NCBI GenBank assembly: GCA_947643595.1
Contig: CANRWP010000023.1
Span: 1-48,373, forward strand
Direction of reading: 5' to 3'
Length of the DNA: 48,373 nucleotides
Source of the DNA: an uncultured bacterium
GTDB lineage: Bacteria; Bacillota; Clostridia; Lachnospirales; Lachnospiraceae
Numbering within the stretch: position 1 is the stretch's first letter; each line of letters opens with the position of its first letter. A program made the position numbers and the translations under genes. The notes beneath the pieces were generated by a model. It ran no database searches, had not been told where the DNA came from, and was given only the letters and a program-made list of their open reading frames with translations. Shown in pieces: positions 1 through 48,373 of this stretch.

Positions 1-297
1 TATGTCCCATTAAACGGACTTAAAGGTATACCGACCCAGTTACTGACTAACACCAATCAAATAGATGTCTTTTCTGTGGTATTTCTGTTAAACAGATATG
101 ATATGAATATTGAAGAGCTATTATTACAGAGAAAGCTGGAAAAAATAACAGGAAAATACTTATTTGTGGAAATGACGGCAGGAGAGCCGCTTTCCCCGGA
201 TACATTAGTAAAGAAAACGTCATTCCGTTATTATAAAAAGCTGCATCAGGAAGTATACAAAGGAAAAATGAGAGAAATTGGGGTCTTTGTAAAATGA
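1..297 (+). CDS. C-terminal part of an unrecognised protein (partial)
   Basis: The reading frame is open from the first base to the TGA at 295-297, so the N-terminus lies left of the window; an internal GTG at 76 is not a convincing start because no ribosome site precedes it. The visible 98 residues are hydrophilic, end in VFVK, and show no motif I recognise. The stop overlaps the next start as ATGA, so the two are translationally coupled and this belongs to the glycan/glycosyltransferase operon. The segment is AT-rich like the next three genes. Function not assigned. Confidence 0.6.
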   Translation, partial: YVPLNGLKGIPTQLLTNTNQIDVFSVVFLLNRYDMNIEELLLQRKLEKITGKYLFVEMTAGEPLSPDTLVKKTSFRYYKKLHQEVYKGKMREIGVFVK

Positions 298-1841
298 AAG
301 ATGCTATGTTTATTGTTGATAAAAGTAAAAAATATATTATTTATGGTGCCGGCGGCGACGGAATCAAGATGGCAGGAATTTTGAAAGATGCAGGGGTTTT
401 TGTATGGGGGTATATTGATGCCAGAGCGGAGAGTATTGGCAAAGTTAAAGGTTTTTCGGTATATACACTTCAAAAAGCCTCTGAGGAAATTACTGATAAA
501 AACAAGTTTATTATAATTGTCACCATAAAAAACTTGTTTGAACATTCCCAAATCGTCAGAAGACTTGTGGAAGAAGGGTTCGACCAGTGCATTTATAAAC
601 CTGTCGAAACGTTAAGAGGAGTGGGAAATATCGTACAGAACGAAATAGGAGAAGTTTATGATGAGCTTATAATACGGAAAAGGTTGTTGGCAGGTAAAAT
701 GTTAGGTAAATCCGGAAAAGGGCTGAATCTTGTGTGCAGAAATAAATTAATTATTGAGACACGTGATGAAAGTGTTTTAGTGTGGCTTCCCGAGGAACTG
801 ATTTATAATTATAATGATTTTCAGGATGCTTATGGCCGTATATCCATGTCCGCTTTTTTCCCTCTGGTGGAGCTGTATCAGCTATTTATGGGGCAATATA
901 AATCCGAGGAGGAGGTAAATGGGGTCATAGATAATTTTATCTGTTATTCCATGGAATGGGTAAAGAAAAATGGGATAGAGTATAACGAAGGATTGAAATT
1001 AAGTCTGATTCGTTCCCGATATAATGTTTTTGTCGAGATGCAGAGAATGATGGAAACAGACAGAGATTTTTTTGTCAGAAATGCGCCGACGGTATGCAGA
1101 GGAAATAATGGCGCGTTTTATATGTCTTCTAGTGGGAGAAATAGAGTGGCATTTCTTATTGCACATGGTTATCATTTTGTGCCGGTTAATATGTCGATGA
1201 AAGATTATCAGTCATGGATAAATGAGAAAATTTATCAGGGTATTATAATGTATTTGGAAAAAAAGGAAATAGATATATTGGAAATACCGATACCTCATCC
1301 GTATCTTGCGGATGTATCTGCAAGATATACGGAGTATATTCACGTGTTTTGTACAAAAGTAATAAATATTGTGCTAAAACAGTTATACAAAAAAAATCGA
1401 AAATATGATGGCAGCATTTGTTTTATAGATAAGGGAGGATATAAAAAGAGTTTAGAAAAGGAACAGATTGGATGTGCGCTGTTGGATGCGGGGTGCATGC
1501 GGAGATATCTGGCAATGAACGGATTTTCGGCAAGTTCTGTGGAAGGCTCAAATGTGGAATCTTTTACGGATATGGAAAAAATGTTGGACATTCTTTTGGA
1601 AGAAGGCAATACAGAAGAACAGACGGATAAAGAGTATACGATGTTGATTATGGATTCCAGGATAGGACATCGCTTAAAGCCGGATGTATTTAGAGAAGCG
1701 GCACAAATCTTTTTAATTAATTGGAGAGAGGAAGAAGACTATTTGCAGAATTGTCTGGAATTAGGATTTACAATTTGCGAAAAATTGTTTCTCACAGTTT
1801 GGGATTGCAGGCAGGTTGAAGGCTATTGGCTGAAAAGATAG
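294..1841 (+). CDS. 515-aa protein with N-terminal Rossmann-like nucleotide-binding domain
   Basis: Residues about 13-100 begin IIYGAGGDGIKMAGIL and continue with a beta/alpha pattern ending near YKPVETL. This resembles the small nucleotide-binding domain found in some sugar-modifying methyltransferases and polysaccharide proteins. The remaining roughly 400 residues give no recognisable catalytic motif. The start ATG overlaps the previous stop (ATGA). The next gene begins with the same GAGGxGxK signature, so two related domains lie side by side in a glycan locus upstream of a family 2 glycosyltransferase. What is seen: the fold-like N-terminal motif and the context. What is inferred: a role in cell-surface or flagellar glycan synthesis. 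The specific reaction is unknown. Confidence 0.7.
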   Translation: MKDAMFIVDKSKKYIIYGAGGDGIKMAGILKDAGVFVWGYIDARAESIGKVKGFSVYTLQKASEEITDKNKFIIIVTIKNLFEHSQIVRRLVEEGFDQCIYKPVETLRGVGNIVQNEIGEVYDELIIRKRLLAGKMLGKSGKGLNLVCRNKLIIETRDESVLVWLPEELIYNYNDFQDAYGRISMSAFFPLVELYQLFMGQYKSEEEVNGVIDNFICYSMEWVKKNGIEYNEGLKLSLIRSRYNVFVEMQRMMETDRDFFVRNAPTVCRGNNGAFYMSSSGRNRVAFLIAHGYHFVPVNMSMKDYQSWINEKIYQGIIMYLEKKEIDILEIPIPHPYLADVSARYTEYIHVFCTKVINIVLKQLYKKNRKYDGSICFIDKGGYKKSLEKEQIGCALLDAGCMRRYLAMNGFSASSVEGSNVESFTDMEKMLDILLEEGNTEEQTDKEYTMLIMDSRIGHRLKPDVFREAAQIFLINWREEEDYLQNCLELGFTICEKLFLTVWDCRQVEGYWLKR

Positions 1842-1858
1842 ATGAAAGGGAGAGGACA

Positions 1859-2575
1859 TTGAAGAAAGGGTATGTATTCGGGGCCGGCGGAGTCGGGGTG
1901 AAGGCAAAGGAAGTAATAGAAAAGGAAAAAAATACAATTATTGGTTTTCTGGATAATGATAGTTTGAAGTGGGGGGGCAGTTTAGATAATTGCCCAATAT
2001 GTGATCCTAAGATTGTTGCAGAAGTTCAGTATGATTTTATAGCAATAGGTGTTTATAAGGCAGTTGATGCAATAAAGAAACAATTGCAGGAGATGGGGGT
2101 GCCTGAAAGTAAAATAATTGTTCCGGTAAAACCAGTAAAGATATATCCGAATCCAATGTGTTTTTTCCCGAAGCAGTTAGAGTTGCTTGACCCTTTTGAG
2201 TATGTTTCAGAAACGACAAAAGAATATGAAAAAAAAGGAGTTTTGATTGAGGATAAAGAGCTTTTGGACCGGCTGGAAAGCTTGAAAAGTGTATTGAAGG
2301 AAAATCGAATTCCGAGAGAAAAAGTGTGCGTTGTGGGGGGAGCTGTATTGCAGGTGCACGGTTTGCGTAAATCAAAAAAATTCGATGATATTGATATTAT
2401 TATGACAAGTGATCTGCGTAAGATATATGGGACTGGGCTGGTGATTATTTCTGAGACTGCTGAAATGCATCCACAAAATGAGTATACAATATCTGATGAT
2501 GAAATAATAGAAAATTATCAGTATCATTTCCAGTTTAATGACTTAAAATTTGCCTGCTTAGAAGTGTTGGAGTAA
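1859..2575 (+). CDS. Rossmann-like plus nucleotidyltransferase-fold protein
   Basis: The N-terminus (YVFGAGGVGVKAKEVIE, then FLDN) matches the domain of the preceding gene. The C-terminal third carries VVGGAVLQVHG followed about ten residues on by FDDIDIIM. That GG...DxD spacing is typical of the nucleotidyltransferase (PolB-like) superfamily. I placed the start at TTG 1859 because AGGGAGAGG lies about five bases upstream; an in-frame TTG at 1826 would add 11 residues but would overlap the upstream gene. The protein is about 238 residues. It sits between its paralogue-like neighbour and a glycosyltransferase, so transfer of a nucleotidyl group to a sugar or polyol is a reasonable inference but not shown. 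Confidence 0.65.
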   Translation: MKKGYVFGAGGVGVKAKEVIEKEKNTIIGFLDNDSLKWGGSLDNCPICDPKIVAEVQYDFIAIGVYKAVDAIKKQLQEMGVPESKIIVPVKPVKIYPNPMCFFPKQLELLDPFEYVSETTKEYEKKGVLIEDKELLDRLESLKSVLKENRIPREKVCVVGGAVLQVHGLRKSKKFDDIDIIMTSDLRKIYGTGLVIISETAEMHPQNEYTISDDEIIENYQYHFQFNDLKFACLEVLE

Positions 2576-2632
2576 AATGTAAGTTTTAGAAACAGGATTA
2601 TTTCTGAAAAAAGTGATTAGGAGAACCGAGGA

Positions 2633-4036
2633 ATGATTTATATTAGAACAAGTGCTTATAATGCGGAAAAGACATTGGAGCGTACCATAAAAAGCGTATT
2701 AGGGCAAACATATGGAAATTTTAAATACTATTTGATGGATCATGGTTCCAGTGATAAGACGGGAGAGATTGTTCGAAAATATGCAGAATCTGATAACAGG
2801 ATAATCCCATTTTATAATAAGGTAAACAGGGAATATGATGAAAATCCGGATTTCTGGAATTTGCCTAAGAGGATTCCGCAAGGAGACTATTTCTGTATAT
2901 TGGATGCAGATGACACATATGAGCCGGATTTTTTTGAGGAGATGCTGCATTTTATGGAAGAAAATGATTTGGAAATGGCAGCGTGCGGCACTGCTTTTGT
3001 GGATGGAAAAACCGGCAGTTTTTTATATGAACGTGTATTGCCTCAGGATGTCGTCATAAAAACCGCAGAAAGCTTGGAGGTTATGTTTCCCTATATTTAC
3101 TGGAATTTCCGGCAGGGCTGGGGAAAGTTGTATTCTGCAAAGGCGGCCGGGGCACGCTTTGAGATTTGCCTTCCGGAGTGGTTTCCCACGTATGGCGGAG
3201 ATACGATAAATGTGCTGGAAAGTGCAAAAGCTGTCGAAAGAATTGGAGTCAAAAGAAAAGTACTACATAATTATTCCATTTCGATAAAGTCTTATTCGTA
3301 TCGATGGAATCCGAAACGAACAGGGGATGATATTCTACTGTATGAAAAAGGCAGAGAGTTTTTGATGAAAACCTGCGGAAGAATATCGGAGCGTAATCAA
3401 AAATATCTCTATTCAGTATATTTTAATGCGATAATGGATACTGTGGACGTGTTATTTGGCGCTCAGCTGGAGCTGGGAAGCAAACTGCGGACTTTAAGGG
3501 ATATCATGGCTGAAAAAGTTACCCAAGAGATGTTTCGGGATGACTTGTCAGTGTTTGGAGAGACACAGGAAAAGAAAAATGAATTTTTACAGAGCCTGTT
3601 TTCCTGGATGGAGGGGCAGGAAACTGCCTACACACCAGAAAATATTTCGGAGTTGATGGCAGTTTATGAGCAGTTTAATGCTGATATTTCCAAGCTGGTG
3701 ACGGACGAGGAACTACTCTGGTATATGTATAAAATACCACAGCTTATGTCAGCGGTTGCCGTATGTGATTATGACGGTGCGGCTAAGATAATGAGAAGAT
3801 TTTTATCTGATGATGTTGAAGAGACATTTCCGGTTACCTTGGCTCAGACCCTGGCGGCTATATTGAATAATATGGAAGAATATGTGCAATATGAAAAAAT
3901 TTTGATCAAGAATTTGATACGATGCGGAAGCTATGATCAGGCAGAGAAAGAACTGGAGGAATGGGAAGAAATTTTGCAGGATGATAAGGAATTCAAGAAT
4001 TTCAGAAAAGAATTAGAGAGAGGTACAAATGCTTAA
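2633..4036 (+). CDS. Family 2 glycosyltransferase with C-terminal helical extension
   Basis: The N-terminus (IYIRTSAYNAEKTLERTIKS) and SVLGQTYGNFKYYLMDHGSSD show the GT-A start of family 2 enzymes. DADDTYEPDFFEEM at about residues 87-100 is the DxD nucleotide-sugar/metal motif. The catalytic domain covers roughly residues 1-240; residues 240-467 are helical and charged and may be a TPR-like scaffold. It is AT-rich like its upstream neighbours. A spacing of 57 bases from the previous gene and a GAGAACCGAGG-type ribosome site fit an operon. It probably transfers a sugar onto a surface polymer or onto flagellin; the acceptor cannot be read from the sequence. Family assignment is firm, substrate unknown. 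Confidence 0.9.
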   Translation: MIYIRTSAYNAEKTLERTIKSVLGQTYGNFKYYLMDHGSSDKTGEIVRKYAESDNRIIPFYNKVNREYDENPDFWNLPKRIPQGDYFCILDADDTYEPDFFEEMLHFMEENDLEMAACGTAFVDGKTGSFLYERVLPQDVVIKTAESLEVMFPYIYWNFRQGWGKLYSAKAAGARFEICLPEWFPTYGGDTINVLESAKAVERIGVKRKVLHNYSISIKSYSYRWNPKRTGDDILLYEKGREFLMKTCGRISERNQKYLYSVYFNAIMDTVDVLFGAQLELGSKLRTLRDIMAEKVTQEMFRDDLSVFGETQEKKNEFLQSLFSWMEGQETAYTPENISELMAVYEQFNADISKLVTDEELLWYMYKIPQLMSAVAVCDYDGAAKIMRRFLSDDVEETFPVTLAQTLAAILNNMEEYVQYEKILIKNLIRCGSYDQAEKELEEWEEILQDDKEFKNFRKELERGTNA

Positions 4037-4220
4037 CGGTTTTCTTTGGAAAATTTCCCCGGTCTGGCTTCATCTGAAATCCGTGCTTTTATTTCAAAAG
4101 ACGAAACTGGAGAAATTTTTATTCGATGAAGTGGTGGAGGACAGAGAGACATATCAAGATATATTATACCGAAATGCAGCAGAGAAATACCGGGAATCCG
4201 GTTCGACGAAGTCTGGGTGA
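4029..4220 (+). CDS. Small ORF, possibly not a real gene
   Basis: A 63-codon frame begins inside the last codons of the glycosyltransferase gene and ends at 4220. It contains an acidic stretch near DEVVEDRETYQDILYRNAAEKY, but no ribosome site precedes it and no family is recognised. It may be a decayed gene end; the stretch 4037-4370 otherwise holds only the hairpin at 4333-4364. Confidence 0.2.
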   Translation: MLNGFLWKISPVWLHLKSVLLFQKTKLEKFLFDEVVEDRETYQDILYRNAAEKYRESGSTKSG

Positions 4221-4332
4221 AAAAGCTCAGAAAATCACTTGCAAAACGCTCCTGCTCATAGTAGTATATAGATACATATCTGGGAAGTTCTGATATTTCT
4301 ATTTTTCTTATCACATTCGTGAGATCAAAAGA

Positions 4333-4364
4333 CTCCCTTATATGAAAAAAACAGCATAAGGGGG
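4333..4364 (+). promoter_or_regulatory. Hairpin that hides the ribosome site of the Rpn gene
   Basis: CTCCCTTAT (4333-4341) can pair over nine positions (one G-U) with ATAAGGGGG (4356-4364), with a 14-base loop. The right arm is itself the Shine-Dalgarno sequence of the gene starting at 4371. Such sequestration is known for transposase genes, where it limits translation from read-through transcripts. Pairing is seen; function is inferred. Confidence 0.6.
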
Positions 4365-4370
4365 AAAAAT

Positions 4371-5375
4371 ATGGGCAAAGCAGATGTCTATGAGAGCGAT
4401 TATCTGGAGAATGGGGAGATTTTCGCGGATCTTGTAAACGGAGTTCTGTATCAGGGCAGGCAGGTCGTAAAAGCGCATGAGCTGAGTGAGCAGGACGGAG
4501 AGTTGAGAAGTATATCAGGAGATAATGTCAAAAAGACGATCCGGGATAAGGTACGGCTGTGGAACGGCATGGTGCTTGCGGTTCTGGCAGTGGAAAATCA
4601 GACGAGGGTAGATTACCGAATGGTGACGCGGGCTATGCTGACGGAGAGCATGGCTTACGATAAGCAGTGGAAAAAGCTGAGAGAAAAAATGGAAGTGCAG
4701 AGAGAGAACGTGACATCGGATGAATTTCTTTCCGGCATGCGGAAAGAAGATAAGTTTATCCCGGTGATTACGATCGTCATCTATTATGGGAGAGAAAAAC
4801 CGTGGGACGGTGCAAGGACGCTGTTTGAGCTGCTGGATATGAAAGGCAAAGAGAAACAGATCATGCCGTATATATCGGATTATCACTTGAACCTGTTTGA
4901 CTTTCATGAGCATGATAATTTTGAACAGTTTCATTCGGAACTGAAACCATTTTTTGAGTTTTTGAGATATTCCGGCGAAAAGGAATTATTGAAAGAAAAA
5001 ATGGAAGCGAACAGAGAACAGTACGAGGAGCTGAGCAGTCAGGCGAAAATCCTGCTGACGAAGCTGGCCAATATAAAAGAGATACCGGGTGTGGAAGCCG
5101 GGAGATTCGAGAGGGGAGAATTCAGTATGTGCAAAGCATTTGAGGATATGAAAGAAGAGGGAAAGATAGAGGGCAGATTAGAAGGGAGATTAGAGGGCAG
5201 AAGCGAGGGAAGGATAGAAGGAAGATTGGAAGGCAGAGCGGAAGAAATCGTAGAAAGCGGTTATGAGTTTCAGCTCTCGGAAGAAGAGATTTTAAAAAGG
5301 CTGCAGAATAAATTGGATGTATCGGAGAAGGAAGCGCAGAGATTTTTCGATATGTTCCGAAAGCCGGCAGTATAA
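4371..5375 (+). CDS. Rpn family / transposase_31-like PD-(D/E)XK nuclease
   Basis: The 334-residue protein has the layout of the Rpn (recombination-promoting nuclease) family. It has an N-terminal region with FADLVNGVLYQG, a core with LAVENQTRVDYRMVTRAM carrying the predicted E-x-Q catalytic strand, then FIPVITIVIYYGREKPWDG, a strong family signature. Residues about 264-290 are a tetrapeptide repeat (EGRx), followed by a helical tail. Family members act as DNA endonucleases and are often spread by transfer. The start is ATG 4371, with its ribosome site inside a hairpin. It lies between glycan genes, which marks the region as prone to rearrangement. Family confident, biological role uncertain. 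Confidence 0.88.
   Translation: MGKADVYESDYLENGEIFADLVNGVLYQGRQVVKAHELSEQDGELRSISGDNVKKTIRDKVRLWNGMVLAVLAVENQTRVDYRMVTRAMLTESMAYDKQWKKLREKMEVQRENVTSDEFLSGMRKEDKFIPVITIVIYYGREKPWDGARTLFELLDMKGKEKQIMPYISDYHLNLFDFHEHDNFEQFHSELKPFFEFLRYSGEKELLKEKMEANREQYEELSSQAKILLTKLANIKEIPGVEAGRFERGEFSMCKAFEDMKEEGKIEGRLEGRLEGRSEGRIEGRLEGRAEEIVESGYEFQLSEEEILKRLQNKLDVSEKEAQRFFDMFRKPAV
5161..5241 (+). repeat. 12-bp-period tandem repeat coding for EGRx units
   Basis: About six degenerate 12-base units (variants of GAAGGCAGATTA) encode consecutive EGR-L/I/S tetrapeptides in the C-terminal region of the Rpn-family protein. Repeats of this type are common in the family and can change length by slippage without shifting the frame. 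Confidence 0.75.
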
Positions 5376-5425
5376 TAGGAATATGTGGAAAAGTATTTTG
5401 AAAAGATAAACAGGAGAGCAGAGAA

Positions 5426-6760
5426 ATGTTTGAAAACAAGAGTGAACAGGAAGCGAGAAAAGAAATACTGGGGCAGGTAAGAGAGTACTGTAAAAAGTAT
5501 CACGGAAAAAAGGAATACCGGACCGGGGACAGGATATCGTATGCGGGACGAATCTATGACGAAAAGGAAATGGAAAATCTGATGGATGCGTCTCTGGATT
5601 TCTGGCTGACCGCCGGAAAATATGCGGAGCAGTTTGAGAAAGGGCTCGCGGATTATCTGCAGGTGAGGCATTGCTATGCCGTGAATTCCGGTTCCTCCGC
5701 CAACCTTCTGGCGTTTATGGCGCTGACCTCTCCGCTTCTGGAAGAGAGGCAGGTTCTGCCGGGGGATGAGGTCATCACGGTGGCGGCTGGATTTCCCACG
5801 ACAGTGACGCCGATATTGCAGTATGGAGCGGTGCCGGTATTTGTGGACGTGACGATCCCGCAGTATGATATAGACACCTCTATGCTGGAGGAGGCATTCA
5901 GCGATAAAACGAAAGCCGTGATGATCGCTCATACTTTGGGAAATCCGTTTGATCTGAAAGCGGTAAAAGAGTTTTGTGACAGACACGGGCTCTGGCTGAT
6001 CGAGGACAACTGTGATGCGCTGGGCAGTAAGTACCGGATGAACGGGGAGTGGAAATTTACCGGGACCATAGGGGATATCGGGACATCCAGCTTTTATCCG
6101 CCGCATCATATGACGATGGGGGAAGGCGGAGCGGTGTACACGGATGATGCGCTGTTGGCCAGGATCCTGCGCTCCATGCGGGATTGGGGGAGAGACTGTA
6201 TCTGTTCGCCCGGAAGAGACAATATGTGCGGGCATCGGTTCGACAGACAATATGGAGAACTTCCGCTCGGATATGACCATAAATATGTCTATTCCCATTT
6301 TGGCTATAACCTGAAAATTACGGATATGCAGGCGGCGGTGGGCTGCGCGCAGCTCGAGAAGCTGCCGGATTTTGTGCGGGCGAGGAAGGAAAATTTTGCA
6401 TATCTTCACGAGCGCCTGGAGACCGCGCAGGATAAGCTGATTCTGCCGTGTGCGAATGAGGACTCGGATCCCAGCTGGTTTGGGTTTATGATAACCTGTA
6501 AAGAGGAGGGACTGAAAAATAAGGTGGTGCGGCATCTGGAGGAGAATGGCATACAGACCAGAATGCTGTTTGCGGGCAACCTGACAAAGCAGCCCTGCTT
6601 TGATCAGATGAGAAAGGCGGGAGAGGGCTATCGTATTGTCGGAAGTCTTTCCAACACGGATCTTATTATGGAGCATTCCTTTTGGATCGGGGTCTATCCT
6701 GGAATGAGCAGAGAGATGCTCGAAGATATGGCGGAGAGGATACTGGAGGCAGTGGTCTGA
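5426..6760 (+). CDS. rfbH: CDP-6-deoxy-4-hexulose-3-dehydrase (E1), RfbH
   Basis: This PLP and iron-sulfur enzyme removes the 3-hydroxyl of CDP-4-keto-6-deoxyglucose on the route to CDP-3,6-dideoxyhexoses. The 444-residue protein has the DegT/aminotransferase fold. Where normal aminotransferases have the PLP lysine it reads PPHHMTMGEGG (His near residues 227-228), the hallmark of the dehydrase subfamily. Further on, CICSPGRDNMC gives the C-x-C-x7-C part of the [2Fe-2S] ligand set. SGSSANLLAF binds the cofactor phosphate. The start ATG 5426 follows CAGGAGAG. The CDP-glucose 4,6-dehydratase gene follows 43 bases later. No RfbF or final reductase is in the window; they may be outside it. Confidence 0.93.
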   Translation: MFENKSEQEARKEILGQVREYCKKYHGKKEYRTGDRISYAGRIYDEKEMENLMDASLDFWLTAGKYAEQFEKGLADYLQVRHCYAVNSGSSANLLAFMALTSPLLEERQVLPGDEVITVAAGFPTTVTPILQYGAVPVFVDVTIPQYDIDTSMLEEAFSDKTKAVMIAHTLGNPFDLKAVKEFCDRHGLWLIEDNCDALGSKYRMNGEWKFTGTIGDIGTSSFYPPHHMTMGEGGAVYTDDALLARILRSMRDWGRDCICSPGRDNMCGHRFDRQYGELPLGYDHKYVYSHFGYNLKITDMQAAVGCAQLEKLPDFVRARKENFAYLHERLETAQDKLILPCANEDSDPSWFGFMITCKEEGLKNKVVRHLEENGIQTRMLFAGNLTKQPCFDQMRKAGEGYRIVGSLSNTDLIMEHSFWIGVYPGMSREMLEDMAERILEAVV

Positions 6761-6803
6761 ACGCGCCGCAGGCGAGAAAAGATAACCGGAGGAGATCATA
6801 AAA

Positions 6804-7883
6804 ATGAACTTGAGCGGAGACTTTTATAAAGGAAAAAAGATATTGCTGACCGGCCATACCGGTTTTAAGGGAACCTGGATGTGCAGGGTGCTGCTTGAGA
6901 TGGGAGCGGAGGTCACCGGATATGCGCTGGAGCCGCCGACAGTGCCCGGTCTGTTTGACCTGGTCGGCGCAGAACGCGATATCAGGTCGATAAAAGGGGA
7001 CATCCGGGATCTGGAGCATCTGAAGAAAGTATTTGAGGAGGTACGCCCGGAGATCGTGATCCATATGGCGGCGCAGCCTCTTGTGAGGGAATCCTACAAG
7101 AATCCGGTGTATACATATGACGTCAATGTGATGGGGACAGTAAATGTGCTGGAATGTATGCGCCTGACGGACTCCGTGAGATCCTTTGTCAATGTGACGA
7201 CGGATAAAGTCTATAAGAACAGAGAGTGGGAGTGGGGCTATCGGGAGAACGAAGAGTTGAACGGGTTTGACCCATATTCCAACAGCAAATCCTGCTCGGA
7301 GCTCGTGACGGAAAGCTACAAAAATTCTTTTTTTGCGGACGGGGCGGCGATATCCACGGCGAGAGCAGGGAATGTCATCGGAGGCGGCGACTTCGCGAAG
7401 GACAGGATCGTGCCGGATTGCCTGCGGGCGGTGGAGGCCGGGCAGGATATTGTAGTGCGCAATCCGTACTCGGTGAGACCCTATCAGCATGTGCTGGAGC
7501 CGGTCTTTGCCTATCTGCTGATCGCGCGGAAACAGTATCAGGACGGCAGATTTGCCGGGAACTATAATATAGGTCCGGATCTGGAGACGTGTCTGTCCAC
7601 GAAAGATCTGGTGGAAGGATTCTGCGGCTGCTGGAAAGAGATTTCGGGGAAAGAGGTTCACTGGAGACAGGAAAAGCAGGAGAATGCGGTTCATGAGGCG
7701 GGATACTTAAAACTGGACTGTTCCAGAATGAAGACAGTGTTTGGCTGGAACACGGTGTGGGGAAAAGCGGAAATGCTGAAAAGGACTGTGGAGTGGATGT
7801 ATGCGTATGTGTGCGGAGATGATGTGAAAGCGGTGATGAATAGGCAGATTGGGGAATATGCGGGATGCAGTAAACTCACATGA
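6804..7883 (+). CDS. rfbG: CDP-glucose 4,6-dehydratase, RfbG
   Basis: This short-chain dehydrogenase/reductase converts CDP-glucose to CDP-4-keto-6-deoxyglucose, the substrate of the RfbH enzyme just upstream. The N-terminal GKKILLTGHTGFKGTW is the NAD-binding glycine motif with the F-K-G-W signature of this subfamily. PYSNSKSCSELV carries a changed form of the YxxxK catalytic pair. ARAGNVIGGGDFAKDRIVPD is a conserved CDP-sugar motif. The length (359 aa) is normal. GGAGGA lies upstream of ATG 6804. Its last eight bases overlap the end of a convergent gene, and no terminator is visible between them. Confidence 0.94.
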   Translation: MNLSGDFYKGKKILLTGHTGFKGTWMCRVLLEMGAEVTGYALEPPTVPGLFDLVGAERDIRSIKGDIRDLEHLKKVFEEVRPEIVIHMAAQPLVRESYKNPVYTYDVNVMGTVNVLECMRLTDSVRSFVNVTTDKVYKNREWEWGYRENEELNGFDPYSNSKSCSELVTESYKNSFFADGAAISTARAGNVIGGGDFAKDRIVPDCLRAVEAGQDIVVRNPYSVRPYQHVLEPVFAYLLIARKQYQDGRFAGNYNIGPDLETCLSTKDLVEGFCGCWKEISGKEVHWRQEKQENAVHEAGYLKLDCSRMKTVFGWNTVWGKAEMLKRTVEWMYAYVCGDDVKAVMNRQIGEYAGCSKLT

Positions 7884-8601
7884 CTCCGATATACTGAAGA
7901 AACCGTTCTGCATCATAACTCATCACAAGCCAGTCGGGAAAGCCCAGCACTTCCCGGCAGGCATCCAGGAGAATCTCGGATCCTTTCACATTTCCGACGT
8001 CCTTCGGGCCATGGCTGTCGCTGGAGAGCAGCACAGGCACTTCGTAGCGCATGCACTGACAGAGCATTTGGATATTGTTTTCGATCGTATTGCCGCGGTA
8101 ACCGCCCGGTATAATGGAGGCGTTGTTGATCTCCATCATCACATGATGGGCAGCGGCGGCTTCCGCCAGCGCCCTGTAATCCACGGGAAACTTCACATCG
8201 TCACAGTGGCCGACGATGCGGACCTTCGGCTGGTCCATGGCGCCGATGTAGGCGTTGGTATTTTCCAGCACGCTGCCGGGTTTTATATTTTTGGTGTGCA
8301 TGCTGATAACGGCATAGTCCATGCCGCTTAAGACACTGCGTTCGAGATCGACTCTGCCGGAATAATCCAGGATATTCAGTTCCACGCCGTAAAGCATTCT
8401 CACTCCGCAGCGCATCTTCGGCGCCATCTGCAGATTCTTAAAATAAGAGGGGGTACCCGCGCATAGTGTGGCGGGACCGTGATCTGAGATACCAAGCAGG
8501 GAAAGCCCCTGCTTTTTTGCTGCCTTTGCCATATCCGCTATGGTGCAGGCGGTGCCATGGCCGCTGGAGATGGAGTGGGTATGTACATCAAATTGGATCA
8601 T
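7876..8601 (-). CDS. PHP-domain phosphoesterase (YcdX-like)
   Basis: The protein starts at the ATG whose reverse complement is at 8599-8601, behind GAGGGAA; an upstream in-frame ATG would add 21 residues without a ribosome site. Metal-binding motifs of the PHP family are clear: DVHTHSISSGHG near the N-terminus, GISDHGPA, VGHCDDVKF, and LLSSDSHGPKDVGN near the C-terminus. PHP proteins of this size (about 241 aa) are metal-dependent phosphoesterases, often of unknown physiological substrate. It is transcribed divergently from the microcompartment operon and overlaps the 3' end of rfbG by eight bases. No operon partner is present. Confidence 0.9.
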   Translation of the reverse strand: MIQFDVHTHSISSGHGTACTIADMAKAAKKQGLSLLGISDHGPATLCAGTPSYFKNLQMAPKMRCGVRMLYGVELNILDYSGRVDLERSVLSGMDYAVISMHTKNIKPGSVLENTNAYIGAMDQPKVRIVGHCDDVKFPVDYRALAEAAAAHHVMMEINNASIIPGGYRGNTIENNIQMLCQCMRYEVPVLLSSDSHGPKDVGNVKGSEILLDACREVLGFPDWLVMSYDAERFLQYIGVM

Positions 8602-8660
8602 TATGATTTCCCTCAGTATCAGTATGCGCCCGAATCTGTGGTTTGTCAATAAAAATAACA

Positions 8661-8730
8661 ACAAAAACCAAAAAAACGTTCAAGAAAGCATGACTATTTT
8701 ATTGACTTTGGGTGCTGTAAAGCGTATAAT
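8661..8730 (+). promoter_or_regulatory. Promoter of the glycyl radical enzyme operon with upstream A-rich element
   Basis: TTGACT (8702-8707) and TATAAT (8725-8730) are separated by 17 bases, an excellent sigma-A promoter, 45 bases upstream of the start codon. ACAAAAACCAA (8661-8671) lies about 30 bases upstream of the -35 box and recurs at 12973-12983 near the second promoter of the locus. The DeoR-family gene at 21535 is the obvious candidate regulator; binding is inferred only. Confidence 0.8.
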
Positions 8731-8775
8731 TAGGACAAGTTTGAAATAATATCAAAGAAAAGGAGGAAGCAGAAA

Positions 8776-11298
8776 ATGAAATACTATTCGAAGGCAATTC
8801 CGAAAAGCGACAGAATTACCAGATTAGTGGAGCATCTGTATGCTAAAATGCCGGAAATTGAAGCTTCGAGAGCCGTGCTGATCACAGAGTCCTACCAGCA
8901 GACGGAAAATGAGCCGATGGTCATCAGGCGCGCGAAAGCGTTTGAGCATATTCTGGACAACATCCCGATCATCATCCGGGATGAAGAGCTGATTGTGGGC
9001 TCGACGACGATCGCGCCCAGAGGCTGCCAGACCTACCCGGAATTTTCCTGGGAGTGGCTGGAGGCTGAGTTTGAGACCGTGGCGACGAGAGCTGCGGATC
9101 CGTTCTATATCTCTGACGAGACAAAGAAAAAGCTGCATGAGGCGAATCGGTATTGGAAAGGGAAGACGACCAGCGAACTTGCCACCGCGTACATGGCGCC
9201 CGAAACCCTGACGGCGATGGCGCACAATGTGTTCACGCCGGGGAACTATTTCTACAACGGCGTGGGACATATCACGGTGAAGTATGAGCAGGTGCTGGCG
9301 ATCGGATTCGAGGGGATCATCGAGATCGCGGAGAAATATCTTGCGGACTGTAAGGTGGGGGACGGCGATTACGCGAAGCGTTCCCGTTTCCTGCAGGCAG
9401 TGATCATCAGCTGTAAGGCGGTGATCCGCTACGCGGAGCGCTATGCGAAGCTGGCTGCCGAGATGGCGGGAAGATGCAGCGATCCGCAGAGAAAAGCGGA
9501 ACTGCTTAAAATCTCCGCAAACTGCGCCAGAGTGCCGGCAAAGGGCGCGGAAAATTTCCATGAGGCGTGTCAGAGCTTCTGGTTCGTGCAGCAGCTTCTG
9601 CAGCTGGAGTCCAGCGGGCATTCGATCTCGCCGGGGCGCTTTGATCAGTATATGTATCCCTACTTCAGGAAAGATCTGGACAGGGGAGCGATCACCAGGG
9701 AGTTTGCGCAGGAACTGATGGACTGCATCTGGGTGAAGCTGAACGACCTGAACAAGTGCCGTGACGCGGCGAGCGCGGAAGGCTTCGCGGGCTACAGTCT
9801 GTTCCAGAACCTGATCGTCGGCGGACAGGACGAGAACGGACAGGATGTGACCAACGATCTGTCCTTTATGTGCATCACCTGTTCGATGCATGTCTTTCTG
9901 CCGCAGCCGTCCTTGTCCATCCGGGTGTGGAACGGTTCGCCGCAGGATCTGCTGATCCATGCAGCGGAGCTGACCAGAACGGGTATTGGCCTGCCGGCTT
10001 ACTATAATGACGAGGTGATCATCCCGGCTCTGATGAGCAGAGGGCTGACGCTGGAAGACGCCAGAACCTACAACATCATCGGCTGTGTGGAACCGCAGAA
10101 AGCCGGAAAAACCGAAGGCTGGCACGACGCGGCGTTCTTCAATATGTGCCGCCCGCTGGAGTTTGTGTTTACCAACGGGTACGACAAGGGGGAACTGGCA
10201 AGCGTCCAGACCGGCGATGTGGAGAGCTTTAAGACCTTTGACGAATTCTACGACGCCTACAAAAGGCAGATGGAATATCAGATATCCCTGCTGGTCAATG
10301 CGGACAACGCCATTGATCAGGCGCACATGGAGCGGTGCCCGCTGCCCTTCGAGTCCTGTATGGTGGACGACTGTATGGCGAGGGGGATGTGTCTGCAGGA
10401 GGGTGGAGCAGTCTACAACTTTACGGGGCCTCAGGGCTTCGGCATCGCGAATGTGGCGGACTCCCTGTACGCGATAAAGAGACTGGTGTTCGACGAAAAA
10501 AAAGCGACGCTGGGCGACTTCAAGCGGGCGCTGGCGTTGAACTACGGCAAGGGCTTCGACGAGATCACCGTGGCGGAGATGACGGCGCAGATCGTAAAGG
10601 AGCTGAAACAGGCGGGCAGGAACGTTTCCGACGAGGATATCGCGGCGATTGCGAAGACGATTATGGATACGAAACTTTCCGATGCGGACCAGGCGATGTG
10701 CGACAACCTGTACGATATGATAGACGAGCTGCCTAAGTTCGGCAACGACATTGAGGATGTGGACGATCTGGCGAGGGATGCGGCCTATACTTATACAAGG
10801 CCGGTGGAGAAATATAAAAATCCCAGAGGAGGCATGTTCCAGGCGGGCGTGTATCCGGTATCGGCGAACGTACCTCTGGGCGGCCAGACCGGGGCAACGC
10901 CGGACGGAAGACTGGCGCACAGACCGGTGGCGGACGGCGTATCGCCCTCCTCCGGAAAGGATGTGCACGGTCCCACGGCGGCGGCGAATTCGGTGGCGAA
11001 ACTGGATCACGGTATCGCCAGCAACGGTACGCTCTTCAACCAGAAATTCCATCCTTCCGCGCTCAGCGGCGAGGAGGGACTGAACAACTTTGTTTCCCTG
11101 ATCCGTTCCTACTTTGATCAGAAAGGAATGCACATGCAGTTTAACGTGGTATCCAGGGAGACGCTGTTGGATGCGCAGCGGCATCCGGAAAATTATAAAC
11201 ACCTGGTAGTCCGGGTGGCGGGGTACAGCGCGCTGTTCACCACATTGTCCAGATCTCTGCAGGATGACATCATCGCCAGAACGGAACAGGGCTTTTAA
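8776..11298 (+). CDS. Glycyl radical diol dehydratase (B12-independent propanediol dehydratase)
   Basis: An 840-residue member of the pyruvate-formate-lyase-like family that dehydrates 1,2-propanediol to propionaldehyde through a glycyl and thiyl radical. The thiyl cysteine sits in IIGCVEPQKAG (Cys437) and the radical glycine in VRVAGYSALF (Gly816), 24 residues from the C-terminus, both as expected. The GCVEP context matches diol/glycerol dehydratases rather than pyruvate formate-lyase (which has CC) . A strong AAGGAGG precedes ATG 8776. The activase follows 27 bases downstream, and aldolase, PduP-like and shell genes follow, which points to propanediol from deoxysugars rather than choline or glycerol. 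No cobalamin dehydratase genes are present. Exact substrate is inferred from context. Confidence 0.93.
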   Translation: MKYYSKAIPKSDRITRLVEHLYAKMPEIEASRAVLITESYQQTENEPMVIRRAKAFEHILDNIPIIIRDEELIVGSTTIAPRGCQTYPEFSWEWLEAEFETVATRAADPFYISDETKKKLHEANRYWKGKTTSELATAYMAPETLTAMAHNVFTPGNYFYNGVGHITVKYEQVLAIGFEGIIEIAEKYLADCKVGDGDYAKRSRFLQAVIISCKAVIRYAERYAKLAAEMAGRCSDPQRKAELLKISANCARVPAKGAENFHEACQSFWFVQQLLQLESSGHSISPGRFDQYMYPYFRKDLDRGAITREFAQELMDCIWVKLNDLNKCRDAASAEGFAGYSLFQNLIVGGQDENGQDVTNDLSFMCITCSMHVFLPQPSLSIRVWNGSPQDLLIHAAELTRTGIGLPAYYNDEVIIPALMSRGLTLEDARTYNIIGCVEPQKAGKTEGWHDAAFFNMCRPLEFVFTNGYDKGELASVQTGDVESFKTFDEFYDAYKRQMEYQISLLVNADNAIDQAHMERCPLPFESCMVDDCMARGMCLQEGGAVYNFTGPQGFGIANVADSLYAIKRLVFDEKKATLGDFKRALALNYGKGFDEITVAEMTAQIVKELKQAGRNVSDEDIAAIAKTIMDTKLSDADQAMCDNLYDMIDELPKFGNDIEDVDDLARDAAYTYTRPVEKYKNPRGGMFQAGVYPVSANVPLGGQTGATPDGRLAHRPVADGVSPSSGKDVHGPTAAANSVAKLDHGIASNGTLFNQKFHPSALSGEEGLNNFVSLIRSYFDQKGMHMQFNVVSRETLLDAQRHPENYKHLVVRVAGYSALFTTLSRSLQDDIIARTEQGF

Positions 11299-11325
11299 CA
11301 GGAAAAGGTAAACGGAGACAATATT

Positions 11326-12123
11326 ATGGAAATGGAATATCTCCACACAAAAGGAAGAATTTTTGATATCCAGCGCTACTCGATCCATGACGGAAAGGGC
11401 ATCCGCACCATTGTTTTTTTGAAGGGCTGCGTGCTCCGGTGTAAATGGTGCTGTAATCCGGAATCCCAGGAGTATCAGATTCAGACGATGATGGTGCAGG
11501 GAAAGCCGAAGATCATCGGCAGGGACGTGACGGTGGAAGAAGTGATGGAGACCGTGGTGAAGGATGAGCCTTATTACCGGCGTTCCGGCGGGGGGCTTAC
11601 CCTTTCCGGCGGCGAGAGCCTCTGCCAGGCGGAGTTTGCCAGAGATCTGCTCCACGCCGCGAAAGCGCGGGGCATGAACACGGCGATGGAGAGCATGGCT
11701 GGACTGCCCTACGAGAAGATCGAGATGCTCCTGCCTTATCTGGACAATTATCTGATGGACATCAAGCATATCGATCCGGAAAAGCATAAACGCTTTACCG
11801 GGAGAAGCAATGAGCTGATGCTGGAGAATGCAAGAAAAGTGGCCGGGTCCGGACAGACCAGACTGGATATCCGGGTGCCCGTGATACCGACTTTCAACGA
11901 TAAGCCCGAGGAGATCAGAGCGATCGCGCAGTTTGCGGACAAACTGCCGGGGGTGAAGAAGATACACCTGCTTCCCTACCACAGACTGGGGCAGGATAAG
12001 TATACGGGGCTCGGCAGAGATTACGAGATGGACGGCATACTGCCGCCGGACAATGCGTATATGGAGATGCTGCGGCAGGTGGTGCAGCAGAATTCTTCCC
12101 TGTACTGTCAGATCGGCGGTTAG
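11326..12123 (+). CDS. Glycyl radical enzyme activase (radical SAM), short form
   Basis: This enzyme uses S-adenosylmethionine and a [4Fe-4S] cluster to install the glycyl radical on the dehydratase encoded just upstream. FLKGCVLRCKWCCNPES contains the radical SAM motif C35-x3-C39-x2-C42. GGLTLSGGESLCQ is the SAM-binding glycine stretch, and LMDIKHIDPEKHKRFTG is typical of PFL-activase relatives. At 265 residues it lacks the two-cluster ferredoxin-like insert that many diol dehydratase and hydroxyphenylacetate decarboxylase activases carry after the radical SAM motif. It starts at ATG 11326 with GGAGA upstream. Confidence 0.93.
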   Translation: MEMEYLHTKGRIFDIQRYSIHDGKGIRTIVFLKGCVLRCKWCCNPESQEYQIQTMMVQGKPKIIGRDVTVEEVMETVVKDEPYYRRSGGGLTLSGGESLCQAEFARDLLHAAKARGMNTAMESMAGLPYEKIEMLLPYLDNYLMDIKHIDPEKHKRFTGRSNELMLENARKVAGSGQTRLDIRVPVIPTFNDKPEEIRAIAQFADKLPGVKKIHLLPYHRLGQDKYTGLGRDYEMDGILPPDNAYMEMLRQVVQQNSSLYCQIGG

Positions 12124-12148
12124 CGCAAGGAAAGGCACAGGTTATAGG

Positions 12149-12526
12149 ATGAGCTACATAGACAATTTAACCGCGGAGGCGAAGCAGCGTATCGTACAGG
12201 AGCTGGTGCCCGGTAAGCAGATCACACTGGCGCACATCATAGCGAATCCGGACCGCATTTTATATGAGAAACTGGGACTGGACCCGGCGTTGGATTACGC
12301 GAAATCGGCTATCGGCGTGCTGACGGTATCGCCGGCGGAGACAGCGATCATCATTGCGGATATCGCGATGAAAGCGTCGGGAATCGAGCTGGGGTTCGTG
12401 GACCGGTTCAGCGGCTCTCTGATCATCACCGGCACGGTGTCTGAAGTGGAAGCATCTGTGCAGGCGATCCTGAGTTATGCGGATGAAACGCTGCGCTATA
12501 CGATCTGCGACATCACAAGGACATGA
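12149..12526 (+). CDS. pduU: PduU/EutS-like BMC shell protein
   Basis: A 125-residue single-BMC-domain protein. The N-terminal part (ELVPGKQITLAHIIANP) is the extra strand segment of the circularly permuted PduU/EutS class. SAIGVLTVSPAETAIIIADI and SGSLIITGTVSEVEASVQAI are the BMC core. PduU-type hexamers form facets of the shell. The start is ATG 12149; a longer frame upstream overlaps the activase and is unlikely. Its stop overlaps the next gene as ATGA, so it is coupled to the EutP/PduV GTPase, a pairing seen in other pdu/eut loci. Confidence 0.9.
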   Translation: MSYIDNLTAEAKQRIVQELVPGKQITLAHIIANPDRILYEKLGLDPALDYAKSAIGVLTVSPAETAIIIADIAMKASGIELGFVDRFSGSLIITGTVSEVEASVQAILSYADETLRYTICDITRT

Positions 12527-13008
12527 AAAAGATTATATTAATAGGAAGAAGCGAAGCGGGAAAGACGACATTGACCCAGGCGCTGAAGGGGGAAAAGATA
12601 CAGTATCACAAGACCCAGTATGTCAACAACTTTGACGTGATCATCGATACGCCCGGGGAGTACGCCCAGACGGCGCACCTCGGAAGGGCGCTGGCGCTCT
12701 ACACGTACGAAGCCCAGGTGGTGGGACTGCTGCTTGCGGCGACGGAACCCTACTCTCTGTATCCGCCCTGCATCACCAGTATGACGAACCGGGATACGGT
12801 GGGAATCGTGACAAAGATAAACGACGGGAAAGCGAATGTGGAACGGGCGGAGAGGTGGCTTCGTCTGACAGGATGTAAAAAAATTTTTTATGTGGATTCC
12901 AAAACGGGGGAGGGCATTCCGGAAATTCTGGAGTATCTGGCGGAGGAAGGGGATGTCTTACCCTGGGAAGATACAAAAACCAACAAAAACAACACGGAAT
13001 TATGTTGA
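12523..13008 (+). CDS. eutP: EutP/PduV family GTPase-like protein
   Basis: 161 residues with a P-loop (IGRSEAGKTTL, residues 7-17) and a DTPGEYAQTAHLGRAL switch-type segment that identifies the EutP/PduV family; TKIND stands in for the NKxD motif. In propanediol and ethanolamine compartments such proteins associate with the shell surface; a GTPase or kinase-like role has been proposed. Translationally coupled to the upstream shell gene (ATGA). Its last codons (TKTNKNNTELC) overlap the A-rich element and -35 box of the next promoter, so the end of this gene doubles as regulatory DNA. Confidence 0.9.
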   Translation: MKKIILIGRSEAGKTTLTQALKGEKIQYHKTQYVNNFDVIIDTPGEYAQTAHLGRALALYTYEAQVVGLLLAATEPYSLYPPCITSMTNRDTVGIVTKINDGKANVERAERWLRLTGCKKIFYVDSKTGEGIPEILEYLAEEGDVLPWEDTKTNKNNTELC

Positions 13009-13033
13009 CTTTGTTGAGAACAACCTTTATACT
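12973..13033 (+). promoter_or_regulatory. Internal promoter before the aldolase gene, with shared element and palindrome
   Basis: TTGACT (13005-13010) and TATACT (13028-13033) are 17 bases apart. ACAAAAACCAA (12973-12983) repeats the element at 8661-8671. The spacer contains a perfect inverted repeat, TTGTT-GAG-AACAA (13011-13023), a possible operator. This promoter would give the aldolase, dehydrogenases and shell genes their own transcript, independent of the diol dehydratase promoter. Confidence 0.75.
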
Positions 13034-13082
13034 GGGAGTATAAGGCAACAAAATCGACTAAAATCAAGGAGGAATGATTTTT

Positions 13083-13904
13083 ATGCAGAACGAATTTGAA
13101 ATCAAAAAACAGATTTGTGACATCGGGAAGAGGATCTACAACAGAAACATGGTTGCTGCGAATGACGGCAACATTTCCGTAAAGCTGAACGACCATGAGT
13201 TTCTCTGCACACCGACCGGTGTTTCCAAGGGGTTTATGACACCGGAGTACATCTGTAAAGTGGACGAGAACGGCAATGTGATCCAGGCGAACAAGGGATT
13301 CAAGCCTTCTTCCGAGATCAAGATGCACATGAGGGTTTATGCGAAGAGACCGGACGTGGGAGCTGTTGTGCATGCACATCCCACTTTTGCTACCTCTTTT
13401 GCGATTGCAGGTATTCCGCTGACGCAGCCGATCATGCCGGAGGCGGTTATCGCTCTCGGCTGCGTGCCTATCGCTGAGTACGGCACGCCTTCCACAATGG
13501 AGATCCCCGACAATGTGGAAAAATATCTTCCTTACTATGATGCGGTTCTGCTGGAGAGCCATGGCGCACTGACATGGAGCACTGACCTTCTTGCTGCTTA
13601 CCATAAGATGGAATCCGTAGAGTTCTATGCGGAACTTCTGTACAAGTCCAAAATGCTGGGCGGTCCGAAGGAGTTCGATAAGAATACGATCGAGAAACTG
13701 TATGAGATCAGAAGAAAGATGGGGCTTCCCGGAAAACATCCCGCGAATCTCTGCATGAACAAGGACACCAAGAACTGCCATAACTGTGGCTGCCATGGAA
13801 GCAATGACAACGGCACAGGCTCCGTATCTTCCATAGCGAAGTCCGCAAGTCCTGAAGTGGTAGCTGAGATCACAAAGAAAGTGATGCAGCAGTTGGGTTT
13901 ATAA
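13083..13904 (+). CDS. fucA: Class II aldolase (L-rhamnulose/L-fuculose-1-phosphate aldolase) with encapsulation tail
   Basis: Cleaves the ketose-1-phosphate into DHAP and L-lactaldehyde. NDGNISVKL and GVSKGF are the phosphate-binding region. VVHAHPTFATSFA gives two zinc histidines, and LLESHGALTWS a further one. After the roughly 215-residue aldolase domain there is a Cys/Gly-rich linker (CHNCGCHGSNDNG) and a final amphipathic helix (SPEVVAEITKKVMQQLGL), the layout of a C-terminal encapsulation peptide that targets the enzyme into the shell. ATG 13083 is preferred because AGGAGG ends ten bases before it; ATG 13074 is only one base from it. RhaA and RhaB nearby make L-rhamnulose-1-phosphate the likely substrate; the family alone cannot separate rhamnulose from fuculose. 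Confidence 0.9.
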   Translation: MQNEFEIKKQICDIGKRIYNRNMVAANDGNISVKLNDHEFLCTPTGVSKGFMTPEYICKVDENGNVIQANKGFKPSSEIKMHMRVYAKRPDVGAVVHAHPTFATSFAIAGIPLTQPIMPEAVIALGCVPIAEYGTPSTMEIPDNVEKYLPYYDAVLLESHGALTWSTDLLAAYHKMESVEFYAELLYKSKMLGGPKEFDKNTIEKLYEIRRKMGLPGKHPANLCMNKDTKNCHNCGCHGSNDNGTGSVSSIAKSASPEVVAEITKKVMQQLGL

Positions 13905-13908
13905 TTTT

Positions 13909-14391
13909 ATGAACCAGGAAGAACTTATCAAACAGACAATAGAGTCCTATCTGAACGGAGAGGCTGCTCTGCAGGATATGAACCTGAAAACTGCCAACGA
14001 GCTGATAAAAAAGGTGCACGAAAAGGCGCAGGAGATGGGAATATCCGTGGTGGCGGCGGTGTCGGACAAAGCGGGGAGACCTGTAGCGGTGCAGTGTATG
14101 GACGGCGCCTACATCGGAAGTTACGATGTGGCACTGAACAAGACCTACACCTGCGTGGCATTTAAAATGTCCACGGAGACGCTGGGGAAGCTGGCGCAGC
14201 CGGGTGAGTCCCTGTACGGGATCCAGTTCACCAACGAGGGAAAGATCGTGATCTTCGGCGGCGGCGAACCGCTGTACGCGGGGGGCAGGATGATCGGAGC
14301 GCTGGGGGTAAGCGGCGGCTCGGCCGAGCAGGATACAGCTCTCGCGGCATACGGAAAGGATATCTTAAAGGAGGTAACAGCGTGCCTATAA
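13909..14391 (+). CDS. GlcG/HbpS-like (PduO C-terminal domain) protein
   Basis: 160 residues of the heme-degradation/GlcG domain family, also found as the C-terminal half of PduO. Typical segments are ISVVAAVSDKAGRPVAVQCM, SYDVALNKTYTC and GGEPLYAGGRMIGALGVSGG. Stand-alone copies occur in glycyl radical compartments; the role is not settled, with cofactor or heme/corrinoid binding suggested. There is no clear ribosome site before ATG 13909, which sits only four bases after the aldolase stop, so translation probably depends on coupling. Its 3' end overlaps the next gene by ten bases. The N-terminal helix (EELIKQTIESYL) could be a targeting helix. Confidence 0.88.
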   Translation: MNQEELIKQTIESYLNGEAALQDMNLKTANELIKKVHEKAQEMGISVVAAVSDKAGRPVAVQCMDGAYIGSYDVALNKTYTCVAFKMSTETLGKLAQPGESLYGIQFTNEGKIVIFGGGEPLYAGGRMIGALGVSGGSAEQDTALAAYGKDILKEVTACL

Positions 14392-15773
14392 GTGAAAGCA
14401 TGGTACAGGATATTGTATCAGAAGTTATGGCAAAGATGCAGATAGCGGACAGCGCTTCGGGAAAGCGTGGCATATTCACGGACATGAATGAAGCCATCGC
14501 GGCTGCCCAGAAGGCCCAGAAGGTTGTCAGAAATCTGTCCATGGATCAGAGAGAGAAAATTATCTCCAACATCCGTAAAAAGACACATGAAAATGCGGAG
14601 ATCCTTGCGAGGATGGGCGTGGATGAGACGGGGATGGGCAACGTGCCCCACAAGATCCTGAAACACCATCTTGTGGCAGACAAGGTTCCCGGCACAGAAG
14701 ATATCACAACAGAGGCGTACTCGGGAGACAGGGGACTCACCCTTGTGGAGATGGGGCCGTTTGGCGTGATCGGCGCGATCACACCCAGCACGAACCCCTC
14801 CGAGACAGTGATCTGCAACGCGATGGGGATGATCGCAGGCGGCAATACTGTGGTATTCAACCCGCATCCTCAGGCGAAAAAGACGACAATGTACGCGATC
14901 AATATGGTAAATGAAGCTTCTCTGGAGGCCGGCGGCCCGGACAATGTGGCATGTACGGTGGAAAACCCGACGCTGGCGACCAGCGACATCATGATGCACC
15001 ATCCGGCGATCCAGCTCATCGCGGCTACCGGCGGGCCGGGCGTTGTGACGGCGGTCTTATCCTCCGGCAGACGCGGCATCGGCGCAGGCGCAGGCAACCC
15101 GCCCGCCCTGATCGACGAGACGGCCGATATCAGAAAAGCGGCAGCGGACGTTGTGAACGGCTGCACGTTCGACAACAACCTTCCCTGTATCGCGGAGAAA
15201 GAGATCGTGGCGGTGGAGAGCGTTATCGACGAACTGCTGCACTACATGGTAAACGAACAGGGCTGTTATCTGGCTTCCAGGGAGGAGCAGGATAAGCTGG
15301 CGGCTACGGTGATCACACCGAAGGGCTCCCTCAACAGAAAGTGTGTGGGACGTTCCGCGAAAGCGCTGCTCGCTATGATCGGTGTGGATGTGCCGGACAA
15401 TATCCGCTGCATCACATTTGTCGGGGAGAAAGAGCATCCGCTGATCACGGAGGAACTGATGATGCCGATCCTCGGTATCGTTCCGGCGAAAGACTTTGAC
15501 GACGCGGTGGAGAAAGCGGTATGGCTTGAGCACGGCAATCGTCATTCGGCACATATTCATTCTAAGAATGTAGATCGGATCACGAAATACGCGAAGGCGA
15601 TCGACACGGCGATCCTTGTAAAGAACGGGCCTTCCTATGCGGCTCTGGGCTTCGGCGGCGAGAGTATCTGTACCTTCACGATCGCCAGCAGGACAGGCGA
15701 GGGACTGACCAGCGCGAGCAGCTTTACAAAGAAGAGGCGCTGCGTGATGACGGATAACTTATGCATAAGGTGA
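14382..15773 (+). CDS. pduP: CoA-acylating propionaldehyde dehydrogenase, PduP-like
   Basis: Oxidises propionaldehyde to propionyl-CoA with NAD+. The GTG start at 14382 follows AAAGGAGG by eight bases and overlaps the end of the previous gene. The first 18 residues (PISESMVQDIVSEVMAKM) form an amphipathic encapsulation helix followed by a short linker. The dehydrogenase fold shows PFGVIGAITPSTNPSET and the nucleophile in CTFDNNLPCIAEKE (Cys269). The length of 463 is usual for PduP. It works with the alcohol dehydrogenase and PduL downstream to recycle NAD+ and CoA inside the shell. Confidence 0.94.
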   Translation: MPISESMVQDIVSEVMAKMQIADSASGKRGIFTDMNEAIAAAQKAQKVVRNLSMDQREKIISNIRKKTHENAEILARMGVDETGMGNVPHKILKHHLVADKVPGTEDITTEAYSGDRGLTLVEMGPFGVIGAITPSTNPSETVICNAMGMIAGGNTVVFNPHPQAKKTTMYAINMVNEASLEAGGPDNVACTVENPTLATSDIMMHHPAIQLIAATGGPGVVTAVLSSGRRGIGAGAGNPPALIDETADIRKAAADVVNGCTFDNNLPCIAEKEIVAVESVIDELLHYMVNEQGCYLASREEQDKLAATVITPKGSLNRKCVGRSAKALLAMIGVDVPDNIRCITFVGEKEHPLITEELMMPILGIVPAKDFDDAVEKAVWLEHGNRHSAHIHSKNVDRITKYAKAIDTAILVKNGPSYAALGFGGESICTFTIASRTGEGLTSASSFTKKRRCVMTDNLCIR

Positions 15774-15820
15774 AAAGATTTTCTAAGTTTCACCTATACG
15801 AGAAATTGCAGGGCAATTTC
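15768..15820 (+). promoter_or_regulatory. Two consecutive intercistronic hairpins
   Basis: AGGTGAAA (15768-15775) pairs with TTTCACCT (15788-15795), and GAAATTGC (15802-15809) pairs perfectly with GCAATTTC (15813-15820) over a three-base loop. The first stem overlaps the stop codon of the aldehyde dehydrogenase gene. No U-run follows, so these look like mRNA processing or stability elements rather than terminators. Confidence 0.65.
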
Positions 15821-15843
15821 CCGGAATAAAAGGAGGTAACAAC

Positions 15844-17064
15844 ATGGCAGTAAATTCAAATGACGTTGAGCAGATCGTCAGACAGGTACTTGCCAGCATG
15901 ACGGACGGCAGTGTCAGAAGCGCTGCGCCTGCGGCAGCTCCCGCGGCGGGAAATATCCCTAAAACGGGAAAAGTGGCTGTCCTCACGGCATTAAAGCACT
16001 TTGACATCAGGGAGTATCCAATTCCCGAGGTGGGCGATGACGATATGCTGGTGAAAGTGGAAGGCTGCGGCGTATGCGGTACGGATGCTCACGAATATAA
16101 GAACGATCCTTTCGGCCTGATTCCTGTGGCACTGGGACATGAGGGAACCGGCGAGATCGTAAAGATGGGTAAAAATGTAAAGAAAGACAGTGCAGGCAAG
16201 GATGTAAAAGTCGGCGATAAGATCGTGACCTGCATGATCTTCAAGGACAACCCGGATATCACAATGTATGATTTAAACAAGCAGAATGTCGGCGGAGCTG
16301 ACGTATACGGCCTGTTGGCGGAGGACGCTTCCAACTTCAACGGCTGGTTTGCGGAATATATCCTGATCAGGGGCGCGTTGGGATCCACATTCTTCAACGT
16401 GAGCGATCTGGATCTGGATTCCCGTATCCTGATCGAGCCCTGCGCGGTGCTGATCCATGCGGTGGAGAGAGCGAAGACGACAGGCATCCTTCGTTTCAAC
16501 AGCCGTGTGGTGGTACAGGGATGCGGCCCCATCGGCCTGATCTGCATCGCGATCCTGAAGACCATGGGTATGGTGAACATCATCGCGGTGGACGGCAACG
16601 AACAGAGACTGGAGTTTGCAAAGCGTCTTGGTGCGGCGGGCAGCGTGAACTTTATGAACTATAAGGGCGTCGAAAACCTGGCGAAAGGCGTGGAGGAGGC
16701 GTTCGGCGGACATCCCGCGGACTTCGCGTTCCAGTGCACCGGCTCACCGGTAGCTCATGCCAATATCTATAAGTTCATCAGAAACGGCGGCGGACTCTGC
16801 GAACTGGGATTCTTTATCAACGGCGGCGATGCGACCATCAATCCGCACTTTGACCTCTGCTCGAAGGAGATCACACTGGTGGGCTCCTGGGTATACACTC
16901 TGAGAGATTATGTGACTACTTTCGATTTCTTAAAGAGCGCAAAGGCGATCGGACTTCCGCTGTCAGAGCTGATCACAGACAGATATCCGTTAGAGCAGAT
17001 CAATGAAGCGCTGGAGAAGAATCTGGCGATGACAGGGTTGAAGATAGCAATCGTCAACAGGTAG
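15844..17064 (+). CDS. Zinc-dependent medium-chain alcohol dehydrogenase with encapsulation helix
   Basis: 406 residues. Residues 1-20 (AVNSNDVEQIVRQVLASM) form an encapsulation-type helix, followed by an Ala/Pro linker; the dehydrogenase begins near residue 40. VEGCGVCGTDAHEYK has the catalytic zinc Cys and LGHEGTGEI the His-Glu pair; VVQGCGPIGLICIAILKTMG is the NAD-binding motif. It probably reduces propionaldehyde to propanol to regenerate NAD+; it could also reduce lactaldehyde to propanediol, a step for which no other dedicated gene (FucO-type) is seen here. The structural four-Cys loop usual in this superfamily is not obvious. Confidence 0.88.
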   Translation: MAVNSNDVEQIVRQVLASMTDGSVRSAAPAAAPAAGNIPKTGKVAVLTALKHFDIREYPIPEVGDDDMLVKVEGCGVCGTDAHEYKNDPFGLIPVALGHEGTGEIVKMGKNVKKDSAGKDVKVGDKIVTCMIFKDNPDITMYDLNKQNVGGADVYGLLAEDASNFNGWFAEYILIRGALGSTFFNVSDLDLDSRILIEPCAVLIHAVERAKTTGILRFNSRVVVQGCGPIGLICIAILKTMGMVNIIAVDGNEQRLEFAKRLGAAGSVNFMNYKGVENLAKGVEEAFGGHPADFAFQCTGSPVAHANIYKFIRNGGGLCELGFFINGGDATINPHFDLCSKEITLVGSWVYTLRDYVTTFDFLKSAKAIGLPLSELITDRYPLEQINEALEKNLAMTGLKIAIVNR

Positions 17065-17080
17065 ATCAGGAGTATAAGCG

Positions 17081-17425
17081 ATGGAAGAAAAAAGACTGGA
17101 GGAAGTGAAAGACGAGAGAGCCGCCGGTATCCTGGAAGTGTTCGGGCTCACGACAGCGTTCCTGGCAGCTGACGCAGGCTGTAAGGCGGGTGACGTGACG
17201 TTGGAAAACTTCGATAAGAACAAACCGGCTAACGCGGACGCACTTCCGGTTCCACTGCTGGTAACTATCAAATTTCGCGGAACAGTGGCAGACGTGGAGG
17301 CGGCTATGGAGGCGGCGAAACAGGTGGCCGCGGACGGCGCAGGGATCGTGCAGAGTTACATTATCCCGAGACCGACGCCGGATTGCTGCAAAATGCTGAA
17401 ACTGAACGCATTTGATAAACGATGA
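17081..17425 (+). CDS. BMC-H shell protein with extended loop
   Basis: 114 residues with one BMC domain: AAGILEVFGLTTAFLAADAG at the start, LLVTIKFRGTVADVEAAMEA, and the closing SYIIPRPTPD. Residues about 43-60 (ENFDKNKPANADALPVP) are a longer loop than in standard PduA-like proteins and would lie near the pore or hexamer face. It follows the alcohol dehydrogenase by 16 bases. Its stop codon lies in the base of the long hairpin at 17423. Confidence 0.9.
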   Translation: MEEKRLEEVKDERAAGILEVFGLTTAFLAADAGCKAGDVTLENFDKNKPANADALPVPLLVTIKFRGTVADVEAAMEAAKQVAADGAGIVQSYIIPRPTPDCCKMLKLNAFDKR

Positions 17426-17491
17426 AACAAATTTGCCCCTTGATGCAAATTTGTTTCAGATACTTCGGAATTTTCGCAGAAAATTGCGAAG
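17423..17491 (+). promoter_or_regulatory. Two strong intercistronic hairpins in the shell gene cluster
   Basis: TGAAACAAATTTGC (17423-17436) is a perfect 14-base inverted repeat with 17445-17458 over an eight-base loop. CTTCG-G-AATTTTC (17463-17475) pairs with 17479-17491 with a single mismatch over a GCA loop. The first begins exactly at the stop codon of the upstream shell gene. Neither is followed by a U-run. Confidence 0.75.
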
Positions 17492-17511
17492 GTTCCCGCA
17501 TAACGTATAAT
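17484..17511 (+). promoter_or_regulatory. Possible weak promoter for abundant shell genes
   Basis: TATAAT (17506-17511) is a perfect -10 box; the best -35 is TTGCGA (17484-17489), 16 bases upstream and inside the second hairpin. It may add transcription for the following BMC-H genes. Only the -10 is convincing. Confidence 0.35.
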
Positions 17512-17540
17512 TCATAAAAACAAAGAAGGAGAAATTCATT

Positions 17541-17816
17541 ATGGCACAGGAAGCTTTAGGAATGATCGAAACAAGAGGTCTTACCGCTGCGATCGAGGCG
17601 GCAGATGCAATGACCAAAGCGGCAGAGGTATCTCTGATCGGCACGGAGAAGATCGGCAGCGGACTCGTAACGGTTATGGTTCGCGGCGACGTAGGAGCTG
17701 TAAAGGCGGCGGTGGAATCCGGCGCATCTGCAGCAGGCAGACTGGGTGAGCTGGTAGCGCAGCACGTTATTCCCCGTCCTCACAACGATGTGGAAAAGAT
17801 TTTACCGACTATTTAA
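17541..17816 (+). CDS. pduA: PduA/PduJ-like BMC-H shell protein (copy 1)
   Basis: 91 residues, the canonical hexameric shell tile: [40 protein letters not shown], and the ending [15 protein letters not shown]. The IGSG segment lines the central pore. It is nearly identical to the protein at 18165, including the ribosome-site region, so the two arose by duplication. GAAGGAG precedes ATG 17541. Confidence 0.95.
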
Positions 17817-17826
17817 GGAGTAACCA

Positions 17827-18135
17827 ATGGGAAACGCATACGGCTTTATTGAGATACAGGGTGTCGTACCGGCTATGACCGCACTGGACATCATGTGCAA
17901 GACAGCGAACGTGGAACTGGCCACCTGGGAGCGCAAGCTCGGCGGACGCCTGGTGACGCTGATCGTGCAGGGAGATGTGTCCGCGGTGACACAGGCGGTT
18001 GAAACGGCCGCGAAAAACGGTATAAAGAAGCCGGCGGTACAGGGTATTATCGCAAACCCCCATCCGGAGATCGTGAGACTGGTGCAAAAATCCGCCAGCA
18101 GATTCAAGGATGCGGAAGCAATGGAAAAAATGTAA
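17827..18135 (+). CDS. BMC-H shell protein with divergent pore
   Basis: 102 residues with one BMC domain (AYGFIEIQGVVPAMTALDIM, TLIVQGDVSAVTQAVETA, GIIANPHPEIVRLV). In place of the KIGSG pore loop of its neighbours it reads WERKLGGRLV, so the pore is probably more basic or bulkier. A C-terminal helical tail (SASRFKDAEAMEKM) may bind cargo or another shell face. It sits between the two PduA-like copies, with GGAG six bases upstream. Confidence 0.9.
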   Translation: MGNAYGFIEIQGVVPAMTALDIMCKTANVELATWERKLGGRLVTLIVQGDVSAVTQAVETAAKNGIKKPAVQGIIANPHPEIVRLVQKSASRFKDAEAMEKM

Positions 18136-18164
18136 ATCAAACAAAATGAAGGAGGAAATTCATT

Positions 18165-18443
18165 ATGGCACAGGAAGCATTAGGAATGGTTGAAACAAGA
18201 GGTCTGGTAGCGTCTATCGAAGCAGCGGATGCTATGTGCAAAGCAGCTAACGTTACACTGATCGGCACGGAGAAGATCGGCAGCGGTCTTGTGACGGTTA
18301 TGGTCCGCGGCGACGTCGGAGCTGTGAAATCTTCTGTGGAAGCAGGAGCAAACAGCGCTGCAAAGTTGGGCGAGCTGATCGCTACACACGTAATTCCTCG
18401 TCCTCACAACGATGTTGAGATGATTCTGCCAAAGGTCAAGTAA
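18165..18443 (+). CDS. pduJ: PduA/PduJ-like BMC-H shell protein (copy 2)
   Basis: 92 residues, closely matching the 17541 protein ([55 protein letters not shown]). Differences are conservative, and the identical upstream AAATTCATT shows that the duplication included the ribosome-site region. AAGGAGG precedes the ATG. Having two copies probably raises the dose of the main shell tile. Confidence 0.95.
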
Positions 18444-18460
18444 AGCAGCAGAGTACTGGA

Positions 18461-18570
18461 AAACAGCATACACCCCTACAGTGCACAAGACAATTTACAG
18501 ACGCTGGGCGGCTGTAAATTAGTCTTCGGTATCGGTGTACTGGGAGGGTGTATGCGGTACTGGAATAGGA
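18461..18570 (+). ncRNA. Structured RNA leader upstream of pduL (motif copy A)
   Basis: Three nested stems: GCATACACCC (18466-18475) with GGGTGTATGC (18546-18555); CAGTGCAC (18479-18486) with GTGTACTG (18535-18542); and AAGACAATTTACAG (18487-18500) with 18512-18526 with one bulge. An outer AGTACT (18452-18457) may also pair with GGTACT (18556-18561). The 3' part (GTGTACTGGGAGG, then GCGGTACTGGAATAGGAG) is nearly repeated at 35769-35807, upstream of the ABC transporter. There is no U-run, so it is not a simple terminator. A regulatory or processing RNA is inferred; I do not recognise a named family. Confidence 0.65.
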
Positions 18571-18578
18571 GTGTCAAA

Positions 18579-19232
18579 TTGGATACAAATAATGTAGAAC
18601 TGATTACAAAATTGGTGATTGAGGCCTTGAACAGGCAGGAAGCGGAGAAAAGTGAAAAAGGTTTTCTTGTTCCTGTAGGGGTATCCAACCGGCATGTTCA
18701 TCTGACACAGGAGCATGTGGAGACATTATTCGGAGAAGGTTACCATCTGACAAAGAAAAAGGATCTGATGGGCGGACAGTTTGCGTCGAACGAGCTGGTG
18801 ACGATCGTGGGATTAAAGCTGCGCGCCATTGAGAATGTCAGGATCCTTGGCCCTTGCCGCAGCAAGAGCCAGGTGGAGATATCTGCGACGGATGCAAGAA
18901 CGCTGGGCATCAAGGCGCCGATCCGGGAATCCGGCAATGTGGCAGGCAGCGCGCCGATCGCGCTGGTGGGACCGAAAGGGGTGCTGTATCTGAATGAGGG
19001 CTGTATCGTGGCGCAGCGCCATATACATATGTCCCCGGCGGATTCGGCGGCGTCCGGCTGCAAGGATGGCGATATCGTGTCGGTGGTTGCAGATAACGAG
19101 AGAGGAACGGTTTTCCATCATGTGAAGATCCGTGTAAATGAGGCGTTTACGCTGGAAATGCATATCGATACGGACGAAGCGAACGCGAGCAGGATCGCGC
19201 AGGGTGATACGGTGAGAATCATCAAAGGATAG
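18579..19232 (+). CDS. pduL: Phosphate propanoyltransferase PduL
   Basis: Converts propionyl-CoA to propionyl phosphate, regenerating CoA inside the shell. TTG 18579 is chosen because AGGAG lies seven bases upstream; an ATG at 18552 lies inside the leader hairpin without a ribosome site. Residues 2-18 (DTNNVELITKLVIEALN) form an encapsulation helix. The two PduL domains carry the zinc motifs VGVSNRHVHLTQEH and CIVAQRHIHMSPADS. The length of 217 is normal. No propionate kinase gene is seen in the window. Confidence 0.93.
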   Translation: MDTNNVELITKLVIEALNRQEAEKSEKGFLVPVGVSNRHVHLTQEHVETLFGEGYHLTKKKDLMGGQFASNELVTIVGLKLRAIENVRILGPCRSKSQVEISATDARTLGIKAPIRESGNVAGSAPIALVGPKGVLYLNEGCIVAQRHIHMSPADSAASGCKDGDIVSVVADNERGTVFHHVKIRVNEAFTLEMHIDTDEANASRIAQGDTVRIIKG

Positions 19233-19255
19233 AGAAGGTTATAGAATAAAAATCC

Positions 19256-19292
19256 GCAGTCTTTCTCCGGAAAATACCGGAGAGGGATCTGC
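19256..19292 (+). promoter_or_regulatory. Hairpin between pduL and the pentamer gene
   Basis: CTCCGG (19265-19270) pairs with CCGGAG (19277-19282) over AAAATA. The stem extends outward with wobble pairs to GCAG (19256-19259) and CTGC (19289-19292), with one bulged T. No T-run follows. It is another intercistronic structure in this operon. Confidence 0.55.
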
Positions 19293-19309
19293 AGAGCGAG
19301 GGCTTGTCT

Positions 19310-19576
19310 ATGATAGCGGCAAAAGTGGTGGGAAGTATTGTTTCCACAAGAAAAAGTGAAAATTTGATCGGAAATAAATTTATGATCGTTGAGCCGGTGG
19401 AACGGATGAAGGGACACATGAATCAGTTTGTGGCGATCGACAATATAGGAGCCGGTATCGGAGAATATGTTCTGGTTGCCCAGGGGAGCGCAGCGAGGAT
19501 CGGATGCGGTCTGGACAGTGCACCTGTGGATGCGGCGATTGTCGGTATTATTGATGATGCCAGCGGACTGGTATGA
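19310..19576 (+). CDS. pduN: EutN/CcmL-family pentameric vertex protein
   Basis: 88 residues. The family opening (MIAAKVVGSIVSTRKSENL), then FMIVEPV, VAIDNIGAGIGEYVLVAQGS and PVDAAIVGIIDD are the pentamer strands. Five copies close each vertex of the icosahedral shell. ATG 19310 has GAGGG seven bases upstream; an in-frame TTG six bases earlier is too close to that site. It lies between PduL and PduS, as in many pdu-type loci. Confidence 0.95.
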   Translation: MIAAKVVGSIVSTRKSENLIGNKFMIVEPVERMKGHMNQFVAIDNIGAGIGEYVLVAQGSAARIGCGLDSAPVDAAIVGIIDDASGLV

Positions 19577-19591
19577 TAGCCGGAGGAAACT

Positions 19592-20926
19592 ATGGGTTTA
19601 CAGGAATTAAAAGAACTGCTGCAAAAGAGCGGCATTGTGGGAGCCGGCGGAGCTGGATTTCCGACATACGCAAAACTGGATGAACGTGCGGAGACGATTC
19701 TTTTAAACTGCGCGGAATGCGAACCTTTGTTGAAGCTGCACAGGCAGCTTTTGAAGGAACATGCCTATGAGATCATGAAAACATTCAGCATGGTGGCGGA
19801 CACGGTTCATGTAGGCAGCGGTATTATCGGAATCAAAGGGGAATATAAGGAGACGATACAGGCCTTGAAGCAGCACATCGGAGAGTTTCCGAAGCTTTCG
19901 ATCAAGCTTTTGGACAGCGCCTATCCGATGGGGGACGAGGTCGTATTGATCTATGAGGCAACCGGCAAGGTGATAAGACCCGGCGGGCTGCCGATAGAGG
20001 CCGGCGTGGCGGTATTCAACGTGGAAACGATGTATAATATATACCGTGCGGTGGAATATGGAGCGCCTGTCACAGATAAAGTAGTGTCCGTCGTGGGGGA
20101 GGTGGAACATCCGCTCTCCGTCAGAGTTCCCATCGGGTGCAGAGTGGAGGATGTGGTAGCGCTGGCAGGGAATGTCACGACGAAGGAACCGGTGTATTTT
20201 ATCGGCGGTCCGATGATGGGATTCATCGGGGACGCGGATATGCCTGTGACGAAGACGACTAACGCAGTCATCGTACTGCCGAAAGATCATCAGATCGTAC
20301 AGCGGAAAAAGAGCAAGGCATCCCTGGAGTTAAAGCGGGCGGCTTCCTCCTGCTGCCAGTGTGAGACCTGTACGAATCTCTGTCCGAGACATGCGCTGGG
20401 GCATCCGATCGAGCCGCATCTGTTTATGCGTTCGGCGGCAAACCAGGACTTCCAGCACATCGAGGCGTTTCTCAACACTTCGTTCTGCAGTTCCTGCGGC
20501 GTGTGTGAGATGTATGCCTGTCCTCAGGGGCTGGCGCCGAGGAGTCTGATCGCGGAGTGCAAGGACGGTCTGAAAAAGGCTGGAGTGAGACCGCCGGCGG
20601 ATGTGAAACCCGCGCCGGTGAAGAGATCGAGGGAATATCGCAAGGTGCCGGAGATGCGCCTGGAGGCGAGACTGGGACTTTCTAGATACAATGTACCTGC
20701 CCCTCTGCAGGATCAGGTGGTGGATATGCCGAATGTGACGGTGAAAATGAGCCAGCATATCGGCGCGCCTGCGGTTTTTGCGGTGAAGGTTGGAGACATC
20801 GTGAAGATCGGGGATGTTGTGGGGAATCCGGGCAAAGGGTTGAGCGTGGCGATCCACGCACCGATAAGCGGAAAAGTGATATCGGCGGATAACGGCGCAG
20901 TGACGATTCAGAGGGGAAGAGACTGA
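19592..20926 (+). CDS. pduS: PduS-like Rnf C-type flavoprotein/iron-sulfur protein
   Basis: 444 residues related to RnfC. The N-terminal GIVGAGGAGFPTYAKL and LNCAECEPLLKLH bind NADH and FMN; a SLBB-type domain follows. Two [4Fe-4S] sites are seen: CCQCETCTNLCPRH near residue 252 and CSSCGVCEMYACPQG near residue 298. In cobalamin-type compartments PduS is a cobalamin reductase. Here the dehydratase is B12-free, so electron transfer through the shell with the PduT cluster, perhaps for NADH recycling or activase reduction, is the inferred role. Confidence 0.92.
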   Translation: MGLQELKELLQKSGIVGAGGAGFPTYAKLDERAETILLNCAECEPLLKLHRQLLKEHAYEIMKTFSMVADTVHVGSGIIGIKGEYKETIQALKQHIGEFPKLSIKLLDSAYPMGDEVVLIYEATGKVIRPGGLPIEAGVAVFNVETMYNIYRAVEYGAPVTDKVVSVVGEVEHPLSVRVPIGCRVEDVVALAGNVTTKEPVYFIGGPMMGFIGDADMPVTKTTNAVIVLPKDHQIVQRKKSKASLELKRAASSCCQCETCTNLCPRHALGHPIEPHLFMRSAANQDFQHIEAFLNTSFCSSCGVCEMYACPQGLAPRSLIAECKDGLKKAGVRPPADVKPAPVKRSREYRKVPEMRLEARLGLSRYNVPAPLQDQVVDMPNVTVKMSQHIGAPAVFAVKVGDIVKIGDVVGNPGKGLSVAIHAPISGKVISADNGAVTIQRGRD

Positions 20927-20969
20927 AAAAAGTCTGCGGTGAGACTTGAGAAGCGTGGAGGATATGGAT

Positions 20970-21518
20970 ATGAGCAGAGCAATTGGAATGATTGAGTTTA
21001 AGACGGTTTCTTCCGGCGTGGTTGCGACAGATAACATGGTAAAGACTTCCGATGTGGAGTTGATCGAGGCGGAGACAGTCTGCCCGGGAAAGTATATAGC
21101 CATTATAGCGGGGGATCTGAGCGCGGTGGATGCGGCGGTGAAAAATGCGACATCGCAGTACAGCGAAAATCTGATCGACAGTTTTGTGCTGGGTAATCCC
21201 CATGAATCCATCTTTCCGGCCATCTACGGGACGACACATCTGGAGAAGGTGAGAGCGCTCGGCATTCTGGAGACTTTTGACGCGGCGGCGATCATTCAGG
21301 CGGCGGATGTGGCGGCGAAGACGGCTATCGTGGATCTGATCGAACTGCGTATTGCGAAGGGGATGTGCGGAAAATCTTATATGTTTCTGACCGGCGAGGT
21401 GGCGGCGGTGGAAGCGGCCATCGAGAGAGCCATTGCGGAGGTGGGACCGAAAGGGCTGTATCTGGATTCGTCGGTTATCGCACAGCCGGATGAGCAGGTC
21501 TGTAAGTCGGTGCTTTAA
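20970..21518 (+). CDS. pduT: PduT-like tandem-BMC trimer with Fe-S pore cysteine
   Basis: 182 residues with two BMC domains (AIGMIEFKTVSSGVVATDNM and ALGILETFDAAAIIQAADVA). Cys38 in AETVCPGKYI is at the position that holds the pore [4Fe-4S] cluster in known PduT. ATG 20970 is preferred, with GGAGG eight bases upstream; ATG 20964 is too close. It follows pduS by 43 bases; the two proteins interact in known systems, supporting an electron conduit across the shell. Confidence 0.93.
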   Translation: MSRAIGMIEFKTVSSGVVATDNMVKTSDVELIEAETVCPGKYIAIIAGDLSAVDAAVKNATSQYSENLIDSFVLGNPHESIFPAIYGTTHLEKVRALGILETFDAAAIIQAADVAAKTAIVDLIELRIAKGMCGKSYMFLTGEVAAVEAAIERAIAEVGPKGLYLDSSVIAQPDEQVCKSVL

Positions 21519-21534
21519 TGGGGGATGAGGGCGT

Positions 21535-22302
21535 ATGCTTGCACTGGAACGACGGAATTTAATACTGGAGAAGCTGCAGGAAGAGAAGCGGGTGGTGGTC
21601 AGCGAGCTGAGCCAGCTGTACGGGGTGTCGGAGGAGACGATCCGCAGGGATCTGGATAAGCTGGATAAGGACGGTCTGGCGGTGAAAAGCTACGGCGGTG
21701 CCGTGATCAATGAGAACACCAGCATCGATATGCCCTTTAATGTCCGGAAGAAAAAGAATGTGGCGGGGAAGCAGAAGATTGCTGAGCTGATCGCGGAGAT
21801 GATACAGGACGGAGATCACATTGCCATAGATGCTTCGACCACCAGCGTTTTTATCGCGAAGGCGATCAGACAGAAAGAGCGGATCACCCTTGTCACCAAT
21901 TCGATCGAGATCATAATCGAGCTTGCGGATGTCAGCGACTGGGATATTATCTCTTCCGGCGGAAGATTGAAGGAAGGCTATCTGGCGTTGGTGGGGGCTA
22001 AGGCGATCGAGGCGCTTGACTCCTACAATGTGGAGATCGCCATCGTCTCCGGGAAAGGCTTTGATCTGGAGCGGGGGCTTACGGACAGCAATGAGGAGTT
22101 TGCCCAGCCGAAACGTATTATGATGAAATCGGCAAAGCACAGGATCGTAGCGGTGGATAAGACAAAATTTGGAAAGATCGCGTTTTCCCAGATTGCCGGT
22201 TTGTCCGAGATGGATATCGTGGTGACGGATGAGAAGCCAGGTGATGAGTGGCTGGAAAGATTTAAACAGATGGGAGTACGATGCTATTATCCGGGACGAT
22301 AG
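21535..22302 (+). CDS. DeoR-family transcription regulator
   Basis: 255 residues. The N-terminal helix-turn-helix (VVVSELSQLYGVSEETIRRD) and the following YGGAV are the DeoR signature. The C-terminal sugar-phosphate sensor domain has IDASTTSVFIAKAI, LVTNSIEIIIELA and SSGGRLKEGYLALVG. It closes the compartment operon, 16 bases after pduT, with a terminator behind it. DeoR proteins usually repress and are released by a phosphorylated sugar, so L-rhamnulose-1-phosphate or a related ester is a plausible effector. The A-rich elements at 8661 and 12973 are candidate sites. Confidence 0.93.
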   Translation: MLALERRNLILEKLQEEKRVVVSELSQLYGVSEETIRRDLDKLDKDGLAVKSYGGAVINENTSIDMPFNVRKKKNVAGKQKIAELIAEMIQDGDHIAIDASTTSVFIAKAIRQKERITLVTNSIEIIIELADVSDWDIISSGGRLKEGYLALVGAKAIEALDSYNVEIAIVSGKGFDLERGLTDSNEEFAQPKRIMMKSAKHRIVAVDKTKFGKIAFSQIAGLSEMDIVVTDEKPGDEWLERFKQMGVRCYYPGR

Positions 22303-22313
22303 AATAGGTATAG

Positions 22314-22349
22314 ATGGGGAGACCCTGGTTTTCAGGGGCTCCCCATTTT
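22314..22349 (+). terminator. Terminator of the microcompartment operon
   Basis: ATGGGGAG-A-CCCTG (22314-22327) pairs with CAGGG-G-CTCCCCAT (22333-22346) over a GTTTT loop region and is followed by TTT. It sits 12 bases after the DeoR stop. Confidence 0.85.
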
Positions 22350-22361
22350 GAATGGAGGGAT

Positions 22362-23318
22362 TTATCTGAGGCATTGTTCCACTATGTTCATGACGAGCAG
22401 ACTGTGTTTCAGCATTTTGCGGCATGCGTCCCTGTCCTGTTCCCTGTATTGTCTTACAAATTCCTTCACTTCCCCGGTCAGCTTTCCGTTGTCCGGTGTT
22501 TCCAGAATACAGCGCTCCTCGCCGCCTGACGATAAAAAGACTTTCGTGGCGGAGCTGGCGGGACCTTCCAGCCGGAGATATCCTTTTTCTCCCTGGAGAA
22601 CGACGCCGCTGGGACTGGTGGAGTCTTTCGCACCGGTGCAGACAGCGTGAAAGCCGTCATACTCCAGAACCGCGGTTCCGGAGATATCGACACCGTTAGA
22701 ACCGTAATTGGCGTAGTAGTGGACTGCTTTCGGCGCGCCGAAGAGAGCTGCTGTCAGGTGCAGGTTGTATATGTTGATATCGTAGAGACTTCCGCCCGCC
22801 TTTTCGGGGTCAAACGCCGGATGCAGTATTCCGTTTTGGAAATCCGTGTAGCGGCTGGATTTTCTGGAGTAATTGCATCGGACCACTCTCAGCGCTCCGA
22901 TGAGAGGCAGTTGCTCTCTCAGGGTTTTAAAAGTGGGAGAGTAGGGAATCTTGCATGCTTCCCACAAAAACAATCCTCTCTTTTCTGCCAGATCAGCTAA
23001 CTCTCCGGTCTCGGAAGGATTTACGGTGAACGGCTTTTCACAGATGACGTTTTTCCCCGCCTCCAGAGCCTGCTTCGCGTAAAGATAGTGTATGTGATTG
23101 GGAATACCCAAATATACCGTATCGATGGAAGGTTCCAGCAAAGCGGCGGAATAATCGGTGAAAAGCAAAGGAATCAGGTATTTTTCAGACAACACGGCTC
23201 CTTTCTCCCTGCTCGCTTCCCTCACGCAGATGGCGGTGAGCCTTGCATCTTCTATGGACTGAACATCTTCCAGAAATCGTTTGACAATATTTCCGTTGCC
23301 GACAACACAAATATTCAT
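22362..23318 (-). CDS. Gfo/Idh/MocA-family oxidoreductase
   Basis: 318 residues. The N-terminal MNICVVGNGNIVKRFLEDV is an NAD(P)-binding Rossmann motif; VYLGIPNHIHYLYAKQALEAGKNVICEKPF contains the conserved EKP lysine; GGSLYDINIYNLHL matches the catalytic GG..DxG..Y region in part. Such enzymes oxidise or reduce hydroxyls of sugars, inositols or their derivatives. It stands alone on the minus strand, with GAGAGGAG before the ATG, divergent from the flagellin. Its specific substrate cannot be read; the neighbouring deoxysugar genes make a sugar plausible. Confidence 0.9.
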   Translation of the reverse strand: MNICVVGNGNIVKRFLEDVQSIEDARLTAICVREASREKGAVLSEKYLIPLLFTDYSAALLEPSIDTVYLGIPNHIHYLYAKQALEAGKNVICEKPFTVNPSETGELADLAEKRGLFLWEACKIPYSPTFKTLREQLPLIGALRVVRCNYSRKSSRYTDFQNGILHPAFDPEKAGGSLYDINIYNLHLTAALFGAPKAVHYYANYGSNGVDISGTAVLEYDGFHAVCTGAKDSTSPSGVVLQGEKGYLRLEGPASSATKVFLSSGGEERCILETPDNGKLTGEVKEFVRQYREQDRDACRKMLKHSLLVMNIVEQCLR

Positions 23319-23368
23319 ATTGTTTTACTCCTCTCCATTATTTTATTTATTTTAACCTGAATCGGGAG

Positions 23369-23409
23369 TCGGTTCAAGCGCAGACTATGGAAAAAACTTA
23401 ATGAACCGA
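23369..23409. promoter_or_regulatory. Inverted repeat in the divergent oxidoreductase/flagellin intergenic region
   Basis: TCGGTTCA (23369-23376) is perfectly complementary to TGAACCGA (23402-23409), 25 bases apart. A related half-site, TGAATCG, lies at about 23358. The arrangement could bind a dimeric regulator that controls one or both divergent genes. No canonical motility-sigma promoter was found. Confidence 0.45.
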
Positions 23410-23463
23410 TGATTTTTTCCAAAATATATGATATATTATATTTTATAAGGGGAGGGGAATCAT

Positions 23464-24867
23464 ATGGCGATGCGTATCAGAAGTCAGAGTGCCATGAATG
23501 GCAATCGACAGCTAAAGATAAATTCGGGAAATCAGAGAAAGACTGTTGAAAAACTATCCTCCGGTTTCCGTATCAACAGAGCGGCTGATGACGCCTCAGG
23601 GTTAGCGATTTCGGAGAAAATGCGCAGGCAGATAGGAGGGCTCACGCAGGGGGTCAGGAATGTACAGGATGGTGTTTCCCTCTGCCAGGTGGCGGATGCT
23701 GCGCTCACAGAAGTACATGATATGTTGAACAGAATAAGTGAGCTGAGCATCAAGGCGGCAAACGGAACCATGTCGAAGTCTGACAGACAGGCGGTGCAGG
23801 ACGAGGTGTCCATGCTTACCATGGAAATTTCCAGGATCGGCACTACGACCACGTTCAATGACATCCATATTTTTGACTATGCCAACGGAGAGTATATGAA
23901 GGAGACGTTGAATATGGACCTGATACGTTCTCCTTCCGCGCAAAAGGGATACCTGTCTGAGGCATATTACGAAAACGGATTGTACTATCCTTCCGCGTCC
24001 ATGGATTTCAGTGCCCTCACGGACGCCTCGAAGATCGCCAGACTGGCCGGGAAAAGTTTTTCTTTTACCTGCAGCCAATCCTGCCCGGAGGCATTTACCT
24101 TTACTTTTGTGAACAGGGACGGTCAGCAGAGCAGGTTTTTGAATCCGGAGTCGAAAGGGAACCGGGTGGAACACAGATATCAGATCGATCTGATGGGAAT
24201 CGAGACCGGGGAGGAACTGCTCAATACACTCTTTGACTTTGTGAATGAAAATCCGGCGACGGATGGCAAAGTGTCCGAAGACAGAGTGCATGTAAGCCAT
24301 TCCAATATATTGATCAAAAAAAGTAATAATATGCTGGTTTTGCGTGCCACGACATACGGCCAGGATACGGTGGAGAAAGTATTACAGCACTGTGAAGCCC
24401 GTTATAAGAACAGTCAGTACGGGCAGGCGGACTTTGCCGGAATCGCGAGCGCCTCGGACGAGCGGGTGACGAATGTATTGTCGATACATTACGGGGCGGA
24501 CGGAAAAGACAATATGGGACTTTATATCGAGAAAATGAATGCCGTGACACTGGGGCTTAACGACCTGAAGGTCACGTTGGTGGAAGAGTGTTACAGTGCT
24601 ATCAATAAGGCAAAAGAGGCCATGGAGGCTGTGAGCAGACAGAGAAGTCTGATCGGAGCGCAGCAAAACCGGCTGGAGAGCACCATAGACAATGAAAATA
24701 ATGTGATAGAGAACCTCACCGCTTCGGAGTCCAGGATCCGCGATGCGGATATGGCGAGAGAGGTGGTAAGGGAATCCACGCTGCACATTCTGGAGCAGGC
24801 GGGATATTCCGTACTGGCTCAGGCCAATCAGGAAAATCAGAGTGTGCTCGCCCTGTTTGGCGGGTAA
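23464..24867 (+). CDS. Flagellin
   Basis: 467 residues. The conserved N-terminal D0/D1 region (LSSGFRINRAADDASGLAIS, residues about 30-50, then GVRNVQDGVSLCQVADAAL) and the C-terminal region (ESRIRDADMAREVVREST, then ILEQAGYSVLAQANQ) are both typical. Residues about 150-370 are the variable surface domain. GGGGAGGGG precedes the ATG. It stands alone, with no flagellar assembly genes in the window, so the rest of the apparatus must be elsewhere or the gene is a spare or phase-type copy. The glycan genes at the left edge may include flagellin glycosylation functions, but this is only proximity. Confidence 0.93.
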   Translation: MAMRIRSQSAMNGNRQLKINSGNQRKTVEKLSSGFRINRAADDASGLAISEKMRRQIGGLTQGVRNVQDGVSLCQVADAALTEVHDMLNRISELSIKAANGTMSKSDRQAVQDEVSMLTMEISRIGTTTTFNDIHIFDYANGEYMKETLNMDLIRSPSAQKGYLSEAYYENGLYYPSASMDFSALTDASKIARLAGKSFSFTCSQSCPEAFTFTFVNRDGQQSRFLNPESKGNRVEHRYQIDLMGIETGEELLNTLFDFVNENPATDGKVSEDRVHVSHSNILIKKSNNMLVLRATTYGQDTVEKVLQHCEARYKNSQYGQADFAGIASASDERVTNVLSIHYGADGKDNMGLYIEKMNAVTLGLNDLKVTLVEECYSAINKAKEAMEAVSRQRSLIGAQQNRLESTIDNENNVIENLTASESRIRDADMAREVVRESTLHILEQAGYSVLAQANQENQSVLALFGG

Positions 24868-24876
24868 TGGTGACAG

Positions 24877-24910
24877 TAAAGACGGGCTCAGATTAAGAAG
24901 CCCGTCTTTA
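24877..24910. terminator. Bidirectional terminator between flagellin and HAD phosphatase
   Basis: TAAAGACGGGCT (24877-24888) pairs perfectly with AGCCCGTCTTTA (24899-24910) over ten bases, giving T-ends on both strands. It covers the last codons and stop of the convergent HAD gene. Confidence 0.8.
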
Positions 24911-25697
24911 ACATATTCTCGATAAATTCCATGACCGAAGGCGTGGTGTAATCGCACAGTTCCCTGATGGCGGGGCGGGCGCTCTCCACAGCCACGCTGA
25001 CGCCGCTGGCCTTGAACATTTCTACATCGTTGTAGTTGTCGCCGAAGGATAGGATATCCTCCCGGCGGATGCCCAGATGATCGGAGAGGGCTTTGATGCC
25101 CACACCCTTGTGTGCGCCGGGAAACAGGAAATCAAGCCAGACAGTGCCGGAAGTCACCACTTTGACATCGTGAGGGAAGACTTCGGAACGCGCAAACTGG
25201 CTCTGCCAGTAAGGCTGTCGGTTTCGTTCCTCCGTGCCTTCCTTCTCAAAGAGCGCCAGCTTGATGATGGGTTCGCCGATGTCGGTCAGATCCGGTACGA
25301 CCTGATACTGATTTCCCATGTTTTTTATGTATTGTTCGAACAGCGGTTCCTTCGGATGAATATAGCAGGTGAAAGCGCCGGATACCAGAACCTCCGTGCC
25401 CGGTTCCGCCTCCAGACGGCGGATGATGGATACGGCAGTTTCCAGAGGGATATCCACTTTGTGCAGGAGCTGTCCCTGATAGACGCTCAGAGCTCCGTTT
25501 TCACAGATATAGGCAATCTCATCCTTTACCTCGTGGAAAAGACGCCGCAGATTATGGTATTGTCTGCCGCTGGCCGCCGCAAAGATGATGCCGCGTTTTT
25601 TCAATTCTCTGACGACTTCCGGGAAACCCTCCGGGAGGTCTGCCATATTGCCTGACACAAGAGTGCCGTCCAGATCACTGGCAATCAATTTTATCAT
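24888..25697 (-). CDS. Cof-type HAD-IIB phosphatase
   Basis: 269 residues. LIASDLDGTLVSGNM is the nucleophile motif (DxDGT); AAASGRQYHNLRRLF is motif II; and ILSFGDNYNDVEMFKASGVSVAV is the GDxxND motif of the type IIB cap class. These enzymes dephosphorylate sugar phosphates or cofactors such as FMN and PLP. The ATG overlaps the stop of the AraC gene by four bases, so the two form an operon. A link to rhamnose phosphate homeostasis is possible but not shown. Confidence 0.93.
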   Translation of the reverse strand: MIKLIASDLDGTLVSGNMADLPEGFPEVVRELKKRGIIFAAASGRQYHNLRRLFHEVKDEIAYICENGALSVYQGQLLHKVDIPLETAVSIIRRLEAEPGTEVLVSGAFTCYIHPKEPLFEQYIKNMGNQYQVVPDLTDIGEPIIKLALFEKEGTEERNRQPYWQSQFARSEVFPHDVKVVTSGTVWLDFLFPGAHKGVGIKALSDHLGIRREDILSFGDNYNDVEMFKASGVSVAVESARPAIRELCDYTTPSVMEFIENMLKTGFLI

Positions 25698-26671
25698 GTT
25701 TTTTCCCTCTTTTCCTCCAATCGGTACGCCCTCGGCGTCATGCCGAAATGTTCTTTGAAGATCCGGTGAAAATAGCTGGTATTGTCATACCCCACCAGCG
25801 TGATGATATTTTCCACGGGGAGCCTCGTGGTGGTCAGCAGAAACGCCGCCTGGTTAAGCCGTTTTATCTGCAGCAGGGTTTTGAACGTATGCCCGGCGTG
25901 CCGCTTGATCAGCTTGCTGATATAATAGTCCGGCCGGCCGGTCAGGGCAGCGAGCTCCTCCAGGGCGCCGGTTTTGTAGTTGTCCTCGATATATTTGAGC
26001 GCTGTGAAGATCAGGTTCTGCTCATACTGTGCGGGATCGTTTTTATTGATCTTGTCACTCTGATTCTGGAGCAGGATAAACAAAAGCCCCATGGTGGTCT
26101 GGTTGATGTTGCGGAAATTTTTTTGCTTTGTCACCAGGGAATAGATCATATTTTCAATCAGATTCTGGATCGGCAGTTCGTCTTTCACCTGAAAGTGCAG
26201 ATAATCCACAAGACCGCTCTCCTCCTTCAGGGATCCCACGAGAAAATCGTGGAGTATGCTCTCCTCCTCCATCATCAGAAACGCCCGGTCAAAAAACTCG
26301 GGCAGTACGATAAAGTTGACAGCAATGTCATCTTCTCCGGCGGGCAGGATCTCCTGGGTGGCGTTCTGGTTCAAAAAGAGCAGCTCGCCGGTCTCCAGTT
26401 TCACCGTGTTGTGCCCGCCTATGATATGGGTCGTGGAACCGCTGCACATATAGATGATCTCCACATAGTTGTGCCTGTGGACAGGGAAGTGGATGAACCT
26501 TGTGTGGGGGCGGATATCGATCAGCTTTCCCTTCTCCAGCATCTTGTCGCTGTCCACGATAAAATCCGATTTGGTGGTGTAGAGATCCTTCTGCACATTT
26601 TTGCTGCCGTCCAGGATCGCCTGTTCTTCCTTTGAGACGGGTCTCAGTTTTTCCAAAAGTTCAGGATTCAT
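25694..26671 (-). CDS. AraC-family regulator with N-terminal cupin
   Basis: 325 residues. The N-terminal ligand domain has FPVHRHNYVEIIYMCSGS and LETGELLFLNQ, typical of an AraC cupin. The C-terminal two-HTH domain has LEELAALTGRPDYYISKLIK and VGYDNTSYFHRIFKEHFGMTPRAYR. The ATG follows AGGAAAGG. It lies 1.1 kb from rhaB, whose upstream region bears a two-site direct repeat of the kind AraC/RhaS activators use, so it is the likely rhamnose-responsive activator. YesN at 34051 is a second AraC-type candidate. Confidence 0.93.
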   Translation of the reverse strand: MNPELLEKLRPVSKEEQAILDGSKNVQKDLYTTKSDFIVDSDKMLEKGKLIDIRPHTRFIHFPVHRHNYVEIIYMCSGSTTHIIGGHNTVKLETGELLFLNQNATQEILPAGEDDIAVNFIVLPEFFDRAFLMMEEESILHDFLVGSLKEESGLVDYLHFQVKDELPIQNLIENMIYSLVTKQKNFRNINQTTMGLLFILLQNQSDKINKNDPAQYEQNLIFTALKYIEDNYKTGALEELAALTGRPDYYISKLIKRHAGHTFKTLLQIKRLNQAAFLLTTTRLPVENIITLVGYDNTSYFHRIFKEHFGMTPRAYRLEEKREKT

Positions 26672-26787
26672 GTCTTGTTCCTTTCCTCTTTTTCAGTATA
26701 GGATAAATGAGTGAATATATCAACTTGTATTTGAGTCATGAAATCGGTAAAATAGTTATATCAAAGAATGAGAGAGGAGAAGGAGCA

Positions 26788-27777
26788 ATGAGAAAAATCA
26801 AATGGGGCGTTATGGGAACGGCGTATATCTTTGAGAGGGATACGGCGAGAGGAATGAGCCTTGCGGAGAACTGCGAGCTTGTGGCGATCGCAGGGCGCAG
26901 CATGGAGAAGGCGGAGGAGTTCGGGAAAAAATATGGTTTTGAGAGAGCCTATGGAAGCTATGCGGAACTGCTGGAAGATTCGGAGATCGAAGCAGTGTAT
27001 ATCCCTCTTCCGAATACGCTTCATTACGAGTGGACCATAAAAGCCTTACAGAGCGGAAAGCATGTACTGTGCGAGAAACCGTTGGCGGCAAACGCGAAAC
27101 AGGCGCGTGAGATGTTTCAGGCGGCGCGGGAGAACCATGTATTTTTGATGGAGGCTTTCGCCTACCAGCACAGCCCGTATATCAAGGAGATACGTAACCT
27201 GATCGAAGAGGGAGTGATAGGGGATGTGCGCTATGCGGAGGCGGCGCTGATCACATCGGACTATGACCACAGCAATATACGCATGAGACGGGATACACTC
27301 GGCGGCTGCACCTACGACCTGGGCGTTTACGCATTGAGCTTTGTCCAGCGGATGACGGGAATGTCCCCGGAAAGGATCCATGCGGCGGCGTTCCTCTCCG
27401 CGGAAGGCATCGACATGTATACGACTGCCATATTGGAGTATGAGAATGGAAGCAAGGCTCATATTGACTGCGGTATGGTGTTGGAGACCGAAAAAAATTC
27501 TGCACTGGACCGTTTCCAGATCCACGGATCTAAAGGATCCATCGCCTCCGTAGATTTCGGTTTTAACGCGCCGGGAACACTCCGTTACCGTCTGCGCACT
27601 TTTGACGGGAAGGATGAGCTGAGAGAGGTGGAGGTTCCCAACAATTACTGTCTCGAGGTGGAACAGCTCGGGCGCTGTATCTGCGGGGAGGAAGCGCCTT
27701 ATGTGACGGAGGACTTCAGTGTCTCGCTGGCAGATACGGTAGACAGGATTCTCGAGAGGATAGGCTATTGCAAATAA
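26788..27777 (+). CDS. Gfo/Idh/MocA-family oxidoreductase (second)
   Basis: 329 residues from ATG 26788, preceded by GAGGAGAAGGAG; a longer upstream frame lacks a ribosome site. IKWGVMGTAYIFERDTARGM is the NAD(P) motif in slightly altered form; YIPLPNTLHYEWTIKALQSG and HVLCEKPLAANAKQA hold the catalytic lysine region; GGCTYDLGVYALSFVQ carries the D-x-G-x-Y segment. Not obviously a recent duplicate of the 22362 gene. It sits just upstream of rhaB, and its last codons (GYCK) contain the first half-site of the putative activator repeat. Confidence 0.92.
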   Translation: MRKIKWGVMGTAYIFERDTARGMSLAENCELVAIAGRSMEKAEEFGKKYGFERAYGSYAELLEDSEIEAVYIPLPNTLHYEWTIKALQSGKHVLCEKPLAANAKQAREMFQAARENHVFLMEAFAYQHSPYIKEIRNLIEEGVIGDVRYAEAALITSDYDHSNIRMRRDTLGGCTYDLGVYALSFVQRMTGMSPERIHAAAFLSAEGIDMYTTAILEYENGSKAHIDCGMVLETEKNSALDRFQIHGSKGSIASVDFGFNAPGTLRYRLRTFDGKDELREVEVPNNYCLEVEQLGRCICGEEAPYVTEDFSVSLADTVDRILERIGYCK

Positions 27778-27833
27778 AGACGGTAAATTTTGCAAATAAA
27801 GTCCTGTTTTAAAAGGCAGAGATAAGTTATACT
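27768..27833 (+). promoter_or_regulatory. Putative AraC-type activator site and rhaB promoter
   Basis: TTGCAAATAAAG occurs at 27768-27779 and again at 27790-27801, in direct orientation 22 bases apart (about two helical turns). A good -10, TATACT (27828-27833), lies downstream, but the -35 position (27805-27810, TGTTTT) is poor. Tandem half-sites abutting a weak -35 are typical of AraC/RhaS-activated promoters. Confidence 0.65.
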
Positions 27834-27887
27834 TCATAATAAAGAGGGAAGAAAAGCGCAGGCGGGCGCGGAAATGAGGGACTGATT

Positions 27888-29291
27888 ATGGCAAATTACT
27901 ATCTGGCAGTGGATATCGGGGCATCCAGCGGGCGCCATATCCTGGGCTCTGTGGAGAACGGGAAAATCGTGCTGGAGGAGATCCATCGCTTTGAGAACGG
28001 CATGGTAAAAAAGGACGGTCACAGATGCTGGGATACGGAGCATCTGTTCCGGGAGATCAAGGCCGGCATCAAAAGGTGCAGGGAGATCGGCAAAATTCCC
28101 GTGAGCATGGGGATCGATACCTGGGCGGTGGATTATGTACTGCTCGATGAGAAGGATCAGGTGCTCGGCAATACATACGGCTACCGCGATTCCCGCATGG
28201 ACGGGATGGACGGGGAAGTGTATAAGATCATTCCGGAGAGGGATCTGTACGCGAGAACCGGTATCCAGAAACAGATGTTCAACACGATCTATCAGCTGAT
28301 GGCACACAAGGTGCAGGAGCCGGAAATTCTGGCGAAGGCGAAAACGTTCCTGATGCTGCCGGATTATTTTCAGTTCCTGCTGACGGGCAGTAAAGTGTCC
28401 GAGTATACCAACGCGACATCCGGTCAGCTTGTGAGTCCTTCCACGAAGCAGTGGGATACGGAGCTGATCGAAATGCTGGGTTATCCGAGAGAGATGTTCC
28501 TGCCGCTGTCCATGCCGGGTACGGTGGTTGGAAAGTTTTCCGTGGAAGTGGAGAAGGAAGTGGGTTTCTCCTGCGAGGTGGTGCTGCCGGCGACCCATGA
28601 TACCGCGTCGGCCGTGATGGCGGTGCCCACCCAGTCTGACGAGTGTCTCTACATCAGCTCCGGAACCTGGTCCCTGATGGGTGTGGAAAACAAGGAAGCG
28701 ATCTGCAGCATGGAGAGCATGGAGAAGAACTTCACCAACGAGGGCGGCTATGAGTACCGCTTCCGCTATCTGAAGAACATTATGGGGCTCTGGATGATCC
28801 AGTCCGTGCGGCATGAGCTGGATGACGCTTACTCCTTCGCGCAGCTGTGCGATATGGCGGAGGAGGCGAAGGATTTCCCGTCCAGAGTGGATGTGAACGA
28901 CAACTGCTTTATGGCGCCGGAGAATATGACCGAGGCGATCAAAGGGTATTGCCGCAGGACAGGACAGCAGGTGCCGGAGAGCATTGGGGAACTGTCCACC
29001 GTGATCTATCAGTCGCTGGCGGAGAGTTATGCGGCAACCGTGGAAGAGATCGAGGCGTTGACAGGGGCGCATTATCCTGTGATCAATATCGTGGGAGGCG
29101 GTTCCAACGCGGTGTATTTAAACAATCTGACGGCGGAAAAATCCGGCAGGACGGTCTGCGCGGGTCCCGGCGAGGGCACGGCGATCGGCAACCTGATGGC
29201 ACAGATGATAAAGGCGGGAGAGTTCGCGGGACTGAAGGAGGCGAGGGCGAGCGTCTTTGAATCCTTCGGCGTGAAAACTTACAAAGCCTGA
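27888..29291 (+). CDS. rhaB: Rhamnulokinase RhaB
   Basis: 467 residues of the FGGY kinase family. It phosphorylates L-rhamnulose to L-rhamnulose-1-phosphate. LAVDIGASSGRHILG is the N-terminal phosphate motif; GIDTWAVDYVLLDEKD and THDTASAVMAVP are characteristic of rhamnulokinases; INIVGGGSNAVYLNNLTAE and AGPGEGTAIGNLMAQM close the ATP site. It is followed 33 bases later by rhaA. Expression is probably driven by the activator-type promoter upstream. Its product feeds the compartment aldolase. Confidence 0.96.
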   Translation: MANYYLAVDIGASSGRHILGSVENGKIVLEEIHRFENGMVKKDGHRCWDTEHLFREIKAGIKRCREIGKIPVSMGIDTWAVDYVLLDEKDQVLGNTYGYRDSRMDGMDGEVYKIIPERDLYARTGIQKQMFNTIYQLMAHKVQEPEILAKAKTFLMLPDYFQFLLTGSKVSEYTNATSGQLVSPSTKQWDTELIEMLGYPREMFLPLSMPGTVVGKFSVEVEKEVGFSCEVVLPATHDTASAVMAVPTQSDECLYISSGTWSLMGVENKEAICSMESMEKNFTNEGGYEYRFRYLKNIMGLWMIQSVRHELDDAYSFAQLCDMAEEAKDFPSRVDVNDNCFMAPENMTEAIKGYCRRTGQQVPESIGELSTVIYQSLAESYAATVEEIEALTGAHYPVINIVGGGSNAVYLNNLTAEKSGRTVCAGPGEGTAIGNLMAQMIKAGEFAGLKEARASVFESFGVKTYKA

Positions 29292-29324
29292 TAAATAAAC
29301 AAGCAAAAACAGGAGGGAACACAA

Positions 29325-30581
29325 ATGGCAAAAAACTATGCAGCAGCCAAAGAAGCTTACGCGGCTTACGGCGTAGACACGGACAAGGCGATCGAGACTT
29401 TGAAGAAGGTACCGGTATCTCTTCACTGCTGGCAGGGGGACGATGTGATCGGCTTCGACCATGACGGTCCGCTGACCGGCGGCATCCAGACTACAGGCAA
29501 CTATCCCGGAAAGGCAAAGACACCGGAAGAGCTGTTTGCGGATATGGACAAAGTGCTGTCCCTCTGCCCGGGCGCAAAGAAGATCAACGTCCATGCCTGC
29601 TACGCGATCTTTGAGGAGGACGGTTTTGTGGACCGCGACAAGATCGAGCCGAGGCATTTCAAAAAATGGGTGGAGTTTGCGAAGGAGAGAAACATGGGAC
29701 TTGACTTCAATCCGACTTTCTTCTCCCATCCGAAGGTAAAGGACGGCCTGACACTGTCGAGCCCCGACGAGGAGACCAGAAACTTCTGGATCGAGCACGG
29801 CAGGGCATGTATCCGCATCTCCCAGTACTTTGCGGAGGAGACAGGAATCCCCTGCGTGATGAACATCTGGACCGGCGACGGCTTCAAGGATGTCCCGGCA
29901 GACAGAATGGGACCGAGAATGCGCTACAAAGAGTCCATCGAAGCGATCCTCTCCGAGCCCTACGATTTCGACAAGGTAAAACCCTGCGTGGAATCCAAGG
30001 TATTCGGTATCGGTGTGGAGGCATACACGGCGGGCTCCGCTGAGTTCGCGCTGAGCTTTGCGGCGGCGCACAAGGACAAATGCCTGCCTTTGATGGACAA
30101 CGGTCACTATCATCCGACGGAGGTTGTCTCCGACAAGATCCCTGCGCTGCTTTGCTTCTTCCCGGAGCTGGCTCTGCATGTGACGAGAGGCATTCGCTGG
30201 GACAGCGACCATGTGGTAGTGCTGGACGACGAGACGAAGGAGATCGCGAAAGAGATTGTGAGAAACGACGCGCTGGATCGTGTCTACATCGCGCTGGATT
30301 ACTTCGATGCGGCGATCAACCGTGTCTCCGCATGGACGACCGGTTTCCGGAGTATGCAGAAAGCGCTTCTGATCGCGCTGTTGACGCCCAATGCGATGTT
30401 AAAGGAATTGCAGGATAAGTCACAGTTCACGAAGCTGATGGCGATGCACGAGGCGGTAAAATGCCTGCCGTTCGGGGAAGTCTGGGAGCGGTACTGCGAG
30501 GAGTGCGGCGTGAAGGGCGAGAACGAGTGGTTTGAAGAGATCGAGAAGTATGAGGCGGAAGTGCAGTCCAGGAGAGCATAG
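29325..30581 (+). CDS. rhaA: L-rhamnose isomerase RhaA
   Basis: 418 residues, the usual length. It interconverts L-rhamnose and L-rhamnulose using two divalent metals. Characteristic segments are VSLHCWQGDDVIGFD, GGIQTTGNYPGKA, LDFNPTFFSHPKV, MDNGHYHPTEVVSDKI and GIRWDSDHVVVLDDE, which carry the metal-binding Glu, Asp and His residues. AGGAGG precedes ATG 29325. It ends the rhaBA operon, which is closed by a strong terminator. No rhamnose mutarotase (RhaM) is nearby. Confidence 0.97.
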   Translation: MAKNYAAAKEAYAAYGVDTDKAIETLKKVPVSLHCWQGDDVIGFDHDGPLTGGIQTTGNYPGKAKTPEELFADMDKVLSLCPGAKKINVHACYAIFEEDGFVDRDKIEPRHFKKWVEFAKERNMGLDFNPTFFSHPKVKDGLTLSSPDEETRNFWIEHGRACIRISQYFAEETGIPCVMNIWTGDGFKDVPADRMGPRMRYKESIEAILSEPYDFDKVKPCVESKVFGIGVEAYTAGSAEFALSFAAAHKDKCLPLMDNGHYHPTEVVSDKIPALLCFFPELALHVTRGIRWDSDHVVVLDDETKEIAKEIVRNDALDRVYIALDYFDAAINRVSAWTTGFRSMQKALLIALLTPNAMLKELQDKSQFTKLMAMHEAVKCLPFGEVWERYCEECGVKGENEWFEEIEKYEAEVQSRRA

Positions 30582-30596
30582 AGAAAAATAGTTGGC

Positions 30597-30645
30597 CCGG
30601 GCACCGGATTTCTTTTACAGGGAAATCCGGTGCCCGGCTTTTTTT
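30597..30645 (+). terminator. Strong intrinsic terminator after rhaA
   Basis: CCGGGCACCGGATTTC (30597-30612) pairs perfectly over 16 bases with GAAATCCGGTGCCCGG (30622-30637), followed by CTTTTTTT. Confidence 0.95.
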
Positions 30646-30729
30646 GGTAGTTTAATTTGACATTTACATTGAAAATTTTGTCATTTTCCACTAAAATAGA
30701 GGAAAACAGGACAAATGAGGGCGGACAGA

Positions 30730-32214
30730 ATGAAGATAGGATTTGATCATGAAAAGTATGTAAAAATACAGTCCCAGCATATCCGGGATCGGATAGCGCA
30801 GTTCGGGGACAAGCTGTATCTGGAGTTTGGCGGCAAGCTCTTTGACGACTACCATGCGTCGCGTGTGCTGCCGGGCTTTATGCCGGATGCAAAGTTAAAA
30901 ATGTTGATGGAGCTCTCCGATATGGCGGAGATCGTTTTAGTCATCAGCGCGACGGATATCGAGAAGAACAAGGTGCGGGGGGATCTGGGGATCACCTACG
31001 ATGTGGATGTGCTGCGTCTGATCGGAGAGTTTGAACGGCGGGGGCTTTTGGTGAGCAGCGTGGTGATCACGCATTTCAGCGGGCAGGCGGGCGCGGTCCA
31101 GTTTAAAAACCGGCTGGAAAAAAAGAATATCTGCGTCTATATGCATTACATGATAGAGGGATACCCCTCTAACGTTGGGCTGATCGTCAGCGAGGAGGGA
31201 TTCGGGCAGAACGACTATATCGAAACGACGCGCCCCCTGGTGGTCGTGACGGCCCCCGGACCGGGCAGCGGAAAGATGGCGACCTGTCTCTCCCAGCTCT
31301 ATCACGACAGCCTGCGGGGGATCAAGGCGGGTTATGCGAAATTCGAGACGTTCCCGATCTGGAATCTGCCGCTGAAGCATCCTGTCAATCTCGCCTACGA
31401 GGCGGCTACAGCCGATCTGAACGATATCAATATGATCGATCCGTTCCATCTGGAGGCCTATGGGGAGACGACCGTGAACTATAACCGGGATATCGAGATA
31501 TTCCCGGTGCTCAGCGCGATCTTCGAGGGGATCTACGGGGAGTGCATCTATAAATCGCCTACGGATATGGGCGTCAACATGGTGGGAAACTGTATTGTGG
31601 ACGATGGGGCGTGCAGGCAGGCTTCCTGCATGGAGATCATTCGGCGCTACTATACGGCGGCGGGGAAAGTGGTGAAGGAGGAGGCCTCTGAGAACGAGAT
31701 CTACAAGATAGAGCTTCTGATGAAGCAGGCGAAGATCACGACGGCCGACAGAAGGGTGACGGTTGCCGCAAAAAAGAGAGTGGAGGAGACGGGACTGCCG
31801 GCCGCTGCGATCGAACTGCCGGACGGCCATATTATCACCTCAAAAACTTCGGATTTTCTGGGGGCGTCGGCGGCGCTTTTGCTGAACGCTCTGAAATTTC
31901 TGGCGGGCATCGGCCACGATGTGAAGCTGATCAGCCCGGAGGCCATCGAGCCGATACAGGAATTGAAAGTGAAGTATCTGGGAGGCAGAAATCCGCGCCT
32001 CCACACGGACGAAGTGCTGATCGCGCTGTCCCTCGCAGCCACCGGCGACAAAAATGCCCGCGCCGCTTTGGAGCAGCTTCCGAATTTAAAGGACTGTCAG
32101 GTACATACTTCCGTGATGCTCTCGGAGGTGGATATCAAGACCTTTAAACGGCTGGGAGTGGATCTCACCTGCGAACCGGTGATCAGCAAAAAGAAACTGA
32201 CGGAGAAGATATAG
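30730..32214 (+). CDS. DUF1846 family protein
   Basis: 494 residues of a conserved protein family of unknown function found across Firmicutes and Actinobacteria. Signature segments are IGFDHEKYVKIQSQHI, LYLEFGGKLFDDYHASRVLPGF, TAPGPGSGKMATCLSQLYHD (P-loop-like, GPGSGK) and KSPTDMGVNMVGNCIVDD. The GPGSGK stretch suggests nucleotide or phosphate binding. ATG 30730 is preferred, with GAGGG nine bases upstream; an ATG at 30715 has none. A TTGACA (30657-30662) upstream may be a -35 box, but its -10 is unclear. It lies between rhaA and the two-component genes, probably as its own unit. Confidence 0.92.
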   Translation: MKIGFDHEKYVKIQSQHIRDRIAQFGDKLYLEFGGKLFDDYHASRVLPGFMPDAKLKMLMELSDMAEIVLVISATDIEKNKVRGDLGITYDVDVLRLIGEFERRGLLVSSVVITHFSGQAGAVQFKNRLEKKNICVYMHYMIEGYPSNVGLIVSEEGFGQNDYIETTRPLVVVTAPGPGSGKMATCLSQLYHDSLRGIKAGYAKFETFPIWNLPLKHPVNLAYEAATADLNDINMIDPFHLEAYGETTVNYNRDIEIFPVLSAIFEGIYGECIYKSPTDMGVNMVGNCIVDDGACRQASCMEIIRRYYTAAGKVVKEEASENEIYKIELLMKQAKITTADRRVTVAAKKRVEETGLPAAAIELPDGHIITSKTSDFLGASAALLLNALKFLAGIGHDVKLISPEAIEPIQELKVKYLGGRNPRLHTDEVLIALSLAATGDKNARAALEQLPNLKDCQVHTSVMLSEVDIKTFKRLGVDLTCEPVISKKKLTEKI

Positions 32215-32227
32215 GGAGATAATGACT

Positions 32228-34054
32228 CTATTTCCGCACATACTCCACCGCCGGAAGCCTTACCTGCACTTCGGTTCCGCGTCCCGGCGTGCTCTCGTAA
32301 CAAAGCCCGTACTCCCTGCCGTACAGAAGCTGAAGCCGCAGGTGGGTATTATAGATACCGATATTGCTGCCCTTGCCGTCCTCGTAGGTGCCATCCAGGA
32401 TAAAGGGCAGTTTTTCCGGCAAAATGCCGACGCCGTCGTCGGATACCACGAAGATGATATCCGCCCCGTCCATCCATGCCATGATGACGATGGTTCCCTT
32501 CTTGGAGTCTTTCTCGAAAATGCCGTGCTGAATGGAATTTTCCACGATGGGCTGCAGGATCAGTTTGGGTATCTCAAAATCCAGAATCTCATCCGGGACA
32601 TCGATCAGGAAGGAGATCGTGTCCTCGTATCTCATGTTTTGCAGTTTCACGTACAGTTCCACATGACGGAGTTCTTCCCTGATCGAAGTGGTGATATTTT
32701 TTTTGGAGAGGGTCAGCTTGTAAAATTTGGAGAGGGTCTGCACCGCCAGAGAGACCTCCCTCTGCTTGCCGCTCTGGGCGAGCCAGTTGATCATATCCAG
32801 CATGTTGTAGAGGAAATGAGGATTGATCTGGGCCTGCAGGGCCCGCACCTCGGAGACCTTTAATTTCTCGGCGGTCTCGGTCTGTTCCTCGATCAGCTGA
32901 TTGATGCGGCCCACCATGGCGTTATAGTTGAAGACCAGCTGGCCGATCTCGTCCTTGTCGGAGTTGTCCTGGAAGGGGACAAGGTTTTTCTCCCGGTTCT
33001 GGTTGATCTTTTCCACCACAAGGGAGAGACGTTTGGCGAGACTGCCGGACAGCAGGAGGGCGGTGACGCAGGCCAGAGCCACGAAGAGCAGATAGAGCAC
33101 CGCGGTGTTGAGAAGTACCTGCTGCCCCTCGGAGAAGACGCTGTTTACGGGGATGACGGACACGAGACGCCAGTCTGTCTGGTCGATCTCCCGGTATCCC
33201 ATGTACAGCTTTTCGTCAAGGATCGTGGTGGTGGCAAAATTCTTCGTGCTGCCCACCGCTTCCGGGATGGACTCGTAGCGCTTGAAATAGGTGCCGGCAA
33301 GACTCTTGTCGGAGGAGGCGATGACGGAATTTCTGCTGTTGATCAAATAGTAGACGCTGCCCGTGCTGGTCAGGTTTCGATGTAGCATATCTTCCAGATG
33401 GCTCTCCGAAAAATAGATGGCGATATAACTGCATTCCCCGTTGGGGTTGGCGAGATTGGTAAATTTCTGTATGTAGGCCAGGGAACCATACCTGTCGATC
33501 TCTTCCGTTGTCAGATAAAAGGAGGGGCAGAGCAGAGAAATACTGTCCGGCTGTCCGTCAAAAATACCGTGCCAGTAGCTTCCGGAAACTTCGTCGACGG
33601 AGGAGATGACGCCGGAAAAAGAGGGGGAAGAAAAGTCGATATCCCTGTCTGTGGGAATATAGATTTTTATTGCCGTAATAAATTCATGATCGATCAGAGA
33701 GTTGATATTGCTGAAAAATTCCAGAGCCCGCAGGCTGTTCTGCTTGTCGTAGAGATAGCCGTAGACATCCGGTGTGTAGGTGGCCTCGGAGAGAAACGGG
33801 TTGGAAGTAATGCTGTCCATGGACAGGCGCAGCTGACTGATGGTGGCTTCCAGCGTGTCCGCTGTCTGGCTGACTAACGCCTGTTCCGACTCGATGGTGT
33901 TGTCCGTGATAATATGGGAGAGACGCCCGTACAGAAAGACAAAGACCACCAGTGTGGGGACAAGGACGAGGATCAGGTGGGTGATCATGAACTTGTTTTT
34001 AAATTTCATATCGTGCAGAAAATAGTGCACGGCGGAGGGATGTTTTTTCTTCAT
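32228..34054 (-). CDS. YesM-type sensor histidine kinase
   Basis: 608 residues. A first membrane segment (residues about 20-42), a roughly 250-residue extracellular Cache-like region, a second segment (LLNTAVLYLLFVALACVTAL), a HAMP linker, then the His_kinase domain with LQAQINPHFLYNMLDMINWL (phosphorylated His) and an ATPase end with SDDGVGILP and GIGIYNTHLRLQLLYG. YesM/YesN pairs usually sense extracellular sugars or binding proteins and activate the adjacent importer. The ATG overlaps the response regulator stop by four bases, so regulator and kinase are one operon. The ABC importer is divergent from it. Confidence 0.94.
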   Translation of the reverse strand: MKKKHPSAVHYFLHDMKFKNKFMITHLILVLVPTLVVFVFLYGRLSHIITDNTIESEQALVSQTADTLEATISQLRLSMDSITSNPFLSEATYTPDVYGYLYDKQNSLRALEFFSNINSLIDHEFITAIKIYIPTDRDIDFSSPSFSGVISSVDEVSGSYWHGIFDGQPDSISLLCPSFYLTTEEIDRYGSLAYIQKFTNLANPNGECSYIAIYFSESHLEDMLHRNLTSTGSVYYLINSRNSVIASSDKSLAGTYFKRYESIPEAVGSTKNFATTTILDEKLYMGYREIDQTDWRLVSVIPVNSVFSEGQQVLLNTAVLYLLFVALACVTALLLSGSLAKRLSLVVEKINQNREKNLVPFQDNSDKDEIGQLVFNYNAMVGRINQLIEEQTETAEKLKVSEVRALQAQINPHFLYNMLDMINWLAQSGKQREVSLAVQTLSKFYKLTLSKKNITTSIREELRHVELYVKLQNMRYEDTISFLIDVPDEILDFEIPKLILQPIVENSIQHGIFEKDSKKGTIVIMAWMDGADIIFVVSDDGVGILPEKLPFILDGTYEDGKGSNIGIYNTHLRLQLLYGREYGLCYESTPGRGTEVQVRLPAVEYVRK

Positions 34055-35619
34055 GTTAAGCCTTCCTGTTCCCGGTATTCGGAGGGAGACATTCCCACTT
34101 GTTTTTTGAACGTTTTTCCGAAATAATTGCCGTCGCTGTAGCCGACGCGGGCGGAGATATCGGTGATCTTGTATCTGGGATCGGTCAGCAGTTTTTTTGC
34201 CTTGTCGATCCTGAAATCCGTCAGATACTGGTTTAACGTCTGCCCGGTCTCATTTTTGAAGAGCGTACAGACGTAGGAGGATGAGAGAAAAACATGCTCG
34301 CTGATATCCTTGATGGAGAGTGTTTCATCCTGGTAATGGCCGGCTATAAATTCCTTGATCAGATAGACGGTGGAAGAGTTCTCGCTCCGGTTTTGAATCT
34401 GGGAGAAAAACTGCTCCGTCTTCTGTGTCAGCAATTCCTGCAGCTCATAGATGGATTCACATTCGGAAATATATCCCCAGAGGCTGTCCCCGGGTTCCTT
34501 CGCGGACGGGAGGACAAGGTTTAATATTTCGCAGGTATCGTTTATCAGCATAAAGAGTTTGTAGTACAGATCTTTCGCCTGGTTCGGAAGGACATTTTGG
34601 GGAGGCATCAGCTCCCGAAACAGTTCTTCCAGGAGAAGTTCGGTCTGTTTCTGGTCTTTGCGGAGAAGTGTCTCGGAGAGACGGCTGTCCATCTTCAGCG
34701 TACTCACATCAAAAAAGGTATCGTAAATCTCCCGGTGTTCGTAGATCCGGTAAGTGTTGTATTTCTGGAAGAAAGAATTCTGCAGTTCGATGACGGCGGA
34801 ATTGTAGGAGTCGTGAATGTGGAGAGCCCCTTTTACGTTTTTCCCGAAAATAATATGGTAGTGCAGGGAAAGGGGGGAGAGGGCCTGCTCCAGCAGACGA
34901 CCGAGGTTGTTTTTCCGGTTTGCCGTGTAATCGGAATGCCCCCAGACATGGTAAAAGTACAAAAGCCCCTGCCTGGTGGAATGGATCTCTTTCAGGTGAA
35001 GACCGTCGAGCACCTGGGACACGACAGGTTCCAGGATGGCAGTCAGAGCGTCCTGACTGTATGTATTGTGGTGAAACTGGATCAAAAAGGTGAAAAAGAC
35101 AGTCTCCTCGTCCCGGGGAAAATCAAAGTCCAGATCCTCGGAGAGAAACGAGGAGGCCTCCCCCTTGGGCGCGTAGGCGAGCCTTGAGGCGAGGGCGGCG
35201 CGGGAGCGGGCCAGGGAGAGCGCCTTGGAGGAGGCGGCTTTTCTGCCGGCTTCCACAGCGGCTTTTGCCTCCAGCACCGTATCGGAGATCTCTTCCAGAT
35301 CGATGGGTTTCTCCACATAACTCACGGCTTTCAGTTTGATGGCCGCCTTTAAATATTCTTTGTCGGAATAACCGCTCATAAAAATGATGCTGAGAGCCGG
35401 GTTGGTCAGCTGTAATTTTTCCGCCATCTCGATACCGCTCATATGGGGCATCCGCACATCGCTCAGAATAATGTCAGGCCGGAAAGTCAGTGCGGTCTCG
35501 TAGCCGTGCAGGCCGTCGTCGGCCTGCGCGACAGCGCTGATACCCAGTGATTTCCAGTCAATACTGTTCATCAGACCGTCTCTTGTCAGTTTTTCGTCAT
35601 CCACGATCAGCAGTTTCAT
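34051..35619 (-). CDS. YesN-type response regulator with AraC output domain
   Basis: 522 residues from the ATG at 35619, which has GGAGGTGA five bases upstream; an upstream in-frame ATG has no such site. The receiver (MKLLIVDDEKLTRDGLMNSI; phosphoacceptor Asp54 in ILSDVRMP; VSYVEKPIDLEE) is followed by a long linker region and a C-terminal AraC HTH pair (LSIKDISEHVFLSSSYVCTL, ITDISARVGYSDGNYFGKTF). It is expected to activate the divergent sugar ABC transporter promoter, whose -35 is weak. The stop overlaps the start of the kinase. Confidence 0.95.
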   Translation of the reverse strand: MKLLIVDDEKLTRDGLMNSIDWKSLGISAVAQADDGLHGYETALTFRPDIILSDVRMPHMSGIEMAEKLQLTNPALSIIFMSGYSDKEYLKAAIKLKAVSYVEKPIDLEEISDTVLEAKAAVEAGRKAASSKALSLARSRAALASRLAYAPKGEASSFLSEDLDFDFPRDEETVFFTFLIQFHHNTYSQDALTAILEPVVSQVLDGLHLKEIHSTRQGLLYFYHVWGHSDYTANRKNNLGRLLEQALSPLSLHYHIIFGKNVKGALHIHDSYNSAVIELQNSFFQKYNTYRIYEHREIYDTFFDVSTLKMDSRLSETLLRKDQKQTELLLEELFRELMPPQNVLPNQAKDLYYKLFMLINDTCEILNLVLPSAKEPGDSLWGYISECESIYELQELLTQKTEQFFSQIQNRSENSSTVYLIKEFIAGHYQDETLSIKDISEHVFLSSSYVCTLFKNETGQTLNQYLTDFRIDKAKKLLTDPRYKITDISARVGYSDGNYFGKTFKKQVGMSPSEYREQEGLT

Positions 35620-35708
35620 AGTCACCTCCGCCATGGATTTATTGTAGCATGGGGAGGAAAAAAAGAAAATGATTTTACCCAAAATCAAAAAAAAGTACGA
35701 TGGCGCGG

Positions 35709-35729
35709 GAAATTTTCCGATGCTATACT
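35709..35729 (+). promoter_or_regulatory. Candidate promoter of the ABC importer operon
   Basis: TATACT (35724-35729) is a good -10, but nothing like TTGACA is found 17 bases upstream. A small palindrome, GGAAATTTTCC (35708-35718), fills the spacer. A weak -35 fits an activator-dependent promoter (YesN), but the site is only inferred. Confidence 0.5.
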
Positions 35730-35747
35730 TAAAACAACAAAGAATTT

Positions 35748-35808
35748 AAAACAGCAGAGATCCGCAGCCGTGTACTGGGAGGATCTCTGCGGAACTGGAA
35801 TGGAGGAG
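35748..35808 (+). ncRNA. Structured RNA leader upstream of the ABC importer (motif copy B)
   Basis: GCAGAGATCC (35754-35763) pairs perfectly with GGATCTCTGC (35781-35790). The loop contains CAG (35765-35767) and GTGTACTGGGA, with CAG/CTG able to pair inside. An alternative pairing of CCGCAG (35762-35767) with CTGCGG (35787-35792) excludes the main stem. The flanks (AAACAGCA before, GCGGAACTGGAATGGAGG after) match copy A at 18462-18570, while the stem sequence differs but stays complementary. That covariation supports a real RNA structure; its function is unknown. Confidence 0.65.
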
Positions 35809-35814
35809 ATAAAG

Positions 35815-37335
35815 TTGTCAGAGTATGTACTTGAACTGAAGGGCATTACCAAGATATTCCCTGGCGTAAAAGCGCTGAACAATGTACAGTTTCAGTTGAA
35901 ACCGGGCGAAGTCCATGCGCTGATGGGGGAAAACGGCGCAGGTAAGTCTACTTTCATCAAAGTCATTACCGGCGTACATAAAGCGGAAGAAGGCGAGATG
36001 TACCTGTTCGGCAAAAAAGTAGACTTCAAGGGACCGAGGGACGCGCAGCAGGCAGGTATTGCCGCGGTGTACCAGCACCCCACTTCCTATCCCGATCTCA
36101 CGGTGACAGAGAATATTTTTATGAACCACGAGATCAAGAAAAGGGGGATTATCCAGTGGAAGCAGATGAATGAGGAGGCTCAGGGATATCTGGACGAACT
36201 GGATGCGGATTTTAAGTCCACAGCGGAGATGGGAGCCCTCTCCGTGGCGCAGCAGCAGATGGTAGAGATCGCGAAGGCAGTCTCCACCCGCGCGAGGATC
36301 ATCATTTTAGACGAGCCCACAGCGGCGCTGACAGCAAATGAATCCCAGAAATTATATAAGATCGTGGATAAATTGAAGGAGAGCGGCGTTTCGATCATCT
36401 TCATCTCTCACAGGTTTGAAGATATGTACCGCCTCGCCAGCAGAGTTACCGTGTTCCGCGATTCCCAGTACATAGGTACTTACGATGTGAACGGCATCAC
36501 CAACGCGGACCTGATCAAAGCCATGGTGGGCCGTGAGATCAACGATCTGTTCCCGAAACCGGAAGTAAAACCGGGCGAGGAGATGCTGCGTGTGGAGAAC
36601 TTCTCCCGCGTGGGTTATTACAAGAATGTCAACTTCCATGTCCGCGCAGGAGAGATCGTGGGGTTGACCGGGTTGGTCGGCGCGGGCCGTACCGAGGTGG
36701 TGGAGAGCGTCTGCGGCATCACAAGACAGAGTGAAGGAAAAGTATTTCTGGAGGGGAAGGAAGTGGCGATCAAAAATCCCACAGATGCCATGAAAAACGG
36801 CATCATTCTTCTGCCGGAGGACAGACAGAAGACGGGGCTTATCCTGAGCTGGGGACTGGGCAGGAATGTGACCCTCCCGATCGTGAAAAAGCTTTCCAAC
36901 AACGGGTTTACGAACGATAAAAAGGAGCGCGAGCTCTCCAGGAAATTCCTGGAGGATGTGGACACGAAAGCGGTGACAATATTTGATCCGGCGAGCTCTT
37001 TGTCCGGCGGCAACCAGCAGAAAGTCGTCGTGGCGAAGGCGTTAGCCCAGGACAATATGAAAGTCATCATCATGGACGAGCCGACCAAAGGTGTGGACGT
37101 GGGCGCGAAAGCCGAGATATACGCGATCATGGGCGAGCTTGCACAGAAGGGCTTTGCGATCATCATGATCTCGTCCGAGATGCCTGAGATACTGGGCATG
37201 TCCGACAGAATCTACGTCATGTGCAACGGCCGTGTGACCGGCGAGTTGAGCCGTGAGGAGGCGACGCAGGAGACGATCCTGGAGTTTGCCATGGAAAAGG
37301 GCGGCAAGAAAAAGAGAGAGGAGGCTGCGAAATAA
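35815..37335 (+). CDS. Sugar ABC transporter ATPase (RbsA/RhaT type)
   Basis: 506 residues with two fused ATPase domains. The first has Walker A MGENGAGKST and signature LSVAQQQMVEIAKAV; the second has LSGGNQQKVVVAKALAQ and a Walker B IIMDEPTKGVDVG. The degenerate P-loop of the second half (GLTGLVGAGRTEVVES) is usual for this class. The start is TTG 35815, with GGAGGAG upstream; a longer frame would run through the leader hairpin. It energises uptake by the two permeases and binding lipoprotein. The divergent two-component system and rhamnose genes upstream make rhamnose or a rhamnose-containing sugar the likely substrate. Confidence 0.94.
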   Translation: MSEYVLELKGITKIFPGVKALNNVQFQLKPGEVHALMGENGAGKSTFIKVITGVHKAEEGEMYLFGKKVDFKGPRDAQQAGIAAVYQHPTSYPDLTVTENIFMNHEIKKRGIIQWKQMNEEAQGYLDELDADFKSTAEMGALSVAQQQMVEIAKAVSTRARIIILDEPTAALTANESQKLYKIVDKLKESGVSIIFISHRFEDMYRLASRVTVFRDSQYIGTYDVNGITNADLIKAMVGREINDLFPKPEVKPGEEMLRVENFSRVGYYKNVNFHVRAGEIVGLTGLVGAGRTEVVESVCGITRQSEGKVFLEGKEVAIKNPTDAMKNGIILLPEDRQKTGLILSWGLGRNVTLPIVKKLSNNGFTNDKKERELSRKFLEDVDTKAVTIFDPASSLSGGNQQKVVVAKALAQDNMKVIIMDEPTKGVDVGAKAEIYAIMGELAQKGFAIIMISSEMPEILGMSDRIYVMCNGRVTGELSREEATQETILEFAMEKGGKKKREEAAK

Positions 37336-38333
37336 TGGAAAAGAAATCTTTGTTGAAGAAAATCACAGGCTCCCGTGAAGCCAGTCTGGTTATCGTACTG
37401 ATCGTCCTGTGTATCGCGGTGACGATCAAGAGCCCGAACTTTATGTCGGCCCAGAACATTCTGGAAATTTTGAAGAACAATGCGGTCATCATGATCATGG
37501 CGCTTGGTATGCTCTGCGTACTGCTGATCGGCGGCATCGATATTTCCATCACATCCACGCTCGCCTTTGCGGGTATGACCATCGGCATGATGTACAAATA
37601 CGACATGATCGAGAGCACTCTGCTCGGCTTTGCCATCGCCACGGCGATGGGCGCGGTGTGCGGACTTCTGATCGGTGTGATCATCGCCTACGGCAAGGTG
37701 ATGCCGATCATCGCCACGATGGGCTTCATGTATATTTACAGGGGATTTGCCTACCTGGTGGCCCAGGATCAGTGGGCGGGCGCGGACGCGCTGGGCAGTT
37801 TTAAGGATTTTACGCTGAGCAATTCCCTGAGCTTTGGACTGATCAACAATACGATCACGGTGGCGATCGTCTGCTATATCGTCTTCTTTATCGTACTGAA
37901 ATGGACGAAATTCGGGCGCTGCATCTACGCGGTGGGTTCCAACGCCGAGGCGGCGGAGATATCCGGTATCAATGTGGCGGCGATCAAGACGGCAGTGTAC
38001 ACGATCATGGGCACGTTGGCCGGTCTGTGCGGCGCTCTGGCTACTTCGGTCTACGCGTCGGCTCAGCCCAACATGCTGACCTCCAAGGAGATGGATGTCA
38101 TTGCGGCCTGCGTGATCGGCGGCGTGAGCATGAACGGTGGGCGCGGCAGCGTACTCGGGGCATTGCTCGGGGCACTGGTGTTATCGGTTATTTCCAAGGC
38201 GCTTCCGCTCGTGGGGATCAACGCCATCGCGCAAAATACGATCAAGGGCGTCATCATTGTGGCGGTTATCGTACTGAACGTACTGACCCAGCGCATGATG
38301 GATAAGGCGAACCTTGAAAGCAGAGAGATGTAA
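37335..38333 (+). CDS. Sugar ABC transporter permease (RbsC-like), first
   Basis: 332 residues with about ten hydrophobic segments and the family loop near residue 250 (MDVIAACVIGGVSMNGGRGS), which contacts the ATPase. The ATG shares one base with the ATPase stop codon, giving tight coupling. LCVLLIGGIDISITSTLAFAG is the conserved substrate-path segment of ribose/rhamnose-type permeases. It pairs with the second permease to form the membrane channel. Confidence 0.94.
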   Translation: MEKKSLLKKITGSREASLVIVLIVLCIAVTIKSPNFMSAQNILEILKNNAVIMIMALGMLCVLLIGGIDISITSTLAFAGMTIGMMYKYDMIESTLLGFAIATAMGAVCGLLIGVIIAYGKVMPIIATMGFMYIYRGFAYLVAQDQWAGADALGSFKDFTLSNSLSFGLINNTITVAIVCYIVFFIVLKWTKFGRCIYAVGSNAEAAEISGINVAAIKTAVYTIMGTLAGLCGALATSVYASAQPNMLTSKEMDVIAACVIGGVSMNGGRGSVLGALLGALVLSVISKALPLVGINAIAQNTIKGVIIVAVIVLNVLTQRMMDKANLESREM

Positions 38334-38347
38334 GGAGGGGAAAGAAT

Positions 38348-39358
38348 ATGGCAGGAAAATCAGGAAGAACAATATCTGCAACTCCCGATAAGTCGCTGAA
38401 AAAAGCGCTTTTGAGCTGGGAAGGCATGCTGTTGCTTCTGTTTATCGCAATCAATATTTTATGCAAATGCATTTCTCCGGTTTACACTCTGACGAATGTA
38501 CTTCGCGAAATGCCAAAGTATCTGACGGAAATCTTTTTACTGTTTCCGATGGCGTATATTCTGCTGATGGGGGAGATCGATATCTCCGTCGGTTCCACAG
38601 TATGTCTGGCAGCGACAATGGCCTGCCTCTCAAGCAACGCGGGAGTTCCTTTTATCGGGGTCCTGGCGGTAGGCTTGCTTACCGGAACGGTTTGTGGTAT
38701 GATAAACGGGTTTTTGGCAACAAGGTTCAGAGAGCTGCCGACGATGATCATCACGCTGGGGACACAGATCGTGTTCCGCGGTATCGCGGAGATCGCCCTG
38801 GGAGACGGCGGTTCCGTCTCTCTGACAAACGCTGACGGATTCCGAATGATAGCAGGGAAGGTCGGACCGGTTCCGTACATGTTCTTTATCGTGATTCTCT
38901 GCGCGGTCCTCTTCACGGTGATCGCCGAGAAACGGGTATTCGGCCGGAGCCTCTACGCGATAGGATCCAACTCCAGGACGGCGTTTTATTCCGGTGTGAA
39001 GGTAAACCAGATGTTGTTTATCTCCTACACGGTTCTGGGGCTCCTTGCAGGTGTGTCCGCGCTGTTCCTGACAAGCGCGACCTACGGTGCGAACACCACC
39101 ACGGGTAAAGGGTTTGAGATGGACGCCATCGCCATGGCGGTGTTCGGCGGCATCTCCACAGCCGGCGGAAAAGGGAAACTTGTGGGCGGCATTATCTCCG
39201 CGTTTACGATCACCTGCCTGCGTGTGGGCCTTGGACAGATAAATATGAATCCTCAGGTTATCCTGATCATCCTGGGTGCTCTGCTGATCTGTGCAGTTCT
39301 TCTGCCGAATATTTCCCAGAGCATTTCGGACAAAAAGAAAAAGGCTTCCAGAGCCTGA
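38348..39358 (+). CDS. Sugar ABC transporter permease (RbsC-like), second
   Basis: 336 residues, the second half of a heterodimeric channel. LLMGEIDISVGSTVCLAATM and MDAIAMAVFGGISTAGGKGK match the equivalent motifs of its neighbour, with the same topology. GGAGGGG precedes the ATG, 14 bases after the first permease. Two non-identical permeases with one fused ATPase is the arrangement of the rhamnose (RhaPQT) class of importer. Confidence 0.93.
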   Translation: MAGKSGRTISATPDKSLKKALLSWEGMLLLLFIAINILCKCISPVYTLTNVLREMPKYLTEIFLLFPMAYILLMGEIDISVGSTVCLAATMACLSSNAGVPFIGVLAVGLLTGTVCGMINGFLATRFRELPTMIITLGTQIVFRGIAEIALGDGGSVSLTNADGFRMIAGKVGPVPYMFFIVILCAVLFTVIAEKRVFGRSLYAIGSNSRTAFYSGVKVNQMLFISYTVLGLLAGVSALFLTSATYGANTTTGKGFEMDAIAMAVFGGISTAGGKGKLVGGIISAFTITCLRVGLGQINMNPQVILIILGALLICAVLLPNISQSISDKKKKASRA

Positions 39359-39430
39359 ATGATGCGGTATCTTCCTCGGATCGAGGTTGATATAGAAACT
39401 ATTAATAAATTTTTAAGGGAGGACCTAAAA

Positions 39431-40561
39431 ATGAAGAAAAAAGTATTAAGTGCCATTCTCAGTGTAGCAATGGTAGCGGCACTTCTGGTTGGCTGCGGCA
39501 ACGCTGCAGAAGAGACAGAAGCACCGGCAGCAACAGAAGAAGCACCTGCAGAGGAGGCTCCGGCCGAGGAAGCGGAAGCACCAGCAGAGGACGCTGCACC
39601 AGCAGAGGACGCTGCAGCAGGCGGCGGTACATACGCATTCGTATCCAAATCCGCAGGTAACCCGTTCAACGAGAGACAGGCAACCGGTTTTGAGGAAGCG
39701 GTGGCAGATCTCGGCGGAACAGCTATTATTCAGCATCCCGAATCCGCTACGGCTGATGCACAGATCACAGTGATCCAGTCCCTGATCTCTCAGGGCGTTG
39801 ACAGCATCTGTGTGGCAGCGAACGACGAGAACGCTCTGTAGGCAGCTCTGGAAGAGGCAGCGGCAGAAGGCATCAAAGTTTGTTCCGTTGACTCTACCGT
39901 AAACGTAGCAAGCCGTTTGACACACGTAAACCAGGCAGGTGTTACCGAGATCGGTCAGTGCCTGATGGATGCAGTTTATGATATCACAGGCGGCGAAGGC
40001 CAGTGGGCTATCCTTTCCGCTACATCTCAGGCGGCAAACCAGAACGCATGGATCGAGTCCATGAAGGAGATCATGGCAGCAGACGAGAAGTATGCGAAGC
40101 TTGAGCTGGTAGAGGTTGCTTACGGCGATGACGAGCCTCAGAAATCCACAGACCAGACACAGGCTCTGTTGCAGAACTATCCTGATCTGAAGGTGATCTG
40201 CGCTCCTACAACAGTTGGTATCGCAGCGGCAGCTAAGGTATTACAGGACCAGGGATCTTCCGTGAAGCTGACAGGCCTCGGCCTTCCTTCCGAGATGGCT
40301 GAGTACATCGGCGATGACGATGCTCATTCCTGCCCTTACATGTTCCTGTGGAATCCTATCGACCTTGGACGTCTGGGCGCATACACATCCGCAGCACTGG
40401 TGAACGGTGATATCACAGGCGCGGAAGGCGACACATTCACAGCAGGCGATATGGGTGACTATACAGTAGTGAAAGCTGGAGACGGCGGCACAGAGATCAT
40501 CCTCGGCGCTCCTTTCAAATTCGATCCTTCCAACATTGAAGAGTGGAAAGAAGTTTACTAA
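39431..40561 (+). pseudogene. Sugar-binding lipoprotein of the importer, interrupted by in-frame TAG
   Basis: Reading from ATG 39431 (AGGGAGG upstream), the protein has a lipoprotein signal ending ALLVGC (Cys22), an Ala/Glu/Pro-rich tether, and a periplasmic-binding fold (YAFVSKSAGNPFNERQATGF, then SLISQGVDSICVAANDENAL). Codon 137 is TAG (39839-39841). The same frame then continues without shift to 40561 (AALEEAAAEGIKVCSVDST, TGLGLPSEMAEYIGDDDA). A single C-to-T change from CAG (Gln) would explain it, and Gln is common at this place in relatives. The remainder looks fully intact, so the change is recent, an assembly error, or read through. If real, it would cripple the importer. RhaS-like function is inferred from context. 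Confidence 0.9.
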
Positions 40562-40576
40562 ATCGAAACGTTTATG

Positions 40577-40608
40577 CGGGACCGTAGAGATACGATCCCG
40601 TGTATTTT
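40577..40608 (+). terminator. Terminator of the ABC importer operon
   Basis: CGGGA-C-CGTA (40577-40586) pairs with TACG-A-TCCCG (40591-40600) over GAGA, followed by TGTATTTTT. Confidence 0.8.
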
Positions 40609-40643
40609 TGCTTATAATATAGAGAAAAAGTTGGGATATTAAT

Positions 40644-41402
40644 ATGAAAAAGAGATGGACAGCGGTTATCATTGCCTTTAGTATGGCGCTATTGTCTTCC
40701 GGCTGTGGCTCTGTGGGAAGCGATAATACGGAGACAGAGATCACGGAAGATGCGGCCGGGAGCGGCGACGGAACAGACGGTGTGGGAATAGAGGACGTGC
40801 TGGGCGATATGACGGTCGAATACAGTGAGGCAGTCGCGGCGGCTCTTTCGGGATCGTGGAATGTGGAAGGGGAGGAGGAAACCTATGTGTTTTCTGCCGA
40901 CGGAAGCGGCGGGCACGGTCTGGAGGGAAAACAGGAAAAGTTTCAGTACACCTGCGGCTTTGATGAGGAAAATAATATTCTGGTTCAGATCACGACAGAG
41001 GAGTCGGAGGAAACGTACCGGATCTCTACCGATGAAACGGGATATCGATTATATATGGAAGCTGCAAAAAAGGATAGGGAGAGAAAAATACTGACTCCAG
41101 CCGGTCTGGAGATCCTGGATACGGAGGACGAGAGGGTATCGGGGATTTTGGGTATATGGGTGGACGACAGCGGGAACAGATATGAATTTACAAAAGACAG
41201 TAAATTTCGGATCCTGACGTCGGAAAACAACGACGGTACTTTCAGCGCGGCCGACAAAAAGGAAGAAATGGTACAGGAGATCTGTATTCGGGTGGCAGGC
41301 GGAAGTCTGAAGTATGAGTACAGCCTGAAGGATGACGGGAAAACGCTGGAGCTTTACAGCAGAGACGCAGAAAGTTTTTACTATTGGCACAGGGAAGAAT
41401 AG
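40644..41402 (+). CDS. Lipoprotein with two small beta-rich repeats
   Basis: 252 residues. A lipobox SSGC (Cys21) ends the signal peptide, followed by an acidic Gly/Thr-rich linker. Two domains of similar pattern follow: LSGSWNVEGEEETYVFSADG near residue 70, and ILGIWVDDSGNRYEFTKDSK near residue 170, like the lipocalin-type beta-barrel repeats of clostridial lipoproteins. It is likely anchored outside the membrane; its function is unknown. A good -10 (TATAAT, 40613-40618) lies just upstream, right after the importer terminator. Confidence 0.8.
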   Translation: MKKRWTAVIIAFSMALLSSGCGSVGSDNTETEITEDAAGSGDGTDGVGIEDVLGDMTVEYSEAVAAALSGSWNVEGEEETYVFSADGSGGHGLEGKQEKFQYTCGFDEENNILVQITTEESEETYRISTDETGYRLYMEAAKKDRERKILTPAGLEILDTEDERVSGILGIWVDDSGNRYEFTKDSKFRILTSENNDGTFSAADKKEEMVQEICIRVAGGSLKYEYSLKDDGKTLELYSRDAESFYYWHREE

Positions 41403-41499
41403 CAGGGATCGAAAAAGCCGGAACGGATAAGACAGTATTGTAATAAATCCTGCCCGCCGGGCATAAGATGTAACAAAGCATGGCGGGGGGATCTTTTAT

Positions 41500-41811
41500 A
41501 TGACGAAAAACAAATCAAAGACTTGCGGAAAGCCCGAAATTTACGGCAAGTCCGGCGATTTGCTTCATGAGCGTGTCATTGCTGTGGCAGGCTATATTGT
41601 AGAGAATAATGCGACGGTAAGGCAGACGGCAAAAGAATTTGGAATCAGCAAGAGTACGGTGCACAAGGACGTCACAGACAGACTTACCGCAATAAATCCG
41701 GCTCTGGCAAAACAGGTGAGATCGGTACTGGATGTGAACAAATCGGAGCGTCATATCCGCGGCGGTCTGGCGACAAGAGAGAAATATCTGCATCAGCATA
41801 CAGCGGAATAA
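41500..41811 (+). CDS. spoIIID: Sporulation transcription factor SpoIIID
   Basis: 103 residues, mostly one helix-turn-helix domain: VIAVAGYIVENNATVRQTAK, FGISKSTVHKDVTDRL and the basic tail with HIRGGLATREKYLHQH match SpoIIID, a DNA-binding switch protein of the mother cell that is usually 80-95 residues long. The extra N-terminal basic stretch (MTKNKSKTCGKPEIYG) is longer than in Bacillus. GGGGG lies about ten bases before the ATG. Its presence shows the organism has sporulation genes. A sigma-E type promoter may lie in 41440-41475, but I could not call it safely. Confidence 0.92.
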   Translation: MTKNKSKTCGKPEIYGKSGDLLHERVIAVAGYIVENNATVRQTAKEFGISKSTVHKDVTDRLTAINPALAKQVRSVLDVNKSERHIRGGLATREKYLHQHTAE

Positions 41812-41829
41812 ATGATAGAACAAAATGCC

Positions 41830-41864
41830 AAAACTATCGGAAAGTTTCTTTTCGGTAGTTTTTT
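41830..41864. terminator. Terminator after spoIIID
   Basis: AAAACTATCGGAAAG (41830-41844) pairs over 15 bases, with two wobbles, with CTTTTCGGTAGTTTT (41848-41862) across a TTT loop, and more T residues follow. The convergent gene ends seven bases later, so it may serve both. Confidence 0.85.
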
Positions 41865-41870
41865 GTTGGA

Positions 41871-42419
41871 CTATTTTGGAAAAGTGATCCCGCGGCCCGT
41901 ATTTGGAAAGATAAGCGCTGCGGCGAGGTCCAGGACGAACAGCAGGATCAGCGCGACAAGAATATTGTTTCTGATTTTGGACGGAATGCCAAGCCACAGG
42001 TTTTCCAGAAGTCCCGACAGCAGACATATCCAGAGAACACCGGCGATACCGATTCCCAAGGCGGATGCAAGGCAGATGTAGCCCAGGAAGTTAAGCGGAT
42101 AACCGCTGTAGTCCCAGTATCTCAAGTCCCAGAAAGTCTCTAGTATCCATCCGATCGCCAGTTCCAGAGAAGTCCCGAGGAAAAGTGAATACAAAAATAC
42201 TTTTGCGGGGTGCCGCCTGTATCCGGAGAGCAAGAGGTACATCAAAACGGCTCCGCTGCCGTAGACAGGAAGCCATGGTCCATAGAGAAAACCGCGGTTT
42301 CGCAGATGTCCTTCTTTTATAAAGAAAATCAGGACTTCCCACAAAAACCCCGACAGTGACGCAGTAAAAAAATAAAAGATCAGTTTTGAAAAGTCTAATC
42401 GGCACACATGTTTTTTCAT
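41871..42419 (-). CDS. CmpB-type putative ABC-transporter membrane protein
   Basis: 182 residues with about five hydrophobic segments. NRGFLYGPWLPVYGSGAVLM and WDLRYWDYSGYPLNFLGYIC are the signature of the family annotated as putative ABC-transporter type IV (CmpB). No ATPase partner is nearby, and the family's function is not established. It is transcribed away from guaA and convergent with spoIIID. Confidence 0.85.
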   Translation of the reverse strand: MKKHVCRLDFSKLIFYFFTASLSGFLWEVLIFFIKEGHLRNRGFLYGPWLPVYGSGAVLMYLLLSGYRRHPAKVFLYSLFLGTSLELAIGWILETFWDLRYWDYSGYPLNFLGYICLASALGIGIAGVLWICLLSGLLENLWLGIPSKIRNNILVALILLFVLDLAAALIFPNTGRGITFPK

Positions 42420-42485
42420 AGGGATAGTGTGCCCGAAATGTTATGATATTATGGAAAATCCGGAAAAAAGAAAATAAAACGAAAA

Positions 42486-42514
42486 TGGACAAACAGGGGC
42501 ATTCAGAGTATACT
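42486..42514 (+). promoter_or_regulatory. Promoter of guaA
   Basis: TGGACA (42486-42491) and TATACT (42509-42514) are 17 bases apart. The start codon is 61 bases downstream. That leader is too short for a guanine riboswitch. Confidence 0.65.
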
Positions 42515-42574
42515 GATATCATATTTACTTTTGCAGCAGGAATACAAGCGATAAAACGGACAGGAGGACAGACG

Positions 42575-44116
42575 ATGCAGCAGGAGATGATCATTGTCCT
42601 TGACTTTGGCGGTCAATACAACCAGTTGATCGCGCGTAGAGTCAGGGAATGCAATGTATATTGTGAAGTACATCCTTATAATATAAGCCTTGATAAGATC
42701 AGGGAGTTGCACCCGAAGGGGATCATTATGACGGGAGGGCCGAACAGCGTATATGCCGAGGGGGCGGTTCTCTGTGACAGAGAAATTTTTGAGCTGGGAA
42801 TACCGGTTCTCGGCATCTGCTACGGATCCCAGGTGATCGCGCATATGCTGGGCGGCGAGGTCGCGGCAGCGCCGGTCAGCGAATACGGGAAGACGGAAGT
42901 GGACGCAGATACATCGGCAGTGCTGTTTCGGGATGTGGCAAAAAAGACGGTCTGCTGGATGAGCCATACGGACTATATCGGGAAAGCCCCGGAGGGATTT
43001 TCCGTCACGGCGCACACGCCTGTCTGCCCGGTGGCGGCGATGGAGGATGCCGGACGCGGTATCTTTGCGGTGCAGTTTCACCCGGAGGTTGTGCATACGG
43101 TGGAAGGCATGAAGATGCTGAGAAATTTTGTGATGGATGTCTGCCGGTGCAAAGAGGATTGGCGTATGGATTCCTTTGTGGAGACTTCCATCAGACAGCT
43201 TCGCGAAAAAGTCGGAGACGGCAGGGTGCTCTGTGCCCTCTCCGGCGGTGTGGACAGTTCCGTGGCGGCGGTGCTGTTGTCAAAGGCAGTGGGAAAACAG
43301 CTCACCTGCGTCTTTGTGGATCACGGACTGCTGCGCAAGAACGAGGGGGATGAGGTGGAGGCCGTTTTCGGCCCCGGGGGATCTTACGATCTGAACTTTG
43401 TCCGCGTCAACGCGCAGGAGCAGTTTTACGAGAAGCTTGCCGGTGTATCCGAGCCGGAGAGCAAGCGCAAGATCATCGGTGAGGAGTTTATCCGTGTCTT
43501 TGAGGAGGAAGCGAAAAAGATAGGGGCGGTGGATTTTCTGGTGCAGGGGACGATCTACCCGGATGTGATCGAGTCCGGACTCGGAAAATCGGCGGTGATC
43601 AAGTCCCATCACAACGTAGGGGGACTGCCGGATCATGTGGAGTTCAAGGAGATCATCGAGCCTCTCAGGCTTTTGTTTAAAGATGAAGTGCGGCGCGCCG
43701 GGCTGGAGCTGGGGATTCCGGAGTATCTTGTCTACAGACAGCCCTTCCCGGGACCGGGGTTAGGTGTCCGGATCGTCGGCGAAGTGACGGCGGAGAAGGT
43801 GCGCATCGTGCAGGACGCGGATCATATTTATCGGGAGGAGATCGCGAAGGCGGGATGCGATAAAGGACTGGGGCAGTATTTCGCGGCGCTGACCAATATG
43901 CGGAGCGTGGGCGTTATGGGGGATTTCAGGACTTATGACTATGCAGTGGCGCTCCGGGCGGTGAACACCAGCGACTTCATGACGGCGGAGTGTGCGGAAA
44001 TACCGTTTGAGGTGCTGCAGAGGGTGATGAACCGGATCATCAATGAGGTGAAGGGGGTCAACCGGGTGCTCTATGATTTGACGAGTAAGCCGCCGGGGAC
44101 GATTGAACTGGAGTAG
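42575..44116 (+). CDS. guaA: GMP synthase (glutamine-hydrolysing), GuaA
   Basis: 513 residues; converts XMP to GMP using glutamine and ATP. The amidotransferase half has the nucleophile Cys82 in LGICYGSQV and [10 protein letters not shown] with the catalytic His and Glu. The synthetase half starts with the pyrophosphatase loop ALSGGVDSS (about residues 221-229), and the C-terminal dimer domain ends in [14 protein letters not shown] 42575 has AGGAGG upstream; a longer frame is unlikely. A second GuaA-like gene lies 3 kb downstream, with an AT-rich insert between them. Confidence 0.97.
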
Positions 44117-44159
44117 TAAACCGAGCACCGGGAAGCCAAGGAGGTAAAAAGTGAAGCGC

Positions 44160-44622
44160 TGCATTGTAGTAACCGATATAGTCGCATAATAATTATCAGA
44201 ACACGGAGGATTTTAAAATGGCTATATCGGAGAATAAAATTTATCCCAGGACAGGTGATGCCCAAACAGTCTATTTAAAAAATGTAATTGCCAATGACAG
44301 AATTAAAATTGGCGATTATACAATGTACAATGATTTCGTGCATGACCCGCAAGAATTTGAAAAGAATAATGTATTATATCATTACCCGATTAATGGAGAT
44401 CAGCTGCAAATCGGTAAGTTCTGTTCTATTGCCTGTGGAGCAAAGTTTCTGTTTACCAGCGCAAATCATGCAATGTCTTCACTTTCAACATATCCATTTC
44501 CGATATTTTTTGAGGAGTGGGGATTGGATGTAAAAGAGATTACAAGCGCATGGGATAACAAAGGCGATATTGTGATCGGCAATGATGTCTGGATTGGTTT
44601 TGAAGCGGTTGTTCTATCCGGT
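44160..44622 (+). repeat. Direct repeat, copy 1 (vat upstream region and 5' half)
   Basis: 463 bases beginning TGCATTGTAGTAACCG. They recur at 45914-46319 with only a few substitutions and one 57-base deletion. The copy includes the 58-base upstream region and ribosome site of the acetyltransferase gene and ends inside the gene at CTATCCGGT. Confidence 0.93.
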
Positions 44623-44847
44623 GTAACGATTGGTGATGGAGCGATTATTGGTACACGGGCAGTTGTTACAAAAGATGTGCCGCCTTATACGATTGTCGGA
44701 GGCGTTCCTGCAAAACCGATACGAAAACGGTTTTCGGACGATGTGATTTCTGAATTATTGAAACTTCAATGGTGGAACTGGTCTGAAAGCAGGATTAAGA
44801 AAAACATTACGGCGATTCGATCAGGCCGTATTGAGGATCTGGAATAA
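44218..44847 (+). CDS. Vat/CatB-type xenobiotic O-acetyltransferase
   Basis: 209 residues of the left-handed beta-helix acyltransferase family that inactivates streptogramin A or chloramphenicol. Segments are IGKFCSIACGAKFLFTSANH, with predicted catalytic His84, FPIFFEEWG, GNDVWIGFEAVVLSGVTIGDGAI and GTRAVVTKDVPPYTIVGGVP. ACGGAGG precedes ATG 44218. The gene is AT-rich compared with guaA, a sign of transfer. A hairpin terminator follows at 44892. Antibiotic specificity cannot be told from the sequence alone; related cell-wall or sugar acetyltransferases share the fold. Confidence 0.9.
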   Translation: MAISENKIYPRTGDAQTVYLKNVIANDRIKIGDYTMYNDFVHDPQEFEKNNVLYHYPINGDQLQIGKFCSIACGAKFLFTSANHAMSSLSTYPFPIFFEEWGLDVKEITSAWDNKGDIVIGNDVWIGFEAVVLSGVTIGDGAIIGTRAVVTKDVPPYTIVGGVPAKPIRKRFSDDVISELLKLQWWNWSESRIKKNITAIRSGRIEDLE

Positions 44848-44891
44848 CGGCCGGTATCATGTAAGTTAATGAAGACAGGGGAGATGTAGTA

Positions 44892-44931
44892 ATATGGCAG
44901 TTCGCAGTATCAGGCGGATTGCCATATTTTT
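44892..44931 (+). terminator. Terminator after the Vat gene
   Basis: ATATGGCAGTTCGC (44892-44905) pairs over 14 positions (two wobbles) with GCGGATTGCCATAT (44914-44927), followed by TTTT. The rest of 44848-45105 holds no gene I can support. Confidence 0.8.
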
Positions 44932-45105
44932 GTGGAAAAATGGGTGCTTCTGTGGTAATGTATAAGGGCAAAGATAAAAACACAACGCAAGGCAATCTTG
45001 CAGAACTGCAGGTAGTCCAGTCGCACCGATTTGGTGTAAGTAGCTCTCCCTCCTTAGGGTCGTCTGTTCTTTGTTCATTACAAATATTTTAAGGAGGATT
45101 TGTCA

Positions 45106-45291
45106 ATGGACAAAATCAACAAGTTGATTTCCGTTTTGGGAAAGCTATCCATGTGCAAAGTTACGTTTGGAGCAGAGCCAAAAGACTATGAGGTTTATGA
45201 TTTTGTTTTGAAGAATTACTATCGGCTACGATTTAGTCCGGCTGTGGCAATTGATGTAAAAGAAGCCGGTCGCAATCCTAAACTGAAGTGA
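45106..45291 (+). CDS. Small hypothetical protein
   Basis: 61 residues from ATG 45106, with AAGGAGG upstream. Mixed sequence with KVTFGAEPKDYEVYDFVLKN and no recognisable domain. The ribosome site and coding-like composition favour a real small gene. It is in the AT-rich insert between the two guaA genes, so it may be a mobile-element remnant. Not assigned. Confidence 0.5.
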   Translation: MDKINKLISVLGKLSMCKVTFGAEPKDYEVYDFVLKNYYRLRFSPAVAIDVKEAGRNPKLK

Positions 45292-45403
45292 AGAAACAAG
45301 TTTTGCAAGGTTTTTTGGATGTAAATAAATGCAAAATGATATTTTGTACCTTTAACCTCCAAAATGGATTGCTGATTTGTAGGAATTTACGAAAGGGAAT
45401 ATT

Positions 45404-45817
45404 ATGACATATACAGAAAAGGAAATTAGTTATGCTGATTATGTAAGGCTAAGAGAGTGTGTTAATTGGAATAATTTTTTTAAGGAACAGACTGAAAAAT
45501 GTTTGAAAAATACATTGTATTCAATAGAAGTTATAGATGATAATTCAATTATAGGGATGGGAAGATTGATTGGCGATGGAATGTATTACATGATGGTAGA
45601 TATTATTGTTGAACCGAGGTATCAAGGTAAAGGTATCGGAAGTAATATTGTTAATAAATTGATAGAATATGTTCATAGAGAAACGCCCGTTGGCGGTCGT
45701 TCAAGTATTCAACTGATTGCTGAAAAAGGGAAAGAAAGTTTTTACGAAAAATTGGGATTTAAATTTATTCCGCATGAATTTTGTGGAAGTGCTATGCGAA
45801 AAGTAATTCACAATTAA
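45404..45817 (+). CDS. GNAT-family N-acetyltransferase
   Basis: 137 residues. VEPRYQGKGIGSNIVNKLIE is motif A, the acetyl-CoA pyrophosphate site (Q-x-x-G-x-G/A). SFYEKLGFKFIPHEFCG is the C-terminal motif B region. GAAAGGG lies ten bases before the ATG. AT-rich like its neighbours. The substrate is unknown; small amines or antibiotics are typical for the family. Confidence 0.9.
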   Translation: MTYTEKEISYADYVRLRECVNWNNFFKEQTEKCLKNTLYSIEVIDDNSIIGMGRLIGDGMYYMMVDIIVEPRYQGKGIGSNIVNKLIEYVHRETPVGGRSSIQLIAEKGKESFYEKLGFKFIPHEFCGSAMRKVIHN

Positions 45818-45913
45818 GTATTTGAGTGATAGTAATGAAAAATAGATTTTGTGTAAAATAAAACTGTGTAGTTAATCTGTGAGGATTTGCCATAATAAAT
45901 GCGTGGCAACATT

Positions 45914-46319
45914 TGCATTGTAGTAACCGATATAGTCGCATAATAATTATCAGAACACGGAGGATTTTAAAATGGCTATATCGGAGAATAAAATTTATCC
46001 CAGGACAGGTGATGCCCAAACAGTCTATTTAAAAAATGTAATTGCCAATGACAGAATTAAAATTGGCGATTATACAATGTACAATGATTTCGTGCATGAC
46101 CCACGGGAATTTGAAAAGAATAATGTATTATATCATTACCCGATTAATGGAGAACTGTTGCAAATCGGTAAGTTCTGTTCTATTGCCTATCCATTTCCGA
46201 TATTTTTTGAGGAGTGGGGATTGGATGTAAAAGAGATTACAAGCGCATGGGATAACAAAGACGATATTGTGATCGGCAATGATGCCTGGATTGGTTTTGA
46301 GGCGGTTGTTCTATCCGGT
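45914..46319 (+). repeat. Direct repeat, copy 2
   Basis: 406 bases matching 44160-44622 apart from scattered substitutions and an in-frame deletion of 57 bases. The right end stops at the same CTATCCGGT where similarity to copy 1 ceases. Confidence 0.93.
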
Positions 46320-46337
46320 TGGGGAGTATGGCTGTAA
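45972..46337 (+). pseudogene. Truncated duplicate of the Vat acetyltransferase
   Basis: The frame starts like the 44218 gene (MAISENKIYPRTGDAQTVYL) but lacks 19 residues (equivalent to Cys73-Thr91, including the predicted catalytic His84). After VVLSG it runs into unrelated sequence (WGVWL) and stops, so about 90 C-terminal residues are lost. The upstream region and ribosome site are intact, so a short protein may still be made, but it cannot be an active enzyme. A failed duplication or recombination product. Confidence 0.9.
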
Positions 46338-46361
46338 ATCATAATGTGGAGAGGTGCTATT

Positions 46362-46964
46362 TTGAAAAAAGTAATTTTATATATCCATGGAAAAGGCGGG
46401 AGTTATTTGGAAGCGGAACAGTACAGGAAAAATTGTATTGGATTTGATATGATCGGGATAGACTTCAATGAGTATCTGCCCTGGATCGTACAGAATCAAA
46501 TTCAATCGGTCTATAATGAAGCGCGTGAAAAATACGATTATGTCTATGTTATTGCAAACAGTATAGGGGCTTATTTTGCAATGCACACTTTACAGAATTG
46601 TGATATTGAAAAAGCTTTATTTATATCGCCTGTGCTTGATATGGAACGTCTTATACTGGATATGATGAGCCTGGCAAATGTATCGGAAAAGGATCTATGT
46701 GAAAAAGAAGAAATTCCCACAGATTTTGGTGAGACATTATCGTGGAAATATTTATGCTTTGTCAGAGAGAACCCTATAGTATGGAATATTCCCACAGAAA
46801 TCTTATATGCAGAAAATGATAATCTTGTATCCCGACGAACAGTAGATGAATTTATTGGCAGTCATAATGCAAATCTTACTGTTATGGAAAACGGGGAGCA
46901 TTGGTTTCATACAGATGAACAACTCGCCTTTTTAAATGACTGGATGAAAAAGGCAATAGGTTAA
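46362..46964 (+). CDS. Alpha/beta hydrolase
   Basis: 200 residues from TTG 46362, chosen because AGAGG lies seven bases upstream; an ATG at 46344 has no ribosome site. LYIHGKGGSYLEA is the oxyanion-hole loop; VIANSIGAYFAMHTL is the nucleophile elbow with Ser; ILYAENDNLVS gives the acid; GEHWFHTDEQL gives the His. Size and pattern fit small serine hydrolases of the RsbQ/YdeN type. Substrate unknown. It is part of the AT-rich insert. Confidence 0.85.
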   Translation: MKKVILYIHGKGGSYLEAEQYRKNCIGFDMIGIDFNEYLPWIVQNQIQSVYNEAREKYDYVYVIANSIGAYFAMHTLQNCDIEKALFISPVLDMERLILDMMSLANVSEKDLCEKEEIPTDFGETLSWKYLCFVRENPIVWNIPTEILYAENDNLVSRRTVDEFIGSHNANLTVMENGEHWFHTDEQLAFLNDWMKKAIG

Positions 46965-46981
46965 ATTTTTCTGTTTTGTGG

Positions 46982-47010
46982 TTGGAAAGTGAAGTAAGTT
47001 ACTATATAAT
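46982..47010 (+). promoter_or_regulatory. Promoter of the second guaA
   Basis: TTGGAA (46982-46987) and TATAAT (47005-47010) are 17 bases apart, 57 bases upstream of the start codon. Confidence 0.65.
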
Positions 47011-47067
47011 GAAAGAACAGTAAGAGATGACCGAATGGCAAAACAAAGGACAAGGAGGCTTTATCCT

Positions 47068-48373
47068 ATGAGACAGGATCTGATCGTAATTTTGGATCTG
47101 GGCAGCACGAGCAATACCGTGATCGCCCGTGAAATTCGTGAACTCGGCGTATACAGCGAGATACATCCCCACGATATTACCGTGGATGAACTGAGGGCTT
47201 TAAAAAATGTAAAGGGAATCGTGTTAAACGGCGGAGAGAACCGTGTGGTTGACGGGAAGGAAGTGGAAGTCAGACCGGAGTTGTACGATATGGGCATTCC
47301 GATGATATCCATAGATTATCCCCAGTCAAAATGCAAGACGCAGCTCGCCGTCCTTCCGGATCAGGATACGCTGAAAAAGTTTATTTTTGAGGAGTGCGGG
47401 GCAGAGGCAAACTGGAATATGAAGAACTTCATTGAGGATCAGGTGGAACTGATCAGGCAGCAGGTGGGCGATCGGAAGGTACTTCTGGCGCTTTCCGGCG
47501 GCGTGGATTCGTCTGTGGTGGCGGCGCTGTTGATCAGGGCGATCGGACAGCAGCTTGTGTGCGTACATGTGAATCACGGCCTGATGCGCAAAAACGAGTC
47601 GGAGAGCGTTGTGAAGGTGTTCCGCGATGAGCTCCATGCGAACCTGATCTATGTCGATGCGTCCGAGCGTTTTTTGGGAAAACTCGAGAATGTGGCGGAC
47701 CCGGAACAGAAGCGGAAGATCATCGGCGGTGAGTTTATCCGCGTTTTTGAGGAGGAAGCGAGAAAACTGGAAGGCATCGATTTCCTGGGGCAGGGAACCA
47801 TCTATCCGGATATCATCGAGAGCGGTACAAAGACCGCTAAGATGGTGAAATCCCATCACAACGTGGGCGGCCTGCCGGAGGACTTAAAGTTCGAGCTTGT
47901 TGAGCCGTTAAAACAGCTTTTCAAGGACGAGGTGCGCGCCTGCGGCGTAGAACTGGGACTGCCGCATGACATGGTGTACAGACAGCCGTTCCCGGGACCG
48001 GGACTCGGCGTGAGATGTCTGGGAGCGATCACCAGAGACAGGCTGGAGGCGGTACGTGAGTCGGACGCGATCCTGAGGGAGGAGTTTGCGAGAGCAGGAT
48101 TGGATAAGAAAGTGTGGCAGTATTTCACAGTCGTTCCGGATTTCAAATCGGTGGGGATGAAGAACAACGCCAGGGTATTTGAGTATATGGTGATCATCCG
48201 TGCAATCAATACCGTGGACGCGATGACGGCATCGATCGAGAAGATCGACTGGGATGTGCTGGAGAGGATCACGGGGAGGATATTGGCGGAGGTTGAAAAT
48301 GTGAACCGGGTTTGCTATGACCCGTGTTTGCCACTTATAAGGTCTAAAATGGAGCCACAACGGCTCCATTTTT
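47068..48373 (+). CDS. guaA: Second GuaA-like GMP synthase with degenerate amidotransferase domain, 3' end disrupted
   Basis: The open frame from ATG 47068 (AAGGAGG upstream) runs to the window end. The N-terminal part aligns with the first GuaA (IVLNGGENRVVD, DMGIPMISIDYPQSK), but Asp83 replaces the nucleophile Cys82, and about 81 residues containing the catalytic His/Glu are absent. The synthetase half is complete: [42 protein letters not shown] and [12 protein letters not shown]. The last family-like residues are NRVCYD; the expected SKPPATIEWE-type tail is replaced by unrelated codons. The enzyme could use free ammonia or an outside amidotransferase. The 3' end looks broken or is at an assembly edge. 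Confidence 0.88.
   Translation, partial: MRQDLIVILDLGSTSNTVIAREIRELGVYSEIHPHDITVDELRALKNVKGIVLNGGENRVVDGKEVEVRPELYDMGIPMISIDYPQSKCKTQLAVLPDQDTLKKFIFEECGAEANWNMKNFIEDQVELIRQQVGDRKVLLALSGGVDSSVVAALLIRAIGQQLVCVHVNHGLMRKNESESVVKVFRDELHANLIYVDASERFLGKLENVADPEQKRKIIGGEFIRVFEEEARKLEGIDFLGQGTIYPDIIESGTKTAKMVKSHHNVGGLPEDLKFELVEPLKQLFKDEVRACGVELGLPHDMVYRQPFPGPGLGVRCLGAITRDRLEAVRESDAILREEFARAGLDKKVWQYFTVVPDFKSVGMKNNARVFEYMVIIRAINTVDAMTASIEKIDWDVLERITGRILAEVENVNRVCYDPCLPLIRSKMEPQRLHF
48346..48373. repeat. Perfect inverted repeat at the window edge
   Basis: AAAATGGAGCC (48346-48356) pairs perfectly with GGCTCCATTTT (48362-48372) over ACAAC. It could be a terminator or the end of a mobile element inserted in the second guaA. 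Confidence 0.6.

Follow-up and report, generated by a model that had tools for sequence, protein, structure and literature searches.

The stretch of DNA analyzed, hereafter the window (48,373 nt), contains two copies of a structured element, both on the + strand, whose positions we established by reading the sequence. Copy A (18461–18566), a full-length unit recognized by folding and by a match to our family model R1, lies between a BMC shell gene and pduL (18579–19232; Pfam PF06130, 9.2e-75), which encodes phosphate propanoyltransferase. Directly behind it come a Shine–Dalgarno sequence, AGGAG (18567–18571), in the same arrangement as across the family, and the TTG start codon of pduL at 18579. 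Copy B (35749–35801), a short form recognized by its sequence and an R1 match, is followed by the Shine–Dalgarno sequence GGAGG (35802–35806) and the TTG start codon (35815) of an ABC sugar importer ATPase gene (35815–37335; ABC_tran, 2e-52), 3' of which Pfam identifies two BPD_transp_2 permeases. Both copies contain GTGTACTGGGAGG as an exact match (18535–18547 in A and 35770–35782 in B), and the remaining 15 matches to it in the window each have three mismatches. The closing stem of copy A, in which GCATACACCC (18466–18475) pairs with GGGTGTATGC (18546–18555), differs in sequence from that of copy B, in which GCAGAGATCC (35754–35763) pairs with GGATCTCTGC (35781–35790) on folding, and complementarity is full in both. 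Sequence, complementarity, and folding therefore confirm the positions given for both copies in an earlier note on this DNA, and its proposal that the two copies have common motifs and closing stems that differ in a compensated manner. The tail motif it described needed a corrected sequence, which is GGTACTGGAATAGGAG in A and GGAACTGGAATGGAGG in B.

The outer stem of copy A, whose 5' arm occupies columns 6–15 of the A1 consensus and whose 3' arm is supported by that consensus and by compensatory changes throughout the family, encloses a middle stem and an apical hairpin. The middle stem is formed by AGTGCAC (18480–18486) and GTGTACT (18535–18541), corresponding to consensus columns 20–26 paired with 77–83. 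The apical hairpin (18488–18525; columns 28–66) is missing from the short form and is indeed the long extra hairpin that had been noticed in copy A. Copy A has a predicted fold of −49.8 kcal/mol (z −6.6), which none of 200 shuffles equalled, and copy B one of −20.8 kcal/mol (z −3.0), equalled by 1 of 200. R1 scored copy A, itself among the 38 model sequences, at 117.3 bits (E 2.8e-36 in the window) and copy B at 41 bits (E 5.4e-11 in the window). An alternative CCGCAG/CTGCGG pairing in copy B, which had also been pointed out, does exist but uses the loop of the shortened unit. The sister species G001 has the same leader, and this twin of copy B is the only other place where we saw the pairing; we therefore rejected it as a switch.

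Rather than forming a pair, copies A and B are members of a dispersed structured hairpin repeat that is apparently undescribed, with many further copies in the window's genome and its relatives. The unit spans AAACAG to ACTnnAAT. In its long form it is a three-part hairpin of about 106 nt, and in its short form, from which the inner part has been lost, it measures roughly 25–60 nt. Scoring the best 19 candidates in the window's own genome gave 14 R1 matches, one of them the antisense of copy A, and hence 13 units. When the best 150 candidates were scored in each of eight other genomes, these yielded 23 to 121 model matches. BLASTN within the genus detected the element in 7/9 genomes, with up to 56 matches each, and found none in the congeners G003 and G007. 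Some gut Lachnospiraceae thus have genomes with tens of copies of the element. A wide taxonomic spread, which we considered, was rejected because R1 surveys of family and class genomes gave few carriers: 4/200 genomes of the family (3/199 genera), among them the window's genome and a congener, and 1/291 genomes of the class, which is the window's own. These surveys used stricter filters and scored the best 19 and 13 candidates per genome, respectively, so that weak members would be missed, and carriers are present in many more named assemblies than the surveys show. In Rfam searches the copies reached the gathering score of no family, relaxed E-values yielded only matches far below gathering, and in 18 related loci the element itself was unmatched. 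The earlier note, likewise, could not match it to a known riboswitch. An exact-match test of the 3' pattern on viral contigs gave 0 matches. Word matching in open-licence PMC text, covering titles and abstract starts among the matches listed, rather than sequences, returned no description of the element.

Base pairing in this family is strongly maintained. Across 96 model matches at named loci, each of the 31 pairs has changed on both sides somewhere, and 91.4% of cells are paired, compared with 35–47% in slid controls. Within the genus, 19/31 pairs are compensated. These findings support the view that the element is structured, its base pairs covarying strongly. The outer arms are inverted repeats that vary between loci. 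When non-redundant units were counted in the sense direction only, G-U exceeded A-C by 107 to 28 (70 units) and by 89 to 9 (55 units), as would be expected if the sense RNA were selected. Folding predictions for 53 units gave the ribosome-binding site (RBS) a mean unpaired probability of 0.64, compared with 0.53 when the hairpin was shuffled. Individual values ranged from 0.22 to 0.93, i.e., the site is not always open. On average, then, the RBS is predicted to be slightly freer behind the native hairpin than behind its shuffled version, and the predictions do not point to a general sequestering switch.

The placement of the units is equally constrained. Out of 83 ends scored as terminal, 71 run into a Shine–Dalgarno sequence and a start codon, whereas the control, using the opposite end and strand, gave 0/83. 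The other 12 comprise five internal tandem units, two antisense units, one truncated unit, and four falling outside our criteria. Similarly, an open reading frame starts 2–12 nt behind AGGAGG in 79/81 matches to a pattern that itself contains AGGAGG. The borders are sharp, with near 0 bits per position beyond the unit and its RBS, and the stretch from hairpin to RBS, GCGGAACTGGAAT, is among the most conserved parts. The observation that copies lie directly 5' of genes, with the RBS right behind, thus extends from A and B to the family. The TTG starts, present behind both A and B, prove to be a coincidence: ATG is the start codon behind 61 of these 71 ends and 69/79 pattern matches, and we rejected TTG as a component of the signal. 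Occurrence as a repeat at random sites had been named as an outcome that would speak against a regulatory element. A repeat it is, but its sites are RBSs and not random.

The downstream genes are unrelated. A third copy in the window's genome is 5' of a DUF4349 gene, and others precede what we take, from their translations, to be clpX, galM, murB, thioredoxin, fabG, purB, and transketolase genes. In named genomes, 76 downstream proteins match 117 Pfam families, the most common being ABC_tran, with 4/76. The initial reading was that of a metabolite riboswitch or dedicated leader co-regulating the sugar importer and pduL, and two structured leaders in one metabolic neighborhood, the covariation, and the alternative pairing in copy B would all suit it. 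Tens of copies before the RBSs of unrelated genes, however, are not what an import–compartment switch would look like, and units are missing at pduL or the importer in some congeners. We rejected this reading on these gene associations, the congener absences, and the Rfam result; length variation down to mini-hairpins and the somewhat more open RBS (0.64 versus 0.53, as above) also weigh against it, and we regard it as very improbable. The proposed link between import and the compartment pathway is likewise unsupported. Two genes can evidently have a covarying leader in common without that leader being a riboswitch.

We compared 13 orthologous genes in up to nine congeners and found the unit to be present, absent, shortened, in tandem, or of another subtype, with none of the 13 carrying it in every congener read. 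Reading of the loci showed that pduL lacks a hairpin unit in G002, G007, and G008 (G008 retaining an ACTGGAAT tail), that just a relic tail is left in G004, and that the importer lacks a unit in G008. G000 and G001, which are sister species, differ at typA by an internal deletion of a part resembling the apical hairpin, and at both rnfA and typA unrelated subtypes occupy the same position. One genome, G214, contains 21 units with a mean identity of 0.89, as near-identical dispersed copies. For tkt and the importer, most of the congeners read have the unit in some form, a pattern as compatible with long retention as with mobility. Several unit-free sites (pduL in G004 and G008, purB, and trx) look like relics, suggesting that loss as well as gain shaped the pattern. 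Tandem neighbors are not uniformly similar: identity in 11 pairs runs from 0.52 to 1.00, the mean for other pairs being 0.67. An ACTGGA-like direct repeat is often present in the flanks, which tandem growth would also explain. We saw no clear target-site duplication and no transposase linked to the element, and a nonexhaustive search for a MITE parent element found none.

Could the element act purely as DNA, as a palindrome for a single-strand transposase of the REP/RAYT type or for recombination, with no role as RNA? Such hairpin repeats are typical of REP and similar families, and at least one copy (L120) is an almost perfect palindrome. Y1 transposase (PF01797) was, however, unmatched in the carriers G001 and G005 and matched in G007, which is element-free by BLASTN, and the 12 Y1 loci we fetched, out of 25 matches listed, contain no unit. 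REP/RAYT mobility is therefore unsupported, with no association between Y1 transposase and the element seen in these genomes and loci. The G-U excess and the fixed orientation relative to genes point to the sense strand, a signal that single-stranded DNA of that strand could also produce. Overall, we consider a purely DNA-level role quite unlikely.

A domesticated posttranscriptional regulon, in which the hairpin and GCGGAACTGGAAT would bind an RNA-binding protein or small RNA common to many genes, which would be controlled together, would suit the conservation of the stretch between hairpin and RBS and the pairing maintained by compensatory change. CsrA is encoded in 9/9 congeners, including G003 and G007, where BLASTN found no element, and its presence in all nine makes it uninformative as evidence for a partner; moreover, GCGGAACTGGAAT is, in our judgement, unlike the usual CsrA consensus. 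The targets have no common function and the gene set varies between congeners (0/13 genes with a unit throughout), leaving a regulon doubtful.

Taken together, these findings make it likely that the element is a mobile, noncoding hairpin repeat that lodges just 5' of RBSs and is kept paired as RNA. The unit would be copied around the genome, presumably by transposition, and enlarged in place by tandem duplication. Since it sits in one orientation immediately 5' of the Shine–Dalgarno sequence, the RBS of the host gene follows the end of the element. We favor the RBS as the target of insertion, and survivorship could also explain this placement, as the sole place where insertions persist. Transcribed with the gene, the unit would fold into a stable hairpin, roughly 11 nt 5' of the RBS, that may act on the mRNA, the most likely consequence being a modest change in mRNA stability and translation start of the host gene rather than ligand sensing. 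A bolder version, which we put forward tentatively as possible but not probable, is that of an RNA-structured element that moves specifically to RBSs, perhaps by an RNA-level or RBS-recognizing mechanism. Each insertion would separate the Shine–Dalgarno sequence from the promoter or preceding gene by a ready hairpin, a portable 5' module re-tuning mRNA stability and translation of any gene that receives it, with compensatory change keeping the pairing after landing. A family located almost exclusively just 5' of start codons in one orientation, present in each genome in tens of copies that stay paired after every move, would offer a natural experiment on how 5' hairpins set expression. Since there are congeners with and without a unit at the central genes alaS, adk, typA, tkt, and rnfA, the effect is directly measurable.

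How does this element compare to known repeats? REP/RAYT and related repeats are extragenic palindromes present in tens to hundreds of copies. Ours resembles them in being an extragenic palindrome in many copies but is longer, is located at RBSs, and showed no Y1 transposase association in the genomes and loci above. By their description in a survey of 40 genomes, the stem-loop families of Cozzuto et al. are likewise repeated, mostly intergenic, and possibly RNA-acting (PMC2267715). The TAACTGA heptamer repeats of marine Beggiatoaceae (PMC4679880) also occur in many sets just 5' of start codons in forward orientation, with downstream functions that show no pattern, and a translational role has been proposed for them. 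They are, however, 7-nt direct repeats mostly without an adjoining Shine–Dalgarno sequence, unlike our covarying hairpin of about 106 nt before one. The best-studied comparison is with the BOX, RUP, and SPRITE repeats of Streptococcus pneumoniae, which are similarly short, dispersed, and strongly folded, with relatives that differ in insertions and neighbors of no informative functional class; BOX is also variable in length, there through tandem middle modules (PMC3049150). The pneumococcal repeats favor sites away from start codons; according to the same paper they are over-represented between convergent genes, and BOX–gene distances decay gradually. Such loose placement is not what we observed, with 71/83 ends at an RBS versus 0/83 in the control. 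Compared by description, our element differs from BOX, RUP, and SPRITE in that nearly all of its terminal units are in the sense orientation and end at the RBS of the next gene.

Two similar leaders had been claimed in an earlier note, and both are present in the sequence: copy A (18461-18566, + strand), a full-length unit before pduL, and copy B (35749-35801, + strand), a short unit before the sugar importer. The claimed common core holds, with GTGTACTGGGAGG exact in both copies and nowhere else exact in the window, and the outer stems, said to differ with compensation, are fully paired in each and differ in sequence. The note could not match the element to a known riboswitch, and neither copy reaches any family in an Rfam search. 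A loose pattern search found a third copy in the same genome, before a DUF4349 gene, and copy A used as a BLASTN query gave eight matches at E ≤ 0.1 there. Across the nine genomes of the genus (G000-G008, where G000 is the window's genome and G001 its sister species), seven had matches, up to 56 per genome and many head to tail, while none was found in G003 and G007.

The 3' end of the repeat, CGGNACTGGAATAGGAG, occurs 21 times in the window's genome with up to two mismatches, versus four times for the reversed pattern. The exact 3' pattern was found in at least 119 stretches of named genomes, several of which are presumably from mouse-gut collections; the record titles of the 80 stretches listed read Lachnospiraceae, Clostridia, Acetatifactor muris, Lachnoclostridium, [Clostridium] symbiosum or simply "bacterium". 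R1, a family model of the repeat, gave 23 to 121 matches per genome in eight further genomes, two of them the congeners G001 and G004, with the best 150 candidates scored and antisense matches still included. Under strict filters, R1 matched 3 of 199 genera in a family sample and only the window's own genome in a 291-genome class sample. The repeat appears restricted to a subset of the Lachnospiraceae.

Aligned, 38 full units from the genus yield a consensus of one long hairpin built of three stems; of its 31 pairs, 19 show compensatory changes. Over 96 R1 matches in 80 named loci, some antisense and short ones among them, all 31 pairs were changed on both sides, and 91.4% of cells pair versus 35-47% with slid partners, in alignments whose fitting to R1 favors its own pairs. 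After removal of antisense, short and near-duplicate rows, G-U outnumbered A-C pairs 107 to 28 in a first set of 70 units (108 to 36 before antisense rows were removed) and 89 to 9 in a second set of 55. Since a strand-neutral hairpin would give equal counts, this argues for selection on the sense strand, most simply acting on the element as RNA. One unit (locus L120, 4636-4736) forms a near-perfect palindrome over its whole length, as though one arm were a copy of the other. Some upstream array units (L040, 1611-1716; L035, 1397-1497) have mutually mismatched outer arms, as expected from recombination between units.

Where these units lie was quantified using 130 matches in 80 loci, most selected without regard to ribosome-site sequence, although a few short own-genome units came via a match at their 3' end. 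Among the 98 kept as sense, 15 were internal to tandem arrays and 83 were called terminal. Within 32 nt, 71 of the 83 were followed by a Shine-Dalgarno-like match and an ORF of 50 codons or more, versus none when the opposite end was scored on the opposite strand. By reading, five of the other 12 are internal units that the rule failed to recognize, two are antisense calls, one is truncated at the end of a contig, and four lie outside the criteria. In a set of 81 pattern hits in named loci, itself selected for AGGAGG, 79 had an ORF start 2-12 nt behind that motif; of the two exceptions, one reaches the end of its locus and the other precedes an ORF of just 30 codons. Conservation falls to about 0 bits at both borders: shortly before AAACAG, where the unit begins (80 units), and immediately behind the ribosome site (67 units).

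The genes behind 19 units of the window's genome, named by reading their translations, include clpX, a spermidine-type binding protein, galM, murB, thioredoxin, fabG, purB, transketolase and rfbB. In all, 76 downstream proteins from named loci matched 117 Pfam families, the commonest in 4 of the 76. In locus L141, two tandem units (1564-1769) follow a lysine riboswitch (1257-1482, 108 bits) at a distance of about 80 nt.

Orthologous sites of 13 genes were compared over up to nine congeners by R1 and by reading (pduL loci by reading only), some genes not having been located in some genomes. A unit precedes alaS only in G006, and adk, rfbA and gpsA only in G002. For rnfA, units are found in G002, G005, G006 and G008 and none in G000, G001, G003 and G004; for pnp, they are found in G004, G005 and G006, the rows of G000 and G001 not being orthologues. 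The tkt site has mini units in G000, G001 and G004, long or tandem ones in G002, G005 and G006, and none in G003, G007 and G008. The pduL leader comparison, which leaves out G003, shows that the units of G000, G001 and G005 are related and that G006 has a different one; G004 and G008 have only relic-like tails, and G002 and G007 have no unit. At the importer, G000 and G001 carry a short unit, G005 and G006 long units, G002 and G004 mini forms, and G008 no unit. The purB, rfbB and trx sites are mixed, with mini units and possible relics. At typA, the unit is full in G000 and short, without the inner hairpin, in the sister G001; such a loss is a probable source of short forms like copy B. In the clean pairs (alaS, rnfA, tkt and typA), the unit sits directly 5' of the empty site's AGGAG or GGAGG, behind the end of the upstream gene, and no clear target duplication was seen.

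Units of different genes are on average 0.64 identical (maximum 0.87, 256 pairs). The rnfA units of G005 and G006 are 0.84 identical to each other and 0.62-0.68 identical to those of G002 and G008, about the level between units of different genes; at typA, G000 and G004 share 0.81 identity, and both only 0.49-0.50 with G006. Either repeated arrival at one ribosome site or replacement of one unit by another would account for this. In genome G214, mean identity is 0.89 among 21 units from 20 loci, which were drawn from the best-scoring of 121 matches and thus lean to one subtype. The stem TAATATCCC is present in 18 of the 21, the remainder being variants, some compensated. By eye, about half of the G214 units have in common a 5' module ending GTCGCGCAGCGACTT, and about half of the copies read in the G214 loci L358-L377 are preceded by a further 5' module (CTTTACCCTTTAGTGCCGTCGCGCAGCGACTT and variants), where the mobile unit may be longer. 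Loci L369 and L372 also have a second upstream palindrome in common (GAGGAACTTTCAT...ATGAAAGTTCCTC). The unit of locus L211 in genome G021 is up to 0.87 identical to G214 units and at most 0.68 to G021's own, the other fetched G021 units being of different subtypes; being nearer to G214, its sequence suggests transfer between genera.

The element behaves like a mobile structured repeat that comes to rest immediately in front of ribosome sites and then expands or contracts in place. No link to a Y1 transposase was found among the Y1 matches (12 loci inspected of 25 matches listed). Predicted ribosome-site openness is 0.64 versus 0.53 with a shuffled hairpin (53 units, range 0.22-0.93); since the site is predicted to be slightly more open, the element should permit translation. 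By analogy with 5' hairpins of Gram-positive bacteria, the element may plausibly influence mRNA stability or initiation. CsrA is encoded in all nine congeners.

Divergent from the importer, a sensor kinase and an AraC-type response regulator (32228-35688, - strand, Pfam) are its more likely regulators; a TATACT-like -10 is visible by eye at 35724-35729. Elsewhere in the window, Rfam places an azaaromatic (yjdF) riboswitch aptamer at 44964-45083 (+ strand; 47 bits, just above the gathering score of 45), and the first downstream ORF of 80 aa or more on that strand encodes a GNAT acetyltransferase (45404-45817).

Word matching, rather than sequence, in open-licence PMC text gave no description of the element among the matches listed. 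The TAACTGA repeats of Beggiatoaceae (PMC4679880) occupy the same place but do not share its structure. In kind, the closest counterparts of the element are small interspersed repeats, pneumococcal BOX (PMC3049150) among them. In that comparison a fixed orientation and place belong to our element, and we therefore do not file it as BOX.
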